Assembly: GCA_947184155.2 (NCBI GenBank)
Contig: CAMXCT020000833.1
Coordinates: 62,001 to 126,000, forward strand
Reading direction: 5' to 3'
Source: Cladocopium goreaui
Taxonomy: Eukaryota > Sar > Dinophyceae > Suessiales > Symbiodiniaceae
Length of the DNA stretch: 64,000 bases
The notes beneath the pieces were generated by a model, which was given only the letters and a program-made list of their open reading frames with translations, was not told the DNA's origin and ran no database searches. Of this stretch, positions 1 through 64,000 are shown piece after piece. Numbering within the stretch: the stretch's first letter is position 1; every line of letters begins with the position of its first letter. The translations under genes were made by a program, and so were the position numbers.

Positions 1-92
1 CCTATGTGGCGGGAGACTCAGGGGCTGAGGATGGCTGAGGTGTTCAAAATTTTGACCCTGGTGTCCTTTCAGTAATTTCCTAGCGTCACCAC

Positions 93-3000
93 TTGAATGA
101 ATCCTGGCCGATGACTGAGGTGATTTTCACCGTCCTCTCATTTGGTGCCCTGATGACATTGGGCTTGGGCCTCGCTGTGTCAGAAGCTGCCGTGGTGACA
201 GCTCTGTTTCTGGCTTTCTTGCAGGCTGGGGGAGGCTACTTGTATAGGCTATGTCGGGAGCCTCTCTGGAACTTTATGCAAGAACCAGGGTGCAAGTTTT
301 TTGACACGGAGAGAACGAGTTTTATTTTTTTGGGGGGTTCTATATGTGTGACTGTGAACCGCACTAAACCGAAGGTTTTCCACTTTTTACATCCGCCTGC
401 ACGTCACGCGGCCCGCGACGGCAAGAGTGACAGGTGGCCAGCATCGACGTGCTGATGGCAGCAAAGTCATCAGAGGAGGTGAAAAAACATGTCCCATGGC
501 AGCAATTCCAGAGGAGCCTCTACCATTTGTACATGGAGGTTGCAACTGTTCTCCTACCTACCAGCGGTTTCTAGGTACAGTGTGTTAACTGTTAACTATG
601 ATTGGAATTATAACCTAGTTGCCATCAGTAGGTGCCCTTGTTGACAGAGATTCTATGAAATTCTCGAGCGTAAGACCCCCCTCGTTGCTGTCAAGGCAAA
701 ACTCGGCCCCGACTTCATGACCTACACTTGGCTGGGAATCAATGTGGGGCAGGTCTTGAGCGCATCTCGGCCAAACAACTTCAGCCATTGGCCCAGCCAT
801 TCATTGCCCCAGCCATGGCTACCTGGCCACGTCAGGTGCTCTTTCTGGGCCCAGTGGTGGCCACCCTGGGAGCGCGGGCGCCCTACTGCTGTGCAGCTCC
901 CTTGGAGCCATGGCAGCAGATTTTTCCGGGGGAAGGGATTCGTAGCTGCTAGTGCTAGCTGCATTGATATCGTTGATATGTTAGTTATGTTAGTTGATTT
1001 TCAGTCGATATTCACATAGCCAGCTGGAGCAGCTGGAGGATCGGACGTGTACAGGTCTTGGTCGTGCTCTGGCCAGCCCTTGGCAACTTCATGGGGGAGC
1101 GCCCCACAGCGCCGCAGGGTTGGCCCATGGTCTTCCAGTAACTTGGAGGGCTCAAGGGTGCACCCAAAACAGGCTTGTTTCCCCAATTGTTTGACAAAGC
1201 CACAACTGTGAGTTTATCACCCAACATGGGCATTCCACGAAGCAACTTTTGGTTTTCAACCGAGACTTTGATGTAATTGGCCTGGATGAACATAGTCATG
1301 ATGCATGGGTATGGGCCTGGGTCAAGACGGGCCAAGACGGGCTACTAAAATCGAACGGAGCACCAGTAAGAATCACCAAGAACTGCAGTCCACATCCTGA
1401 CCCATACCAGTTTGGCTGGTCATTTGGGAAGTTTTTTGGAAGGCTTGCGGCTTACTTGTAAATGCAACGTCAGCGGCTGGTAATTCGGAAAGTAACGATG
1501 AGAACTTGAGTGTACCACCAAGGCAACACAAGGTGCTGTGCCGCTTGACCTTGCTGATTGGGGCCCTGGCTCTTTTCTTGGTAGTGCTGCTCTCAGCTCT
1601 TGATGTGAAGTGATCCGATTCCTTCATGGCTCGATTCAGTCATCCGCTGATGCTCCCAAGCTGCCCACGGCTGGCAATGACTTTCCTCACTTTACTTCAG
1701 CTTTTCCATGATGAGAGCCATTCAACGGCTGCTTTGGTTCCCCGGAGCCGCTGAGTATTTGTCCAAGGTCTCCACTTTTACCATGCACGACATCCAGTTG
1801 CTGAAGATCTCGGCTGGCATGGCTGCAGTCGTTCTGATGTCCTTTGCCATTTTCATCAGGTGCAGTTGGAAATGGGGCAATGACATGCAGAGGCAAGAGC
1901 TTGCGGAGGAGCAACTGTTGTTGTTCTGGAGCCTCTGGACTCGTAGCACCAGTTGCCTGCAACGGTTACAGTTAAATCCTTCACGGGTTACATGTGCTGG
2001 GTAGAACCTTTGGAGCAGAGATGACCATACCGGGTAGCCTGCCTCTTCCTAGCAGCCGACCAGAATGAATCCCCATGTTGTCGAGTCATGTCGAGTCAAC
2101 AGGTGGGAGATCGCTGGCCCAGTGATCTTCTTCTTCCTTTTGGGCCTGCTGAATCTCAACATTGACGGTGCTCTCTTCTATTTCTGCCGCTCAGCGGTTG
2201 ATTAGTGAAACATAGTGAAACCGTTTAACCCTTGCAGATCTTGCAGCCCAAAGGCCTGGGAAGCATTCGAAAGGCAAACACAATGGAAACGCTAAGGCAC
2301 TGATGATGCAGCTGAGTTCCCTGCTGGACCACACTTCAGCCCCAAGTTCTATATCACAGGCAGGGATCTTCAAACAATTACCCCACAACATTGGGCAGGT
2401 GAGCATCATCGAACATCCAAAAATGGTTCATTTTGAATCAGAACGATTAATTTTTGAGTTTTTCTCACCCTTTCACCAACTTTTCACCCAATTTTCCCAG
2501 GCTTTGGGATCTTTCCTGACCCCCAAAACAGCCAGGCCTCGGAGGGGCCACCTTTTTGGGCATCACCGTGGGCTACGCCACGGGGCCGGCGCTCTTCCGC
2601 TCCTGGAGCTATCGGAGCATTTGCCACGTGACCATTCTGATGCGGGTGCGCGGCCCAATGGGGGTTGGAGGATGGTGGTTTACATGGGTCATTAAATGTC
2701 CCCATGGGTCACATCACCCAACCATGAATGGTATATGGTCTTTTTGATGGCTATTATAAGGTGATGTCCAATATACCCAAAATGGGACATTTACCAACCC
2801 CTGGTTTAAGTTTAAGGTCCAAGGATTATTGTTACTGTTGTTACTACTTGGTTTTGAAGTTTAAGGGCTGCCCCTGTCACCGACCCCAGCAATGATACGG
2901 TATCATTAATTAATGATTAATGTCTCACACACGCACAATTTATATTGATGTATATTGCATACATATCTCTGTGTGTGTGTTTATACTTGAAGCACCAAGG

Positions 3001-5140
3001 CCTTCTCTACGAAACCTTGCTTGGAACCTAAGCAAGAGGAAACCTCTCGGAGGGCTGGCGCCCTATCCTGCGTGACGTTGCTTTCTGAACCGAGTAGAAA
3101 CTATAAGTCAGAATTTCAGCACCATGGCATTCTCTACGAAACCTTGCTCAGAAATCTTGCGTCGGAACCAAAGCAAGAGGGAATCCATTGGAGGGCTAAA
3201 ACACCATGGCAGTGAAGGACGGACGGGCTTCCGTGCTGGCGCCCTGTCCTGCTTAACGTTATTTAAGGTTGCCTTTTGAACCGATTAGAAACTACAGGTC
3301 CAAATTTCATAGCACCCAGGGCTTCTCTACGAAACCTTGCTTGGAAATTGTTTGGGAACTGAAGCAAGAAGGAACACTTCGGAGGGTGAAGACACCATGG
3401 GAGTGAAGGACGGACGGGGTCCCGTGCTGGCGCCGTGTCCTGCTTAACGTTGCTTTCTGAACCGATTAGAAACTTCTGGGCCCAATTTTCATAGCACCCA
3501 GGTCTTAAAAACCGAAGCAAAAGGGAACCCGTTGGAAGGTTAAAACACCTTGCTGCTCTTTTTCGGCACTTGCTGCTTGTAATCTCTTCTCTAATGCTCT
3601 CCTCTTTGCTGTCGGCAGGGGTTGGCGGATATATTTTTTAGTTGGGTGATGTTGGATTCAATAATAATTATTGCCACGATGTTTGAGATGTATGATATGA
3701 TCTTTAGTTGGATGACGTTGGATGTTGCCAGAACAGCGAGCAAAAACTGAAGGATGATATCAACTGGACCAACTAAATCAGTTTTGTGAGTTGGGTGATA
3801 ACATGTGACAACCACCAATCAGATGCTGGTTTTCTTTTCTCTTTACGAAGAAGCAGATGGATGTTCGAGCTAAGTGCATAGAGAGTCCCCCTATTCTCTG
3901 TGCATGAAGCAAACCAAAGGGGTAAATGGGGTCATCATTAGGTAGCTTAGGGGAAGAGTTAAGGATGGAACAAAAGTCTTACTTTTTTTTTTGGATGGGA
4001 ACATCCTCAATGGGCAAGTTTGCGTGATAGAACCTTCACCTGAAATCCAGGTCGTAACTCAGCTTGCCATGGTGCCGTTGCTGCGGCGCAGCGGCTTTGG
4101 TGTACCGGACAGCGTGTGGCTGCTGGCAGTGATGGGCATAGACAGCGGGCAGCTCAGGAACCGAGGGAAGATATGGAAGCAAACATAGTTGGTCTTCAAC
4201 TCATTCAAAGTAACCCGGAAGATATAAGAACCATATTTACATTTACCGATTTACTATCATTTTAGTTAGTAAGGTTTTACGTTTCTATCCTTGGGGGTTG
4301 CTATACGGGACCGGTCAAAACTTCAAACACATTACAGTACAGTATATATCTTCCACATGATTGGTATCGCGGGGATTAAGATCCACAAGTTCCAGCCTTT
4401 TTGATGTGAACTACAGGGCCCTTTCTTTTTTTTAAATATAAATCCATATCAATATCCATTTGTCCAACGAAAGCCGGGGAGTCAAAAACCATTTTATGGG
4501 GATCAAACCGCTAGTGGCTGGTTAGCTGTTTCATTCTTGACCATTCAGCGATATTCAGCGCCCTGGGTCAGCAACTGTCGAGTCAATTCTCTGGGATGTG
4601 TTGAAGGTATCAAGCAGATAAGGTCATCTGGGTATAACTCAAAATTATGGGACTTCAAAATATTCATGGTTTCCGCATGACAGACCTTGGTGGTTCTATT
4701 TGCATACTATTCTTGAGCAATAGTGTATATACCCTGCCAGAAGCAAGCTGGGCCACAGGAAGCACTCGCATCATGTTGCCCACGAGGCATCGTGCAAGCC
4801 TGGAGATGGATTCCAAAGCAGGCAGTGAACGCGAACAAAACTTGACATGTTCTTGCAGATGGGATGGCCCCATCTGGGTATGGCACACAATTAGCTATTA
4901 TTTTTTCTAAAATTAGGTGGTTCAGTACAACACAATCTTATTAGGTCCATTGGTGCTCTATTTTTGCGTCATGGCCATGAGTGAGAGAGAGTTGGCTTCG
5001 GACACAAAGATCGTCATGGCCACTGGCCGTCCGACTCCTGATGCGAAGGTTTTGGCAGCGCATTTAGCACCCAAAGGTGTGGAGGCTACATGCTTGGGCC
5101 TGCATGCTGGGACCTTCAACATGGCCAATATCCTGAGTTG
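93..5140 (+). CDS. Folate-biopterin transporter family (FBT/BT1) gene, multi-exon, partial
   Basis: This is a multi-pass membrane carrier of the FBT/BT1 branch of the major facilitator superfamily, whose characterised members move folates or pterins. Six exons splice in phase: 2103-2185, 2297-2359, 2545-2645, 4051-4144, 4787-4821 and 5049-about 5140. Together they read through NLNIDGALFYF, FPAGPHFSPKFYITG, a GYATGP segment, VPDSVWLLAVMGID, AWRWIPK and the family-like LAPKGVEATCLGLHAGTFN. Upstream pieces with the same look are about 654-751 (PDFMTYTWLGINVGQV), about 1531-1610 (a hydrophobic helix starting VLCRLTLLIGALAL) and 1708-1960 (another helix plus a loop). A helix at 93-260 may also belong. 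Donors are GC at 2186, 2360, 4145 and 4822 and GT at 2646; all five acceptors are AG|G. The N-terminus and the last exon(s) were not located. The family call is from recalled motifs, not a search; the substrate is unknown. Confidence 0.72.
2985..3505. repeat. Three imperfect tandem units inside the transporter intron
   Basis: Units of about 130, 190 and 190 bp begin near 2990, 3118 and 3310. Each carries CTTCTCTACGAAACCTTGC, then an AAGCAAGAGGGAA-like block, GGCGCCCT(G)TCCTGC and GAACCGA(T)TAGAAACTA. They lie in the intron 2646-4050. No coding potential is shared between units. Confidence 0.7.
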
Positions 5141-6880
5141 AGCACTCAGTTGCCTCATGTGAGAGTTGCTCACTTCCACATTTGCTTACTGTAACACATC
5201 TTAACACAAGGGTCCTCTATATGGTCCTCTCAAGCGCTGGAAAGCTTGAAGTGTGGTATGAGGCTCCTATTGCGGAAGTTTCATTCTTGGCTACTTTGGA
5301 GTGTCACCCAGAGGCCCTTCAGTGATACATTCTTCTTCCCCATGCTGAAGTTCCTTGTGTGCATGTGCGCAGTGCTTTTTTTTGGGGGGGGTCCGGGTGA
5401 GCAGCGGTTTGAAGTTGGAGCGGCACATTTCTTCTGTTGGGACGCTGCCAAAGATTCCGGGCAGATTCTTGACACATTCTGCAAGCAGATGGCATCGCTG
5501 CGAAAGCATGAGGAGCCCCACTGGAAGCTGGCAAGTTCGACAACCTCTGGAAAGTACAGCTTCTTGGCTTTTGGATTTCAGAAGTGGCACAGCTGAAGGC
5601 TGAGAGGGGTGCCAGCTGACGGGATCAATGGCATCAGTTAATCACTTGACTTGTTTTCTGGGTCTCTAAGATTAGCCCGGGATGACCCACGTAAAAACTA
5701 AGTCGTCTGCTGGGCGTCTAAGATTACAAACAGCACCGGGATGAAAGATGAGGAAAGCTCAGACTTTGTCTGAGGTGCATGTCAGCTCTTCTTCCCTTGC
5801 TCTTGCTGTTCTTAGTTCCGATGCTGGTTCCAAAGAAAGCGCAAACCGAGCCCCTCTTGGAGGACAGCTGCTGGTTTGGAGTGATGGGATCCATGGCGTC
5901 AAAATTGCAGGGATTTTGACAGCGTGATCCTCCAAAAAAATAGAAAAGTAAACCATCATCAACTTGTCATCAACCATCAAAATCGTACGAAGTCACTTTT
6001 CCATCTCGTCTAGGATTCCTATAGGCCTTGATTAGGTTTCACCAAACGTTGTGTGACTGTGGCTCCAGGAGCATGATGACTCAGCCACACACAACTCTCT
6101 CTTTGAGAGATTTACACAGAGATGACTTCCGTGCTTTCACGCCTGTTTGCGTCTTGCGTCCAGAATCTGACCAATAACACCGAAGCTGGAAGACTCTGGA
6201 AATTGTAGTATCTAATCACCGTTCAGCTGGGTGGCTGGTCTTGGTAATATGTGCTTTGACGCATCTTCTGGGCGAAAGTGTTGCGCAGACGCTTCGCAGC
6301 ATAGTTATTCGAGCGAAAACGACTGACTACATGCTGGAAAGGTGGATCGTCTGGCAGACATAATAAGAAACCATCCAATCCCACACCCAAGAATAAACCC
6401 CAATAGGGGATGGCTTGTTGTTGGGTTTACAAAATTAGGGGTGTAATGTGATTGGCTGGGTATGTTGGGACCCCTGTGCCTCTTTGGTTTCATCGAATCT
6501 TGTCCTTCGTTGATCAGGTTGGTCGAGACCCGGGTTCAGGCACAAGATGACTTGCGTGCTCCTTGTGTGTTGATATGCGCCAGGGATGTGTCAAGTGGTC
6601 AAGATGTGCACCAAGACCTCATATTACATTTTATGATCTATGTGTTTCCTATGGTTTTCCTATGGTGTCCCATGAAAACCTCCATTGAATCACTATTTTT
6701 TTAGCAACATCAGTGGAAGAGCCAGTGGTTTCATTCAAGCCATTTTGAATGACCGCCTTGGGAGGTGCAGCAAAAAGCCCAAGAGTTGGCCGGGGTTTTA
6801 GGGGCCCCAGGGGGCAGCGATCTAGTGGGGGCTGATCCACCAGATCTGGTCATTGTCATGTTAAGATACGTTAAGATATG
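5141..6880. other. Mostly non-coding; one possible exon at about 5395-5596
   Basis: No recognisable gene. At 5395-5596 the + strand is open in two overlapping frames, one reading GEQRFEVGAAHFFCWDAAK, but neither matches a family I know. It could be an unplaced 3' exon of the transporter or chance. The rest shows no repeats or coding signal that I can support. Confidence 0.3.
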
Positions 6881-6881
6881 T

Positions 6882-6985
6882 TACCCTCTGGTAATTTAAC
6901 GTAGCTATTGAAAATGATCATTTATAGTGTTTTTTCCAATTAAAAATGGTGATTTTCCATAGTTATGTTAGTTTACCAGAGGGTA
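6882..6985. mobile_element. MITE copy 1 (TA target site, CCCTCTGGTAA ends)
   Basis: This 104-bp element begins TACCCTCTGGTAA and ends with the inverse TTACCAGAGGGTA. It has an AT-rich, largely self-complementary middle (CTATTGAAAATG and AATGGTGATTTTCCATAG arms). Near-identical copies lie at 19348-19451 and 53702-53809. The dinucleotide TA at both ends of every copy fits the TA target duplication of Tc1/mariner-type non-autonomous elements. There is no ORF. Confidence 0.8.
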
Positions 6986-7260
6986 AGATATGTTCAGATA
7001 TGTTAACATGACTCCGCATTCTATTCTGGGGCACTCAAAATTGAAACCATACTCGGTCAAGTCTGTGTGAGCTTTCGTCGAAAGAAGCGGACAGACGACA
7101 AGTGGAAGATGAGAGGTTGCTGTTGTGGGCACGTTGTCTAGGAATATACATATCGATATGTCAGCGCAGATCTCCAGCTTGGGGTGCATCCACCCTCCAT
7201 CTCTATGAAGCTCACGCTAGCAACATCAGAGCGTTCAAGTGATGCTTGGGGGCAACTGAG

Positions 7261-7353
7261 GCAACAACACAAGAACAGCTCAACAAGAAGTTCATCGAGC
7301 TGGCCCAGGAAAAGGAGGCCCGCCTATTGGATGAGTTTCTGACCTCACGATAG
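7261..7353 (+). CDS. Possible terminal exon, charged coiled-coil segment
   Basis: After an AG|G acceptor-like site the frame reads EQLNKKFIELAQEKEARLLDE and stops at TAG 7351-7353. The heptad-like spacing of L, F and A with many E, K and Q suggests a coiled coil. The parent gene was not assembled. The call is tentative because the segment is only about 30 codons long. Confidence 0.4.
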   Translation, partial: ATTQEQLNKKFIELAQEKEARLLDEFLTSR

Positions 7354-7433
7354 AATGAGGTCGAAGTTGGATACTCTTTCAAGATGCATAGATTTCACTT
7401 GAGATCTTGAGCGTCAGTTGATGTAGGGAGGGC

Positions 7434-7757
7434 TTGGGTGCTGAGAACCTCAGGGTAGCTGCCAGACCAAGATGCAGCCGCAGCCCTTTGATTTTGCAAC
7501 CATGGGTGCTTGCAGCATTTCGAGACAAGCTTGAAGCATTGCATATCATGTCCGGTGGCAGCAGCATGAGAACCAGAACCAGTTTTATGCCTTGCCCAAA
7601 CTCCTGTTGGTTTGGCTCAAGCATTTGTGCTGAGAATCGGGTATATTTCTCAGCTGAAAGGAGCATTGCTGCTCGAATGGCGATGCCATTGGACCAATGT
7701 GAGGCTCGACGGTTGACAGAACTTGAAGACATGCCAGGGCGGCACCTCAGACTATGA
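7434..7757 (+). CDS. Unassigned 107-codon open frame
   Basis: An ATG-to-stop frame on the + strand that I do not recognise. The opposite strand is also open (7379-7900, 173 codons), and part of that overlaps the duplicated segment, so openness alone is weak evidence. No domain, signal or membrane segment is evident. Confidence 0.2.
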   Translation: MGAENLRVAARPRCSRSPLILQPWVLAAFRDKLEALHIMSGGSSMRTRTSFMPCPNSCWFGSSICAENRVYFSAERSIAARMAMPLDQCEARRLTELEDMPGRHLRL

Positions 7758-7827
7758 TTGCCTTGTTGAGGAGTTCTGGCTTTTTGGCAGCCCAAGGAAA
7801 CGAACATAAACGAACAACTGCAAAGTT

Positions 7828-8605
7828 GCAAGAGGCATCCTGGTCTAGCCATAGCTCTGCGGGGGTTGCTGCCCTGCCTGGCACCTAATTTTTGAAACAT
7901 CCAAATGGTGCTGTGCTGGCCACCTCACTACGGGAGGCATCTCGGAGTGCGCTGGATCGTGGGGATCTTAGATCGGATAGAAAAATGATGAAAAATGGCA
8001 CATTCGATTCCATGTCCCGGGAAGTATTGCGTGAAGCAGATCTAGGTCCAACGAAACTAGAGTTTTTTGATGATTTTGGATACCGAAAACTAGGCATGTG
8101 AGCTTTGATCCCTGTATCAATCATCTATCTTGCTCCCAGTGGCAATCTGTTTAGGTACCACATCAGATCGGCAGTGGTACATCCACAAGACCTTTGTGCA
8201 GGTCGATGAGGTCCTAGAGGACAGGGTAGGGCCTGGTAGGGACGATCTGCGGACATCATTTTGTGGCAGTGGCCAGCGGCCAGGAGCCACCAGCAAAGCG
8301 TCGGGCGTGCTCGGAGCCACCTGAGCCTCCCTGTCGCTCTGATCCATTTGTATATCAGGCACTGATGTCACATCCGTTTCAGAAATTGCACAGCAGAGGA
8401 TTTCAGCTCAGGGTTTCCAATAGCAGCATGCGTCCTAGAAGCCATGTAGCCAGCAGCATCCAGCAGCCCATCGGCCGTCACTGCCGTCACTGACTTAGCG
8501 GCAGGCCTCTGAAGCCGCTGAAGCAAAGCGGCAGGACATGGAGCAACCCTTGGTGGCCGAGGCCACTCCGGAGGGTGCATTTGTGGCACCTTGGTCAGGG
8601 ATGAG
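7828..8605. repeat. Tandem segmental duplication, left copy
   Basis: The segment from GCAAGAGGCATCCTGG to TTGGTCAGGGATG recurs at 8809-9569 with only a handful of substitutions and one 17-bp deletion (at the CTCTGAAGCCGCTGAAGC stretch). Both copies retain the same open frames, for example 8263-8493 on + and its counterpart 9246-9476, and 8117-8371 on - with 9100-9354. No family is recognisable. Divergence of roughly 1-2 percent implies a recent event. Confidence 0.85.
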
Positions 8606-8808
8606 TATCATACAAACCTATATATAGCCTATATATATATATATCTCTCTCTCTATATCTGTCTATCTGTCTATCTCTCTGTCTATCTGTCTATCTCTCT
8701 GTCTATCTGTTTATCTGTTTGTCTGTCTATCTATCTATCTGTCTGTCTGTTTGTCTGTCTGTCTGCCTGTCTATCTATCTGTCTATCTATCTATCTATCT
8801 ATCTATCT
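8606..8808. repeat. Microsatellite (TATC/TGTC) between the duplicated segments
   Basis: Runs of TCTCTA, TCTGTC and TCTA-type tetranucleotides. It sits exactly between the two duplicated copies and ends immediately before the second copy begins at 8809. Confidence 0.9.
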
Positions 8809-9569
8809 GCAAGAGGCATCCTGGTCTAGCCATAGCTCTGCGGGGGTTGCTGCCCTGCCCGACACCTAATTTTTTGAAACATCCAAATGGTGCTATGCTG
8901 GCCACCTCACTACGGGAGGCATCTCGGAGTGCGCTCGATCGTGGGGATCTTAGAAAGGGATAGAAAAATGATGAAAAATTGCACATTCGATTCTATGTCC
9001 CGGGAAGTATTGCGTGAAGCAGATCTAGGTCCAAAGAAACTAGAGTTTTTTGATGATTTTGGATACCGAAAACCAGGCATGTGAGCTTTGATCCCTGTAT
9101 CAATCATTTATCTTGCTGCCAGTGGCAATCTGTTTAGGTACCACATCAGATCGGCAGTGGTACATCCACAAGACCTTTGTGCAGGTCGATGAGGTCCGAG
9201 AGGACAGGGTAGGGCCTGGTAGGGACGATCTGCGGACATCATTTTGTGGCAGTGGCCAGCGGCCAGGAGCCACCAGCAAAGCGTCGGGCGTGCTCGGAGC
9301 CACCTGAGCCTCCCTGTCGCTCTGATCCATTTGTATATCAGGCACTGATGTCACATCCGTTTCAGAAATTGCACAGCAGAGGATTTCAGCTCAGGGTTTC
9401 CAATAGCAGCATGCGTCCTAGAAGCCATGTAGCCAGCAGCATCCAGCAGCCCATCGGCCGTCACTGCCGTCACTGACTTAGCGGCAGGCCTCTGCGGCAG
9501 GACATGGAGCAACCCTTGGTGGCCGAGGCCACTCCGGAGGGTGCATTTGTGGCACCTTGGTCAGGGATG
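8809..9569. repeat. Tandem segmental duplication, right copy
   Basis: Counterpart of 7828-8605 with an offset of 981 bp at its left end and 966 bp at its right end, the dif­ference being a short deletion near 9494. Differences are scattered single bases, such as ATCGGA versus AAAGGGA near 8952. Confidence 0.85.
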
Positions 9570-9856
9570 GGTATCCTATGTCCATACAAACCCCGCATAT
9601 TTTTGGCGGGGTTTGTGGTTTCCATTGTGGGTGTCTGAGCATAGGGTCTATTCCCAAAGATGGTCTATCCCTGATATCTTTCCCCAAAAACGCTGAAACA
9701 TGGCGATAAATATAAACCATGTGATTTTGGAGGATAACATATTCTGTACAGTAAATGTACCATACCTACCCGGAAGATGATCCCAACGTCTCATCATACA
9801 ATTTCCAAAGACTTCAAAACACCAACAACTTTGGGATGTTTCAGGTCATTGCTAGT

Positions 9857-9988
9857 AATGTCAACCCTGGATTAATAAAGCCCTAGGCTGTTTAATTGGG
9901 AGGGTACCATTTAAGTATCAGATGATGACTATTGGAGGAGTACCCCCCTAATTAATAAGCAATGGTTTATGAATCCGGGGTTGACATT
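9857..9988. mobile_element. MITE with AATGTCAACCC terminal inverted repeats
   Basis: The left end AATGTCAACCCTGGATTAAT and the right end, read on the other strand as AATGTCAACCCCGGATTCAT, form inverted repeats of about 25 bp around a 130-bp AT-rich body without an ORF. A solitary arm of the same family lies at 12499-12522. Confidence 0.7.
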
Positions 9989-10035
9989 CGAGATCTTCCA
10001 TTTCTTGTTATGTACCGTTTGTTCTCAGCTCTCAG

Positions 10036-10919
10036 GAAGATGTGGACGACCTGATAGATTTCACGGAGCAACATGGAGCCGTGAAAGCCCCAGCACAGAA
10101 ATCCACATCTTTGAGCAGCCGGTTGGTGTTGCAGTTATTCAGCCACTGCTTCAATTGGCAGGAGGCACCTGAGGAAATAGTTGAATTCGAACAACTTGGA
10201 ACTCTTAACTTTTTTTCTGAGGGGGGGGGCCGCCAACTACTATTACTTCCACGAAATTAATCTCCGGGAAGGAGGGGGGTTCAAAAAAAAACGGTTTCAC
10301 GTACGCCCTCTCAATTGGCTTAAGTGAAAACCAACAGGAAACCTTAATCACAAAATGAATCCACATGAATGGTGATAAAAATCAGGGTTTCCTGCGAAGT
10401 TGTCCCGCCAACCACTTGACACTCTACTTGAGGCCTGCTCCTACTCTGATGCAGCGCAGGGATGGAACCCTGCGCAGATGGTCGCAGCCAGCTTGCAGGT
10501 CAGCACGCTGCAGATGTGTATCGCGGATGTGTCCGCCATGGTTTGCCAGATGTTCCCACAATCTGACATAGCTTGGTGTCAGTGGATGCGAATTCTTCAA
10601 TGCTTCATTTCTCTTCTCCACTTTGTGTCTTTTCCGTGGCGCATGAGGCGGATCTTCGACAGGAGATGCGGAGGGAACATCTTTGTGTGTTGGTTTTCAG
10701 TCACCACATATCAAGTCCAAGGCCCCAAGGCCAGGTCACGAAGGTCGCATTGCAGTGCAAAAAGGGGTCGCTCTTGGTGAGGAGGGTGAGAAGGCTGCGG
10801 CTTTGGAGAACCAGCAGCTGGAAGAGCAGTGTGATGAACTGAAGCTGGAGGTTGAATCCGTGAAGGTTGCCAAAGAAAAGATCAAAATGAAGAGGGTTGC
10901 GACCCCCATGAAACTTTGA
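10036..10919 (+). CDS. Unrecognised multi-exon gene, 3' part ending in a coiled coil
   Basis: Four + strand segments look coding. About 10036-10175 reads VDDLIDFTEQHGAVKAPAQK then a hydrophobic helix. About 10400-10565 reads LDTLLEACSYSDAAQGWNPA and a Cys/Met-rich helix. About 10640-10680 reads AHEADLRQEMRREH. About 10785-10919 reads EKAAALENQQLEEQCDELKL followed by more heptads and a stop after ATPMKL. The last segment is a clear coiled coil. Exon edges are not fixed. I recognise no family, and whether all four belong to one transcript is inference. Confidence 0.45.
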
Positions 10920-11340
10920 AGCATGCTGTACTTGAAAGTTGTTCTGTGGATTTCTCAGAAAAGGAATTGAACTTTATCGGGCTGCGTCTCAATATGTCTC
11001 AATGCTTTTCAAGGAAAAGGCTCAGGCTAGCGGGTTAAAGGCCGGCGACATTCGAAGGTGATGAAACTACATGGAGTGGAGCATGCCAGGATTTGATATG
11101 ATTTGTCTTCGTCACATTTCCTGGCCGGTGATGCATGATGGCTCTGCATTTGACAAGGAAAGCTAGGCCCATGGCCGAAAAATCTCCGAGTGCGCCGCTG
11201 CCAATGGCAGCCAGCGACAAGCACCAGGCCAAAGTAGAGCAATCTGGATCTGATTGTTTTTTTTTCCTGACCCCTATGCGTCATTTGCCATATGCGCACA
11301 TACACACAAAAAAAATACATGCAAATACATGATGAATCAT

Positions 11341-12215
11341 ACATGTACAGTATATGTATATATATATATATAATATATATAGATCGATCGATCGACCGAT
11401 CGATAGATAGATAGATAAGGTAGGTTGGTCGATAGATGGACCTATGGGTCGATAGATATGCCGGATACATCCGGATACACAATGCATTGATACAGGATAC
11501 ATAAGATGATGAGTACTGACATGGCCAGGTGGTTGTACTTGTTGCGGTTCTTGGAGCTTGCTCACATCCAAGGCAAACTGGGAGTGCTTTGGAGGAAGAC
11601 AAGGATGTGCAGGACACGACTTGGTCCCAGGAGCCAGAGGAATTGGATGAAGGATCGCTTGGCATTTTGCCTGGAAGGTTTTCCGTGTGCACATGTTGTT
11701 TGCATAGATTTGCTTATCTATGCATTTATATAGATATATATATATATACATTTATGTACACACACACATATATACATTTATGTATACATATATATACATT
11801 TATGTATACATATATATATATGTATGTATATATATATGTATATATATGTATATGTATATTTTAATTTTTACATATGCCTAATCACCCTGGAGTAGATCCT
11901 GGCGTAGATAAGATATGGACATGTCCAAGCCTCCTCATGAAAATGGGAATAGCTTTGAACAATCCATATTTTATCCACTTCAGGTTGGTTACGTATAAGA
12001 AACACACACACATATATATACATATATGTAATGTAATGTAATGTAATGCAATGCAATGCAATGTAATGTAATGTAATGTAATGTAATGTAGTGTATCTGT
12101 GACATACACGCATACATGCGCATGTGTGTATATATATAATATACATGCACACATGCGTGCAATATTAGTATAGTCTATTTTTTTAAACACGCACAAACAC
12201 GCACACACATATATA
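11341..12215. repeat. Cluster of simple repeats
   Basis: Contains a (GATC/GATA) run at about 11380-11455, (TATATATGTA) runs at 11720-11865, a pentanucleotide TAATG/CAATG array at 12026-12092, and short (AC) and (AT) runs to 12215. Open frames across these runs come from repeat periodicity and are not genes. Between 11480 and 11720 there is unique sequence with no supported gene. Confidence 0.85.
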
Positions 12216-12307
12216 TATATCTCTCTTTTTCGATGGCAAGGGAGCCGAGAGAAATCACAGATAGACTTGCACTCAGTTCATGTTTTCTCCTGGCTCATGG
12301 CATCAGG

Positions 12308-12429
12308 ATTGAACAAGGCTCGAAGAAGGCAGGAGAAGAAGAAAGAGAAGCGCCGGAAACACCGGGCAGACGATGAAAAAAGCCGCGACCAGCACAAGGC
12401 GAGTGATGCAGAGTCCAAAGGTCAGAAGG
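12308..12429 (+). CDS. Possible exon, highly charged Lys/Arg-rich segment
   Basis: The + frame reads LNKARRRQEKKKEKRRKHRA followed by DDEKSRDQHKASDAE. It lies between an AG|G acceptor-like site (CATCAG|GATTG) and a GT donor-like site (CAGAAG|GTGACT). The segment is basic and probably helical or disordered. No family, and no partner exons placed. Confidence 0.4.
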
Positions 12430-12498
12430 TGACTCGCCAGCTCTTTAGTGGGCAGCTGGTGGATGGTGGAAAAGAAACACATTTTTTTGGTTGTTTGT

Positions 12499-12522
12499 AA
12501 TGTCAACCCCGGATTAATGAAC
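12499..12522. mobile_element. Solitary arm of the AATGTCAACCC MITE family
   Basis: AATGTCAACCCCGGATTAAT matches the terminal repeat of the element at 9857-9988. No partner arm was found downstream, so this is a relic. Confidence 0.55.
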
Positions 12523-12599
12523 GCCGACTATTATATAAACATATCCAAAAATGTGATAAATTCCATCAAAATTGGCGCCCCCGTGTTCATAGACTTGAT

Positions 12600-14282
12600 A
12601 AACTGTGGATGATCAAACGACTCAACACTTGGTTCGGGTTGCAGCTGGTGAAGCTAAGGATACGCATTCAGCAGCAGGTCAGGAAGCAGATTTGGTTCGG
12701 ATTTTGCGTGCTGTGTTGAAGCGTTTCCACATCTATTTGGCGTGTTTCGCTCTGCTCATCTCATTGTTGTGTGCAAGTCGCTCTCCCCCTGTGCGCGCAT
12801 CAAAGCCTGCACTGCTGGGGATAAATGCGGATTAGATTGTCGCAAACTGATCATTTTTGATCCTTCCTCGAGAGCCCTGCATCTTGGACACTGCGCAGAG
12901 GCTGATGAACCTCTTAGTCAAGTTTTCATCATGTTTTTATCTAAAAATGCAAAAAAAAGGACCTCAGCAGACTTGAACATCGCAAAAGATGCAGCTTTGA
13001 GGGGTGAAAGTCTATACCTGGCGATGCCCCATGGGTTCGCAGAATGCCATCGCACCCAGTTTGCACCATCTGCAGTGCTGTAGTAAAGTCGCCATGCTGA
13101 CGTAAGCCAGTGGTCAGCGGCACTGAATGGTTTGATGCACGAATTAGTTAGTTGATAATTCACTCGTTATTAGAGGCTGGCGAGGCTTGATGGGGCAGTA
13201 TCTTGATCAGGAGACCAAGAAGAAGACACGGCCGCGTGAACGTGTGAACTCTTGGTGCCTGTGATCAATCCCACCGCCAGAGATCGTAGATGCTAGATTT
13301 GACATGATCTGATGCCAGTGATCACTTGATATCACCGGACAGCTGTTGATCAAGGCGATCTATCACAAATGTCATTGCTACAGACCCCACGGGCTTCTTG
13401 ACAGAGCAATGCAGTTTGTTTGGAGTTCAACCTGTAGTAGTGTAACACCAGAAGTCACCTGACACTGAACAGCGAACGTTGACGAAGCATTCAACTGGGA
13501 AAGATTTCTTTGATCAGCAGAATGCATTGCCTGAAACGCTTCATGATCTTTGATCATTTTCTTTGCGTAGACAGTCACCATCCATCTCAATTCCACTCCT
13601 TTTGCGAGCTGAGACTCATTTGGATTCTGTCTCGAAATTGGGTACCACATTCCATCTCATGCTTCATCATTCTCGGTTCCCCTTTCAAATGGTTGCAGAA
13701 TTCTGGGGTCTAACCCATGTCAGGACGAACCCATTTTTTGGGCGATTCATTTCATTTCATTTCACCTGGCTGGGGACAACAGACTGGATGATTTGGATGG
13801 CGCAAAGTGGGGCTGCCGGGCTGCCGACTGTTGCCGGCTTGGGAGTCCCGGCATTGTTTGAAGCTGACCGAGCCTGCTTTGTGCAAGGGATTAGCAGCTC
13901 GAGTCTTGGAGAGAAGAGACGAAAAAAAAAGCAACGGAAAGAATCAAAACTGGGCTGAAGAGTGAATCAGCCGAACACTTGGCATCTCCGCCCTCTGAAC
14001 TCTGCCAGAAGGTACCTTAAAGATACGGTAATGCATGGATTGCATGGTATGCCTTTGATCAGATGGACACATCATGTGGATTCATTTGGCGCCAGGCCTC
14101 CCAACAGTTACGCTTTCAGATCTCCCAGATCCGGGCCACTCTTCTGAAGCGGCGTTGATGGCGGATGGGCCATGGAGATCATGGAGCCTATGCACCCGAA
14201 ACGGGATAGTCAATGCAAGATGATGTAGTCAGGGGCCCGCCTTTTGAGCTATGCATAACATAAAAAACTTTTGTTGGTTATA
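12600..14282. other. No supported gene
   Basis: Several 60-130-codon frames exist on both strands (for example 12742-13083 and 13563-13958 on +). None has a recognisable motif, and their splice context is poor. I treat the stretch as intergenic or intronic. Confidence 0.4.
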
Positions 14283-15247
14283 GGTACGTAGATACATATA
14301 GAGGCATAGATAGATCGATAGATTGATGGATCGATAGATCGATGGATCGATAGATCGATGGATCGATAGATCGATGGATGGATGAATGGATAAATTAATA
14401 GATAGATAGATAGATCGATGGATAGAGTTATAGATAGATAGATAGATAGATAGATTTGATAGATTTGATAGATTAGATGGATTTGATAGATTAGATAGAT
14501 TAGGTAGATTAGGTAGATTAGGTAGATCAGATAGATTAGATAGATTAGATAGATTAGATAGATCAGATAGATCAGATGGCTAAGATAGATCAGATAGATC
14601 AGATAGATCAGATAGATCAGATGGCTAAAATAGATCAGATAGATCAGATAGATCAGATGGCTAAGATAGATCAGATAGATCAGATAGATCAGATAGATCA
14701 GATGGATCAGATAGATCAGATGGATAAGATAGATAAGATAGATAAGATAGATTACATATATTAGATAGATAAGATAGATAAGATAGATAAGATAGATAAG
14801 ATAGATAAGATAGATACGATAGATAAGATAAATAAGATAGATAAGATAGATAGATAGATAGATAGATAGATTAGATTAGATTAGATTAGATTAGATAGAT
14901 AGATAGATTAGATAGATAGATGGATGGATGGATGGATGGATGGATGGATGGATGGATGGATGGATGGATGGATAGATAGATAGATAGATAGATAGGATGG
15001 ATGGATGGATGGATGGATAGATAAGATAGATGGATGGATGGATGGATGGATGGATAGATAGATAGATAGATAGATAGATAAGATAGATAGATAAGATAGA
15101 TAGATGGATGGATGGATGGATGGATGGATAGATAGATAAGATAGATAGATGGATGGATGGATAGATAGATAAGATAGATGGATGGATGGATGGATGGATG
15201 GATGGATGGATGGATGGATGGATGGATGGATGGATGCATAGATAGAT
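14283..15247. repeat. 965-bp GATA/GATG/GATTA microsatellite array
   Basis: It is built of blocks of GATC-GATG, TAGATTTGA, GATCA-GATA, GATAA and long (GGAT)n runs. Because the tetra- and pentanucleotides give open frames, both strands show apparent 60-146-codon ORFs (IDQIDQ repeats on +, HPSIYLSI repeats on -). These are artefacts of the repeat. Confidence 0.95.
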
Positions 15248-15353
15248 GCATCCATGTGCCTGTATATATATATATATATTATAATGTATATCTGTCTGTG
15301 TGTGTATGCCCTCCATTCTGGGTGGTGAATGTGAACCTCACCGTGCACTTCAG

Positions 15354-15458
15354 GACGAGTCTGAAGAGCAGCTCAAGCAGAAGCATCAGGAGCTGGAGGA
15401 AGTGAAGGAGGCGGTTCATAGGATCCTTGGAGGCCTTGGAGATGATCCGACTGGCTGA
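15354..15458 (+). CDS. Possible exon, coiled-coil segment
   Basis: After CTTCAG|GACG the frame reads [20 protein letters not shown] and ends at TGA 15456-15458. The heptad pattern is clear. A second frame downstream ([16 protein letters not shown]) is also helical, so the exon may end earlier with a splice or carry a frameshift. The parent gene is unknown. Confidence 0.45.
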
Positions 15459-15499
15459 AAAACACATGGTGAGGCTTCTGGAAAGCTCCGGGAGGAACT

Positions 15500-16400
15500 A
15501 CAAGTATTGAATGTTCGGGAGCCCCAGACGGGGCCACGAGCCAAGGATTAGAAGGAGATCTAGAGATATCTAGAGATCGTTGGAACGTGAACCTTCATGC
15601 GGCCCAATGTGCAGTCAAGACATGTTGACTGGAACCCTGCTTGAATCGACATAATACAACATGTATGAATCAATGACAGCCACGATAGTAATGTCAATAT
15701 TTTCTGTAGAACTTCATTTTGACACATAGACATTATCATATATTATCATCATTATTACTATTCTTGTTATCATTCTTGTTACTACTCCTCTTACTACTAT
15801 TCTTAGTATTACTTTATTGCTTATTAATGATGTTATTATTGTGTTTTCCTATAGTAGCACAGCTATCTCACTAGACAGCCTCAGGATTCTGGCACCGCTG
15901 CCGAACGACAGCGCGTGGCTGGGTGGTTTCGACGATGTCTCGATGTCATTTTTTCGATCCCAACTGACATATGTGTAAACCCACTGCCATAAACCAGCCC
16001 CAAAATCACCATAAATGGGTGGTGTGTATATATATATAGATACATATACACATTTTTAAACTTAATATATATATATATGATTATATATACATGTATTTAT
16101 ACACATAACTCCCAAATTGTAGGTAACATTAATTTTTCCAAGGGATGTCAACTACCAACCAGTGGTTGGCTTATCGCATATTTTGGATAGTTGGATGGTT
16201 TAAAAGAGTTTCAAAACATCTCAGCATACTCTTGTCTCAACATGCTGTTTCCTCTAAAATTAATTCTTACTGTTTCTCGTGAGGCGAGGTGGCACACTGG
16301 CGTCCATTTCTTCCAAACTCATCCCCTAGGATTTACACTGATCATATCTAATAATAATTATTCAACATCCCCATGCCAGGGACGTTGTGATTTTGTGGCA
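15500..16400. other. Non-coding, AT-rich
   Basis: Contains ATTATTACTATTCTTG-type low-complexity sequence near 15730-15850 and (TA)n runs near 16027-16080. No gene is supported. Confidence 0.5.
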
Positions 16401-16405
16401 TACTG

Positions 16406-16740
16406 ATGGCTGAGGTTGCTTTGGAGGCAGAGCTGACTGCGACGAGAGCGCAGCTCACAGCGAATGAGGCCGTCCTGGATCAAGGGGAAACTGGAAACTG
16501 GACTGGAGCCCTCCCATTGGAAATATGGTCACCATATGTAATATATGTAGAACCAGGATTTCTATGGATTTCTTGGAAATTGTGGAAATTGTCCCCCCCA
16601 AAATCTAGCTAGAAAAATTGGTTGAATAGGTCAATAGGCAGCCAAAAAGCCGAATTTTCACCATCCCATCGAAGGCGGAGTCTACCAGGCTTCAGGCTGA
16701 GAATGTGGAGTTGGCTGAAGTGGCTCGGAAACCTGGCCGC
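16406..16740 (+). CDS. Two possible coiled-coil exons
   Basis: About 16406-16485 reads AEVALEAELTATRAQLTANE. About 16671-16735, after CGAAG|GCGG, reads AESTRLQAENVELAEVAR. Both are leucine/alanine/glutamate-rich and helical and resemble pieces of one long coiled-coil protein, possibly the one suggested at 7261, 15354 and 29507. Linking them is inference. Confidence 0.4.
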
Positions 16741-16759
16741 GGCCGGTGCGCTATGCATG

Positions 16760-18350
16760 GAAGGCACCTTAAAAATGACGCGCTATGAACAGTGACATCT
16801 TGAGCCCAAAAGCGGTGGCTGGAGACAAAGACTCATATGGAAAGACCAATTGATTGAACATGTTAAGACCGTTTGTTAATTTGTATGGCAATCAGCATAT
16901 ATCAGCATATTTGAAAGACTAGCTCTGCCATGCTCCGCCGAACACAACACTAGATGACAGAACGCACCTACGCAGACTCCCAAACTATCCACTGCTCGGG
17001 AGGTAGCTAGGATATCAAGTCTCAAATTCCCGTTGGCAGCCGATAGGGGGGAGCATGACATCCCGCAGCATTTTTTTGGAAGGATTTGATAGTTATTCCA
17101 GATCATCGGCATGCAGCTCACGCTGACAACATACGACAACCAACAACCTTTGACCTTTGGCTGGTCGCGCAGACCATGCTATGGCGTTTTTTTTGTGGCT
17201 GCTAAGTTGCCTCGTGCCGGCACTAGGTGGGGATCGAGTGGGGACCCATTGTGCAAAAGAAACTGAGTACTGTATTGGCTTGGATAAGGCATGGCAGTTT
17301 TAGGTTGCTGTGGGTGGCCCTTTTACCTTCAATATCTTCGATGTCAGATGGTTGCTGACTAGAAGGTCTGCACCCTCCGAAAAGACGAGATTTTTTTTTC
17401 TTATTCCTCACCCAGGTATTCCATTTAGGCCCTTCAGATGGGGTTTCATCCAGAGCCAGAATTTACCCACGAATGCTTGCAGGGCAAGATGCCCCAGATG
17501 AAGCGCGTGTGGGGCTGAGGAAAGGGGAACAAGTGGGGGTGCTGATGCGGAGATAGCTTCACCCCCTTTGCAGGCTGAGCTTCAAATTGTGTGGCTTGTT
17601 GCTTTGTAACATTGTAAGTTGGAGTTCTATCCTTTCAAGAGGTGGCGCTGTTCCTGCATGACAGAAAGGCTAAGAACTAAACTGAGGTCCATTTCGATTG
17701 GTGGCGCAACAGGTCGTTGAAGAAGAATGTCCTGCACTCGCTTTACCAGCACTGATTCTTGGCTTTGCAGACCCATCGGATTCCATAGGGCTTGTAGCCG
17801 ACATCCAGCTTCCCCTTGTAACTCTAGATTTCACCAGAAGGCACGAAGTCGCATGACCCCATGTGCTGACAAAACCGAAGATGGCAGAAAAAGCTTGCAA
17901 AAACGACATGGAAGTCTCAATCCTAATCTTTTCTTATCCATTCTGCTTCAAACATGCCTTAGAAATCATTTCGCCACAACAACAGCATGTCCCAGGAACT
18001 TCTGGATGCAGCTCCAGGACCATTTTTTTGAAGCACAGCTTCCTGGCATTTGGCATTGTGGGAGCATCGTGGAGAGCTGTCATGGTTGGGTCGTGGTTCA
18101 TGTCTTGGGTTAGCAGCGGCAAATTCTGACCCACTAACTACTGTACAAGTCTTGGCATAGCAGCGGGGGTCAAGAATTGGATAATTGGTGGCCTGTGTAG
18201 GCCCCCTTTACATGCCAAAACGCTTCCTTTGTTCAACATCGTAGGGTCTACCCCGTCAGGCAAGTGGATCAAGATAGACAACTGATATCAACTGATATTT
18301 TTAAAGGGTTTCCAGGACAAAATCCATGTCTCAACCGCAGAACTTGAGGT
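16760..18350. other. No supported gene
   Basis: Frames of 60-130 codons occur, for example 17727-18113 on + and 17670-17909 on -, but none has a motif I recognise. I saw no repeats worth naming. Confidence 0.4.
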
Positions 18351-18365
18351 ATCAATATTTCAGCC

Positions 18366-19340
18366 CCGAGCGTGAGAGAAAGTTCATCGCATTGATTTCT
18401 GGCATCGAATGTTTGAACATGCTGATGAGGAAGCTCCGCTGCAGCTGGTCGTAGTCACAGGCGCCCCATCGATGGTGAAAGCCATGCTGGGTTCCCTTAC
18501 GGTGAAGTAGGGGAACTAGATCATCCTAGATCATCCTAGATCAGCCCAAAATCCCAAAATTTCAACGCCCTGGTTATCTTCATGAGTTTTGAGATGTCGT
18601 CACAGCAAGGAACCTGGACACTGCCTATCTCTGTCCGCTACTGGCGGCCAAGCAGTTCAAGATGGTGGCTGAGTGGGCCAGTGCCTTATCGCATCCCTGG
18701 AGGGCACGCTGCTTGCTGCAGCTGGGCAACATCTTCAAGATTCAGGCGCGCAATTGATGGGACAACATCCCTGAAGTTAGTTCTGCATCTATAAATGTAT
18801 CTGCACATACACACAGACATATATTATATATTTGATTTTCGGGAGATATTCTATGACTACACATGCATATACATACACACGCACACACACACACATATAT
18901 ATAAATATATAGATATGTACACAAGGCTTTTCCTCCAGAGCTCTTCATTCTATCACCGAAGACCAGTGCGAAGAGGCCATGTCACGATGGTACAACCAGC
19001 TGCCGGATGCCGCGCAGTCTCAACCAGCCGCCTCGAAGAGGTTTGAGACACGCTTGCAGGCCTTGTGATTTGAATGACCTGCGAAAAGCTGTTGGGAGAA
19101 AACAGATAATAAACATAAATAAGCAGCTTAAGGTGGATGATTTAATAAGTTTACCAGCTGTTATCTCTTTATACCAATCCCTTCTCCCAATAAAGAGAGG
19201 TGGGATATGGTGGATCCATTGATTTGGGGGTTCAGGTGGAATATACCATTGCCGTGACGCAGTTGCACGGCTCTTTGCAAACTCCCTTGCGGCCACTGGC
19301 CTCTTGGAGCAATCTGGGGGGCTGGTCATGTGCATGAACC
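18366..19340 (+). CDS. Unrecognised multi-exon gene fragment
   Basis: Four segments have convincing codon composition. About 18371-18450 reads RKFIALISGIECLNMLMRKL. About 18608-18760, after AGCAAG|GAAC, reads NLDTAYLCPLLAAKQFKMVA then WASALSHPWRARCLLQLGN. About 18935-19065 reads SITEDQCEEAMSRWYNQLPD. About 19250-19335 reads DAVARLFANSLAATGLLEQS. The helical, Leu/Ala-rich composition could suit an alpha-solenoid, but I do not recognise a family. The gene lies just upstream of the glycosyltransferase gene on the same strand, and a MITE follows at 19348. Confidence 0.45.
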
Positions 19341-19347
19341 ATGCCAT

Positions 19348-19451
19348 TACCCTCTGGTAATTTAACATAGCTATTGAAAATGGCCATTTACAGTGGTTTT
19401 TCCCATTAAAAATGGTGATTTTCCATAGCTATATTAGTTTACCAGAGGGTA
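19348..19451. mobile_element. MITE copy 2 (TA target site, CCCTCTGGTAA ends)
   Basis: Same 104-bp structure as 6882-6985 with few substitutions, flanked by TA. It lies between two coding regions. Confidence 0.8.
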
Positions 19452-19768
19452 ACTTTGACCCACCGCGCCATATCCAACCTTTCTTTGCCAAGCCCTGAGT
19501 CTGCTGGTATTTTTCCTCACATTTGCCTGGAGATTTCAAGTGACAGGTTCGCTGGCAGGGAACCAGCCCAAAGATCCAAGTGCATTCCATTTGCCACTAT
19601 CGACGCCCGACTGCAAGGGAGTCACTACCATTCCAATCTGACAGGGTTCCAAAATGTTCAAAACATCACCTCCTGGTGGTTAAATAGTGGTTGGCCTCCA
19701 CAAAAGGTGAGGTTTATCTATGGGGTTTCAACAGAGATTAACTTGCACTCCTAATTTTTTCCTTGCAG

Positions 19769-22700
19769 GAGAGAAACAGGCAGAACCTCGTCAGTTGTGC
19801 ACATCATGTCGGATTCAGGTCCAGACCCCACATCGCGGACTGGCAGGGATTGTCCGCTGCCAGACCTCTCCGTGCCCAACCACCGTGCCTATTCAGATGC
19901 TTGGCAGAGCCGATGGATGAACATAGCCTGGTTGATTTTACTTGGACAGTGGGGTTCCCCACCAAAAAAGCCACGCCATGTGGGGCACGGAGTCAGGAAC
20001 GCCACGGCTTCAAATACGTGCTTCACACCGAGCTGCCACTTCCAGACAGAGAGGCTCACTACAGCAAGATGCTGGTGATCCACCAGGCCAGCATGATCAG
20101 CGTGGCTGCAACCATTGGTGCTGGCTGCTGTTTCTTGTGTGATCAGTGTCATCTTGTTTTTTATTGATTTTTTGCGGTTGCAAGTTGGCATCCGAGGCGT
20201 TCCTATCGGCTGACAGCCCGGATTGGGTCTTCTTCATCGATTGTGATGCATTCTTTACGGATCTGAAGACCAGCCTGACAGACATTTTAGCCACCTACGG
20301 AGTGTCAGAATCAGATGGCCCTCACTTTTTGGTGGCAGAAGACCCTGGTGGTATCAACACAGGGACCGCCTGATGGGGATCAAGGGCAAAGCGGCTTAGG
20401 GACCCAGTAACTGAGGTATATCCAGATATCACATGATATCAGATTTCCATGTATATAACGCGTTATATTTCAAATCAGTACCTAGGGTCTGTCCAAATAT
20501 TTCATGATATTACAACCTCTTTCACATCAGTAACCGGGGTAAACTGGGGTGTATCATGGGTATATCCAAATGTTGCCTGACATTACCACATCTTTCGAAT
20601 CAGCAAGTGGGGGGTATGTCTCACTCTTTTGTGTGTATATATATATATATATATAGATAAATCCACGCACACGCACACGCACACACATGTATATGTATGT
20701 ATGTGTATATAATTATATATATATATATGTATTAATATTCAACTTGTCTTTGAGTACTAGCCATAGGTCCCACCATTCCCGGCACTCCGCTCCACAAGGA
20801 CGCTCTTGGTGCGTCGCAGCGATTGGTCTTTGCAGTTTCTGGAGCGAGTGGCCAGCAGCCGTTTTTCGGTGGCTTGGGACCAGCTCCTGGGCTTCGAATC
20901 CATGTGGGGATGGAAAAACATGTTTTCCCAGCATTTTGAGTGGGTAAACTGTCTACACATGGGGCCATGGCTTCGATAACTGTTAGATTGCCTATACCAT
21001 ATTTTGGAGAGGATGAAATTGATGAACATCCATTTGCTGTTGGGGGGTTCTTCATTTTGAGCCATACCGGCCATACCCATTTGACAAACAAACTCCAAGG
21101 GTCGCAGGTCAAATGCTCCAAGATGGCCCCAAAGGGGCCTTAAGATGGCCCCTTATGGCCGTTACACATCAAGATATCTCAAGATATCTCAAGATATCTC
21201 AAGATATCTCAAGATATCTCAAGAGACATCCAGCCGCTGGCAGCTGAGGTCTATGTTTTTCTGGGAGATTCTGAGTACCGGAGAGTTTCTGCCCAAAGTA
21301 CCGGACAGAAACTCAGTTGCTTCAGACTATAGCTTGCCACCAGAGGTAGCACTGGTGCACCAGGCCAAGGGGATGGGGCAAGTCATCCAAATGAGACAGA
21401 AATATTAGCGAATCTTTCAACAGAAACACATACACATGACATCTATTACTGCATTTGGTATATCTAAAATTATATAATATATATATATATACATGGATAC
21501 ATCGATATATCTATATCTTTCTCTCTCTCTCTATATTTCCCTTTATATATATATTTATTAATATTCATCGACATCTGCATTCAAGACTACCTACACATGT
21601 GATTGAAGATATACATCAATATTCTAGGCGCACACACACATATACAGTCAGTGCCAGAATTATAGAACGGAGCGAAGAGGACAAAAGTACGGTAAAATAC
21701 CGTACCTTTGTCCTCTTCCGGGTTCGAACCTGGAGCGGAGTCGGAAAATTTAATTATAGAACGGGGAAGAGGACAAAGGTACGGTAAAATACCGTACCTT
21801 TGTCCTCCTGGCTCCGTTCTATAATTCCTGGCACTGACATAAAATGAGGATAAAATGAGGAAATGATGAGGAAATGATAATAAAACGCGGATAAAATGAG
21901 GATTTAATGGGGATTTGATGAGGAAATGAGGATAAAATGCATATTTAATGAGGATTTAATGAGGATAGAACGACGAAAAAGGTTAGGAGTAAATTCAGAT
22001 ACATTTTTTTTCATACCTTCCGAGGAAAACAGAATTATAGAACAACAGGGTACGGTAAATAACCGTACCTTCGTACTCCTCAACTTCCGTTCTATAATTC
22101 TGTTTTCCCCCATTTTTCCCACATTTACCAGGTGATTTTCTCAGATTTCATGGTGATTTTATAGGAATTCATAGTGGTTTTATGGAATTTCATGGTGGTT
22201 TTATGGGATTTCACGGTGATTTTCTTAGATTTCATGGTGATTTTGTAGGATTTCTGGGACCCTGGAAGAGGTTCTATAATTCTATAATTAATTTTTCCGT
22301 TCTATAATTAATTTTTCCGTTCGACGGAAAAATTAATTAATTATAGAACGGGGCCCGGGAAACATTAATTATAGAACGAAAATGGGAAATGTGAGAAAAA
22401 TGGGGGACAACAGAATTATAGAACAACAGCGCTCCGACAATTATAGAACGACGAAAAAGGTTAGGAGTAAATTCAGATACATTTTTTCTCATACCTTCCG
22501 AGGAAAACAGAATTATAGAACAACAGGGTACGGTAAATAACCGTACCTTCGTACTCCTCAACTTCCGTTCTATAATTCTGTTTTCCCCCATTTTTCCCAC
22601 ATTTACCAGGTGATTTTCTCAGATTTCATGGTGATTTTATAGGAATTCATAGTGGTTTTATGGGATTTCATGGTGATTTTATGGGATTTCACGGTGATTT

Positions 22701-23469
22701 TCTTAGATTTCATGGTGATTTTGTAGGATTTCTGGGACCCCGGAAGAGGTTCTATAATTCTATAATTAATTTGTCCGTTCTATAATTAATTTTTCCGTTC
22801 GACGGAAAAATTAATTATAGAACGGGGCCCGGGAAACATTAATTATAGAACGAAAATGGGAAATGTGAGAAAAATGGGGGAAAACAGAATTATAGAACAG
22901 CAGCGCTCCGACAAGAATTATAGAACGACGCAAAAAAATAAGAGGAAGATCAGATACATTTTTTTTTCACACCTTCCGAGGAAAACAGAATTATGGAACA
23001 ACAGGGTACGGTAAATAACCGTACCTTCGTCCTCTTCAACTTCCGTTCTATAATTCCGGCACTGACCATATACTGTATATACTGTAATATGATGCAGATG
23101 TAGATACAAACGCATGGACCTATCTGAGTCTACCGGCCCGAAGACTTCAAACCGATGCCAGGCTCATCTGAACGCATTTGTACCACCAGCCTCCAACGAT
23201 TGGTCGGCCCATGAATGGCGGCCCGGCGACTTCGTCCGGCACTTCGCTGGTTGCCCCTGGCAGGAGCCGCGCCCGTTTGTGGTTTTAACGGTTGGCCGAC
23301 TCATTTGGCAAATGTTGAAGACCGTCTCTGCACGGTAGGCGAAAAAAAAAAAACTTTGTGCGGCATTTGGTTGTGTTTCTCCATTTGCTTTCCATTTCAG
23401 GAGGCACATTGCCTGGGTCTCATGCGCGAGACCGTGGCTTTTGCTGAAACGCAAGCTGGCTCAAAGTGA
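19769..23469 (+). CDS. GT34-type glycosyltransferase (GMA12/MNN10-like) gene
   Basis: Nucleotide-sugar-dependent transferase, probably in the secretory pathway. Exons joined in phase: about 19769-19895, 19997-20086, 20197-20363, 20799-20882, 21249-21363, 23162-23263 and 23401-23469 (TGA 23467-23469). The spliced frame reads PNHRAYSERHGFKYVL, LPLPDREAHYSKMLVIHQ, the DxD metal/nucleotide site in WVFFIDCDAFFTD (DCD at 20239-20247), FLVAEDPGGINTGTLLVRRS, VAWDQSMFFWEIL, LVHQAHLNAF and VRHFAGCPWQ. The HFAGC motif near the C-terminus and the order DxD then GGINTG are typical of GT34. Donors are GA, GC, GA, GC, GC and GA, none GT; acceptors are all AG|G. The 1.8-kb intron 21364-23161 holds the palindrome cluster. 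The 5' end and any signal anchor were not located. The donor sugar is unknown. Confidence 0.78.
20398..20615. repeat. Degenerate tandem repeat in a glycosyltransferase intron
   Basis: Units of roughly 70-80 bp share GGGTATATCCAAAT-, TGATATTAC-, CATCTTTC- and AATCAGTAA-like blocks. The intron (20364-20798) also holds (TA)n and (CA)n runs at 20635-20730. Confidence 0.5.
21169..21225. repeat. AAGATATCTC tandem repeat
   Basis: About five to six copies of the 10-mer AAGATATCTC. The core AGATATCT is palindromic, so the array can fold. It lies just before the glycosyltransferase exon at 21249. Confidence 0.85.
21646..23080. mobile_element. Palindrome-rich non-autonomous transposon cluster (AATTATAGAACG family)
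   Basis: The cluster is bounded by GTCAGTGCCAGAATTATAG on the left and, inverted, by CTATAATTCCGGCACTGAC on the right (about 23078). The first 184 bp (21649-21838) already form a complete unit with inverted ends CAGTGCCAGAATTATAGAAC. It contains the internal palindrome TACGGTAAAATACCGTA twice. From about 21966 a block of about 478 bp is repeated two and a half times: CGACGAAAAAGGTTAGGAG at 21971 and 22449, and a diverged form at 22926. Each block has AATTATAGAAC arms and TACGGTAAATAACCGTA. No transposase is encoded. It lies wholly within glycosyltransferase intron 21364-23161. Confidence 0.7.
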
Positions 23470-25650
23470 GCTGTGTGCATAGGAAGAAGCGGAGGGTGCA
23501 AAGCATCACCCTTGCCTCGTCATGGACATTGGCCGTTCCGACCAATGTTGGGCATTTTTGGAGCCTCATTAGTTCGATGAAAAAAACACGTCTGGTGAGC
23601 ACTGTGTTCTGGATGTGTTTCCACTGGACTCCCTGGACTGATGACTAGCAAGTCTCGTTGGATTTGGGATCAACTTTTTGTTCCTTGGGATTTTAAGTGG
23701 AACAGAATAGTTGGCAGAATAGTTGGCAGATGGGGAATAGCTTTCAAATCTTTCAACTATTCATCCAACATGCAGAATAGTTGGCAGATGGGGAAAGCCA
23801 CTTCTCGCGGCAGCCCTTTTTGCTCTGATCGATTCACGCCTCCAATCTGACTACTGTAGAAAAGGCTGAGGGTCAGCCGCCAGAGCCGCAGCAGAAAGTT
23901 GGTGACAGTTGGTGGTTTGAGTAGTGCGAGATTGCAGTAACTGATTGAAGCCCCCATTTCTCGGATATTTGTGATGTTTCTGCTCAATTAATCTCAATCA
24001 TATGGCTTGCATATACATGTAAATATGGTATAAGTATCAGTATCATCATAGGGATCACACCAGAATCAGAATCATGGTGGTATTTGGCTTATGTCACGCT
24101 TATTTGCGGCTTGTTGAATCAATGTTACTAGCACGCCTGGACGCCTGAGGACAATGGCGAAGAACTTTTCCGCCCTTCTTCTCTTGAGCACAGTGTCGCT
24201 TGGCTGACTGCTGGCTAGGCAGTCGCTTGTTGAATTCTGTTGGCTGTCATAATGTGTCATAGTGTGTTACAAGATAACTGCATATATCTGAATATGTCTA
24301 TGCACACTGCGTGGATTGATATTCCTATTTTTAATTCACAGATTCACACGGATTAAAATGGATTATACTCTTTACGTACCTATCGCACGTTCTAGGTTTT
24401 ACGGTTGTTTTTGATATGGATTCCTACTCCTCAGTGTGATCGGGATTGTTCCATAAAAGGGACAGACGGCAAGATTATATAATCAGCTTCCTGTTGCAGG
24501 TTATCAGTTCTCTATATAAGTCAGCTCTACATCATACTTATGATATGTATTTTTGCCATTTTCAACACCCAGAACGAAGCCAGCTATGGCAGCTATGGCC
24601 TGAGGCTGCAGGCATGCAGCAAAGAGCTTCCCCAGGTGTATCATGGACAGCGGGCTGGGAATTCGGGTCCGAGCCTTGGTTGGATTTGATGGGGGCCAAA
24701 TTGGGTCAAACCGGAGCCGCAAAAAGGGGTGATAGAAATGGTGATTTACAATATGTTTTCTATGAAATTCGATGATTTAACAGATTTATCGTGTTTGTCT
24801 TCCAACATTTTGAAGAGCTTTCAGGGTCTTCAGCAGAACCATACCCACATTCCAATGGCTTTCATGGATTTGGATGGTATCAAGTTGTGCGTCAGTGTGC
24901 CCCTCCCCAACAACAAAAGTTTGCCAAATTTTGTTAATATTCCTATTTTTTTTTTTGCGTATTTTATGTTGTTGTTGAAAGGGTCCTTGAACTCAGTTCA
25001 GCTCCATCTCAGGACAGGTCAAACTTCAATGGATGTCGCACAGTTGAACCGCCACATCTTCCAGGGCAACGTCTTGTCGCTTGAACCAAAGCTGGGGAGC
25101 TCGACCCCTAGAGCGACCACAACTTTCCCCGTCCATTGATGATACAGATCGACGTGATTGTAGCTGTTATAGAGAAACATCTATCACTCAAACATACACA
25201 TCACCTTCAAACATACACATCACCTACATCATATAGCTTATATAATCTTATAATCTTATATAATCTTATATATATATATATATACATAGCGACAAATTAG
25301 CGGGTTCTAGCAGTTGAAGGCCAGTTGCGAGCCCTGAAACCTCAGGGATCCCGGCTGGATCGATATGAATTCCCAGCCGCTTGAAGTTAGGCAGCCCATG
25401 GGAGGAGGAGTTGAGCCCCTCGGCCATGAGAAAATCGGGAAAGATCTGCAGGAAACCATATTTTTCTCCATCCAATGGGCTTTCGGGTAATTTTTTTTTG
25501 CTAAAAAAAAAACGAATCCAAGGAAGTATGATTATAAGTAGAGAAGTAGAATGAGCTTCATAGAACAACATGTTCTTTTCATTCCTTTTTTCAGATTTTA
25601 GCTTGAAACAAACCTCTGCCAGATTCACCTGGTGGTCATTCTAATTCTTG
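23470..25650. other. Sparse region; one possible ORF at 24729-25139
   Basis: The 136-codon + frame at 24729-25139 is the longest here. It contains KFDDLTDLSCLSSNILKSF and, later, MDVAQLNRHIFQGNVLSLE, but I recognise no family and the frame spans a T-rich run that looks intronic (24943-24955). At 23706-23790 the motif AGAATAGTTGGCAGA is repeated three times. Otherwise nothing is supported. Confidence 0.3.
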
Positions 25651-25699
25651 TCATCTGTCAGTGCCACCACCCCATCCACTTGTCGCATTTTGACACCTT

Positions 25700-26460
25700 T
25701 GAGGAAGTGGGTGGTTCTCTTTTGCCCAAAATGGTTCCAGCCCTGTCAAAAGCTGGAACTGCTCTTCTACGACTTTGCCAGAACATGGCAGCAGAAGCAC
25801 TTCGCCTGCAACGAAGTGTCCGGGTTGCCGGAGACTGGCGCGATGACGGAGGTTGCCACCTGAGGGATTACCACCAAGATGACGGCCATCCAAAATTAGA
25901 GCTCAGCTGCAGAACAATCCAAGGCAAAACATGGATTCTTCCTTCATCCACTTGCGCTTTGCTCAGGCAGGGAAGGGGGGCGTTTTGGTAAGGGTCACCG
26001 CAGCTTGCATGAGCAAGTCTACAGTAGACTGATTTGGTAGGGGGCACCTGGAATTCAAGGTGCTCCCTAGAGTGGACAGGTTCCCAATTTCCCTTTGTCT
26101 CCACTTGGGGATTGGAGCGGTAAGGACACGAGCAAGGTGCATGACTCACACACTCAGACTTTGGTGTCAATCCCTGCATATCCCACAAGGGAAGAAGGTC
26201 CATGCTTAAGATCAGCCATATTGATCCATGCAGGTAGACTGCGCAGTGGACAAGACCTTGTGCAATCAGCAGCGTGTCACCAGGTACCCCTTCGTCCTAA
26301 CCTCAGCTCAGCGGGCACACCAACTGGGTCATTTTTCCATCAGCGATGTGTACAGGTGGCTATATACGGTGCTGGTCAGCAGCTTCATACCGCAGGCATG
26401 GTTCCACATATCATATGTGAAGATGTGCCTGATTCTGCCAAAGATCCAACATCATGGTGA
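25700..26460 (+). CDS. Two possible exons of an unrecognised gene
   Basis: About 25725-25863 reads QKLELLFYDFARTWQQKHFA then LPETGAMTEVAT and a stop. About 26270-26455 reads RYPFVLTSAQRAHQLGHFSI then DVYRWLYTVLVSSFIPQAWF, a segment hydrophobic enough for one membrane helix. Codon use looks real, but splice edges, order and partner exons are not settled and no family is recognised. Confidence 0.33.
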
Positions 26461-27057
26461 TGAACCACAGGGGGGCTCCAAAAACTGGTGCCAACACATT
26501 TGCAAAATTGGTGATTGGAGCAATGTCATACCCGTATTGTAATGAACGCTTCTTGCGGGTCACAGGCTTCAAGAGTTGTTGGTTGCAATGGTAATGTGAC
26601 CAGGGATCAACTGGAAGCAAGATATGTCGACACTGGGCTGCAAATTCGGCGTGAACATGCAATGCAACGTCAAAGCAAATGACCAGCTCGACAATTAATC
26701 TTGCAGCAAACAACATTCGAAGAGCACCACTACTGACGTTGGAATCCCAATTTCGCTCCAAAGCTGTCTTCCCAAAGAGAGAATTGACAATTGAACGCCA
26801 TCTCTGCATCAATTTTGATGATCAATGCCTTGATGCCCAAGAGGACACAGATGCAGCAATTCTTGGAGAAGTTGGCCTTTCCGGCCAGCGAGGTTTGGGA
26901 AGGGAAGCTGTGAGAGTCTTCCAATGTCGGTACTGAATCGCATCGTGTGGTGCCTTGGACATCCTTGGACTAATTCAAAGTAGCCAAAGCCACCAGAACT
27001 TTCTTTGGTTGCTGAGAGATGTAAGAAGGTTGGCCACCATGTATTGAGGCATAAATT

Positions 27058-27200
27058 CACAGACATACATCCCTACGTACATACATACGTGCATACATAC
27101 ATACATCCATACATCCATGCATGCATGCATACATACATACATCCATACATACATACATACATACATCCATACATACATACATACATACAGATACATATTC
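27058..27200. repeat. CATA/CATC microsatellite
   Basis: Run of ACATACATACATCCATGC-type tetranucleotides. The paired open frames on both strands are repeat artefacts. Confidence 0.95.
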
Positions 27201-27639
27201 CAGGCACCATCGATTTGTGACTTTTTTGGGGGGGGCAATGCTGAATGCTGACAGGGTTGGTTGGGCTTCCACCAAAGGCATCATCACAAACTGCCAGGGG
27301 GTGTCTTCAGAGAGCATTCTCCCAAAGCTCCTGGAGGATTTTTGCATCTTGACATATCTTGACATATCAGAACATGACAGAACATGACAGAACCAATTTC
27401 CAGCCATAACCAGCTGGCCTAGTGATGATCTTTGATTCATTTTTTTCTCTGAACATCTCTGAATGGTGGGGAGAAATCAGTCCATCCAGTGGTGAATCCA
27501 GTGGTGAATCCCCACCAAGACGAACATCGGGCCATGGATGTGGTCCTGACCCTCGCAGCCTTGCTGGTGAGTGTCCAGTCACTGGGGAAGCATTGGCTTG
27601 ACACTTTTGGTATAGAGTCTTATATCTTTATGATTATAC

Positions 27640-28300
27640 GTATATATATATAGATATACACACACACATATATATATATATATTGATAATATCTACATAT
27701 GTATGATTTGGTACATATGCAGCATATGCATATGATACATACATGCATGCATGCATGCCTAACCTACCTACCTACCTACCTGCATATCTACCTGCATATC
27801 TACCTGCATATCTACCTGCATCTCTACCTGCATATCTACCTACATATCTACCTACATATCTACCTACATATCTACCTATGGCTACTATGGCTACTATGGC
27901 TACTATACCTACTATAGCTACTATAGCTACTATAGCTACTATACCTACCTACCAACGTACCTACATAGCTACATAGCTACATACCTACATGCCAACATGG
28001 CATTACCTACATTACCTACATTACCTGCATACCTACATACCTACATACCTACATGCCTACATGCCTACATACCTGCATACCTACATATCTACCTACATGC
28101 ATGCATAGATAGATAGATAGATAGATAGATAGACTAGATAAGATAAGTTAGATAAGATAGACAAGATAGATAAGATAGATAAGATAAGACAAAATAGATA
28201 AGACAAGATAAGATTAGATAAGATAAAATTAGAAAAGATAGATAGATGGATGGATGGATGGATGGATGGATGGATAGATAGATAGAAAGATAGAGATATC
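27640..28300. repeat. Compound CTAC/CATAT/GATA microsatellite
   Basis: Blocks of (TACC), (CTACATAT), (TATGGCTAC), (TACATACC), (GATA) and (GGAT) follow one another with no unique spacer. The ordered spacing superficially resembles a repeat-spacer array but has no constant repeat of 20 bp or more. Confidence 0.95.
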
Positions 28301-28399
28301 TAGATTGCACGTGTACTGTATGTGCACACACACAAGCACACACAAACAAATACATTTATGTGTATATATATATACACATCTTTGATCCAGGTCAGTTTG

Positions 28400-29500
28400 T
28401 GCGCCCAGGTTTATGAGAAGCAACTCCAACTTCTTCCCTGGATCTGACGCAGCCAGGGCAGCAACGCTTTCGTCGCCCAAAATCTTCGAATTCTGAAGCA
28501 AGGAATGCTGCACGCAGTGGCCAAAAGCTTGAGCCATTTTTATGGGGGATTGATTGGCCTGGGAATTCAACCGTCAAAACCAGGGATTTCATCAATTACG
28601 TACGACTGAAAATGGGAGAGACCTCCAAAATAAATAGCAACTTGAGTAGGGAAAAGTGTGATTAACCATCAGATCATCACAAAATCGGGGTAGCCTACTT
28701 GAAATAGGACAACCGGACAACCCCCATGGCCCAAAGTGGTTTTGTTGAAGAACTCTGACATGACAGCTTGACATCTTTTGATGAACCCGTGGCATTTTTG
28801 GCTGCTATGCTTCACCCAACTCACTCCTCTCGTGTACATAGCCTTCCGTATTTTCCATTTGACTCGGGCAGGCTGTTGGAAATCATGCCTTGACTGAGCA
28901 GATGTGAATCATGCATTCTGACCTGAGATGGCTTCATTTCCAGCTGAAAAAGGGGGCAGCTGGTCGTCGTGATGGAATTCTTCTGATATGACTAGGGGAA
29001 GAAGCGGATGAGGTGCGGTGGGTGAAAAACAACATGCCCAAACTTAGGTAGGCCAGCATTCCTATTCCAGACCAATTAGTAAGATCACAAATTATTCGAT
29101 TCTATAATGATGATAAATCACTATTCCATGAATTTTCTTGGAATCCTGACTTTTCAAACCAATCCAGCTGTTATTTCCAGCTGCAATAATTACTTACCGT
29201 TTCCAGCTAAAATGTCAACCTCTGATTGGCAAAGCCTGAGCTGTTTGTGGGAAAAACCGTTGTAGTGGCAGATGCATGATCACTAATTTGGGTCATGGTT
29301 GATCATAAACTCCAATGAATCTCATCATTACTACGTGATATATATATATATAGTATGTAGTTATATCATGTATTTTGGCTTGTGAATTGACTGTTCTGAT
29401 AAGAACTAACTTATTTAAACATCTTTTAACCATCATTAGTGATAAATAACCCATGGTGGAACCCCTGAATTAACCCAAGGGGGTCCAGGCTGGCAGGGTG
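28400..29500. other. No supported gene
   Basis: Only short frames on both strands and AT-rich sequence with a (TA)n run near 29340. Confidence 0.45.
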
Positions 29501-29506
29501 ACCTAG

Positions 29507-29570
29507 GTGAAACGCCTTGAGGAACAGCTGCAGGAGAGCCAGGCGGATGTGCAGAGGTGCTCGGAGGCAG
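29507..29570 (+). CDS. Coiled-coil exon with clean splice sites
   Basis: The 64-nt exon lies between CCTAG|GTG and GGCAG|GTGAGT, a canonical GT donor. It reads VKRLEEQLQESQADVQRCSE, a strong heptad pattern. It lies 1.4 kb upstream of gene copy A and could be an upstream exon of it, since copy B has a coiled-coil exon in its N-terminal part, but no in-phase link was established. Confidence 0.5.
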
Positions 29571-29589
29571 GTGAGTGTCGGATTTTTTT

Positions 29590-29775
29590 AAAATGGATTT
29601 TCCAATTGAATGTTAAGGGGTAGATTCATACTAAATTTCTAAATGCTCACATTTTTTTGAATAGCGAATTTAGGGGTAGATTCTAAATTTCTAAATGCTC
29701 ACATTTTCTTTGAAATAGAGAATTTAGGGGTAGATTCTAAATTTCTAAATGCTCACATTTCTTTAAATAGATGAT
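29590..29775. repeat. About 58-bp tandem repeat, three units
   Basis: The units share AGGGGTAGATTC, TAAATTTCTAAATGCTCACA and a T-rich tail. Units begin near 29618, 29670 and 29726. Confidence 0.8.
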
Positions 29776-30950
29776 CATAGACGTCCCATTGCATGGAGGT
29801 TCCAAATGCTCCGTGCCAAGTCGCCGGGCGGAGCATGCAGCCAGGCCATCCAAACGCACCAGAACTTAGAATCAGAACTGACGACAGTACGTGGTGGCCT
29901 GAGACTGCATCTGGGTGCTGGGATTATATATATATATATATTTATATACATTTGTATATATATATATATTTATATTTATTTATTTATTTATTTATTTGTT
30001 TATTTATTTGTTTGTGTCTTTTTCAAATAATATTTACGTATATATATATGTATATACACACACACTATCCAATTTCCTGCTTGGGAGCTCCGATGACAAT
30101 GGACAGTTGTGCGATTGATTGTCCACGAAGACTCTTGGGGAACAGATCTGCAGTTCGTACTCTAGCAGCTGTGATGATTGAAATTCCAACATTCCGATCC
30201 CAGGGTGACATAGAGTACAAGCGTCTTCGGTGGGCAAACAGTAATCCGGGGTTAAATAAACATACAGGCAGTGGAGGGAACTAGCTAAAATAAGTCAATA
30301 AAAGATATAGATAAGTGAGAAACTTGCAGATGTTAAATATCTTAGATGGGAATGGACGGAGACATGCTTGATCTTTGTGGTGAATCTCCAGTCCCTGCAG
30401 CCCTTTGTTGGCTCCACGGGCTGCTGACGTGAGTGTGTTGCCGTTTGGAGCTGAGCAGGGTCGTTTTTTGATCGTCCAAAACAGTGGTCTTTGAGCGCAA
30501 CTTGCTAAAAGCACTGCAATGCACTGGTATATTTGGGTATGTTAGTAGATAGATCAATGATGGGGGTATGCAAAGAGTGATTTCTGGACTAAAGTAGGGT
30601 ATCCAAAAATGACACGAACGGATTTTTTGGAGTGGATATGAGTGGATATACTTCAAGCGGCTTGCAGGTCCGCGGCAACCTTGGGCTGTTCTGTGGAGAT
30701 GTCACAGATGTGGGAGGCAGTTCTGGTGGCAAATGGGGGTCCCCCAAATCATCCAAAATTAGACTATTATTGAAACCCATGCTTTTGGGGATCCACCATT
30801 TTAAGAACCCATAATTGATATCAACAACTAACCAGAACAGCATAAGTTGCTTTTTTTTCCATATTAAAGTTCCTATTTGTTTATTCTAGCACAACAAGCG
30901 TCGCCGCATCGCATTCCTGTTGCCGGTGGGCTACCCCCTGCAGCATCGAG

Positions 30951-33900
30951 GTGGTTGGTGGTGCTGATAAGGGCGGCATCATCGTGCGTGAGGAAACGGT
31001 GTGGTTCTGGATTTTTGCCAATAAACATCCAGCTGAATTTCTCAGTACATTACATTGCATCGCACTTTGATAGCATTTCACTGCTCTAGATTTCATTGCA
31101 TTGCATGACATCAGCTGATGAATCCTCCTGTGCTGCCGCGCCAGGATTTAGATTTGGCATCGCCAGCTATCAGCGAAAGGCTTGCCACTGGTTCGCAGGT
31201 TAAGGACCGTTTCGGTCCGTGTGAGGGTGGTTGATGTTTTTTTCCTCCTTTTAAATTAAATGAATATAAATACATGGGGTTTTAACCATCAACAACGGGC
31301 ATTTGACCTCTGAATGATGGTTGGTGAATGGTGAAAATGATGTTCAAAGCAACTGACAAAACCGGGATTTTTACATTCCACATGGAACCCCAGGATCAAC
31401 CAACCGGTTGGGATGAGGGGTCCAGGTGACGCACCATCAGGAGTTAAGCTGGCAAGATGGGCGTCTACAGTATGAGTTGGTGTGTGGCTCTGGCCCAAGG
31501 AAAGGCTGGGTCACAGTGAACTTGAAGGGCAAGGACCGGGACTTGCACTGCAGCTGATGCTTGACTTCCTTGGCACAACATATGAATCATGTGACTTGTG
31601 AGGACCTATTGATGCAGATGCCAGCGACGCAGAAGGACAGGCAACAGCAACAGCAATGTTAGCTTTTGGACTGGTGATAGCACTGCGGCTAAGGGCAGAT
31701 TTAAATCAGGTACCGGTTAGATCGCTCTGAAGGTTCTGAAAGCATAGTGTATTTGAATGGGAATCTTGCAGCAAATAAAACCACATAAAAACACCCATCA
31801 CTTTGGAGGCCGGCTGGTCTTGAGGTGAACGCAGCCAGTAGACATAGTTTCTCCGGAAGGTGAATGGGTCCCGCTATGATTGCGTGCTGCCAGGAGGTCT
31901 CAGTCGACTCCACCAGTGAGGGCGAACAGACCTGGGATGCCTCTGCTGAGTCCACCAGTGACGTTGAGCTTTCCCCGGCCTCAACGAAGGATGAGAAGGG
32001 ACCTTCCAAGGACGAAAAGGAGGCCTTTGATCAGTACCTCAACAAGTTTGGTGAGAATCGGGCAGGGGAGAACCCTGGATACAATCGCCAAGCCTTTCCC
32101 TGGGCTGGGCAGCCGAACAAGAAGACTACGCCAAAGGAAGCGATTGAAGCCGTGCTGCTGGCGAATCAGCCTAAGAAGGACGGGGGGTATAGACAACCTC
32201 TCAGCGAAGTGGACTCGGAGGGCGAGGATGCTTGAGCTCTTATTGGCCAACACTTTGATTTTTTCACGAATTTCCTTTTTTTTTTTTTTCTCCTCCCTTC
32301 TTTAAAAAAATACTCACGAAAGCTTGTGCTAGCTGAAGTCGCTCTTGCTTTAGCAAGGAATAAGGAATAGGCAGGCAGCAGGAGTGTCCAATCCCTAGAA
32401 ACTTTCAAGGCTATACCGCCGAGTGACCCGGGTTCAATCCCCCCTGGTCCGTGGTTTGAGGGCAGGTACAGGTTTGCCATCTTCATCATCATCTGCGTTT
32501 TTTTCTTCATCTTCTTCATTTTCATCAGTTGTAGTTATCGTCCTCCTCCTGCTCCTCCTCCTCCTCATCATCATCATCATCATCAGCATCAGCAGCCCCC
32601 TTCTCTGTTTGGATCTCAATCCGGTTCTTCCTTTTGCCAGTTAGACACCACTCTATATATGATTTAACGCCCTCGGTTGAATAGATGAGTGAAGTTTTAA
32701 CATACTTTTGCCCTGGAGTTTCGGCTTAAGGGTGGTATGAGTGGAGGACCGTCGCCTCCTGGTGTCGGTCCCCAGCTTCGTGCCGCCTGGGGCCGTGTAG
32801 AAGCGCTACTGGGAGAGACCCACCTCCCGGAGACCTTTAAGTGGGAGGCGCTCCGCCGGGTCCGGAACTTCTACGGGGAGCTTCAGGACTTAGCGGAAGG
32901 GGTTGGACAAGCTCCTGCTGAGGGGAGTGGACAAGAGGCCAAAGACGGGGTGGCAGCCCCGTCTTTGGCTGTTGAGGGGAGTGAGCAACCTAGCCTCCCA
33001 CTTACTCCTGGGAACAACTGCCCCGGAGACCTAGCAGTAGAGGAGTTCAAGGCAAAGGAGGCCACAACAAAGGAGAAAAAGAGAAAGAGTGAGGCATCGT
33101 CAAGAGAGGAGCGAAAGAAAAAGAAAGAGCGGCGTGAGAAGAAAAAAGACAAGGAGAGGAGAAGAAAAGCCAAAGAGAAATCACTGGAGACAGTCACACC
33201 TCCTGCAACACCGGTAAGAGACAGAGAGCCTAGTAGAACAAGAGAAGAGGGAGAAAAGCCTCCCGCAGAAAGTACATCTGGATTAGAAGTTGAGGAGAAC
33301 ATAGATAAAAGGAGTGGAGAGATCAGAGAGCAAGAGGGCGAAGCAAGTGCCCATCCATCGCCGTTCTCTCCTGTTGCCAAAGAAGAAAGAAGTCCAGAAC
33401 AAGATAGGTACTCTCCCGAGGAGAAAGGGAGGAGATCAGATCAGAGGAGTAGAGGAAGAGAGCGTAGACGGAGCAGAGACAGGAGGAGCCGGAGGAGAGA
33501 TCGGGCTAGGACCTCAGCCAGCCCAAGGAGGGGAAGAGGAGACAGCAGGTCCACCAGAGCTAGGTCATCTGGCCGACGCCCTCCCCCGGAGCCACTTTAC
33601 CCTCCAGCCGTTCGTGTCTGGTATCCCACAACACCTCCTCCGGGTCAGTTTGGACATTTTGGCCAATATTATCCGAACTGGAACAGTAAGGGAGTGAAGA
33701 GGCGCTTGAGGAACTGGGACATTAGACACCACGGCACTGACCCAACCAGAAAGGCTGCTAGAGTTGAGGGGTATCGTCGGGGTGAGGAAGCTGCTGGGGG
33801 GCGTTGATGTCGAGGAGGCCTGCCGCAGCAAAGCCAGCGCCGAGACGAGCAGTGTTGCGGCGCCCTGCAGCAAGAGGAGAGGCTGGGGCGGCTGACGCAG

Positions 33901-36900
33901 AGGGAGAAGTTTCTCCTGTCCTAACTCCCGACGAGTGGGAGAAAAAATTTGAGGCGGGAGACATCATACCCGCCTCTGCATACCCCTTGGGTTCCTTCAA
34001 GAAAGGGGATTGGATTCAAAGTGAAAAAGCCAACTACAGTGGTGAGGTCTGCAAAGTAGCTTTGAAAGTAGAAAAGGTGTCGGTGGAGGACGGAGAGGCT
34101 GAAGCTACAGTCATTGTGACTGGAACTCAGTCGGAAAACCTCCTGAAATTTGTGTCTGGGCAGCCAGGCATAAAGCTCAGGGCACATTTGTGCCATAGAG
34201 ATTGCGACCAGCTGAGGAGCAATCCTGATCTTCTTCACCTTAAAGACTTTCAGCGCATCAAGCCAGGCAGTGTGACAGGATGGGAAGAGAATCTCATTGC
34301 GGTCGACGAGAACGCAGAGCTGAGGAGAGAGATGAAAGAGAAGACAGACAAGAAAGAAAAGAAAGAAAAGGAAGCAGCGGAGGTGTCAAGCCAGAGTGGA
34401 GAGTCCAAGAAGGCGAGAAAAAGAAAGAAGAAAAAGAAAGAGAGGAAAGAGAAAAAGAAAAAAGTGGGGGGCCGAAGCCAGGCCAAGAAACCCCTGGAGG
34501 CTCTGTACGGGAATACGGGGCTCGATCCGGACAGCAAAAAGAGGAAAAGGATTGTGGCCCGGATGAAAAAGAAGTTAAAAAAGGCAAAAACCTCGTCCAG
34601 CAGTTCGTCGGCGAGTTCCAGCACCAGCACCTCGGAGGGGGAGACAGTGGAGGACGACTTGCTGCAGGACAGGTCAAAGTTGCAGAAGATTGCAACGATG
34701 GCCCCAGGAGTCTTGGCGGCATCGTCGCTGCAGACCATGAAGTCTTACATCATGCAGAGCAGCGGCAACCCGTGGCATTTGGAAGAAGGGAGTCTCCCCC
34801 CAGTGCTTTCACAGTATGCCAGGCAGTACCTTTTGGGGAAAGCCAGTGGTGGGATTCGTCGAGAAATAGAGACGTTGGTGTGCATTGGAGATTATCTCCT
34901 GCTGGGCAGGGCAGCGGAAGCCTGCGACTGCCTTGTGCAGCGAGTGAAGAGCTTAGAGATGACCCTGGCGGGCCAGAGCTGGGCCACGAGTCAGAAACTA
35001 GAAATAATCCCCAATGTGGACGCTGGAGTGGCGTCAAGGGCAGAACTCCAGTTAGCCCAGACGGAGGCAGCACTCGACATGAAGGCGAAAGGGAGCAGCC
35101 CCGCCTGGCCAAGAGACAAAGGAAAAGGGAAAGGCAAGGACAAGGAAGGAGGAAAGGACAAGGGCAAAAACAAAGGAAAAGCTCCCGAGGCGCCAAAGAA
35201 AAACTCCTGAGTGTGGGAGAAAAAAGAAGAAGAATAGCAGAGGGAGAAAAGGTTTGCGCTCTTAGAGATACTCCCGAGGATGATGGGAGTGAAAGAAAAA
35301 AGGCAACAGGAGGATGCAACAGTAAAGGAAGTGAGGACGCAGGCAGAAGCTCCAGGACGATGCAGAGAAAGGGAGAAGACTGTAGGGCGGTAGCAGAGGG
35401 AGTCAATGAGCTCCCGGTTGGGTTTCACTTTTTCCGTGGAGGAGCTGCCACTCCTCCTGGTAGTGTGCATGAATCTTCTCCCGATGTGGATGAAGGTACA
35501 GCTGACGACAGCCAAGGCACAGGCTTGGGCCGCGCCAATGCTGGAAAAAGTTGGGAGCCGACTGATCACACTAGTTTCGGAATAGAACAGATTTTCAAGT
35601 GGCTGGAAAGCAAGGTGGATTTGTTTAGGTGTAGGCTCTGTAAGGTCGCGCCCACGGGTAAAGTTTTTCCTTTACCCACATCCCTCTTGCTGCTACGCCA
35701 CCTTTTTTCTGAAGCTAGGGAGTCGTGGTTGGTCTGTCTCAAAGTGTTAGTGCTTTCTTTGAATTCCCTTAATGGGGAAGGACTTGAATTTGTTGGAGAG
35801 AATGTTTCCAAGTTGCAGAAGCAAGTTCTTGAAGGTCTACTACCAGCGTGCAAGCGGGTGTGTGAGTGGACTGAGCGATTGGACGCGTTTTCGTGGCATG
35901 ACTTCTTTTGTGTAAGAGGGGTCGACTATAAAGGTGATGAAATCCTGAACGTACAGTGGATTAGGTGGGAAAATGTCAGCCCTGCGTTGCCTGTTGAGAT
36001 TGGAGGGGTGGAGTTAGAGAAGGTGGTTGAGCTGGGTTCTCATCACTATGTGCTTAATTTCGACACGTACCTGTTGGCGCCAGAAGATCAGGTCTATGTG
36101 CGCCCCCCGCGCGTGATGGTTGCACCAGAGTGCTGGGATGCTTTTTGCGATAATATGTTGCAGAGGGGAGTCTTTAGCATGGTGCATGAAGACGAGATCT
36201 ATCGGGTTCAGGATAAGCCCCTTCTTAACGGGTTATTCGGGGTGTCTAAGCACGAGTTTGAGGGGAACTACGAGGTGATGAGGGTCATTATGAACCTTGT
36301 GCCGGTGAATGCGGTATGTCGAGGGTTGGACAGCGACATTGCTACCTTGCCGTCAATTTCTGGGATGACGCCTTTGGAACTTTTGTGTGATGAGGATCTG
36401 GTGATTTCCAGTGAGGATGTACGATGTTTCTTTTACATCTTCAAGATCCCCCCTAGCTGGCATCGCTTCATGGCTTTCAATCGTCCTCTTCCTGCTCGAC
36501 TCTGTGGAGATAAACCTGGAGTATGGTACCCGTGTAGCTCTGTCTTACCAATGGGTTTTAAGAACAGCGTAGCGTTAGCCCAACATGTGCACAGGGTTAT
36601 TGCCAAGAAGGCGTTGGTACGGTGTCACCTTGGGGGGGAGGTCGAAATGCGAAAGGATAGAAGTTTCACTACGAGCAATCCCCTCATGAGAATTTATTTA
36701 GATAATTTTGATGAGCTTCGCAAAGTCTCAAAGGGACATGCGGAAGCTATTGCAGGTCATGTTTCACCGTTGGTTTCTAGTTTACGGGAGGAGTGCATTG
36801 CTGAAGGTTCCCCGTCACCCTAGAAAAGGGGTGGCGAGTCAAACTCTTGCTGAAGTTCAAGGTGCGGTGGTTGATGGTAAAGCCGGAATTGCGTATCCCA

Positions 36901-39900
36901 AGCAGGAGAAGGTTCTCAGGTACGCTTATTTGACCAGGCTTGTACTTGAAGCAGGTGAAGCCACACAGAAACAGATGCAGATTGTCGGTGGAGGCTTGGT
37001 TTATTTGGCGATGTTCAGGAGACCGCTCCTAGGTAGCCTTAATGCTATTTGGACCTTTATCTGCTCCTTTGAAGGATTTCCCCCCGTGGTCAAATTGAAA
37101 CTGCCTGAAGAGGTCCGAGAAGAATTGGCAAGGTTTCTTGGGTTGATTCCTTTGGCTTACATGGACTTCCGTTGCCGCCTTAGTAGCTTGGTAACCGCTA
37201 GTGACGCGTCAACTACGGGCGGGGGTGTTACGGCTTCCAACAAGCTATCGCCTGCGGGTTGTGTGGCAGCCCAGTGTCCTGTACGGGGGGATGTGGTGGA
37301 GCCAACAGACATTACGGGTGTGCTTACCGTGGGGTTGTTCGATGGCATCAGTGGGTTACGAGTTGCCGCTGACGTCCTTGGTTGGAACGTAATGGGGCAT
37401 ATCAGTGTTGAGCGGTCGCCGGAAGCAGCCCGAGTTGTTGAATCACGGTTTCCCAACACTATTCATGTGTCAAATGTGCAGGACATCACTGGTGAGATGG
37501 TTAAAGACTGGTCCCTGAAATTTTCTCAGGTGGGCCTCATACTGCTGGGGGCTGGTCCCCCATGTCAGGGGGTATCAGGTCTAAATGCTGCACGAAAAGG
37601 AGCGCTCCGAGATGAACGTAGTGCTTTGTTTCAGCATGTACCCCGCGTAAGAGATTTGCTGAAAGCAGCCTTTCCGTGGGCCCAAGTTCAGACTTTGATG
37701 GAATCAGTGGCATCCATGGACCAGAGTGACGAGGAGATCATGTCGGCTAGTTTCGGTGCTACACCTTGGTATATTGATGCTGGAAATGTGAGCCTGGCTC
37801 ACAGACCACGGTTGTATTGGACGGAATGGGAATTGGTGGCTGAAGAGGATGCCACCTTGGATGTTCTTCCGTCTGGTCGGGCACGTATCACATTAAAGGC
37901 CCATGTTGAGCCAGCAAAATATCTTCATGAAGGATGGTCTATGGTTGATCAAGGTTTACTGCCAACGTTTACCACCTCTAGGCCGAGATCGGCACCAGGC
38001 TATAAGCCTGCAGGTCTTCGACAGTGTTGTCCGGATGATGTTAAGAGGTGGACGCAAGACTCATTTCGTTTTCCTCCCTATCAGTATCAAGCACGGCATT
38101 GTCTTTCAAACAAACATGGGGCAATGCGCATTCCTGATGTTGAGGAAAGAGAGGTGATAATGGGATTCCCCAAAGGGTATACTGCGCAATGTATGCCAAA
38201 GAGCAAACATGGTTCGCAAGCATACCAGGATTGCCGTTTGACATTGGTGGGAAATTCCTGGAATGTTACCATTATTGCGTGGTTACTATCCCGGCTGGGA
38301 GCTCGTTTAGGTTTGAATCCCAACTTGAGGGTACAAGATTTGGTGGAACGCACCGCACCAGGAAGTGAAACGGATTTCCAGACCTACCTGCAGCGGCCTA
38401 TGATGGGAAGCTGCCGACGGGTGGGGCACCTGGCTAATGAGCTTAAGCTGGTTCGGAAATTGTGCACGTTGATCAGTATCAAAGGTGATGACCTTTTGAT
38501 TCAGCCGTCTACGGACGATCAGGTCAAATATCAGAGATTAAGGGCGTCCATTCCATCAAAGTTGTGGAAATGGCGTACCATCTGTGGATGGACCTGGTCG
38601 CAACAAGCTGAGCATATTAATGTGCTTGAGCTTCGAGCCGTTCTTACGGCTTTGAGGTGGCGGATTGAACGCAAAGGAATTACGCATTCCAAGTTTGTGC
38701 ATTTAGTTGATTCTTTAGTGTGCCTGCATGCGTTGAGTAGAGGACGGTCATCTAGCCGTAAGCTAAAACGTACCTTGCTTCGGATCAATTCCCTGCTTCT
38801 TGCGACCAACTCCCACGTTTTGTGGGCTTACGTGAATACAAAGGACAATCCGGCGGACGCCCCGAGTAGGCGGCCCCGGAAAAGAAAATGGTCCAATGCC
38901 TAAAAGACGTTTGGAAGGAAAGACGCAAGAAGATAGGGTAAAAATCCGTAAAAGCTTAGGTACGTTAAGGGAACTGACCGTCCAACCTGTTACAAAGGCA
39001 CGTTATGCTCAGGCACGTGAAAACTTTTACACATACTTGCGTGACCACCATCTAACCTTGCCTAACCATGGTGTCGCTTTGGATGCAATAGTCAGTGATT
39101 ATATGGAGCATCTGTGGGCCACCGGTGCGGGTCGCACGGAAGGCTCAAATATCCTTGCGGCATTACAAGATGCCCAGCCTCAATTAAAAGGCAAACTTTT
39201 GGAAAGTTGGCGTCTTTTGAAAACTTGGACAACGCATGAGGTGCCAAACAGAGCTCCTCCTCTGCCTTTAGAAGTCTTGCATGCCATGGTTGGGTACGCA
39301 ACTTTTAAACAGAACTGTAGATTAGCTCTCAGTTTTTTGCTAGGGTTTCATGGGCTCCTGCGGACGGGAGAACTCCTGCAGATTAAAGGGAGTCAAGTTT
39401 CTATTCGTTCGCCGCGTGGTCCCGCTGTGATATCGTTGGGGTTAACCAAAAGTGGCAAGCGTCAGGGGGCAGCAGAGTCTGTCACCATTTACGTTGAAGA
39501 TGTTTGCCGACGCTTGTATCAATGGGTGCAGAATTCCCCTTCGAACCAACTTCTCGCGGGTCCAGCGCATCAATGGCGTAAAGAATTCTCCGGTGTTATG
39601 TCCGTATTGGGGTTCTCGCAGTGGGATTTTCGCCCCTACTCATTGCGAAGGGGAGGGGCAACCTATCTGTTTTCAAACCAAAGCAATTTTGATCGGCTTT
39701 TGGTAGCTGGTCGTTGGCAATCCGCCAAGACTGCAAGAGTTTATTTGAATGAAGGGTTATCGGTCCTAGCTGAACTCTCCTTACCGTGGACACGATTTTC
39801 AAAAAATTTTCGTCAGCAATACTCCCGTAGTCTCACCTTACCCCTGCCTCCACTTGAGCCCGTGCCAAAGGCACAGAGCAGGGGGACTCGGAAGAAGGCA

Positions 39901-42900
39901 AACAAGCGCACAAAAAAACACAAAAAACGCATTGGATGCGTGACACATGGGTTTAGTCCTTCTGATCTTGGGTTTGGCCGGACAGAAGGAAGCCCTATTG
40001 CTAATACCTTGGCTGGAATCTCTTTAGGTTTGGCTGGGAGTTTCCAGGGGTATTGGGATTGAAATCCCTGGACTGGTTGTTTTGTGCTTCTTGGTGGGGA
40101 AAAGCTTTTCGGTGATTTTTTAATTTTGACACACTTGACCTTGCAGAGCGACAAAAGTTGTGGCGCTGAACGAGTCTATGATTTAACGCCCTCGGTTGAA
40201 TAGATGAGTGAAGTTTTAACATACTTTTGCCCTGGAGTTTCGGCTTAAGGGCCCCCCCTAGTTTCACTTCCCCCCCGGAAGAAGGCAAACAAGCGCACAA
40301 AAAAGCACAAAAAACGCATTGGATGCGTGACACATGGGTTTAGTCCTTCTGATCTTGGGTTTGGCCGGACAGAAGGAAGCCCTATTGCTAATACCTTGGC
40401 TGGAATCTCTTTAGGTTTGGCTGGGAGTTTCCAGGGGTATTGGGATTGAAATCCCTGGACTGGTTGTTTTGTGCTTCTTGGTGGGGAAAAGCTTTTCGGT
40501 GATTTTTTAATTTTGACACACTTGACCTTGCAGAGCGACAAAAGTTGTGGCGCTGAACGAGTCTATATATATATATATATATTATATTTCAGTTTCTTCT
40601 TTCAGCCGAGCAGTCTCCGGTACAACATTCGTACTGTCCTGCTAGCTTACCTCTCCCTGGCCTCACGTTGATTTTGCCTCGGGATATCTCGGGATATCTC
40701 GGGATGCCACGGCAGAAGCACCGGCAGTGTCACGATATGAAGGCAAAACCACTTCCAGTGGGCTGAGGATTAACATGGCAGGATTAACATGGCATCCCAA
40801 GGGATCAGCGTGAATGAGATGAATCAGCATGCCTCCAAGGAAATCATGTCGGTTCACTCTGAATTGCTGAATTAAGTTCCATGTGCGGTGGTCCACCCAT
40901 ATAGTCTTTATGAGCATTGTTTCTTGAAATGCTGCTAGTCCTGACGAAACTGCCCTGCATCTGCAACTTATGACAGCGAAGATTCAGAGGCAAGTCTGGC
41001 CTCAATGACCATGAGATGCATCAAGACTTGAAGGGAAATCAGCAATCAACAATGTCTGCAAGCCAGAGAGCTGGGTCCTTTAAAGTTGTCCCTGGCATCA
41101 AGCCTCTTCCGGAACCAAGGAAGTGCCTTTGTGCACAAGGTGTTGCATGCCAGTGGGGCAGTTTGCATATGAGGGCCGACAGGGGAGACGCAGCTGGGTG
41201 CACGCTGAGTGCATGGCACAAGTTCTCGTTGAGGACTGAGGTTGGAGGTCGACTTTAGTTCTCCAATGTTCTAACCGATTCTAACCCATTGGTTTCAGTT
41301 TGCGACATCAACAGTGCTTGGAAGCAGTGCTTGTCGCAGGATGCCCAGCGACATGAAGACAGGCGAGCTTCTTGGGAAGCAGAGAAGAAGCTCAAGAGTC
41401 GCAAAGAATACGAGATCGGTTGGCGCATGGACAGTGTCCCACAAAACGCCGTGCTGGCAGAGCGTGCCTCGGCGGGCGAAGTCTTGGCGAAATCTGGGTG
41501 GAAACCAGTGGAAACCAGTGGAAACCATACAAGCAGACCCGTGATTTTTAGTTGTTTATCAATCGTGTGTCTAATCTATCTGTCTGTCTATCTATCCATG
41601 TATCCATCTATCCATCATCCATCATCCATCATCCATCTACCTACCTACGTGCTACCTACCTAACTACCTAATTACCTATCTACCCAGCTACCCAGCTACC
41701 TAGCTACCTATCTACCTAGCCCTAGCACCCAGCGACTTAGCCACCTAGCGACCTAGCTACCTATCTACCTAGCTAGCTACCTACCCACCTGCCTATTACA
41801 AACACAAGGTAGTTGCACACACACACACATGCAAATAGAGGACACAGAGGGATACAGATATGATTCTGCACAGATATCCAATGGCCATCACCGTAGGTAT
41901 GGGCTGCAGCACAGCTTGTCCCGGGCTGTGCTGCTTGGTGCTTGATGAGGCTTCCAGAACCGTCAAGGTGCATTTATTGGGCCAGAAGGTATAGCCGGTA
42001 TAGCTTCAAAATATTTAAAAATCAAGTGGTTGGGCTATGGTTGGGCCTCCGGAAACTGATCCTTTGATTCAGTTGGTCTCCTGTAGGTGGCACCTACCCT
42101 GGAGCCAGCTGCTGCAGTGAATTTGGAGTACTTGCTCCTGGCATTAAAGGTGCGTAAGACTGCTAAGCGCGAACCACTCTTCTCCTTAGATCCAGTGGAT
42201 CCGCAGAACTTGGAGACCTGCCGTGAACGACCTGGCATTGCTTTGCTGGTGCCGGCCGTTTGAGAGGTTTTGCCAGGGGCATAAGTAGGATGTCTTGGTA
42301 TCAGTGTTTGGGAATACTCCCCCGTTTCTCACATTGGTCCTGAAACAATTTGCGGCCAGGGTGTAATACAGATGCCGACCGAGGAGAAGACTCCGCAGAA
42401 GAAGGTCTATGAACCCAGTTGGCTGGCCGGCACCAGTGTTGGAGATGTCATGTTCCAAGCAGACTACTTCCTGAAGGAATTGGCACTGGGAGAGTACACC
42501 ATGCCAGTCCCAAGCTCAGAGCATGAAACCAGTTGCAACTCATTGTGGTTCAGCCACACCTCACAATCTTCAAAAAAGCTTCCAGTAACTCGAAAAAAAA
42601 GACGTGTTGACACTTCAGATTTCTAGCGCTTTTTTCCACTATACCCTACCTGGTACCCTATTGCCCCATCATTTAGCTGTGGCTTCATCGTCAGGTGGCT
42701 GGCATGATGAGCGTCTTCGACTGGTCCGAGGTTTCGAGCACGGAGAGGGATCGCAACTGGTCAGGCCGCGAATGGTTTGTGGTGCGCAAAGCCGAGGTCC
42801 GAATGTCGGTGGATCAGACCCTGGTCCCCGTGGTGAAGATGGGGGTGGAGGCCCGGGAGCAAATCCTGACCAAGACTGGGCTGGAAGATGCAGCTGTGAC

Positions 42901-45729
42901 GGCAAACACACATCCATTGAAGAATCTTGGTGGTTTAAAGATGTTTAAAGTTTCATCTATTGTCTAAATATGTCTAAATGGGTTCTATTGAAGAGCCTGT
43001 TTTGGGCTGGAAATTGGATGTGGGCTTTCTGTTTGGTATTTGCTTGCTTGAAGCAAGGAAATTTGCCGATGCCTTCACGCGCAACTTCGACCTTGTTGCC
43101 GAGCGAAAGAGTGTGGTTTTCCACTTGCGTGAGCTTGCGAAGGCCTCGGTGATGGCGAAATATTTGGTGGATTCCAACATCCGTGTCAGTAGCAGCTGGT
43201 ATCAACTGGCAGATGAGATGCTAGGCCCTGTTTGAGCAGTTTAGCCGGTGAAGTGAGTGAGTACCTAGCAAGATCCAATGCCCTCGTGAGCATTGTTCCT
43301 TTAAATGTGCCTTGGGGGATACTGCTGGAGCCCTGGATACTTTAGCCGCGACAAGCCGCGCTCTTGATCCGCAGAAGCCAAGGATTGTGAAAAATACCGC
43401 GGCAGAAGCCCATCCTCAGATCCCGCAGCTATGGAATATGAGGGGAAACTCCCGTATTCAATTGAAGAATGGCAGACTGATTGACATGATCACTGGTGCC
43501 TGGGCGGGAAAAACATTTCCCAAGACTTGTCCAAAAAAAGACTCGACTCACATTGAAAATTCAAGATGCCCGAAAAAATTCCCATGGTTTAAATCGGTGT
43601 GTCGTCATTTCTCCCATTCAAATGGCCACAGCTTGCGGGATGTTCAGGTACATGCCCATTACTCATTGGTCAAGAATCATAGTTTAATCCCCATTATTCA
43701 TGCTTAAACTCCCATAAATTGGCTGGTGAAAGCTCCATTTCTGGGAACTCCCGACCTCCACGTCTTTTTTGACACCCAAAAAAGGCGGACATCGAAACCT
43801 GCACGCCATCTATGGCGGCGTGGAGTTTGGCTTGGACCGCTTCGAGTTAGCCCAGCGCCATGCCATGCAAGGGCAGGCTGGCATGCAGCTGGGTCAATCA
43901 GGCGATCCGTTGAGAACCAGGGGAGATCAGGGGAAAGAAAGGTGTCAAACCATGGAAAGAAACATCACGGCTAATCCAATGGCGCACACACACAACATAC
44001 ATAACAAGTTTGATCAACTTCGTACTTTCCGAAGATATGACCCGCATCAACTTTTAGTCTACCAGTTGTGCAAGCCCTTTGGCATCTTGTTTTCAGCGGT
44101 TTCACCCATGACACTGAAGCTTTGCAGGGCGACCCATGTTCATGCCTCAGCGTTTTCAGATCGGACAGCAGGCCCAGGCGCGACTGGGGCTTTGCGGTGA
44201 GTGAATGCTGATAGGAAGAGAGGATGACTTGGGCGGGGTGAACATCATAGATTTCAGCCCATTAGTGCGAAGTTTCTAGAGGTTTTGACTCATAGCCCAT
44301 TCATAACCCATACAAATATACCCATTTGAGCCATCTGCTGGCATCGAGCACGCCCGAACGGTTCGAGGTGCCACAGATGCCGCAGGGTGTCGACCTGAAC
44401 TTGGACAAATTCAACCTCTCCAGGATCGAGAAGTTCGCTGGCTACCTGCCAGCTGCTGCTGGCACCAATGACTCGCTGGAAGCCAAAGTCACCTTGGGGA
44501 AGGCCTTTTTGAAGGGCTTGAGAGAGCGGAAACTTGAAGAGGATGTGAGAGAATGGTGGGGGATGACATAACAACGTGAAGTGGGCCACGTTAGAAAGCA
44601 AGTGAAATTCTTCTTGAGTTTTGCGTACTCATATGCTGTACATCTTTCCGTTTCTGGAAAATGAATGCAACTGACCGAGACAAGACATGATAATTGGTTG
44701 CAGCCTGTAAACATTTTGTTGGGAAAGCAACTGTTTATCATTCTTTTCTTGTGCTAATCTCTTGAAACTAATGTGGTTGACCATGTTGGTCTGAATTCTT
44801 TCAGCCCAGGAAGTATCCTGGGCTGAAAGCCGAGTACGAAGACCTCCTGTTGAAGGTCTACGAGTCGCCCGAATGCGACCGTAGCGAGGAGGGTGATGCC
44901 TTTGTTCCTCCAGATCCCAGTATGGAGTCACTTGACGCAACGACCTGACCGAATCTGACCGACACGTTTTTCAGTTCAGAGATTTGGCAGATATTTTGGG
45001 TTGAGAGTTGTGGATGTTGTGGCAGACCTTGAACACATATGAAAAGACCCCACACTGAGGTGATGAGTTGATGAATTTGGATCACAGCAAGATGCCTACA
45101 AAACTTGCAAAATTTGATTCCCGGGTGCCACCTACTTCGGGCCACTGCAGCTGAGGTACACTTCCAAGATTCGTAGCCTAGTGAATGAGGAGAAACTCCT
45201 CTTTGAGCGGCGACAGATGCATTTCTTTGACAAAGCATTTCAGGTTGGAAACGCTGGAGCAGAGTTTCCAAGGCTTGGCACTGGTGATCGCAGCTTGCAT
45301 ACTTCGGTGGTACACATCATGTATCTCAGTATCTCTATATTATGGTTTATATTAGGTTATATATTCAGAAGTATAATTCACATATCATTAATGTATTATT
45401 CAGAAGTATCATTCCATCCTCAACTGAGCAGATTTCCATGATTTCCATGGAACAAAAGCCACTGGTGACACTGACACTGGTGGATCTCGTCACTTGGATC
45501 CAGGTCCTGGACCTCGCGAATTCAGCTGGAAAAGGATGGGACCAAAACCGACGCTGGGAAAAAATAGCTAAGGCGATATGGGTATATGTACTGTATACAT
45601 ACATGCATACATTCCATTCCATTCCATTGCATTGCATTGCATTGCATTGCATTACAACACATTACAATACAATACATTACATTACATACATACATGCATG
45701 CATGCATGCATGCATACATAAATTCATAC

Positions 45730-45817
<88 letters not shown>

Positions 45818-47950
45818 CACGCACACACACATATATATATATACGTACATATACATATACATACACACATGCACACACACACATAAATATATATATATAT
45901 ATATACATGCACATGCACGTATTCAGTGTATATTCTAGATATCTTTACATGAAGTATTGAATTGATACATATTGATACCAACTTTTTTTGACCGAATTAT
46001 TATAAATCAACATATCGATATATGATATACAACAATCATTGTAAGTGTTTGATGGCCTTTGATGGCTTTTGTCTTTTGCATTTCAACCATTTTCACCTAT
46101 CTTTCAGAAGGTGAAACCAAGTAGCTCCAAGTAGCCTGAGGATGTGTCAAACAAGAAGATGGGCCTCATTAAAGTGGACTTTGACGACACTTTTGCCATG
46201 GTGCTGACGCATGACATTTTGCCCACGGCGGCCCCAGAATTTAAGAAGCAAACCGAAGATGGCAGCTCGCCAAATAGAAGCACACACACAGACATCACAT
46301 ACATCCACATACAGTTTTGTCACTTTTTTTGCCAAGAAAAAACATCTGGGTAAAGGTTTGAATCAAGATGAGGCCTTGGCATCTGCAGCTTAGATCGATT
46401 TGAAGGTAGGTCCAGAAAAGTCGTTAAACACGGGCAGTTGTTTCCCTGTGGCCGCGATGCGAGGTTCCACGTTCCGGATTTACCAAATCGGCAGCTTGGA
46501 GGTACGCACCACACAGCTGAAGTTCGGTCAGGAGAAGGTCGGTGCCATCTTTTCCAGCCGATGCTCAGTTGATGATTGGTTCTGATTGACTAAGCGGAGA
46601 AACTTGGGATATTCACGGATATTCCATAGGATCGCGGTGTGTTGATTTTTGTTGCTTCTCAACATCACATCTTTCGGTGCCTCGGATTCCATCGGGTTCC
46701 CTTGACTCGGAGTCTCGGGTCGCCACCGGCGACCCAGGTGCCCCTGAGTGGCAGCTCAAATGTAACGCCTCCAATGCAGCGCAAGAGGAGAAGCTCCAGG
46801 AATGCAAGGCTGGACGGCTGGATCATCATTTTCCAACCCCAAGGATTCACCGTATTCACCGTAAAGTCCTCTAACTGGGGGCTCCATAAAGTAACTGGGT
46901 TGGAATCATGGTTAGGGATGCTGATATGAGAAGTAGCCCTGGTGAACATTCAAGTAATTGGAGATGCTGAGGTGTTCATTGAGCCTGCGGATGGACATTT
47001 GCAATCTGGAAAGCAGCCACACCATTTCTACCTGGTCTTCAAGCTTTTTGGCCGAAGCCTTTTCCCGCTCTTTGGTGCCCCCATGTGCCCCCAATAGCCT
47101 CAAAAAATATCAAAAACATAACCATACACAGATGTACACAGCCCTCCCTGCCAATCAACTGCTGCCCACGGCCCATGAGTAGCCCAGGACAGTCCAAGAG
47201 AATGTGATCGTGGTGGAACAGCTTTCTAACGGCTCGAGGGCGTTGGCTGTGAACCCCCAAAATTTGGAAGATCGCAACTCCCTGGCGAAGCAGCTCCTCA
47301 TCAGAACTCAGTAATTTAGTAATTTAGCACTGCTCCATACAGTTCAATGATGCACATCCGAGTTTTGCATAGTTGCCATGTTTCTACGTTCCTTGTTGTT
47401 TTGAAGATCGAAAGTTTCATCTTCCGCTGGACCGCAACCACTCCAGGCTCTTCACCGCTGATTGCTCAGCCGCCACGATCGGAGCGCTGAGCGCGATCCA
47501 AGCACAGGGTGGAAACATGCCCGTGTCCCTCTCAGTGCGCAAGCAGTTCCTTGGAAAGCTTGCCAATCCCATCAATCCCATCCACATAATGTTGAAACAC
47601 CTGAACACGAGACCCCAAAATGAATAGATTCAACATGATTCAACTAAACTAAACCGGGGTTCCTATGGGGCATGTGACATTAGGGAGAGAGAACTATAAC
47701 TGGAGTGGCAGGGGCATGGGTCGTTTTTTGCGATAGGCATGGTTGTCAGCAAATGGAGGCATTGGTGGAACACACGCCATCTGGCTGATTGTAGATGGCT
47801 CACGCCACCCTAATATCATAAATATCTTACAACACCCACTTTGTTTATAGTATACCAAGCCATCATCGTTCATTTTGTCGCACAAGGTTTGCCAAGATGG
47901 TCTTCAAACAGATGACGGGCCAGAGCTTTCGTGGACGATGGGGTGGCTCT
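30951..47950 (+). CDS. Tandem gene copy A (unrecognised dinoflagellate-type multi-domain protein)
   Basis: The GWV module is at 30951-30992, 31145-31204 and 31441-about 31533 (GGADKGGIIV, ERLATGSQVK, GSGPRKGWVTVNLKG). The body has 22 in-phase exons: 31894-32220, 41120-41233, 41340-41463, 41897-41967, 42087-42212, 42384-42506, 42695-42921, 43058-43219, 43383-43495, 43785-43892, 44128-44171, 44368-44528, 44810-44926, 45156-45272, 45504-45549, 46141-46261, 46464-46559, 46738-46808, 46972-47042, 47188-47292, 47447-47557 and 47887-47950. They give about 873 codons. Exon 41120 has VPLCTRC...VHAEC, a CxxC-HxxC putative metal site. Landmarks are [76 protein letters not shown] and [19 protein letters not shown]. 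The frame stop at 44946 is intronic: the donor at 44927 keeps phase with 45156. The retrotransposon lies in intron 32221-41119. Function unknown; the link between module and body is inferred from copy B. Confidence 0.72.
32661..32732 (+). repeat. Split direct repeat A1
   Basis: 72 bp from GATTTAACGCCCTCGG to GTTTCGGCTTAAGGG, identical to A2. It ends 4 bp before the first ATG (32737), so it probably carries promoter and leader functions. Confidence 0.9.
32737..33807 (+). CDS. Retrotransposon ORF1, gag-like with RS-rich tail
   Basis: A 356-residue frame starting at the first ATG after repeat A1. Residues about 1-55 are ordered-looking (WEALRRVRNFYGELQDLAEG). Residues about 105-150 are nearly all K, E and R. 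Residues about 215-290 are rich in RS/SR dipeptides (RRSRDRRSRRRDRARTSASP), like SR splicing-factor tails. The C-terminus has a Pro/Tyr-rich stretch and FGQYYPNWN. No zinc knuckle is visible. The position and nucleic-acid-binding composition suit a nucleocapsid-like role, which is inference. The TGA stop overlaps the ATG of the next frame (TGATG at 33805-33809). Confidence 0.7.
   Translation: MSGGPSPPGVGPQLRAAWGRVEALLGETHLPETFKWEALRRVRNFYGELQDLAEGVGQAPAEGSGQEAKDGVAAPSLAVEGSEQPSLPLTPGNNCPGDLAVEEFKAKEATTKEKKRKSEASSREERKKKKERREKKKDKERRRKAKEKSLETVTPPATPVRDREPSRTREEGEKPPAESTSGLEVEENIDKRSGEIREQEGEASAHPSPFSPVAKEERSPEQDRYSPEEKGRRSDQRSRGRERRRSRDRRSRRRDRARTSASPRRGRGDSRSTRARSSGRRPPPEPLYPPAVRVWYPTTPPPGQFGHFGQYYPNWNSKGVKRRLRNWDIRHHGTDPTRKAARVEGYRRGEEAAGGR
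33807..35210 (+). CDS. Retrotransposon ORF2, second gag-like protein
   Basis: The frame is open from 33804, but the ATG is at 33807, overlapping the ORF1 stop by one base as if translation reinitiates. It encodes about 467 residues. The N-terminal third is globular (FEAGDIIPASAYPLGSFKKG, LRAHLCHRDCDQLRSNP). The centre (about 180-260) is a run of K, E and R. A helical region follows (WHLEEGSLPPVLSQYARQYL, ETLVCIGDYLLLGRAAEACD), then a GKGKGKDKEGGKDKGK tail. A similar architecture is common for the protein preceding polymerase in dinoflagellate retroelements as I recall it; no catalytic motif is seen. The end overlaps the open polymerase frame. Confidence 0.7.
   Translation: MSRRPAAAKPAPRRAVLRRPAARGEAGAADAEGEVSPVLTPDEWEKKFEAGDIIPASAYPLGSFKKGDWIQSEKANYSGEVCKVALKVEKVSVEDGEAEATVIVTGTQSENLLKFVSGQPGIKLRAHLCHRDCDQLRSNPDLLHLKDFQRIKPGSVTGWEENLIAVDENAELRREMKEKTDKKEKKEKEAAEVSSQSGESKKARKRKKKKKERKEKKKKVGGRSQAKKPLEALYGNTGLDPDSKKRKRIVARMKKKLKKAKTSSSSSSASSSTSTSEGETVEDDLLQDRSKLQKIATMAPGVLAASSLQTMKSYIMQSSGNPWHLEEGSLPPVLSQYARQYLLGKASGGIRREIETLVCIGDYLLLGRAAEACDCLVQRVKSLEMTLAGQSWATSQKLEIIPNVDAGVASRAELQLAQTEAALDMKAKGSSPAWPRDKGKGKGKDKEGGKDKGKNKGKAPEAPKKNS
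35360..36823 (+). CDS. Retrotransposon ORF3, reverse transcriptase (frame ends early)
   Basis: The frame is open from 34280, overlapping ORF2. The first ATG after the ORF2 stop is 35360, so either internal initiation or -1 frameshifting out of ORF2 could express it. Residues counted from 35360: a long N-terminal domain; RT motif 2/3-like RVIMNLVPVNAV; motif A SSEDVRCFFYIF with the catalytic Asp codon at 36416-36418; motif B LPMGFKNSVALAQ; and motif C IYLDNFDEL with its Asp at 36701-36703. Motif C is YxDN, not the usual YxDD. The frame stops at TAG 36821, while the thumb/RNase H continuation is in the +1 frame, overlapping from 36711. Alignment of sense suggests the switch lies near 36800-36815. 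Confidence 0.82.
   Translation: MQRKGEDCRAVAEGVNELPVGFHFFRGGAATPPGSVHESSPDVDEGTADDSQGTGLGRANAGKSWEPTDHTSFGIEQIFKWLESKVDLFRCRLCKVAPTGKVFPLPTSLLLLRHLFSEARESWLVCLKVLVLSLNSLNGEGLEFVGENVSKLQKQVLEGLLPACKRVCEWTERLDAFSWHDFFCVRGVDYKGDEILNVQWIRWENVSPALPVEIGGVELEKVVELGSHHYVLNFDTYLLAPEDQVYVRPPRVMVAPECWDAFCDNMLQRGVFSMVHEDEIYRVQDKPLLNGLFGVSKHEFEGNYEVMRVIMNLVPVNAVCRGLDSDIATLPSISGMTPLELLCDEDLVISSEDVRCFFYIFKIPPSWHRFMAFNRPLPARLCGDKPGVWYPCSSVLPMGFKNSVALAQHVHRVIAKKALVRCHLGGEVEMRKDRSFTTSNPLMRIYLDNFDELRKVSKGHAEAIAGHVSPLVSSLREECIAEGSPSP
36711..38903 (+). CDS. Retrotransposon ORF4, RNase H split around a C5 cytosine methyltransferase
   Basis: Residues are counted from the open frame start at 36708. About 35-160 continue the RT thumb/connection. 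SDASTTGGG with Asp166 is the first RNase H strand. About 205-525 form a complete C5 DNA methyltransferase: motif I VGLFDGISGLRVA (208-220); motif IV GAGPPCQGVSG with catalytic Cys286; an ENV-equivalent MESVASM; motif VIII-like AHRPRLYW; motif IX EEREVIMGFPKGY; motif X LVGNSWNVTII (513-523). RNase H then resumes with NVLELRAVLTALRW (Glu641), LVDSLVCLHAL (Asp668) and NPADAPSRRP (Asp717). All four RNase H acids and the methyltransferase cysteine are intact. ENV reads ESV. The frame overlaps the recombinase start by 8 nt. Confidence 0.88.
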   Translation: MSFAKSQRDMRKLLQVMFHRWFLVYGRSALLKVPRHPRKGVASQTLAEVQGAVVDGKAGIAYPKQEKVLRYAYLTRLVLEAGEATQKQMQIVGGGLVYLAMFRRPLLGSLNAIWTFICSFEGFPPVVKLKLPEEVREELARFLGLIPLAYMDFRCRLSSLVTASDASTTGGGVTASNKLSPAGCVAAQCPVRGDVVEPTDITGVLTVGLFDGISGLRVAADVLGWNVMGHISVERSPEAARVVESRFPNTIHVSNVQDITGEMVKDWSLKFSQVGLILLGAGPPCQGVSGLNAARKGALRDERSALFQHVPRVRDLLKAAFPWAQVQTLMESVASMDQSDEEIMSASFGATPWYIDAGNVSLAHRPRLYWTEWELVAEEDATLDVLPSGRARITLKAHVEPAKYLHEGWSMVDQGLLPTFTTSRPRSAPGYKPAGLRQCCPDDVKRWTQDSFRFPPYQYQARHCLSNKHGAMRIPDVEEREVIMGFPKGYTAQCMPKSKHGSQAYQDCRLTLVGNSWNVTIIAWLLSRLGARLGLNPNLRVQDLVERTAPGSETDFQTYLQRPMMGSCRRVGHLANELKLVRKLCTLISIKGDDLLIQPSTDDQVKYQRLRASIPSKLWKWRTICGWTWSQQAEHINVLELRAVLTALRWRIERKGITHSKFVHLVDSLVCLHALSRGRSSSRKLKRTLLRINSLLLATNSHVLWAYVNTKDNPADAPSRRPRKRKWSNA
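38896..40062 (+). CDS. Retrotransposon ORF5, tyrosine recombinase
   Basis: A 388-residue phage-integrase-like recombinase that would insert the circular cDNA without a target duplication. An N-terminal SAM-like core-binding domain spans about 25-125 (TKARYAQARENFYTYLRDH). In the catalytic domain, Arg156 lies in GLLRTGELL and Lys185 in LTKSGKRQG. The HxxR box reads YSLRR (Tyr248 in place of His, Arg251), Trp274 lies in AGRWQSAKTA, and the nucleophile is Tyr283 in RVYLNEGL. The spacing is normal. The last 58 codons lie in repeat B1, so B2 carries a promoterless duplicate of the C-terminus. It starts 8 nt inside ORF4. Confidence 0.88.
   Translation: MPKRRLEGKTQEDRVKIRKSLGTLRELTVQPVTKARYAQARENFYTYLRDHHLTLPNHGVALDAIVSDYMEHLWATGAGRTEGSNILAALQDAQPQLKGKLLESWRLLKTWTTHEVPNRAPPLPLEVLHAMVGYATFKQNCRLALSFLLGFHGLLRTGELLQIKGSQVSIRSPRGPAVISLGLTKSGKRQGAAESVTIYVEDVCRRLYQWVQNSPSNQLLAGPAHQWRKEFSGVMSVLGFSQWDFRPYSLRRGGATYLFSNQSNFDRLLVAGRWQSAKTARVYLNEGLSVLAELSLPWTRFSKNFRQQYSRSLTLPLPPLEPVPKAQSRGTRKKANKRTKKHKKRIGCVTHGFSPSDLGFGRTEGSPIANTLAGISLGLAGSFQGYWD
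39889..40179 (+). repeat. Split direct repeat B1
   Basis: 291 bp starting CGGAAGAAGGCAAACAAG and ending CGAGTCTAT. It matches B2 at an offset of 387 bp with a single substitution seen (an A/G near 39918). It overlaps the 3' end of the recombinase gene. Confidence 0.92.
40180..40251 (+). repeat. Split direct repeat A2
   Basis: 72 bp identical to A1, directly abutting B1. The B1/A2 junction GTCTAT|GATTTAAC is presumably the sequence of the joined element ends in the circular intermediate. Confidence 0.92.
40276..40566 (+). repeat. Split direct repeat B2 (right end of element)
   Basis: Second copy of B1. It is separated from A2 by about 24 bp of C-rich sequence (CCCCCCTAGTTTCACTTCCC) and followed at once by the host (TA)n run. 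Confidence 0.92.
41570..41800. repeat. CTAC/CATC microsatellite in copy A intron
   Basis: Run of TATCCATC, ACCTACCTA and AGCTACCTAG units inside intron 41464-41896. Copies B and C have no intron at this position. Confidence 0.9.
45590..45915. repeat. Compound microsatellite in copy A intron
   Basis: CATTC/CATTG pentanucleotides, (CATG)n and a long (CATATA)n run inside intron 45550-46140. Copy B is continuous at this position. Confidence 0.92.
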
Positions 47951-48266
47951 GTAAGACGAGTTGGTCAAAGTCTCAAACCGGCCATGTCTGTTGGAGCCCC
48001 TGAGCTTGGGATGCTTGCCCAAGCCCCTGAGAATTGGGACCTTTATCATCCCATACCTTGCAGTATTTTTATGCAATTTTGGTACGTAGATATGGAAAGC
48101 CCACGGAAAACGTGCCTTGTTTTGCAAGGAAAATGATCTACTACACTTTCTGGTGGGTTTTCCATGTCTATGTTCATTTACTGGAGGGTATCAAATGTAT
48201 TGGCATCCATCGTGAGTAAAATGGATCGCATGTGCACTAAGTTTCATTGCATGCCACTGACTTGCA

Positions 48267-48312
48267 GACTGAGGATGCTCGGTGCCAAGAAACAGTACAA
48301 CCTGCTGGGCTA
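48267..48312 (+). CDS. Possible last exon of copy A
   Basis: After ACTGAG|GATG the frame reads MLGAKKQYNLLG and a TAG stop. A phase-2 donor linking it to 47887-47950 was not found, and the frame past 47950 also stays open for about 60 codons. The true C-terminus is therefore unresolved. Kept because the residue pattern looks coding. Confidence 0.3.
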
Positions 48313-48655
48313 GCCGCTGAACCTTAGTTGGAATAGCCTGGTTCTGGCAGCCCACAATCTGCCATTCGGCACAGATGAATGCAATTATATGACATGACCT
48401 GCTTGGCTTTCTCACATCTTCCTGCTCAACTAGCATCGCTTGGCACAGCTGCAGAAAATGGAGTCCCAATGCTCATGCTGAAGGGTGGAGATCTAGGGTT
48501 TTGAAGGACATGTGGAATGGGGTTTCGAAGGTGCCTTTCCCAACCATTTGGAAATTGCCTTCAAATATACGTACTGTAGTAACTGCAGTAAAACTGATAG
48601 GAACTTCCACTATTAGGATTGGATTTTACTTTTCAGCATCTTTTTCGGGGTAGGC

Positions 48656-51600
48656 ATGGGTTCCTACTTCGCCAGTCTCAAACTCAAGTCTCGGTCGCGA
48701 CGGGGCGAGCCGCAGCCGCTAGTGATGGCGCTCTTATGGGAGGATGGGGCGCCCAGGTGATAGCTGGGGTAATTCATGAATTGGGTGGGGCCTCAAAAGT
48801 AATGATTTACACTTACACCTTTTATATCCTTTTATGAATTATTAGACTCTGTTTCTTGAAATCAATGAATTTATGAATCTCGAGTTATAGCTTGCACACA
48901 ATTCATACAAAAGGATCCAGGGGCATCAGGGGCCAGATGATCCCAAAGTCAGTGCCGGTCTCCAGGTAGTTGGTGGTGCCGAGCACGGCGAGATCATTGT
49001 GCGCAGCGGATGTGAGCTGACGTCGGAAATGGCTGTGCGCCGCCTCTCCACCGGCTCTGTGGTCAAGGATCCCCTTATGGGGCACCCTTATTGGGGGCAC
49101 CCCATTGGTCGAAGCCTGCAGGGATGGTCCTTTTGGAACCATTCCTGGTGTGGGTCAAACCATTCCCAAATGGGTGGTTTATGAGTTTATGACACTGTTT
49201 TACCATGTTTTACCCACATTACTTGGGATTTTGGATTTCTGATTGGCTTTCCATGGCTTCCCAACAGGAGCTGAACTCTCGCGATGGCCGAATCGAATAT
49301 GAATCTTGTCCAGTGGCATCCAGCCCAGACTTGGTCTGAAGGAAGATGTGAAGGACCAGGACATACGAGGACCATAATTTTAAAACTAGATGGTTAAAAA
49401 ACACCACATTCCTTTTACCATCAGATTTTTTGACCAATCTTTTCCATCATTTGTGATTGCAAAAACCCATGGGTTTCCCGTAGTGTGCCCCTGGTTTGTC
49501 AGCCCATGGGATTGGCACCGGTTTCCTAAGGAGCTGGTGCAAGGGTCGGGCCCAGCAAATGGATGGGTAACCCCCAGCTTGCGCGGCAAGGAGCCGACAG
49601 TTGGCGCTTTTGTGTTGCTTTGTGAGTTTGGGAATAGGGCAAGAATACATTGATGATCTAAATATATCGAAATATGTTATGTCATGTCGTTTATGTTGCT
49701 TGTGTTCCAGAGTTCAAGACACTTCTAGCATTCGATTGACTGTATTCAATGCTTTGCAAGGACTCCAAGGACAAGTCTTGTGAAGGTTTTGCTGGCCTTG
49801 CGATCATTGTTGATATCCCCGTTGCAGAACTCACAGTAGTCCCGGACTCGTTCGCAGGAGCTTCTCGTCAAGAAGGCAGAGGTTTCGACCCAGGTGCAGG
49901 TCAGAAAATCCTCAGATCGCCATGTGATGGGACAATTAGACTCTGGTCCTCCTACATGGGTTTGTCTGAAAATGGGGTACCCCAAGGGCGCAGACAAAAA
50001 CCAATGGTTGAGATAGTCATACATATTCCCATTAATTTCCCATTACAGTAGCTATTTGGGTGTGTATACCCCATTTTCAGACACACCCACTTGACTTGAA
50101 CACAGCGAATACGTTGGGATGTGAAATTTGTCGGGCCTGAACCACTTCACAACTGACTTGTGATGAGCTTTGGAGCAATGCAGGTCACCAAGCGTTCTGG
50201 ACGTTCTGCCTTCTCACAATGGGTTTCGTCTAAGGATGATGAGGCACGCAGTTTCAACTCATGGCTCTAGCTCAGCAATTTATGCAAAGTTGAAGTGAAC
50301 CCTGCGCGCTTCATGGTACATTCGAGGACGTACATAGAGGAAGTGAAACCGAAACACTACCTTTTTGCACGCACGAAGTAACGCACACATGCGCTCTCTC
50401 TCTCTCTCATGCACTCTCTCTCTCTCTCTCTCATGCACTCTCTCTCTCTCTCTCTTGCACTCTCTCTCTCTCTCTCATGCACTCTCTCTCTCTCTCTCTC
50501 ATGCACTCTCTCTCTCTCTCTCATGCACTCTCTCTCTCTCTCATGCACTCTCTCTCTCTCTCTCTCATGCACTCTCTCTCTCTCTCTCGCACTCTCTCTC
50601 TCTCTCTCATGCTCTCTCTCTCTCTCTCTTTCATGCTCTCTCTCTTTCATGCTCTCTCTCTCTCTCTCTCGCTCTCAGTCTCTTTCGCTGTTTGACTTGT
50701 TCTTCCTTTGGCATTTCCTCATCGTTCATGTTTTTTTTTTCAGCTGCAACGAGCGAAGGAGGCAGAAGTGCAAACTGCTGAGCAGACTCTGGAGGAAGTG
50801 GAGCAGAAGTCCGAAGCTGAGCTGAGCTTTGCGCTCGATTGGTAACGTGTCATTTTAGTCTTGCAAACCAATGGTGGAAGAATGTGGAAGATGGTGGAAG
50901 ATGTGGAAGTATGAAACGATGAATAATATAATTAATACATAAGTTAAGGTATATACATCTATCTGTCATGCCAACTTGGGCCTGGGGGCTCCAAACGTGA
51001 CAGGAGCGACTTGCAAGTGGAGGAAGCCCCGGCGGCTGAGGAAACCCCAGTGGCTGCCATTTGCCCAGTGTTTTCATATTTTTCATGGAGTTTTTGGAGT
51101 CTAAGTTGACCGCATTGGTTGGTTGCCATGTGTCGCTATGCACCTGACCAAGGAAAAAGGCCTGTCCTCGGATGAAGCAGATGCCCTGAAGGTTTACCTG
51201 GAACGCTTTGGGGAAAGCCGGGATGGCTGCAACCCAGGCATGGCAAAAATTATGTTTTACAATGGATCCAGCGTTGAAATCTATGGAAACCTGCTGTATT
51301 TTTTTTCCCAAAAGTCGGATTCAGACTCTTGGGGTTCTGCTTTTGTCTGGGACCCTTGTGCTGAATCTTCGACAGATTAGTTTGGATTGATTGCGTGGTA
51401 TCGTGGGACGTGAGTCCAATGCCCTAAGCATTGCCTCAGATGTTAGGCTACAACCGCAAAGCTTTCCCATGGTACACGGCACCTGCTAAGCAGCCTGAGC
51501 GTCAGACGTTGTCAAATGAGGCGCAGGGATCGATCAGTGACTAGCTGCTACTAGCTGCATGCTGAGCTACCGGCATTGGCAGTCCTGGGACATCCTGGGA

Positions 51601-54600
51601 CCCAGTGACTTCCCCCGGAGGCTCTGAAGTCAGCGATGAACAAGCCGGTCCGCAGAATCATGAAGGACAAACACTGGGAGGCGGACTCAGAGGCTTGCAG
51701 CTCAGTTGCTTACGGTCAACGGTTTGGGCACGGATCCACAGATGTGCGTCATTCCGAATGATTTCACCAGCCATTTTGGAGGTATCCAACCTTGATCCAT
51801 ACACCCAGGAGTTTTCTCACTGCTTGCGGCTGTAGCTGCCATGTTGTGCCCCTCCCAGTCATTAATTACTGAGTTACTGGGATTATCAGCTCCTAATAAC
51901 TTATAACATGTTATAATCCCATTTGATGGGTAGTTCAACCTCATAATTAATGGGGTACTTGTGGCATCTTTAACCCATTTAACTGGACGTTGGGCGGGAT
52001 GGTCCTGATGGTCAGGGTGAAGATGTGCCGCTCTGCACGCGCTGTTCTCTGCCAGTGGGAGAGTTCACTGGCCAGCAGAGCTGCGGAGTTTTCGGGTGAT
52101 TTTCCATGTGATTTCGATGCCTCCAGCAGTGGGTCTGAGATGGATTTCAGTTGATGCGGTCACTCCTGGTAAGTCATTTTCTTGAATTGGTTGAGCATGT
52201 TGGAGTCGTTGATTATTTGGTAGTCCTCCTGGCAGTGGAACCATGATAGAACCATGATATAACAATACGCTTACAATGCAATGTTTGGCCATTTGCCACG
52301 ACTAGCTGGGAATGGTGTGGGCGCTGCAGACATGCCAGGCCAATCTTCTCATCTCTCTAAGGTCTTTTAATAGGGACGTGGGTGAAACTCAGAGTAAGCA
52401 ATACTTATTTATTTATATACATACATAGTATATATATATATGTAAGTGTAAATGTTGATGTTAACCGAGCATGGTTTGGATACCTGTGGATGTAATGCTT
52501 CTGCAAGTATTGCTGATTGAACTAGGTTGGGACCTGGGGGCTAATCTAGTTTTCGCTCAGTTTGAGTTTGGTTTGATGCGCAATGTCATGTCGCAACATG
52601 CGGCAATCTGTACCAGGTTGTCCCCAGTACGATGATTGAGTAGCAGCCCATCCCCTGAGGTTCAGTTATCAAGGTAGGGAAGGCAAGGAGACGTGCGTCC
52701 ATGCAGAGTGCATGGCTCAAGTCCTTATCCAGGACCGTGGCTTGGTTGCTGCAGGATGTGATGCTGGAGACGGAACCTGTTGGAATTTGTTGGAAGAATC
52801 GGATGCACTTGGAATCACTTGGAAGCACTAATTGGTACCATTTTGTAAGAAGTTCCCCCACACTCATAGAATCTCGTAGCCTGCAAGTAGTTTTTTTGAC
52901 CACAACGTGTGCTTGGCACCCCGAGGTCAGCGTGATGAGAACAGCCGGGCCAAAAGAGAGAACCTGAAGAAGCAAAAGAATCGCAAGGAATATGACATTG
53001 GTTGGCGAATGGACAGCGTTCCAAAGAACACCACCCTTGCAGTGCAGATGGGTTGCCCGGCGCCACCCCAAGGCCTGTGCTGCTTGGTTCTGGATGAAAC
53101 CTCTCGAACGGTGAAGGTTGCAGCCACTCTGGAACCATCGGCTGCCATCAATTTGGAGTATTTGCTGCTGGTAACTTGGCATATCTTGGTATCAGTTGGT
53201 GGTGCCATGTGGTGCCATGTGGTGCCCTTGCCCTCCCCATCGATCCACATCGATCCCAGTGGATCCAACTGAGGCACTCAAGGTCCGAAGGACTGCGCAA
53301 CGGGAGCCCTTGTTTTCGCTGGACCCGGTGGACCCTCAGAACCTGGAGAAGACTCCGCAGAAGAAGGTCTATGAACCCAGTTGGCTGGCTGGCACCAGTG
53401 TTGGAGACGTCATGTTCCAGGCTGACTACTTCTTGAAGGAGACTAGTTGGCGCTCATGGACTGGCGCTCATGGGACCATGGTGCAGTAGCTCAAAGGCAT
53501 GGAAAACACATACGCACATGCAATTTGACCCAAATTCTCCCGTGGCGTCCCTGCAAGGAGCTTGCCCTTGGGGAGTATGACATGCCTGTAGATGCCTCAG
53601 AATTCGCTTTCCTGAGAGAAGATGGTCACAAAAAAAAACAGGCGGATTTTTGGGTGGATATTCCAGTGCTGTTCCATGCTATTCCAATGATATTCCAATG
53701 ATACCCTCTGGTAAATTAACATACTGTAGCTATTGAAAATGGCCATTTATAGTGGATTTTCCCATTAAAAATGGTGATTTCCATAGTTATGTTAGTTTAC
53801 CGGAGGGTATTCCTTTGGCCAAGAGTCTTTCAGAGTGTTTCTCTCGTCGAGTCTGTTGTCCCAAGGTCTTGGGCATGCTGAGTGTCTTCGATTGGTCGGA
53901 GATGAAGGAAAGCCACTTGATGAAAATCCTACGGATCCAGCAGCAGGATACTGTAAGAAAGTTCATAGAAAAGACATGAAAAGATCCATAGCAACCATAA
54001 GAATCCATAAGAATCTGATCCACAAGGCCCAACAGTTGGACAGGTGAATCTGATCAGCGGCTTTGCTTGGGCAATTGGACAATCCAAAAATCATTTCGTT
54101 CATTTTCCTTCACATGTGGTTCTTCCAAAAAATCCACCAAATGGCTAACAATTTATTTCGTTCATATTTTTTTCTACATGTTCATGGCAATTGCCGATGG
54201 TTTACCATTGGTTTACCGAGTTTACCTGGTGGGCTTCCAAGGAAACAAGGCCTGGGCGGGCCGCGAGTGGTTCGTGGTTCGCAAGGCGGAAGTCCGCACG
54301 GCAGAGGATAATACCTTGATTCCGCACGTGCGAATGGGTGTTGAAGCCCGAGAACAGGTCGTGACCAAGAAGGGCAACTTGGATATAGCATGATATAGCT
54401 GACCCAGTTGGAGAAGAGCACTTTTTTGGTTTTCAAATGAGCACTTTTTTTTTGGTTCTCAAAATAAATGCGTAACCACATACATGAATTAAACATAAAT
54501 AAATAAATGCATAAATAAAGAAGTAAAAGTAAACACATAAATAGATAATAGAAAATAACATATAATACATATTAATAAATAAACAAATAGATAACCAAAC

Positions 54601-54900
54601 AAATGAAACAAACAAATAAATAAACAAACAAATAATGAAATACGTATATACATATACATCTCCGAGATGGCGATGGAGAGAGAGAGAGAGATAATATATA
54701 TATATAATATAAAAATATAATATATAATATATAATATAATATATATATATATTATATATAATATATATATAATGTGTATATATATATACATGCACAGTCA
54801 CACACACATACATATGTATATGTATATGTATACTGTATACTGTATATGTATATGTATATGTATATGTGTATATGTGTATATGTGTATATGTGTATATATA

Positions 54901-54935
<35 letters not shown>

Positions 54936-57900
54936 ATATATTAATTTGTGTCAAGAGATTAAGGAGTGAGTACATACTACGCATGATACAGGATACAGCG
55001 CTGCCACGAACCCTCGGCATTTTTCCGGAAGATTGACGCACTCCGAGGGCCATGTTGCGATGTTGCATGTTGCGTTGCCCTGAGGCATGGAGGATGCTCC
55101 TGTGACCCTGCCCAATCACCCACTGAAGAAGTTCGCCGATGCCTTCACCAAGAACTTTGATCTCATCGCAGAGCGCAAGAGTGTGGTCTTCCACCTGCGA
55201 GAACTGGCGAAAGCCTCGGTGATGGCCAAATATTTGGTGGATTCCAAGGCGCGTCTGGATCCCGCCTGGTACAAGTTGGCTGATGAGATTGTGCAGTCAA
55301 CTCCACCAGAACAATATCCTGAGATCCCACAGCTGTGGAACATGCGTGGCAACTCGCGCATTCAGCTGAAGAATGGCAAGTTGGTGGATATCATTACTGG
55401 AGGTCAGAGCAGCTTGCAGGCCATCTATGGTGGTGTTGAATTTGGCTTGGACAGGCCGGGATTCACACACCTTTTTTAAAATAACCTGCCACAACCTGCT
55501 AATCATTATTTATTGTGCTTTGGTCCATATCACTGCGCTGCCATGATTGGTTTGCGACAAAGTCTTCTTGCAGTGTCTAGCACTTATGACTTTCTGTACG
55601 GCCATATGGTTTAACAGAGTTGAATTTGATGTCCAATGCCAATATGCCGATATTATGCGACGTTACCAGGTAACACCAGGAACACATTATGAATTAACCG
55701 TCCTTATCACTATAGATATAGCTGCCATGATGCGGGGCTCCACATCATGAGTTGTACTAAGCCACATGCGCTGCAGGTTCGAGCTAGCTCAGCGCCATGC
55801 GACTTGCTCTGAAATCAGTGCGACAGGGGTGATGACACTACCGCCACATTGCCAGATTTTAGAAGTTATAGGACGAATATCCACAGATTCCAAATTTGGA
55901 GCTTCCAGATTTGAGAGGTGTTCCTTCAAATGTTGGGAATATGGCCCGTCCAAACACGTGGTGAGGCAATGCAGAGCCAAGCCAGAGGTCCTGGAATGCC
56001 ATTGGCGCAGTCCAGCCGTCCTCTCTTCATGCCCCAGCGCTTTCAGCTGGGACAACGTGGTGAGATGCCTCAGGGTGTAGACCTGAACTTGGACGCTTGG
56101 ATGATACATGATACCATCTGGTCAAAACATGGCTGGAACATCCCCGAACTAAATGGAGCTTTTAATGGGACATCTTTATTTTATCATATTTTATACAGAG
56201 TTTTCCAGTGCCATGCTTGATTACCAGACAGTGTTCTTTTTGCACGGTTTTGATTTTGGCATTGGGCACTCTGGGCGTGAATGATTCTTCAAGAGTGAAT
56301 GTGTTTGGATCAATTTTCCCCATGCTTCAGAAGTATATATTATATAATAATAATGATGATAATAATAATAATGTAAACTTATATGCGCACACACACATAT
56401 CTATCTATCATTATCTATCTATCTATCTATCTATCTAATTAATCTAATTAATCTATCTATCTATCTATCTATCTCTCTATCTCTCTATCTCTATCTCTCT
56501 ATCTCTCTATCTCTCTATCTCTCTATCTCTCTATCTATCTATCTATCTATCTATCTAGATCAGCGTGTGCGTGTGGGCCCTGTAAATGCACATGCACATA
56601 TACAATATACATATTTGGAACTAGTCCGGAAGGGGCTGAAATGATGCTGAACACTGTGGTTTTTCTTTGAATTCTTTGAGGACAAGTTCAACCTCAGCAC
56701 AGAAGAGCGCTTCGCTGGCCGTCTCCCACCCTGCAGTGCTGACGCTGGCTCCCTCCCGCACCGCACTGCTCTTGGCAAAGCCTTCCTGCAAAGCTTGCAA
56801 GAAAAGTCATGGCCAGGTGCCCGGGCCAGGATGTCTCAGGATGTTGCTAGGTCCCGTTTCTGCACGCCACAGGTGTGAAAGCAGCAGATGAGAAGCTGCT
56901 GTTGAACGTTTTTGCCGTGCCCCAATGCGACCGCGTTGAAGAGGGCGATGCGTTCATTCCACCTGATCCAAACATGGAGTGACCCGTTCTCATCATGAGT
57001 TCTTCCTGCTCTAGGCTAATTATAAAACAGGAGTCCAGACACAGTTTGTCCAATGATGGGTTTGATATAATTCCATATAGTTCATTATAGTTCTATCTAA
57101 TTCTAATACATTCTATCCCCAGACCGCTGATTTTACATCTATTCATTATGAACTCATGCAGCTTTTCCGTTGAAAGTTCTGGTGGAGTCCGGGGAGCACG
57201 ACTCTGGACGATTTGAATGTGGCACTGGCCAAGAGGAAGGTTCACGAAATTCAAAGAACTAAGGGAAAAGCCACACATATTCCAATCCAAAAGACTTTCA
57301 TTCTATATCTATATTGTTTATATTTATATCTATACGTAATATATATATATACGTGACATGCAATTATGTTTGCGTTTGCGCGCTTTACTTTACTCCATTC
57401 TATTGAAATCAAAGATGGAAAGAACATAGATATATTTCTAATGTCTACGATATATTCAATTCCATCCTTTGCTGCTTGATGATTGAACAGCTGCATCCCT
57501 TAAGGGTTAGCATGACCACGTGAGGTATGTGACCCAGGTTCGCCACATCGTGGGCGAGGAGGAGTCCATGCGAACCCGCCGAAGGATGAGATTTGCCGAC
57601 AAGAGCTTCTCAGTGTCCAATCCGGGGCCCGAATTTCCCAGGTCTTGGACCTCAGGCCGGGGATGTTGCAAGGTGGACTCCAGGTGGACTCCAGGTGGAC
57701 TCCAGGTGGACTCCAGGTGGACTCCAGGTGGACTCCAGGTGGACTCCAGGTGGACTCCGGGTGGACCACTTCAAAGATGTATTTAGGTGCTAGATGTATT
57801 GCTAGATGTATTAAGGTGCAATCCTGGCCAACCTGCGAGGCATTTTCAGGCCTTGGCAACTTGGGCCGGGGAAATCGGCTCCCTGCGCAGGTTTCCAGTT

Positions 57901-59621
57901 GGAGTTGGATGGCAAGGTGCCGGTGTCTGCCCCGACCAAGTTTGGACTCTCCAAGATTGAGATCGACGATTCCATGAGGAGCTGAGCTGGCGGGGTGAGG
58001 TTGAAGATGGTTGAAGTGGGGAAGCAATGGGAAACATGATCTGAGGATGTCTCAGCTCGAGATGGGCCAACCTTTCTGGGTTGGACCGGGAAACTTGGAT
58101 CAAAGCAGATGCCAGTGATAGATTCGCCCACCCAGGAAGAACCTCTTGGAGGATGTGCTGCCATCTGCTGCCTCAGAGTTTGAGAAGACGGCCGAGGATG
58201 GAGCCATCTATCGCATCTACAAGATCGGGAGCGTTGAGGCTGCCGGTCACCTGTGCCCAACATCCACAAACATCCCAATACTGGCAACTAGACACCCAGA
58301 AAATCCTAAAAATACATTCCAAGCACAGTCACATGAGTCTGGAAGATCATGATGCACATGATATCACATGATGCACAATGAGGTGGTGTTAAACAGTCAA
58401 ATTGTATGTGACGCAATGAAAAGGACAGGCTGCAACAGGATTCCATTTCAGTTTTCATTCCCCGGGCCATCGGACTGTTTGAAAAAGCTGTTTGCAGGTG
58501 CGAACGATTCAGGAGACTGACGGCCCTGAGACCATTTGCGTGGTCTTTTCCAGTGGAGCCGCCTCTTGGGAAGCCAACTCTGCAAAGCCTGACGACCGAA
58601 TCGAAAAGGAGAAGTTGTCCAAGTGCAAAATGTATGTGGAGGCCGTGGAGCATGAAGCTTCCAACGGTCGCGTTGGATGCAACTTCTACTTGGTTCTGGA
58701 CTTTTGCACATTTGCTTTTAGCAACTTTTTGAAGGCATTTGTTTGTGGACGGAACTTCGAGGAACCCAGTGTGCCATCACCTATCGGATATCCATTCAAT
58801 TGATTCAATGGATAAATCAAAGCTTACCGTAGCTGCGTAGCTATCTCAATGACTTGATTTCAATGAGTTCTGATTCAATCCAGTTTTTTGGGTCGCCCAG
58901 CAAGTCGCCCCGAGGAAACCCATGGCAAGACCACCTTGATGACGGAGCTCCCGCGCGGCGGGGAAGTCAGCTGGCTCCAGAACCCCCGCAGCTTAGAGGA
59001 CCGGAACTCGCTGGCGAAGCTGCTCTTCCAAGCGGACTGCAAGGACCCCATGGGCTGATGCCGAGGGCCTTCAATTTTTTGGGTTTATTTATTTCACATG
59101 GAAGGCACCGAGGTTGGGGGAGATCAACTTTAATTGATGATTGATTGTATGAAATTGTACATGAATTTGCATGAGTGTGAAGGAAGTCATGCAGCCATTC
59201 CAAAAACTGCATAAAACATCAGCTTCTGATCTCGCAAGGATGGCATCACCGTTGAAGATGTGAAAAAGTTCCAGCAGAGCCTTGTTCTGCCTGCAGGCTG
59301 GGCCTTGTGGCTTCCAGCGCATCACTTCAGCTGGAGGATTCAAGAGTTCTATAATATTCTATAATCTTAAGCAACATGGATGATCATGCTGCCAAACATG
59401 TTGCCCGGTTGATTTTCAACATCCTTTTCCTCAACCTTTGTGTGGCGTTCGAGTTCATATGCTTCATGCACATTCTTGCCGTGGTTATGCTTCCTTCACT
59501 CACAGCATGGTGCGGTTTGATCTCAACAGGCTCTGGTGCCCACCACAGCAAACAGTATGCCAAAGCGATTTTCAAGTACGTCACAGCCAGGGGTTTGCGA
59601 GGAAAGTGGGGAGGAAACAGG
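48656..59621 (+). CDS. Tandem gene copy B (same unrecognised family)
   Basis: Possible first exon: ATG 48656-about 48750 ([20 protein letters not shown]). Module and coil: 48966-49067, 49268-49300, 49531-49590, 49858-49899 ([14 protein letters not shown]), 50744-50841 ([18 protein letters not shown]) and the acidic exon 51004-51049, all in phase. Body of 22 exons: 51153-51237, 51447-51520, 51621-51692, 52016-52062, 52660-52739, 52926-53170, 53274-53438, 53558-53587, 53866-53911, 54242-54373, 55085-55454, 55777-55805, 55988-56091, 56681-56816, 56873-56978, 57525-57641, 57850-57978, 58136-58238, 58498-58698, 58915-59043, 59239-59296 and 59530-about 59621. The body is about 850 codons without a stop. 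The metal site CTRC...VHAEC spans exons 52016 and 52660. An apparent stop at 56980 is intronic (GT donor at 56979). Function unknown; no membrane helix or signal peptide is obvious. The exact end was not found. Confidence 0.74.
49957..50088. mobile_element. MITE with GTCTGAAAATGGGGTA inverted ends
   Basis: The left end GGGTTTGTCTGAAAATGGGG and the right end, which reads GGGTGTGTCTGAAAATGGGG on the opposite strand, enclose about 90 bp without an ORF. It lies in the copy B intron 49900-50743. Confidence 0.7.
50395..50690. repeat. (CT)n array punctuated by ATGCA
   Basis: Blocks of about 14-22 CT bases alternate with CATGCA or TTGCA every 20-26 bp. It lies in the copy B intron upstream of the coiled-coil exon 50744, whose acceptor has a T-rich tract. 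Frames on both strands across it are artefacts. Confidence 0.9.
53702..53809. mobile_element. MITE copy 3 inside copy B intron
   Basis: A 108-bp member of the TACCCTCTGGTAA family, ending GGAGGGTA, inside intron 53588-53865. Copy A has an intron at the same codon (42507-42694) but without the element, so insertion came after the copies separated. Confidence 0.82.
54640..54950. repeat. (AT)n/(GTATAT)n microsatellite in copy B intron
   Basis: AT- and TATATG-rich run inside the intron 54374-55084. Copy A has no intron at this position. Confidence 0.9.
56335..56560. repeat. (TATC)n/(TCTC)n microsatellite in copy B intron
   Basis: TAATAA run followed by long CTAT and TCTCTAT blocks within intron 56092-56680. 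The position is uninterrupted in copy A. Confidence 0.9.
57671..57765. repeat. 11-bp AGGTGGACTCC minisatellite
   Basis: Eight to nine nearly perfect copies begin about 30 bp downstream of the splice donor at 57642. Every unit contains CCAG|GTGG, which resembles both an AG acceptor and a GT donor. Confidence 0.9.
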
Positions 59622-59699
59622 AAGCGACACGCGCCTACATCCACATCGTCGCTTGGTGCCAACATCTTTGACATGGTCCATTCCTGGATCAGAATGGGA

Positions 59700-60100
59700 T
59701 GAGACGTTCCGACAAATGGATACAAATGGGGGATTGCTTTAGGGAGTTAATGGGGGTCAGAATCCCGTAACAATTGATATCTTAGAGGGAACTATTCATC
59801 ATGAAGAAACTCACTGTGTCTGTTGGTTGAAACTTTAAACACATCTTTGTTGGACATTTCATGGTATTTCTGTTGGCAAAAATGTCAATTTCTGTTGGTT
59901 GAGATCCACCACATCGAATAGTTCATGATGTTTTGGTTGGTTGATAAGTTGATCTTAGCTGCATTTCTGCTAAAGATTCTCCCTGCCTCGGGAGGTTCTG
60001 ACTCGGGAGGTTGAGTCAGGTTGAGTCAGGTTGAGGTTGAGTCAGGTTGAGTCAGGTTGAGGTTGAGTCAGGTTGAGTCAGGTTGAGTGAGGTTGAGTTC
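59700..60100. other. Non-coding with a GTTGAGTCAG tandem repeat
   Basis: From 60009 to 60099 there are about nine copies of the 10-bp unit GGTTGAGTCA, some shortened to GGTTGA. The rest of the stretch is unique, with no supported exon. Confidence 0.7.
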
Positions 60101-60309
60101 CAATGGGTCCAATGGCTCCAATGGGTCCAAGGTCCCAACCCAATGGCATTCCCGGGCGCTTGGGCCTTGCAGCGATGGGCCATTCCTCTGACTTTCTGAA
60201 TGTCATGTGGTTGGCCAGGCGGGGACAGCGGGGATGGGCAATGTCGAAGGCTATCATCCTCCGAGCCAATCCTTTGGAGTGGAGTTCGATGTTTACTAAC
60301 GTTTTATAT

Positions 60310-60618
60310 GTGTTAAATACAAATAAATGTGCATGTACATGTATATGTATATGCGTATATGTACATGTTTATGCATATGCATATGTATATGCATATGTAT
60401 GTATATAGATATATACATATTTATGCATACACACAGAGATATACATACATACATACATACGTACGTACGTACGTCCGTACGTACAGACATACAGACATAC
60501 AGACATACAGACATACAGACATACAGACATACAGACATACACACATACACACATACATACATACAGACATACAGACATGCAGACATCCAGACATCCAGAC
60601 ATACAGACATACAGACAT

Positions 60619-60657
<39 letters not shown>

Positions 60658-60830
60658 TACATACATACATACATACATACTTAAAACATTACATTACATT
60701 ACATTACATAAATACATTACATACATAACATTACAATACGATACAATACAATACAATACACACACACACCTCTATATATATACATGTATATATATATACA
60801 TACACGTATAATTATATCTAATCTATCTCT
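60310..60830. repeat. Compound ATAC/AGAC/CATTA microsatellite
   Basis: (ATATGC), (ACAT), (ACGT), (ACAGACAT), (ACAG) and (CATTA) blocks follow one another. The long open frames on both strands are repeat artefacts. Confidence 0.95.
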
Positions 60831-60839
60831 GTGTGTGTG

Positions 60840-62760
60840 TGTTTGTATTTTTCCGGGGGGAAAAGGGGAACTTGGAGAGAAACGCTTGAAAATTGCGAGA
60901 CCTCACGCTTTTCCACGTTTGCTGCGAGGGTCTCGTTCACTAGTATTCAAATGCCCAGGCCTAGAGACACGTGAACCGAGTTACGTCGTCGGTGGGTTGC
61001 ATCCTTTCGGTAGCCATGCATCCAGATCCAGACTTTGTCCAGGAGCGCTCAGAGCAAGACCGGAATGGCAGGACGAGGGAATTTGTGAGAGGCGCTGCTT
61101 GGGTCTGGATGGCAATCGGGCAACCTCGAAATGAGACAGTCAATGCCAAGGATATCCATGGGAAGGAATTTGGGTTTTGGCTATATCTTGGCCCATAGCA
61201 CCGATGGTTTTTACATGTTTTTGCCTTTGTACAGCACTTGCTGCCTGGCTTGCTTCAGTTTTGGTTCCTTCTCAGGCATGGAGTGATTGAGATTGTCGCG
61301 TGAGAGGCTGACCGCAATGAATGCTGGCATAGATGTTGAGATACCGGAATGAGGTAAGAACAGTGTAAGAACCATCTCATGCACACTAGCAGTCACTAGC
61401 ACCATCCAATATCATCTCATCCAATATATATATAATATATCATCTCTCATGCTTATGGATCAGCTAGGTTGATTGTCGATTTGCTTAAGCATGGGGCCTA
61501 CGGTATCTTTCTTAGGTTATGGCTCTTCCCAACTAGCGCCGTTGACGACGAAGCAGGCTTTCGAGTGACAGAGAAAATCAGCTGCAGCCAGGGGTTCCCT
61601 ATTGAAGTCAGCTACAACTGGGGTGCCCCGAAAGGATCCAAGAGATGCTTGGATCGATCCAGGATCCAGGGATGAATGATCATCATGATCCCCAAACAAA
61701 ACACATGCAGAGAGAGACAGCCTCCACCCTGATCCACCCTGCCCCGCAGCCATTGGCGCAACGCTGAGTGGTCACTGGCCAGGAGGTGGGAAGGAAGCTG
61801 GGATAGGTCAAGACTTCATCTCATAGGACCAATATCTGTCAAATATCTGTCGCTACTGAAAATTTGACCCAAAGTCATGTGACATGTTTCTTCACAGGGC
61901 TGTTTCTGTGCAGTTTCTTCCATGAAAAAATCCTGGTTGAAAATTTGACTTCTGGGAATTTCGGTCAGACCTTGATCCTGGTTGATCCTGCTCACTCCCA
62001 GGTGCCTGAGGACATGGCCATGGAGGCCTTGAAACCATTTGAAACCTTGTCATCTGACAGACCTTGGGTGGGGTAGACTCAGGTAGACCATGATTGAAAG
62101 GGTCCTATAGGGACTGACACTGAAAGAAGCTGATAGATTTGGATAGATTTGGGTGGACTTCGTGTTATGTTATTCACATTGCCCTCTCGCGCGGCCAGGA
62201 TGGCCGCATAGGACACATCGTTTTTTTTTCGTTGTCGTCTCCTTTGGTAGGCAGTGCGGGAAAGGCGCGGAGCCTTTGCCCGATGGGCCTCCCAAGAGAC
62301 TGAAGAGGTGAGCAATGGTGGGTGGGGATTTGACGAAATGTTTGGCGACATCCAGCAATGAACGGGGTTAACGGGGTTAACGGGGTTGATGACTATATGG
62401 GGGCCCTGGGGGCTCCTAAAATCTGGGTACCCCAAACCATTGGTTTCCATTTTATTCCCCATTTTTGGAGAACCCCAGGTGTAATGATTCTCAATGGAGA
62501 TTATCATAGATTATCCATGACATCCCTGTCAACCACTGGAGGATTACCATTGAGAGACCGCCTGTCCTTACGTGAGGTGATGACCGAGGCCACCACAGAA
62601 GTCGTTCCTGAAGGGTTGGATGTGTAGCCCGACTGGATTCTACAACGTATACATGAAACGGATCCACGAATGACAGTTTTTTCTTTCAAACACATGCGTC
62701 AGAACTCCGGCCGTTGATTGGATTCGCAGTGTATATGTCGTGGTCACGGATTTTGGGTCC
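60840..62760 (+). other. Region upstream of copy C; possible exons only
   Basis: By synteny with copies A and B, the N-terminal module of copy C should lie here, but I could not find its GGA.KG..IV or GWV(T/S) signature. Candidate exons are 62251-62307 (AVRERRGAFARWASQETEE, between GGTAG|G and GAG|GTGAGC) and about 62575-62610 (VMTEATTEVVPE after GTGAG|G). A 75-codon frame at 60971-61198 and one at 61469-61675 are unassigned. Confidence 0.3.
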
Positions 62761-62801
62761 TTCGGTTCCAAGTTTTGCTGCGCTGCTCTCCGCACTCCGA
62801 G

Positions 62802-64000
62802 GAAGTTTGTTGATGAATGCTCCACCTCGGCTGAGGAGGTGGCTTCATCAGTTTCACCCAATGAACCAGCCCATTTCTGTGTTGATGGTTTCCTTCTTAA
62901 AGGGAGGACACTGGCCAAGATGGTCCAACTGGGTCATGGGTCATGGGTCATGGGGGAGATGTTGGATCGTGAGGATCAGCCTGATGAGAAGGAAGCACTT
63001 CGCCAGTATTCTCTGAAGTTTGGCGAATGTCGCGATGGCACCGATTCAGGCAACTTGGTCCTTTTTCGAGCTATGTACTTGATATAGAGTCTCATGAGTT
63101 GCAATCGTAAGCCACGGGTTCGGCGAAAGTTTTTTTCCCCCCTCCTTAATCTTCAAGACCTGTGTCAAGAGTTGAATCTGATTTGCTCGTCGCTTGTTTC
63201 AATTCCGCAGGCTACAACCGCCTGTCCTTTCCGTGGTTTGAGGGTCCGTCCCAGAAGAAATGCGACAGCATCCCCGCAGAGGCTGCGAATCTGTTCTGTT
63301 TTTGTTGCTCTGAAGAAATCCTCTTCACGCGATGCTGACCTAGCTGGCTTGCTGGCTTCTTATGATTCTTGTGTGGCTTTCTGCAGGCAGTGCATGCAGC
63401 TTTGGCATCGAAACCCAGAGCGAAGAAGATTACGAAGCAAGACTTGTGGGAAGTTGACTCAGAGGTGAGGCTGAGTTTTTTCTTTTCTTCTTCTGCATAT
63501 TTCTGCATGACTTGTTACATCTTGTTACATTTCTTACCAGGTGTAGGGACTTGTCCACTGGGTCAGTGCTGCTATTCATTATTCTTTTACTGTTTTTTGC
63601 TGGTTAGTCGTGGTTGTCGTTGGCCCTGGTGTTGGCCACAGGGAGAAGAGGTGCCTCTGTGCACGCGCTGTAGTTTGCCGGTGGGCGAGTTCTCGTACCA
63701 GGGCCGTGAGGGAAGGCAGACGTGTGTGCACACCGAGTGCATGGCCCAGATTCTGAGTCAGGATCGACAGGTAGCAGAGGACAACAGGGCAAGACGTGAA
63801 GACTTGAAGAAGCAAAAGAACCGTCAGGAGTATGACATCGGCTGGCGAATGGAGAGTGTCCCCAAGAACGTGCGTTTGGCAGAGCGCATGGGGTGCAGCC
63901 CGGCTCCACAAGGCTTGTGCTGCTTGGTTCTGGATGAGGCTTCCCGCACAGTGAAGGTGGCAGCAACCTTGGAACCATCTGCTGCAATCAACTTGGAGTA
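62802..64000 (+). CDS. Tandem gene copy C, 5' part, truncated by window end
   Basis: Exons: 62802-63049 (an acidic Ser/Glu-rich stretch, then DEKEALRQYSLKFGECRDG), 63211-63281 (GYNRLSFPWFEGPSQKK), 63387-63464 (ALASKPRAKKITKQDLWEVD) and 63642 to the window end. The last exon is one open 119-codon stretch covering the metal site (CTRC...VHTEC), [38 protein letters not shown] and SAAINLEY. Copy A needs four exons and copy B three for the same stretch. Introns at 63050 (GC), 63282 (GC) and 63465 (GT) match positions used by copy B; the third is also used by copy A. The N-terminal limit of the first exon is uncertain, since the frame is open from 62740. Confidence 0.72.

Follow-up and report, generated by a model that had tools for sequence, protein, structure and literature searches.

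Three tandem genes and their exon structures

The 64-kb window (the whole stretch of 64,000 nucleotides that we analysed) carries three neighbouring genes, A, B and C, on the forward strand.

30708..48310, +, gene A coding span; 27 introns, 986 codons (reference-guided model, transcript-derived P0019)
48725..61085, +, gene B coding span; 31 introns, 1034 codons (reference-guided model, transcript-derived P0002)
62983..63998, +, gene C, conserved part used for counts, truncated by the window end (reference-free and reference-guided)

Exon borders in A and B were obtained from reference-free spliced alignment, reference-guided models and transcript-derived proteins; the reference for the first part of the B model was a relative's gene model. 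Transcript-derived P0002 was identical to spliced B over the last 661 residues, across 17 introns, and P0019 to spliced A over the last 385 residues, across 11 introns. The transcripts behind P0002 and P0019 combine A, B and other paralogues, which may be real or due to assembly error. Among the transcript-derived proteins examined, 5 of 27 junctions in A and 14 of 31 in B found no ten-residue exact match. Two references disagreed on the first exons of C, giving models with 6 and 7 introns, so counts for this gene were limited to three conserved introns. The introns are listed below (RF, reference-free alignment; RG, reference-guided model; PT, position table).

Gene A:
30717..30950, +, WE^V, common to B 48743; RG, PT
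30993..31144, +, A-private; RF, RG
31205..31440, +, VK^E, common to B 49068; RG, PT
31534..31602, +, GK^D, common to B 49591; RG, PT
31636..31893, +, A-private; RG
32227..41119, +, A-private, after VDSEGE, 8893 nt, contains DIRS-type retroelement; RG
41234..41339, +, A-private; RG
41464..41896, +, A-private; RF, RG
41968..42086, +, A-private; RF, RG
42213..42383, +, A-private; RF, RG
42507..42694, +, MP^V, common to B 53588; RG, PT
42922..43057, +, A-private; RF, RG
43217..43382, +, A-private; RF, RG, relatives' proteins
43496..43784, +, A-private; RF, RG
43902..44127, +, A-private; RF, RG
44178..44367, +, A-private, in a gap of B; RG
44529..44809, +, A-private, read-through here in s2202_g3; RF, RG
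44927..45155, +, within E of MEY, common to B 56979; RF, RG
45273..45503, +, A-private, in EFPR; RF, RG
45550..46140, +, A-private; RF, RG
46262..46463, +, A-private; RF, RG
46560..46737, +, A-private; RF, RG
46809..46971, +, A-private; RF, RG
47043..47187, +, A-private, 2 nt off B 58699; RG
47293..47446, +, A-private; RF, RG
47546..47886, +, A-private; RG
48010..48273, +, A-private; RG

Gene B:
48743..48965, +, WE^V, common to A 30717; RG, PT
49068..49267, +, VK^E, common to A 31205; RG, PT
49301..49530, +, B-private; RF, RG
49591..49857, +, GK^E, common to A 31534; RG, PT
49900..50183, +, B-private, read-through here in symbB 008246; RG
50238..50758, +, B-private, in a gap of A; RG
50809..51003, +, B-private; RG
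51056..51152, +, B-private; RG
51238..51446, +, common to C 63050, not in A; RF, RG
51521..51620, +, common to C 63282, not in A; RG
51693..52015, +, after VDSE (ADSE in B), common to C 63465, A's 6 nt off; RG
52063..52659, +, B only, not in A or C; RF, RG
52737..52925, +, B only, not in A or C, 4 nt off A 41234; RF, RG
53171..53273, +, B-private; RF, RG
53439..53557, +, B-private; RF, RG
53588..53865, +, MP^V, common to A 42507, contains ~110 nt repeat; RG
53912..54241, +, B-private; RF, RG
54374..55084, +, B-private; RF, RG
55455..55776, +, B-private; RF, RG
55799..55965, +, B-private; RF, RG
56092..56680, +, B-private; RF, RG
56817..56872, +, B-private; RF, RG
56979..57524, +, within E of MEY, common to A 44927; RF, RG
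57656..57890, +, B-private, read-through here in Skav228654; RF, RG
57979..58135, +, B-private, read-through here in s2202_g4; RF, RG
58239..58497, +, B-private, read-through here in Skav228654; RF, RG
58699..58914, +, B-private, read-through here in s2202_g4; RG
59044..59238, +, B-private, beside a gap of A; RG
59297..59529, +, B-private; RG
59648..60131, +, B-private; RG
60219..61042, +, B-private, past the end of A; RG

Gene C:
63050..63210, +, common to B 51238; RG
63282..63386, +, common to B 51521; RF, RG
63465..63641, +, common to B 51693; RG

A preliminary description of positions 30951-59621 had reported two copies whose bodies were colinear with 21 introns each. Our models agree when A is counted from 41234 and B from 51693; gene B runs past 59621, to 61085. 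Reference-free alignment recovered 10 of its 11 example borders exactly. The remaining one, an A intron start placed at 43220, moves to 43217, because the former border adds a codon (ADEMIVKN) that is missing from the relatives' proteins.

Pfam returned one match under the cut-off (E 0.09) on 716 residues of spliced B and no oxidoreductase domain, leaving the annotations of relatives as 'ndor1' or 'NADPH-dependent diflavin oxidoreductase 1' unsupported. Four homologues gave no NCBIfam match at the cut-off, a PDB sequence profile search gave 0 of 177635 at E 1 or less, and no Rfam model reached its gathering score in the window. The AlphaFold model of P0085, built from 25 sequences, had a mean pLDDT of 63 and a pTM of 0.37, and a PDB fold search with it found no match at or below E 0.001.

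Shared and private intron positions

Paralogues usually retain intron positions over very long times. The proteins of these adjacent genes agreed at 573 of 974 aligned residues (59%), yet only 5 of their 53 distinct intron positions coincided exactly in the position table, and sharing in the gene body was at chance level. The near-total difference between the copies described earlier is thus upheld, with a private count of 48 rather than about 34. The exact coincidences were WE^V, VK^E, GK^D/E, MP^V and one within ME^Y. Four had been claimed previously: those at MP and ME^Y hold, the first three of our list had been overlooked, and two were misplaced. The VDSE position is common to B and C, with the A intron 6 nt downstream, after VDSEGE, and EFPR is interrupted in A only, the nearest B intron lying 14 nt downstream. 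Gene C had also been said to lack several introns of both copies, and it does: over the stretch counted, its 3 sure introns were all common to B, and it had none of the 4 introns of A and was without 2 of the 5 in B.

Uniform placement would give 0.26 coincidences, against the 5 observed; weighting by splice-site context raised the expectation to 1.59 (probability of 5 or more, 0.016). Common positions were concentrated at the 5' end. In codons 1-75, 3 of 5 distinct positions were common, where 0.69 would be expected (P 0.007); past that point the count was 2 of 48 (Fisher P 0.004). The cut at codon 75 was picked post hoc, and Fisher P becomes 0.04 with a cut at codon 150 and 0.07 at 200. Beyond codon 75, 1.15 common positions were expected at splice-like sites (P 0.32 for the 2 found), which is to say that common positions there are no more than chance insertion predicts.

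Intron borders and the age of the copies

All 61 introns modelled in A, B and C had the form of dinoflagellate spliceosomal introns, G(A/C/T)...AG|G, with GA donors in 23, GC in 22 and GT in 16, and an acceptor AG followed by exon G; the strictness of this pattern is partly built in, since the alignment scoring favours such borders. Donor base 2 equalled base 2 of the downstream exon in 41 of 61 introns (19.1 expected; 0 of 5000 permutations reached 41), with A paired to A in 21 of 23 GA donors and T to T in 12 of 16 GT donors; 14 of the 20 mismatches had C as the donor base. The first bases of an intron thus match, in a locus-specific way, those that open the following exon. Bases 2 and 3 both matched in 18 introns (4.9 expected; maximum of 20000 permutations, 16), and direct repeats of at least 4 nt lay at the borders of 31 of 61 (17.3 expected; maximum of 2000 permutations, 27). 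Taken alone, base 3 matched in 23 (15.1 expected, P 0.016) and base 4 in 21 (16.1 expected, P 0.10), so the footprint past base 2 is weak.

Introners leave a target-site duplication per insertion, and the base-2 match, together with the border repeats, is the footprint of such duplications; it supports insertion as a source of the introns. Both private sets carried it (14 of 22 in A, 17 of 26 in B). The match was present at 8 of 10 introns at common A/B positions, 4 of 6 at B/C positions and 29 of 45 private ones; that it is undiminished at common positions hints at constraint or parallel insertion, since synonymous saturation leads one to expect insertion scars at neutral bases to fade.

Terminal inverted repeats, a feature of some introner families only, gave no signal in the 25-nt ends of the 61 introns: the longest inverted repeat had a mean of 4.23, against 4.24 when ends were paired otherwise, and a scan of 168 offsets for complementarity between intron ends peaked at a z of only 2.25. 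A blastn comparison of 60 of the 61 introns with the 64-kb window found no near-identical copies, the only matches being apparent simple repeats plus a nested and a self-inverted repeat, one of each; a window of this size could hardly reveal a dispersed intron family. A search for spliced-leader relicts, which mark mRNA-derived retrocopies on their upstream side, gave no full-length match even when up to 3 mismatches were allowed, and 6 short-form matches against 7.9 expected by chance, although old relicts may have decayed.

The copies are old. Synonymous sites were saturated between A and B (NG86 dS 3.1), far from the low divergence of recent tandem duplicates, and 4-fold sites were identical at 97 of 263 (37%, against 27% expected from composition). 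In a tree of 20 rows, named Symbiodinium and Effrenium proteins fell in both the A and the B/C clade, either clade having support of 100/99, and a quick tree of 49 rows split A from B/C likewise. Because each clade contains both genera, the A versus B/C duplication, judged from these protein trees, predates the Symbiodinium/Effrenium divergence; the available portion of PMC11114475 gives a divergence date of 166 +/- 46 Mya. Gene identifiers suggest that the tandem order itself is old. The preliminary description had named ancient copies brought secondarily into tandem as grounds for giving up its view; the copies are indeed ancient, and the identifiers speak against a secondary arrangement.

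We surveyed 24 proteins for read-through of introns; four of them (P0108, P0122, P0105 and P0125) dropped out because their identity was below the 60% limit. Among 29 insertions of at least 4 residues, 12 lay no more than 2 codons from an intron in the compared copy, where 14-15% of codons are that near; the remainder had no intron nearby, which makes insertions alone weak witnesses of read-through. These gene models hint that a Fugacium-type genome and a close relative also carry some of the private introns, and that some are older than genus splits. A search for genomic orthologues with P0001 gave 0 matches in viral_contigs and 5 pattern matches in genome_contigs, 0 of them confirmed, so that A-only and B/C positions alike may reflect gain or loss.

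Origin of the introns

Genes A, B and C, in a Symbiodiniaceae genome (a coral-symbiont-type alga), belong to a dinoflagellate gene family and are tandem paralogues of ancient origin. We consider it probable that the locus is an unusually complete case of insertion-derived intron turnover. Most introns would have been gained after duplication, separately in each copy, from insertions of DNA, each duplicating a few bases (AG|GN), with the new GN taken over as the 5' splice site, which would account for donors of GA, GC or GT. With perhaps some loss, nearly all common positions past codon 75 would have been replaced over at least about 166 million years. A bolder extension, which we offer tentatively, is that intron positions in this lineage may be memoryless: a gene body could lose its introns and gain new ones independently in each paralogue, and the well-known variety of GT, GC and GA donors in dinoflagellates would be the insertion scar, donor base 2 copying the target base and drifting mainly to C, with the pairing kept even at common positions.

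A reverse-transcribed, 5'-truncated mRNA may have recombined with one or each copy, erasing the introns past about codon 75, leaving the 5' ones, and opening the body to refilling by insertion. Such an event is a special form of insertion-derived turnover and compatible with it. The 5' concentration of common positions and the lack of a surplus in the body would fit, and mRNA-derived dinoflagellate gene copies with introns, often near their parents, are described in the accessible part of PMC6050394. We think it somewhat unlikely, given the post hoc cut, the missing spliced-leader relict and the three B/C common positions at alignment columns 169-221.

The preliminary description had suggested ongoing intron insertion, which we take here as a recent burst. 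Its insertion component is sustained by the border footprint; that it is ongoing is improbable. The private count is high and the duplication footprint still visible, but synonymous sites are saturated, read-through at private positions in Fugacium-type and s2202 models hints at old introns, and near-identical introns were not found in the window.

Differential loss alone, from an ancestor with all or most of the 53 positions of which each copy lost a different half, needs no special element, and the B/C-common positions missing from A could be A losses. It would, however, demand a single ancestral gene with some 53 introns and losses that complement each other almost perfectly, with separate losses in A and C for B columns 236 and 262; it also sits poorly with body sharing not above chance and an insertion footprint on both private sets, and we regard it as quite improbable. 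An artefact of conceptual splicing or assembly is most improbable: the structures are inferred, the first part of B leans on a relative's model and some junctions were left unmatched, but body borders came from reference-free alignments, exact transcript-derived runs span 17 and 11 introns, and the border pattern is uniform, the last a weak point given the scoring.

Insertion-derived intron turnover as such is already documented in dinoflagellates. Dinoflagellate introners are reportedly the subject of Roy et al. 2023. As far as the excerpted text of PMC9860276 goes, Symbiodinium microadriaticum introners make 4-bp duplications and co-opt 5' splice sites; the present introns resemble them in a target-site duplication of a few bases, a 5' splice site made from the duplicated bases and an intron-borne 3' AG, and differ in having no terminal inverted repeats and no repeated family within 64 kb. 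Amoebophrya non-canonical introner elements, in the available part of PMC7789003, likewise have direct repeats over exon/intron borders (3-5 nt), but with inverted repeats of 8-20 nt and highly variable borders, unlike G(A/C/T)...AG|G here. Counting against our preferred reading, introner elements as defined in PMC10522408 occur in only 2.5-5.7% of tandem duplicates.

Dynamic intron gain and loss is reported in the accessible section of PMC11453091. In Symbiodinium clades A and B, according to the portion of PMC4201569 at hand, short and long forms of the sPCP gene also gained introns at different places after divergence, there two introns plus one, against 48 private positions in adjacent genes here. 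By title or start of abstract, we found no published near-complete intron non-overlap between dinoflagellate tandem paralogues, a weak negative with subscription literature mostly outside its scope. If confirmed on orthologues, the locus would offer a compact, datable test case for the rate of dinoflagellate intron turnover.

Spliceosomal introns of Symbiodinium minutum share the GT, GC or GA donors and an AG often followed by G, and the correspondence found here, of donor base 2 with a base of the downstream exon, was not met in the partial account of that species in PMC4083563. The border footprint suggests a simple origin of the odd dinoflagellate donor sites, testable genome-wide.

Gene structures and shared intron positions

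Two tandem paralogues were modelled with reference guidance:

30708-48310, gene A, 27 introns
48725-61085, gene B, 31 introns

The first part of the reference for B came from the gene model of a relative, and the rest from the database homologue P0002. P0002 is a JGI protein from a 3.2-kb contig and P0019 an MMETSP transcript protein; P0002 and a further homologue, P0085, were taken to be transcript-derived because their contigs barely exceed the open reading frame. Spliced A was identical to P0019 across 11 introns (385 residues) and spliced B to P0002 across 17 introns (661 residues), and outside these exact runs both proteins appear, by eye, to be mixed with other paralogues. Ten-residue exact matches to transcript-derived proteins covered 22/27 junctions in A (P0019, P0085) and 17/31 in B (P0002, P0003), and matches among all proteins collected covered 24/27 and 27/31. 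For exon borders we used a spliced aligner, genome against genome, without a protein reference. It returned the exact borders of 10 of the 11 example introns in the preliminary description; the eleventh exists, but starts 3 nt earlier, at 43217. The body of each copy (A from 41234, B from 51693) contained the 21 introns claimed for it.

A MAFFT alignment of A and B, with 573 identities among 974 aligned residues, showed 53 distinct intron positions, of which 5 coincided exactly (WE^V, VK^E, GK^D/E, MP^V and within ME^Y) and 48 were private to one copy. Within the body only MP^V and ME^Y coincided. These two had been among four coincidences proposed earlier, but the other two did not hold: the VDSE intron is common to B and the third copy, C, with the A intron 6 nt away, and the EFPR intron occurs in A alone. 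Near misses of 2, 4 and 6 nt (alignment columns 901, 261 and 223) could be slid introns. Copy C does lack several introns of both genes: in the stretch counted, it had three sure introns, all common to B, and was without two further introns of B and four others of A, none of them in common. Sequence identity in this stretch (B/C 129/189, A/C 119/187, A/B 113/186) does not explain the B/C sharing well.

Uniform random placement predicted 0.26 A/B coincidences; weighting sites by these introns' splice-site context raised the prediction to 1.59, with a probability of 0.016 for five or more. Codons 1-75 held three shared positions versus 0.69 expected (P 0.007), while beyond codon 75 there were two versus 1.15 expected (P 0.32), a chance-level count that gives no statistical evidence of ancestral introns kept in both genes; the cut at codon 75 was post hoc, with Fisher P values of 0.004 there, 0.04 at codon 150 and 0.07 at codon 200.

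A duplication footprint at intron borders

All 61 introns (27 in A, 31 in B, 3 in C) had borders of the form G(A/C/T)...AG|G, which the aligner's scoring favours. Base 2 of the intron was the same as base 2 of the downstream exon in 41/61, versus 19.1 with permuted acceptors, and none of 5000 permutations reached 41. Base 3 matched in 23 introns versus 15.1 (P 0.016) and base 4 in 21 versus 16.1 (P 0.10); 18 introns matched at both bases 2 and 3, versus 4.9. Decoy AGG sites gave a mean of 16.4 base-2 matches with a maximum of 29 in 2000 draws. Because an alternative G...AG placement giving the same mRNA was found for 0/61 introns, the base-2 match is not an artefact of border choice. GA donors were paired with exon A in 21/23 cases and GT donors with exon T in 12/16, while GC donors had exon C in 8/22 and exon T in 8/22. 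Such agreement is the trace expected of a short target-site duplication from which the 5' splice site is drawn. It was not lower at shared positions (A/B-shared 8/10, B/C-shared 4/6, private 29/45), which argues against simple fading scars.

The extended donor consensus (61 introns, 30717-63641) had C at +5 in 33/61, T at +6 in 30/61 and G at +8 in 37/61; the usual donor has G at +5. At the 44 of 48 private A/B sites that fall outside gaps, AG|G context was present in 19/44 intron-bearing copies and 6/44 aligned intronless copies, so the exon AG may arise after insertion or vanish without the intron.

The footprint resembles that of Symbiodinium microadriaticum introners, in which, according to a portion of PMC9860276, 4-bp duplications supply the 5' splice site. 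We found no inverted-repeat signal at intron ends and no similar introns within the 64-kb window among the 60 of 61 that were compared, and both results argue against a plain introner label. In PMC10522408, introner elements as defined there occur in just 2.5-5.7% of tandem duplicates per Suessiales isolate and are judged not to be their drivers. This counts against a simple introner origin for genes of this type, although the definition used is built on inverted and direct repeat motifs.

We infer an insertional origin, in which most introns would have been made by insertions separately in each lineage after duplication, with the duplicated GN acting as donor. A partial reverse-transcribed mRNA may also have emptied the gene body first, which would account for the 5' cluster of shared positions; no spliced-leader relicts marking a retrocopy were found. 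The A/B locus is a striking case within an already known kind of phenomenon.

Age of the copies and of the turnover

A and B had a dS of 3.1 (NG86), and 97/263 (37%) of 4-fold sites were identical versus 27% by composition. The best protein relatives of both, among the matches listed, were from Symbiodiniaceae (Durusdinium trenchii, Effrenium voratum and several Symbiodinium), which places the window in a dinoflagellate of this family. The gene model s2202_g3 was 98% identical to A over 445 residues and s2202_g4 98% identical to B over 542. From identifier style, we take symbB.v1.2.008245/008246 to be Breviolum minutum and Skav228654/228656 to be Fugacium kawagutii. A phylogeny of the copies, suggested in the preliminary description, separated two clades, each with Effrenium and Symbiodinium proteins.

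Clades in the 20-row bootstrap tree of A/B/C-type proteins (midpoint root)
A clade, support 100/99: Evor_P82, Evor_P34, Symbiodinium CCMP2456, Durusdinium P0086, symbB 008245, window A
B/C clade, support 100/99: Evor_P10, Evor_P20, Symbiodinium pilosum, necroappetens, CCMP2592, P0005, Skav228656, symbB 008246, window B

The same split was found in a midpoint-rooted 49-row quick tree that includes part of C; branch order within B/C differed between the two trees. The tandem order also appears old, judging from gene identifiers rather than genomic DNA: symbB 008245 and 008246 are neighbouring identifiers, as are s2202 g3 and g4, Skav228654 (a mixed A/B-like model) shares a scaffold with Skav228656 (C-like), and A- and C-type proteins come from contigs with the same listed length (494083). 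PMC11114475 dates the divergence of Symbiodinium and Philozoon from the remaining lineages to 166 +/- 46 Mya. If 166 My is a minimum age for the A versus B/C split, the 48 private positions found in 2922 aligned nt correspond to no more than ~5e-11 gains plus losses per nt per year, as a rough average.

Of 24 proteins compared for read-through, 20 gave rows.

Extra residues suggestive of intron read-through
Skav228654: B introns 57656 and 58239
s2202 models: B introns 57979 and 58699; A intron 44529
symbB 008246: intron 49900

By hand count, 12/29 listed insertions lay no more than 2 codons from an intron in the compared copy and 17/29 lay farther, with 14-15% of codons that near an intron as background. 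Such weak witnesses hint at, but do not prove, an origin of several private introns before the genus splits, and they make a recent burst unlikely as the main story, contrary to the ongoing intron insertion proposed earlier.

Repeats and a possibly converted patch

32658-40566, retroelement within A intron 32227-41119; its direct repeats are split and arranged as A-coding-B-A-B
53698-53809, 6878-6985 and 19347-19452, the three copies in 64 kb (88-92% alike) of a short repeat with inverted ends
42383-42478 (A) and 53345-53440 (B), patch in which the two genes are 95% identical at the nucleotide level
7827-8612 and 8808-9578, in the upstream part of the window, two tandem copies that are 95.7% identical
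49957-50089, within B intron 49900-50183, MITE-like pair of inverted repeats (23 nt, 95.7%)

The retroelement matches a C5 DNA methylase (E 2.3e-5) and a tyrosine recombinase (E 0.0017, below Pfam's cut-off), and fits the SymbioDIRS-Dnmt3 type as outlined in part of PMC5890265. Its near-identical repeats (75 bp, 100%; 291 bp, 99.7%) indicate a recent insertion. The 95% patch, which runs from the end of an A intron to the start of a B intron in copies that are otherwise saturated, suggests gene conversion, and the exact match of P0002 to B starts within it. The short-repeat copy at 53698-53809 is nested in B intron 53588-53865.
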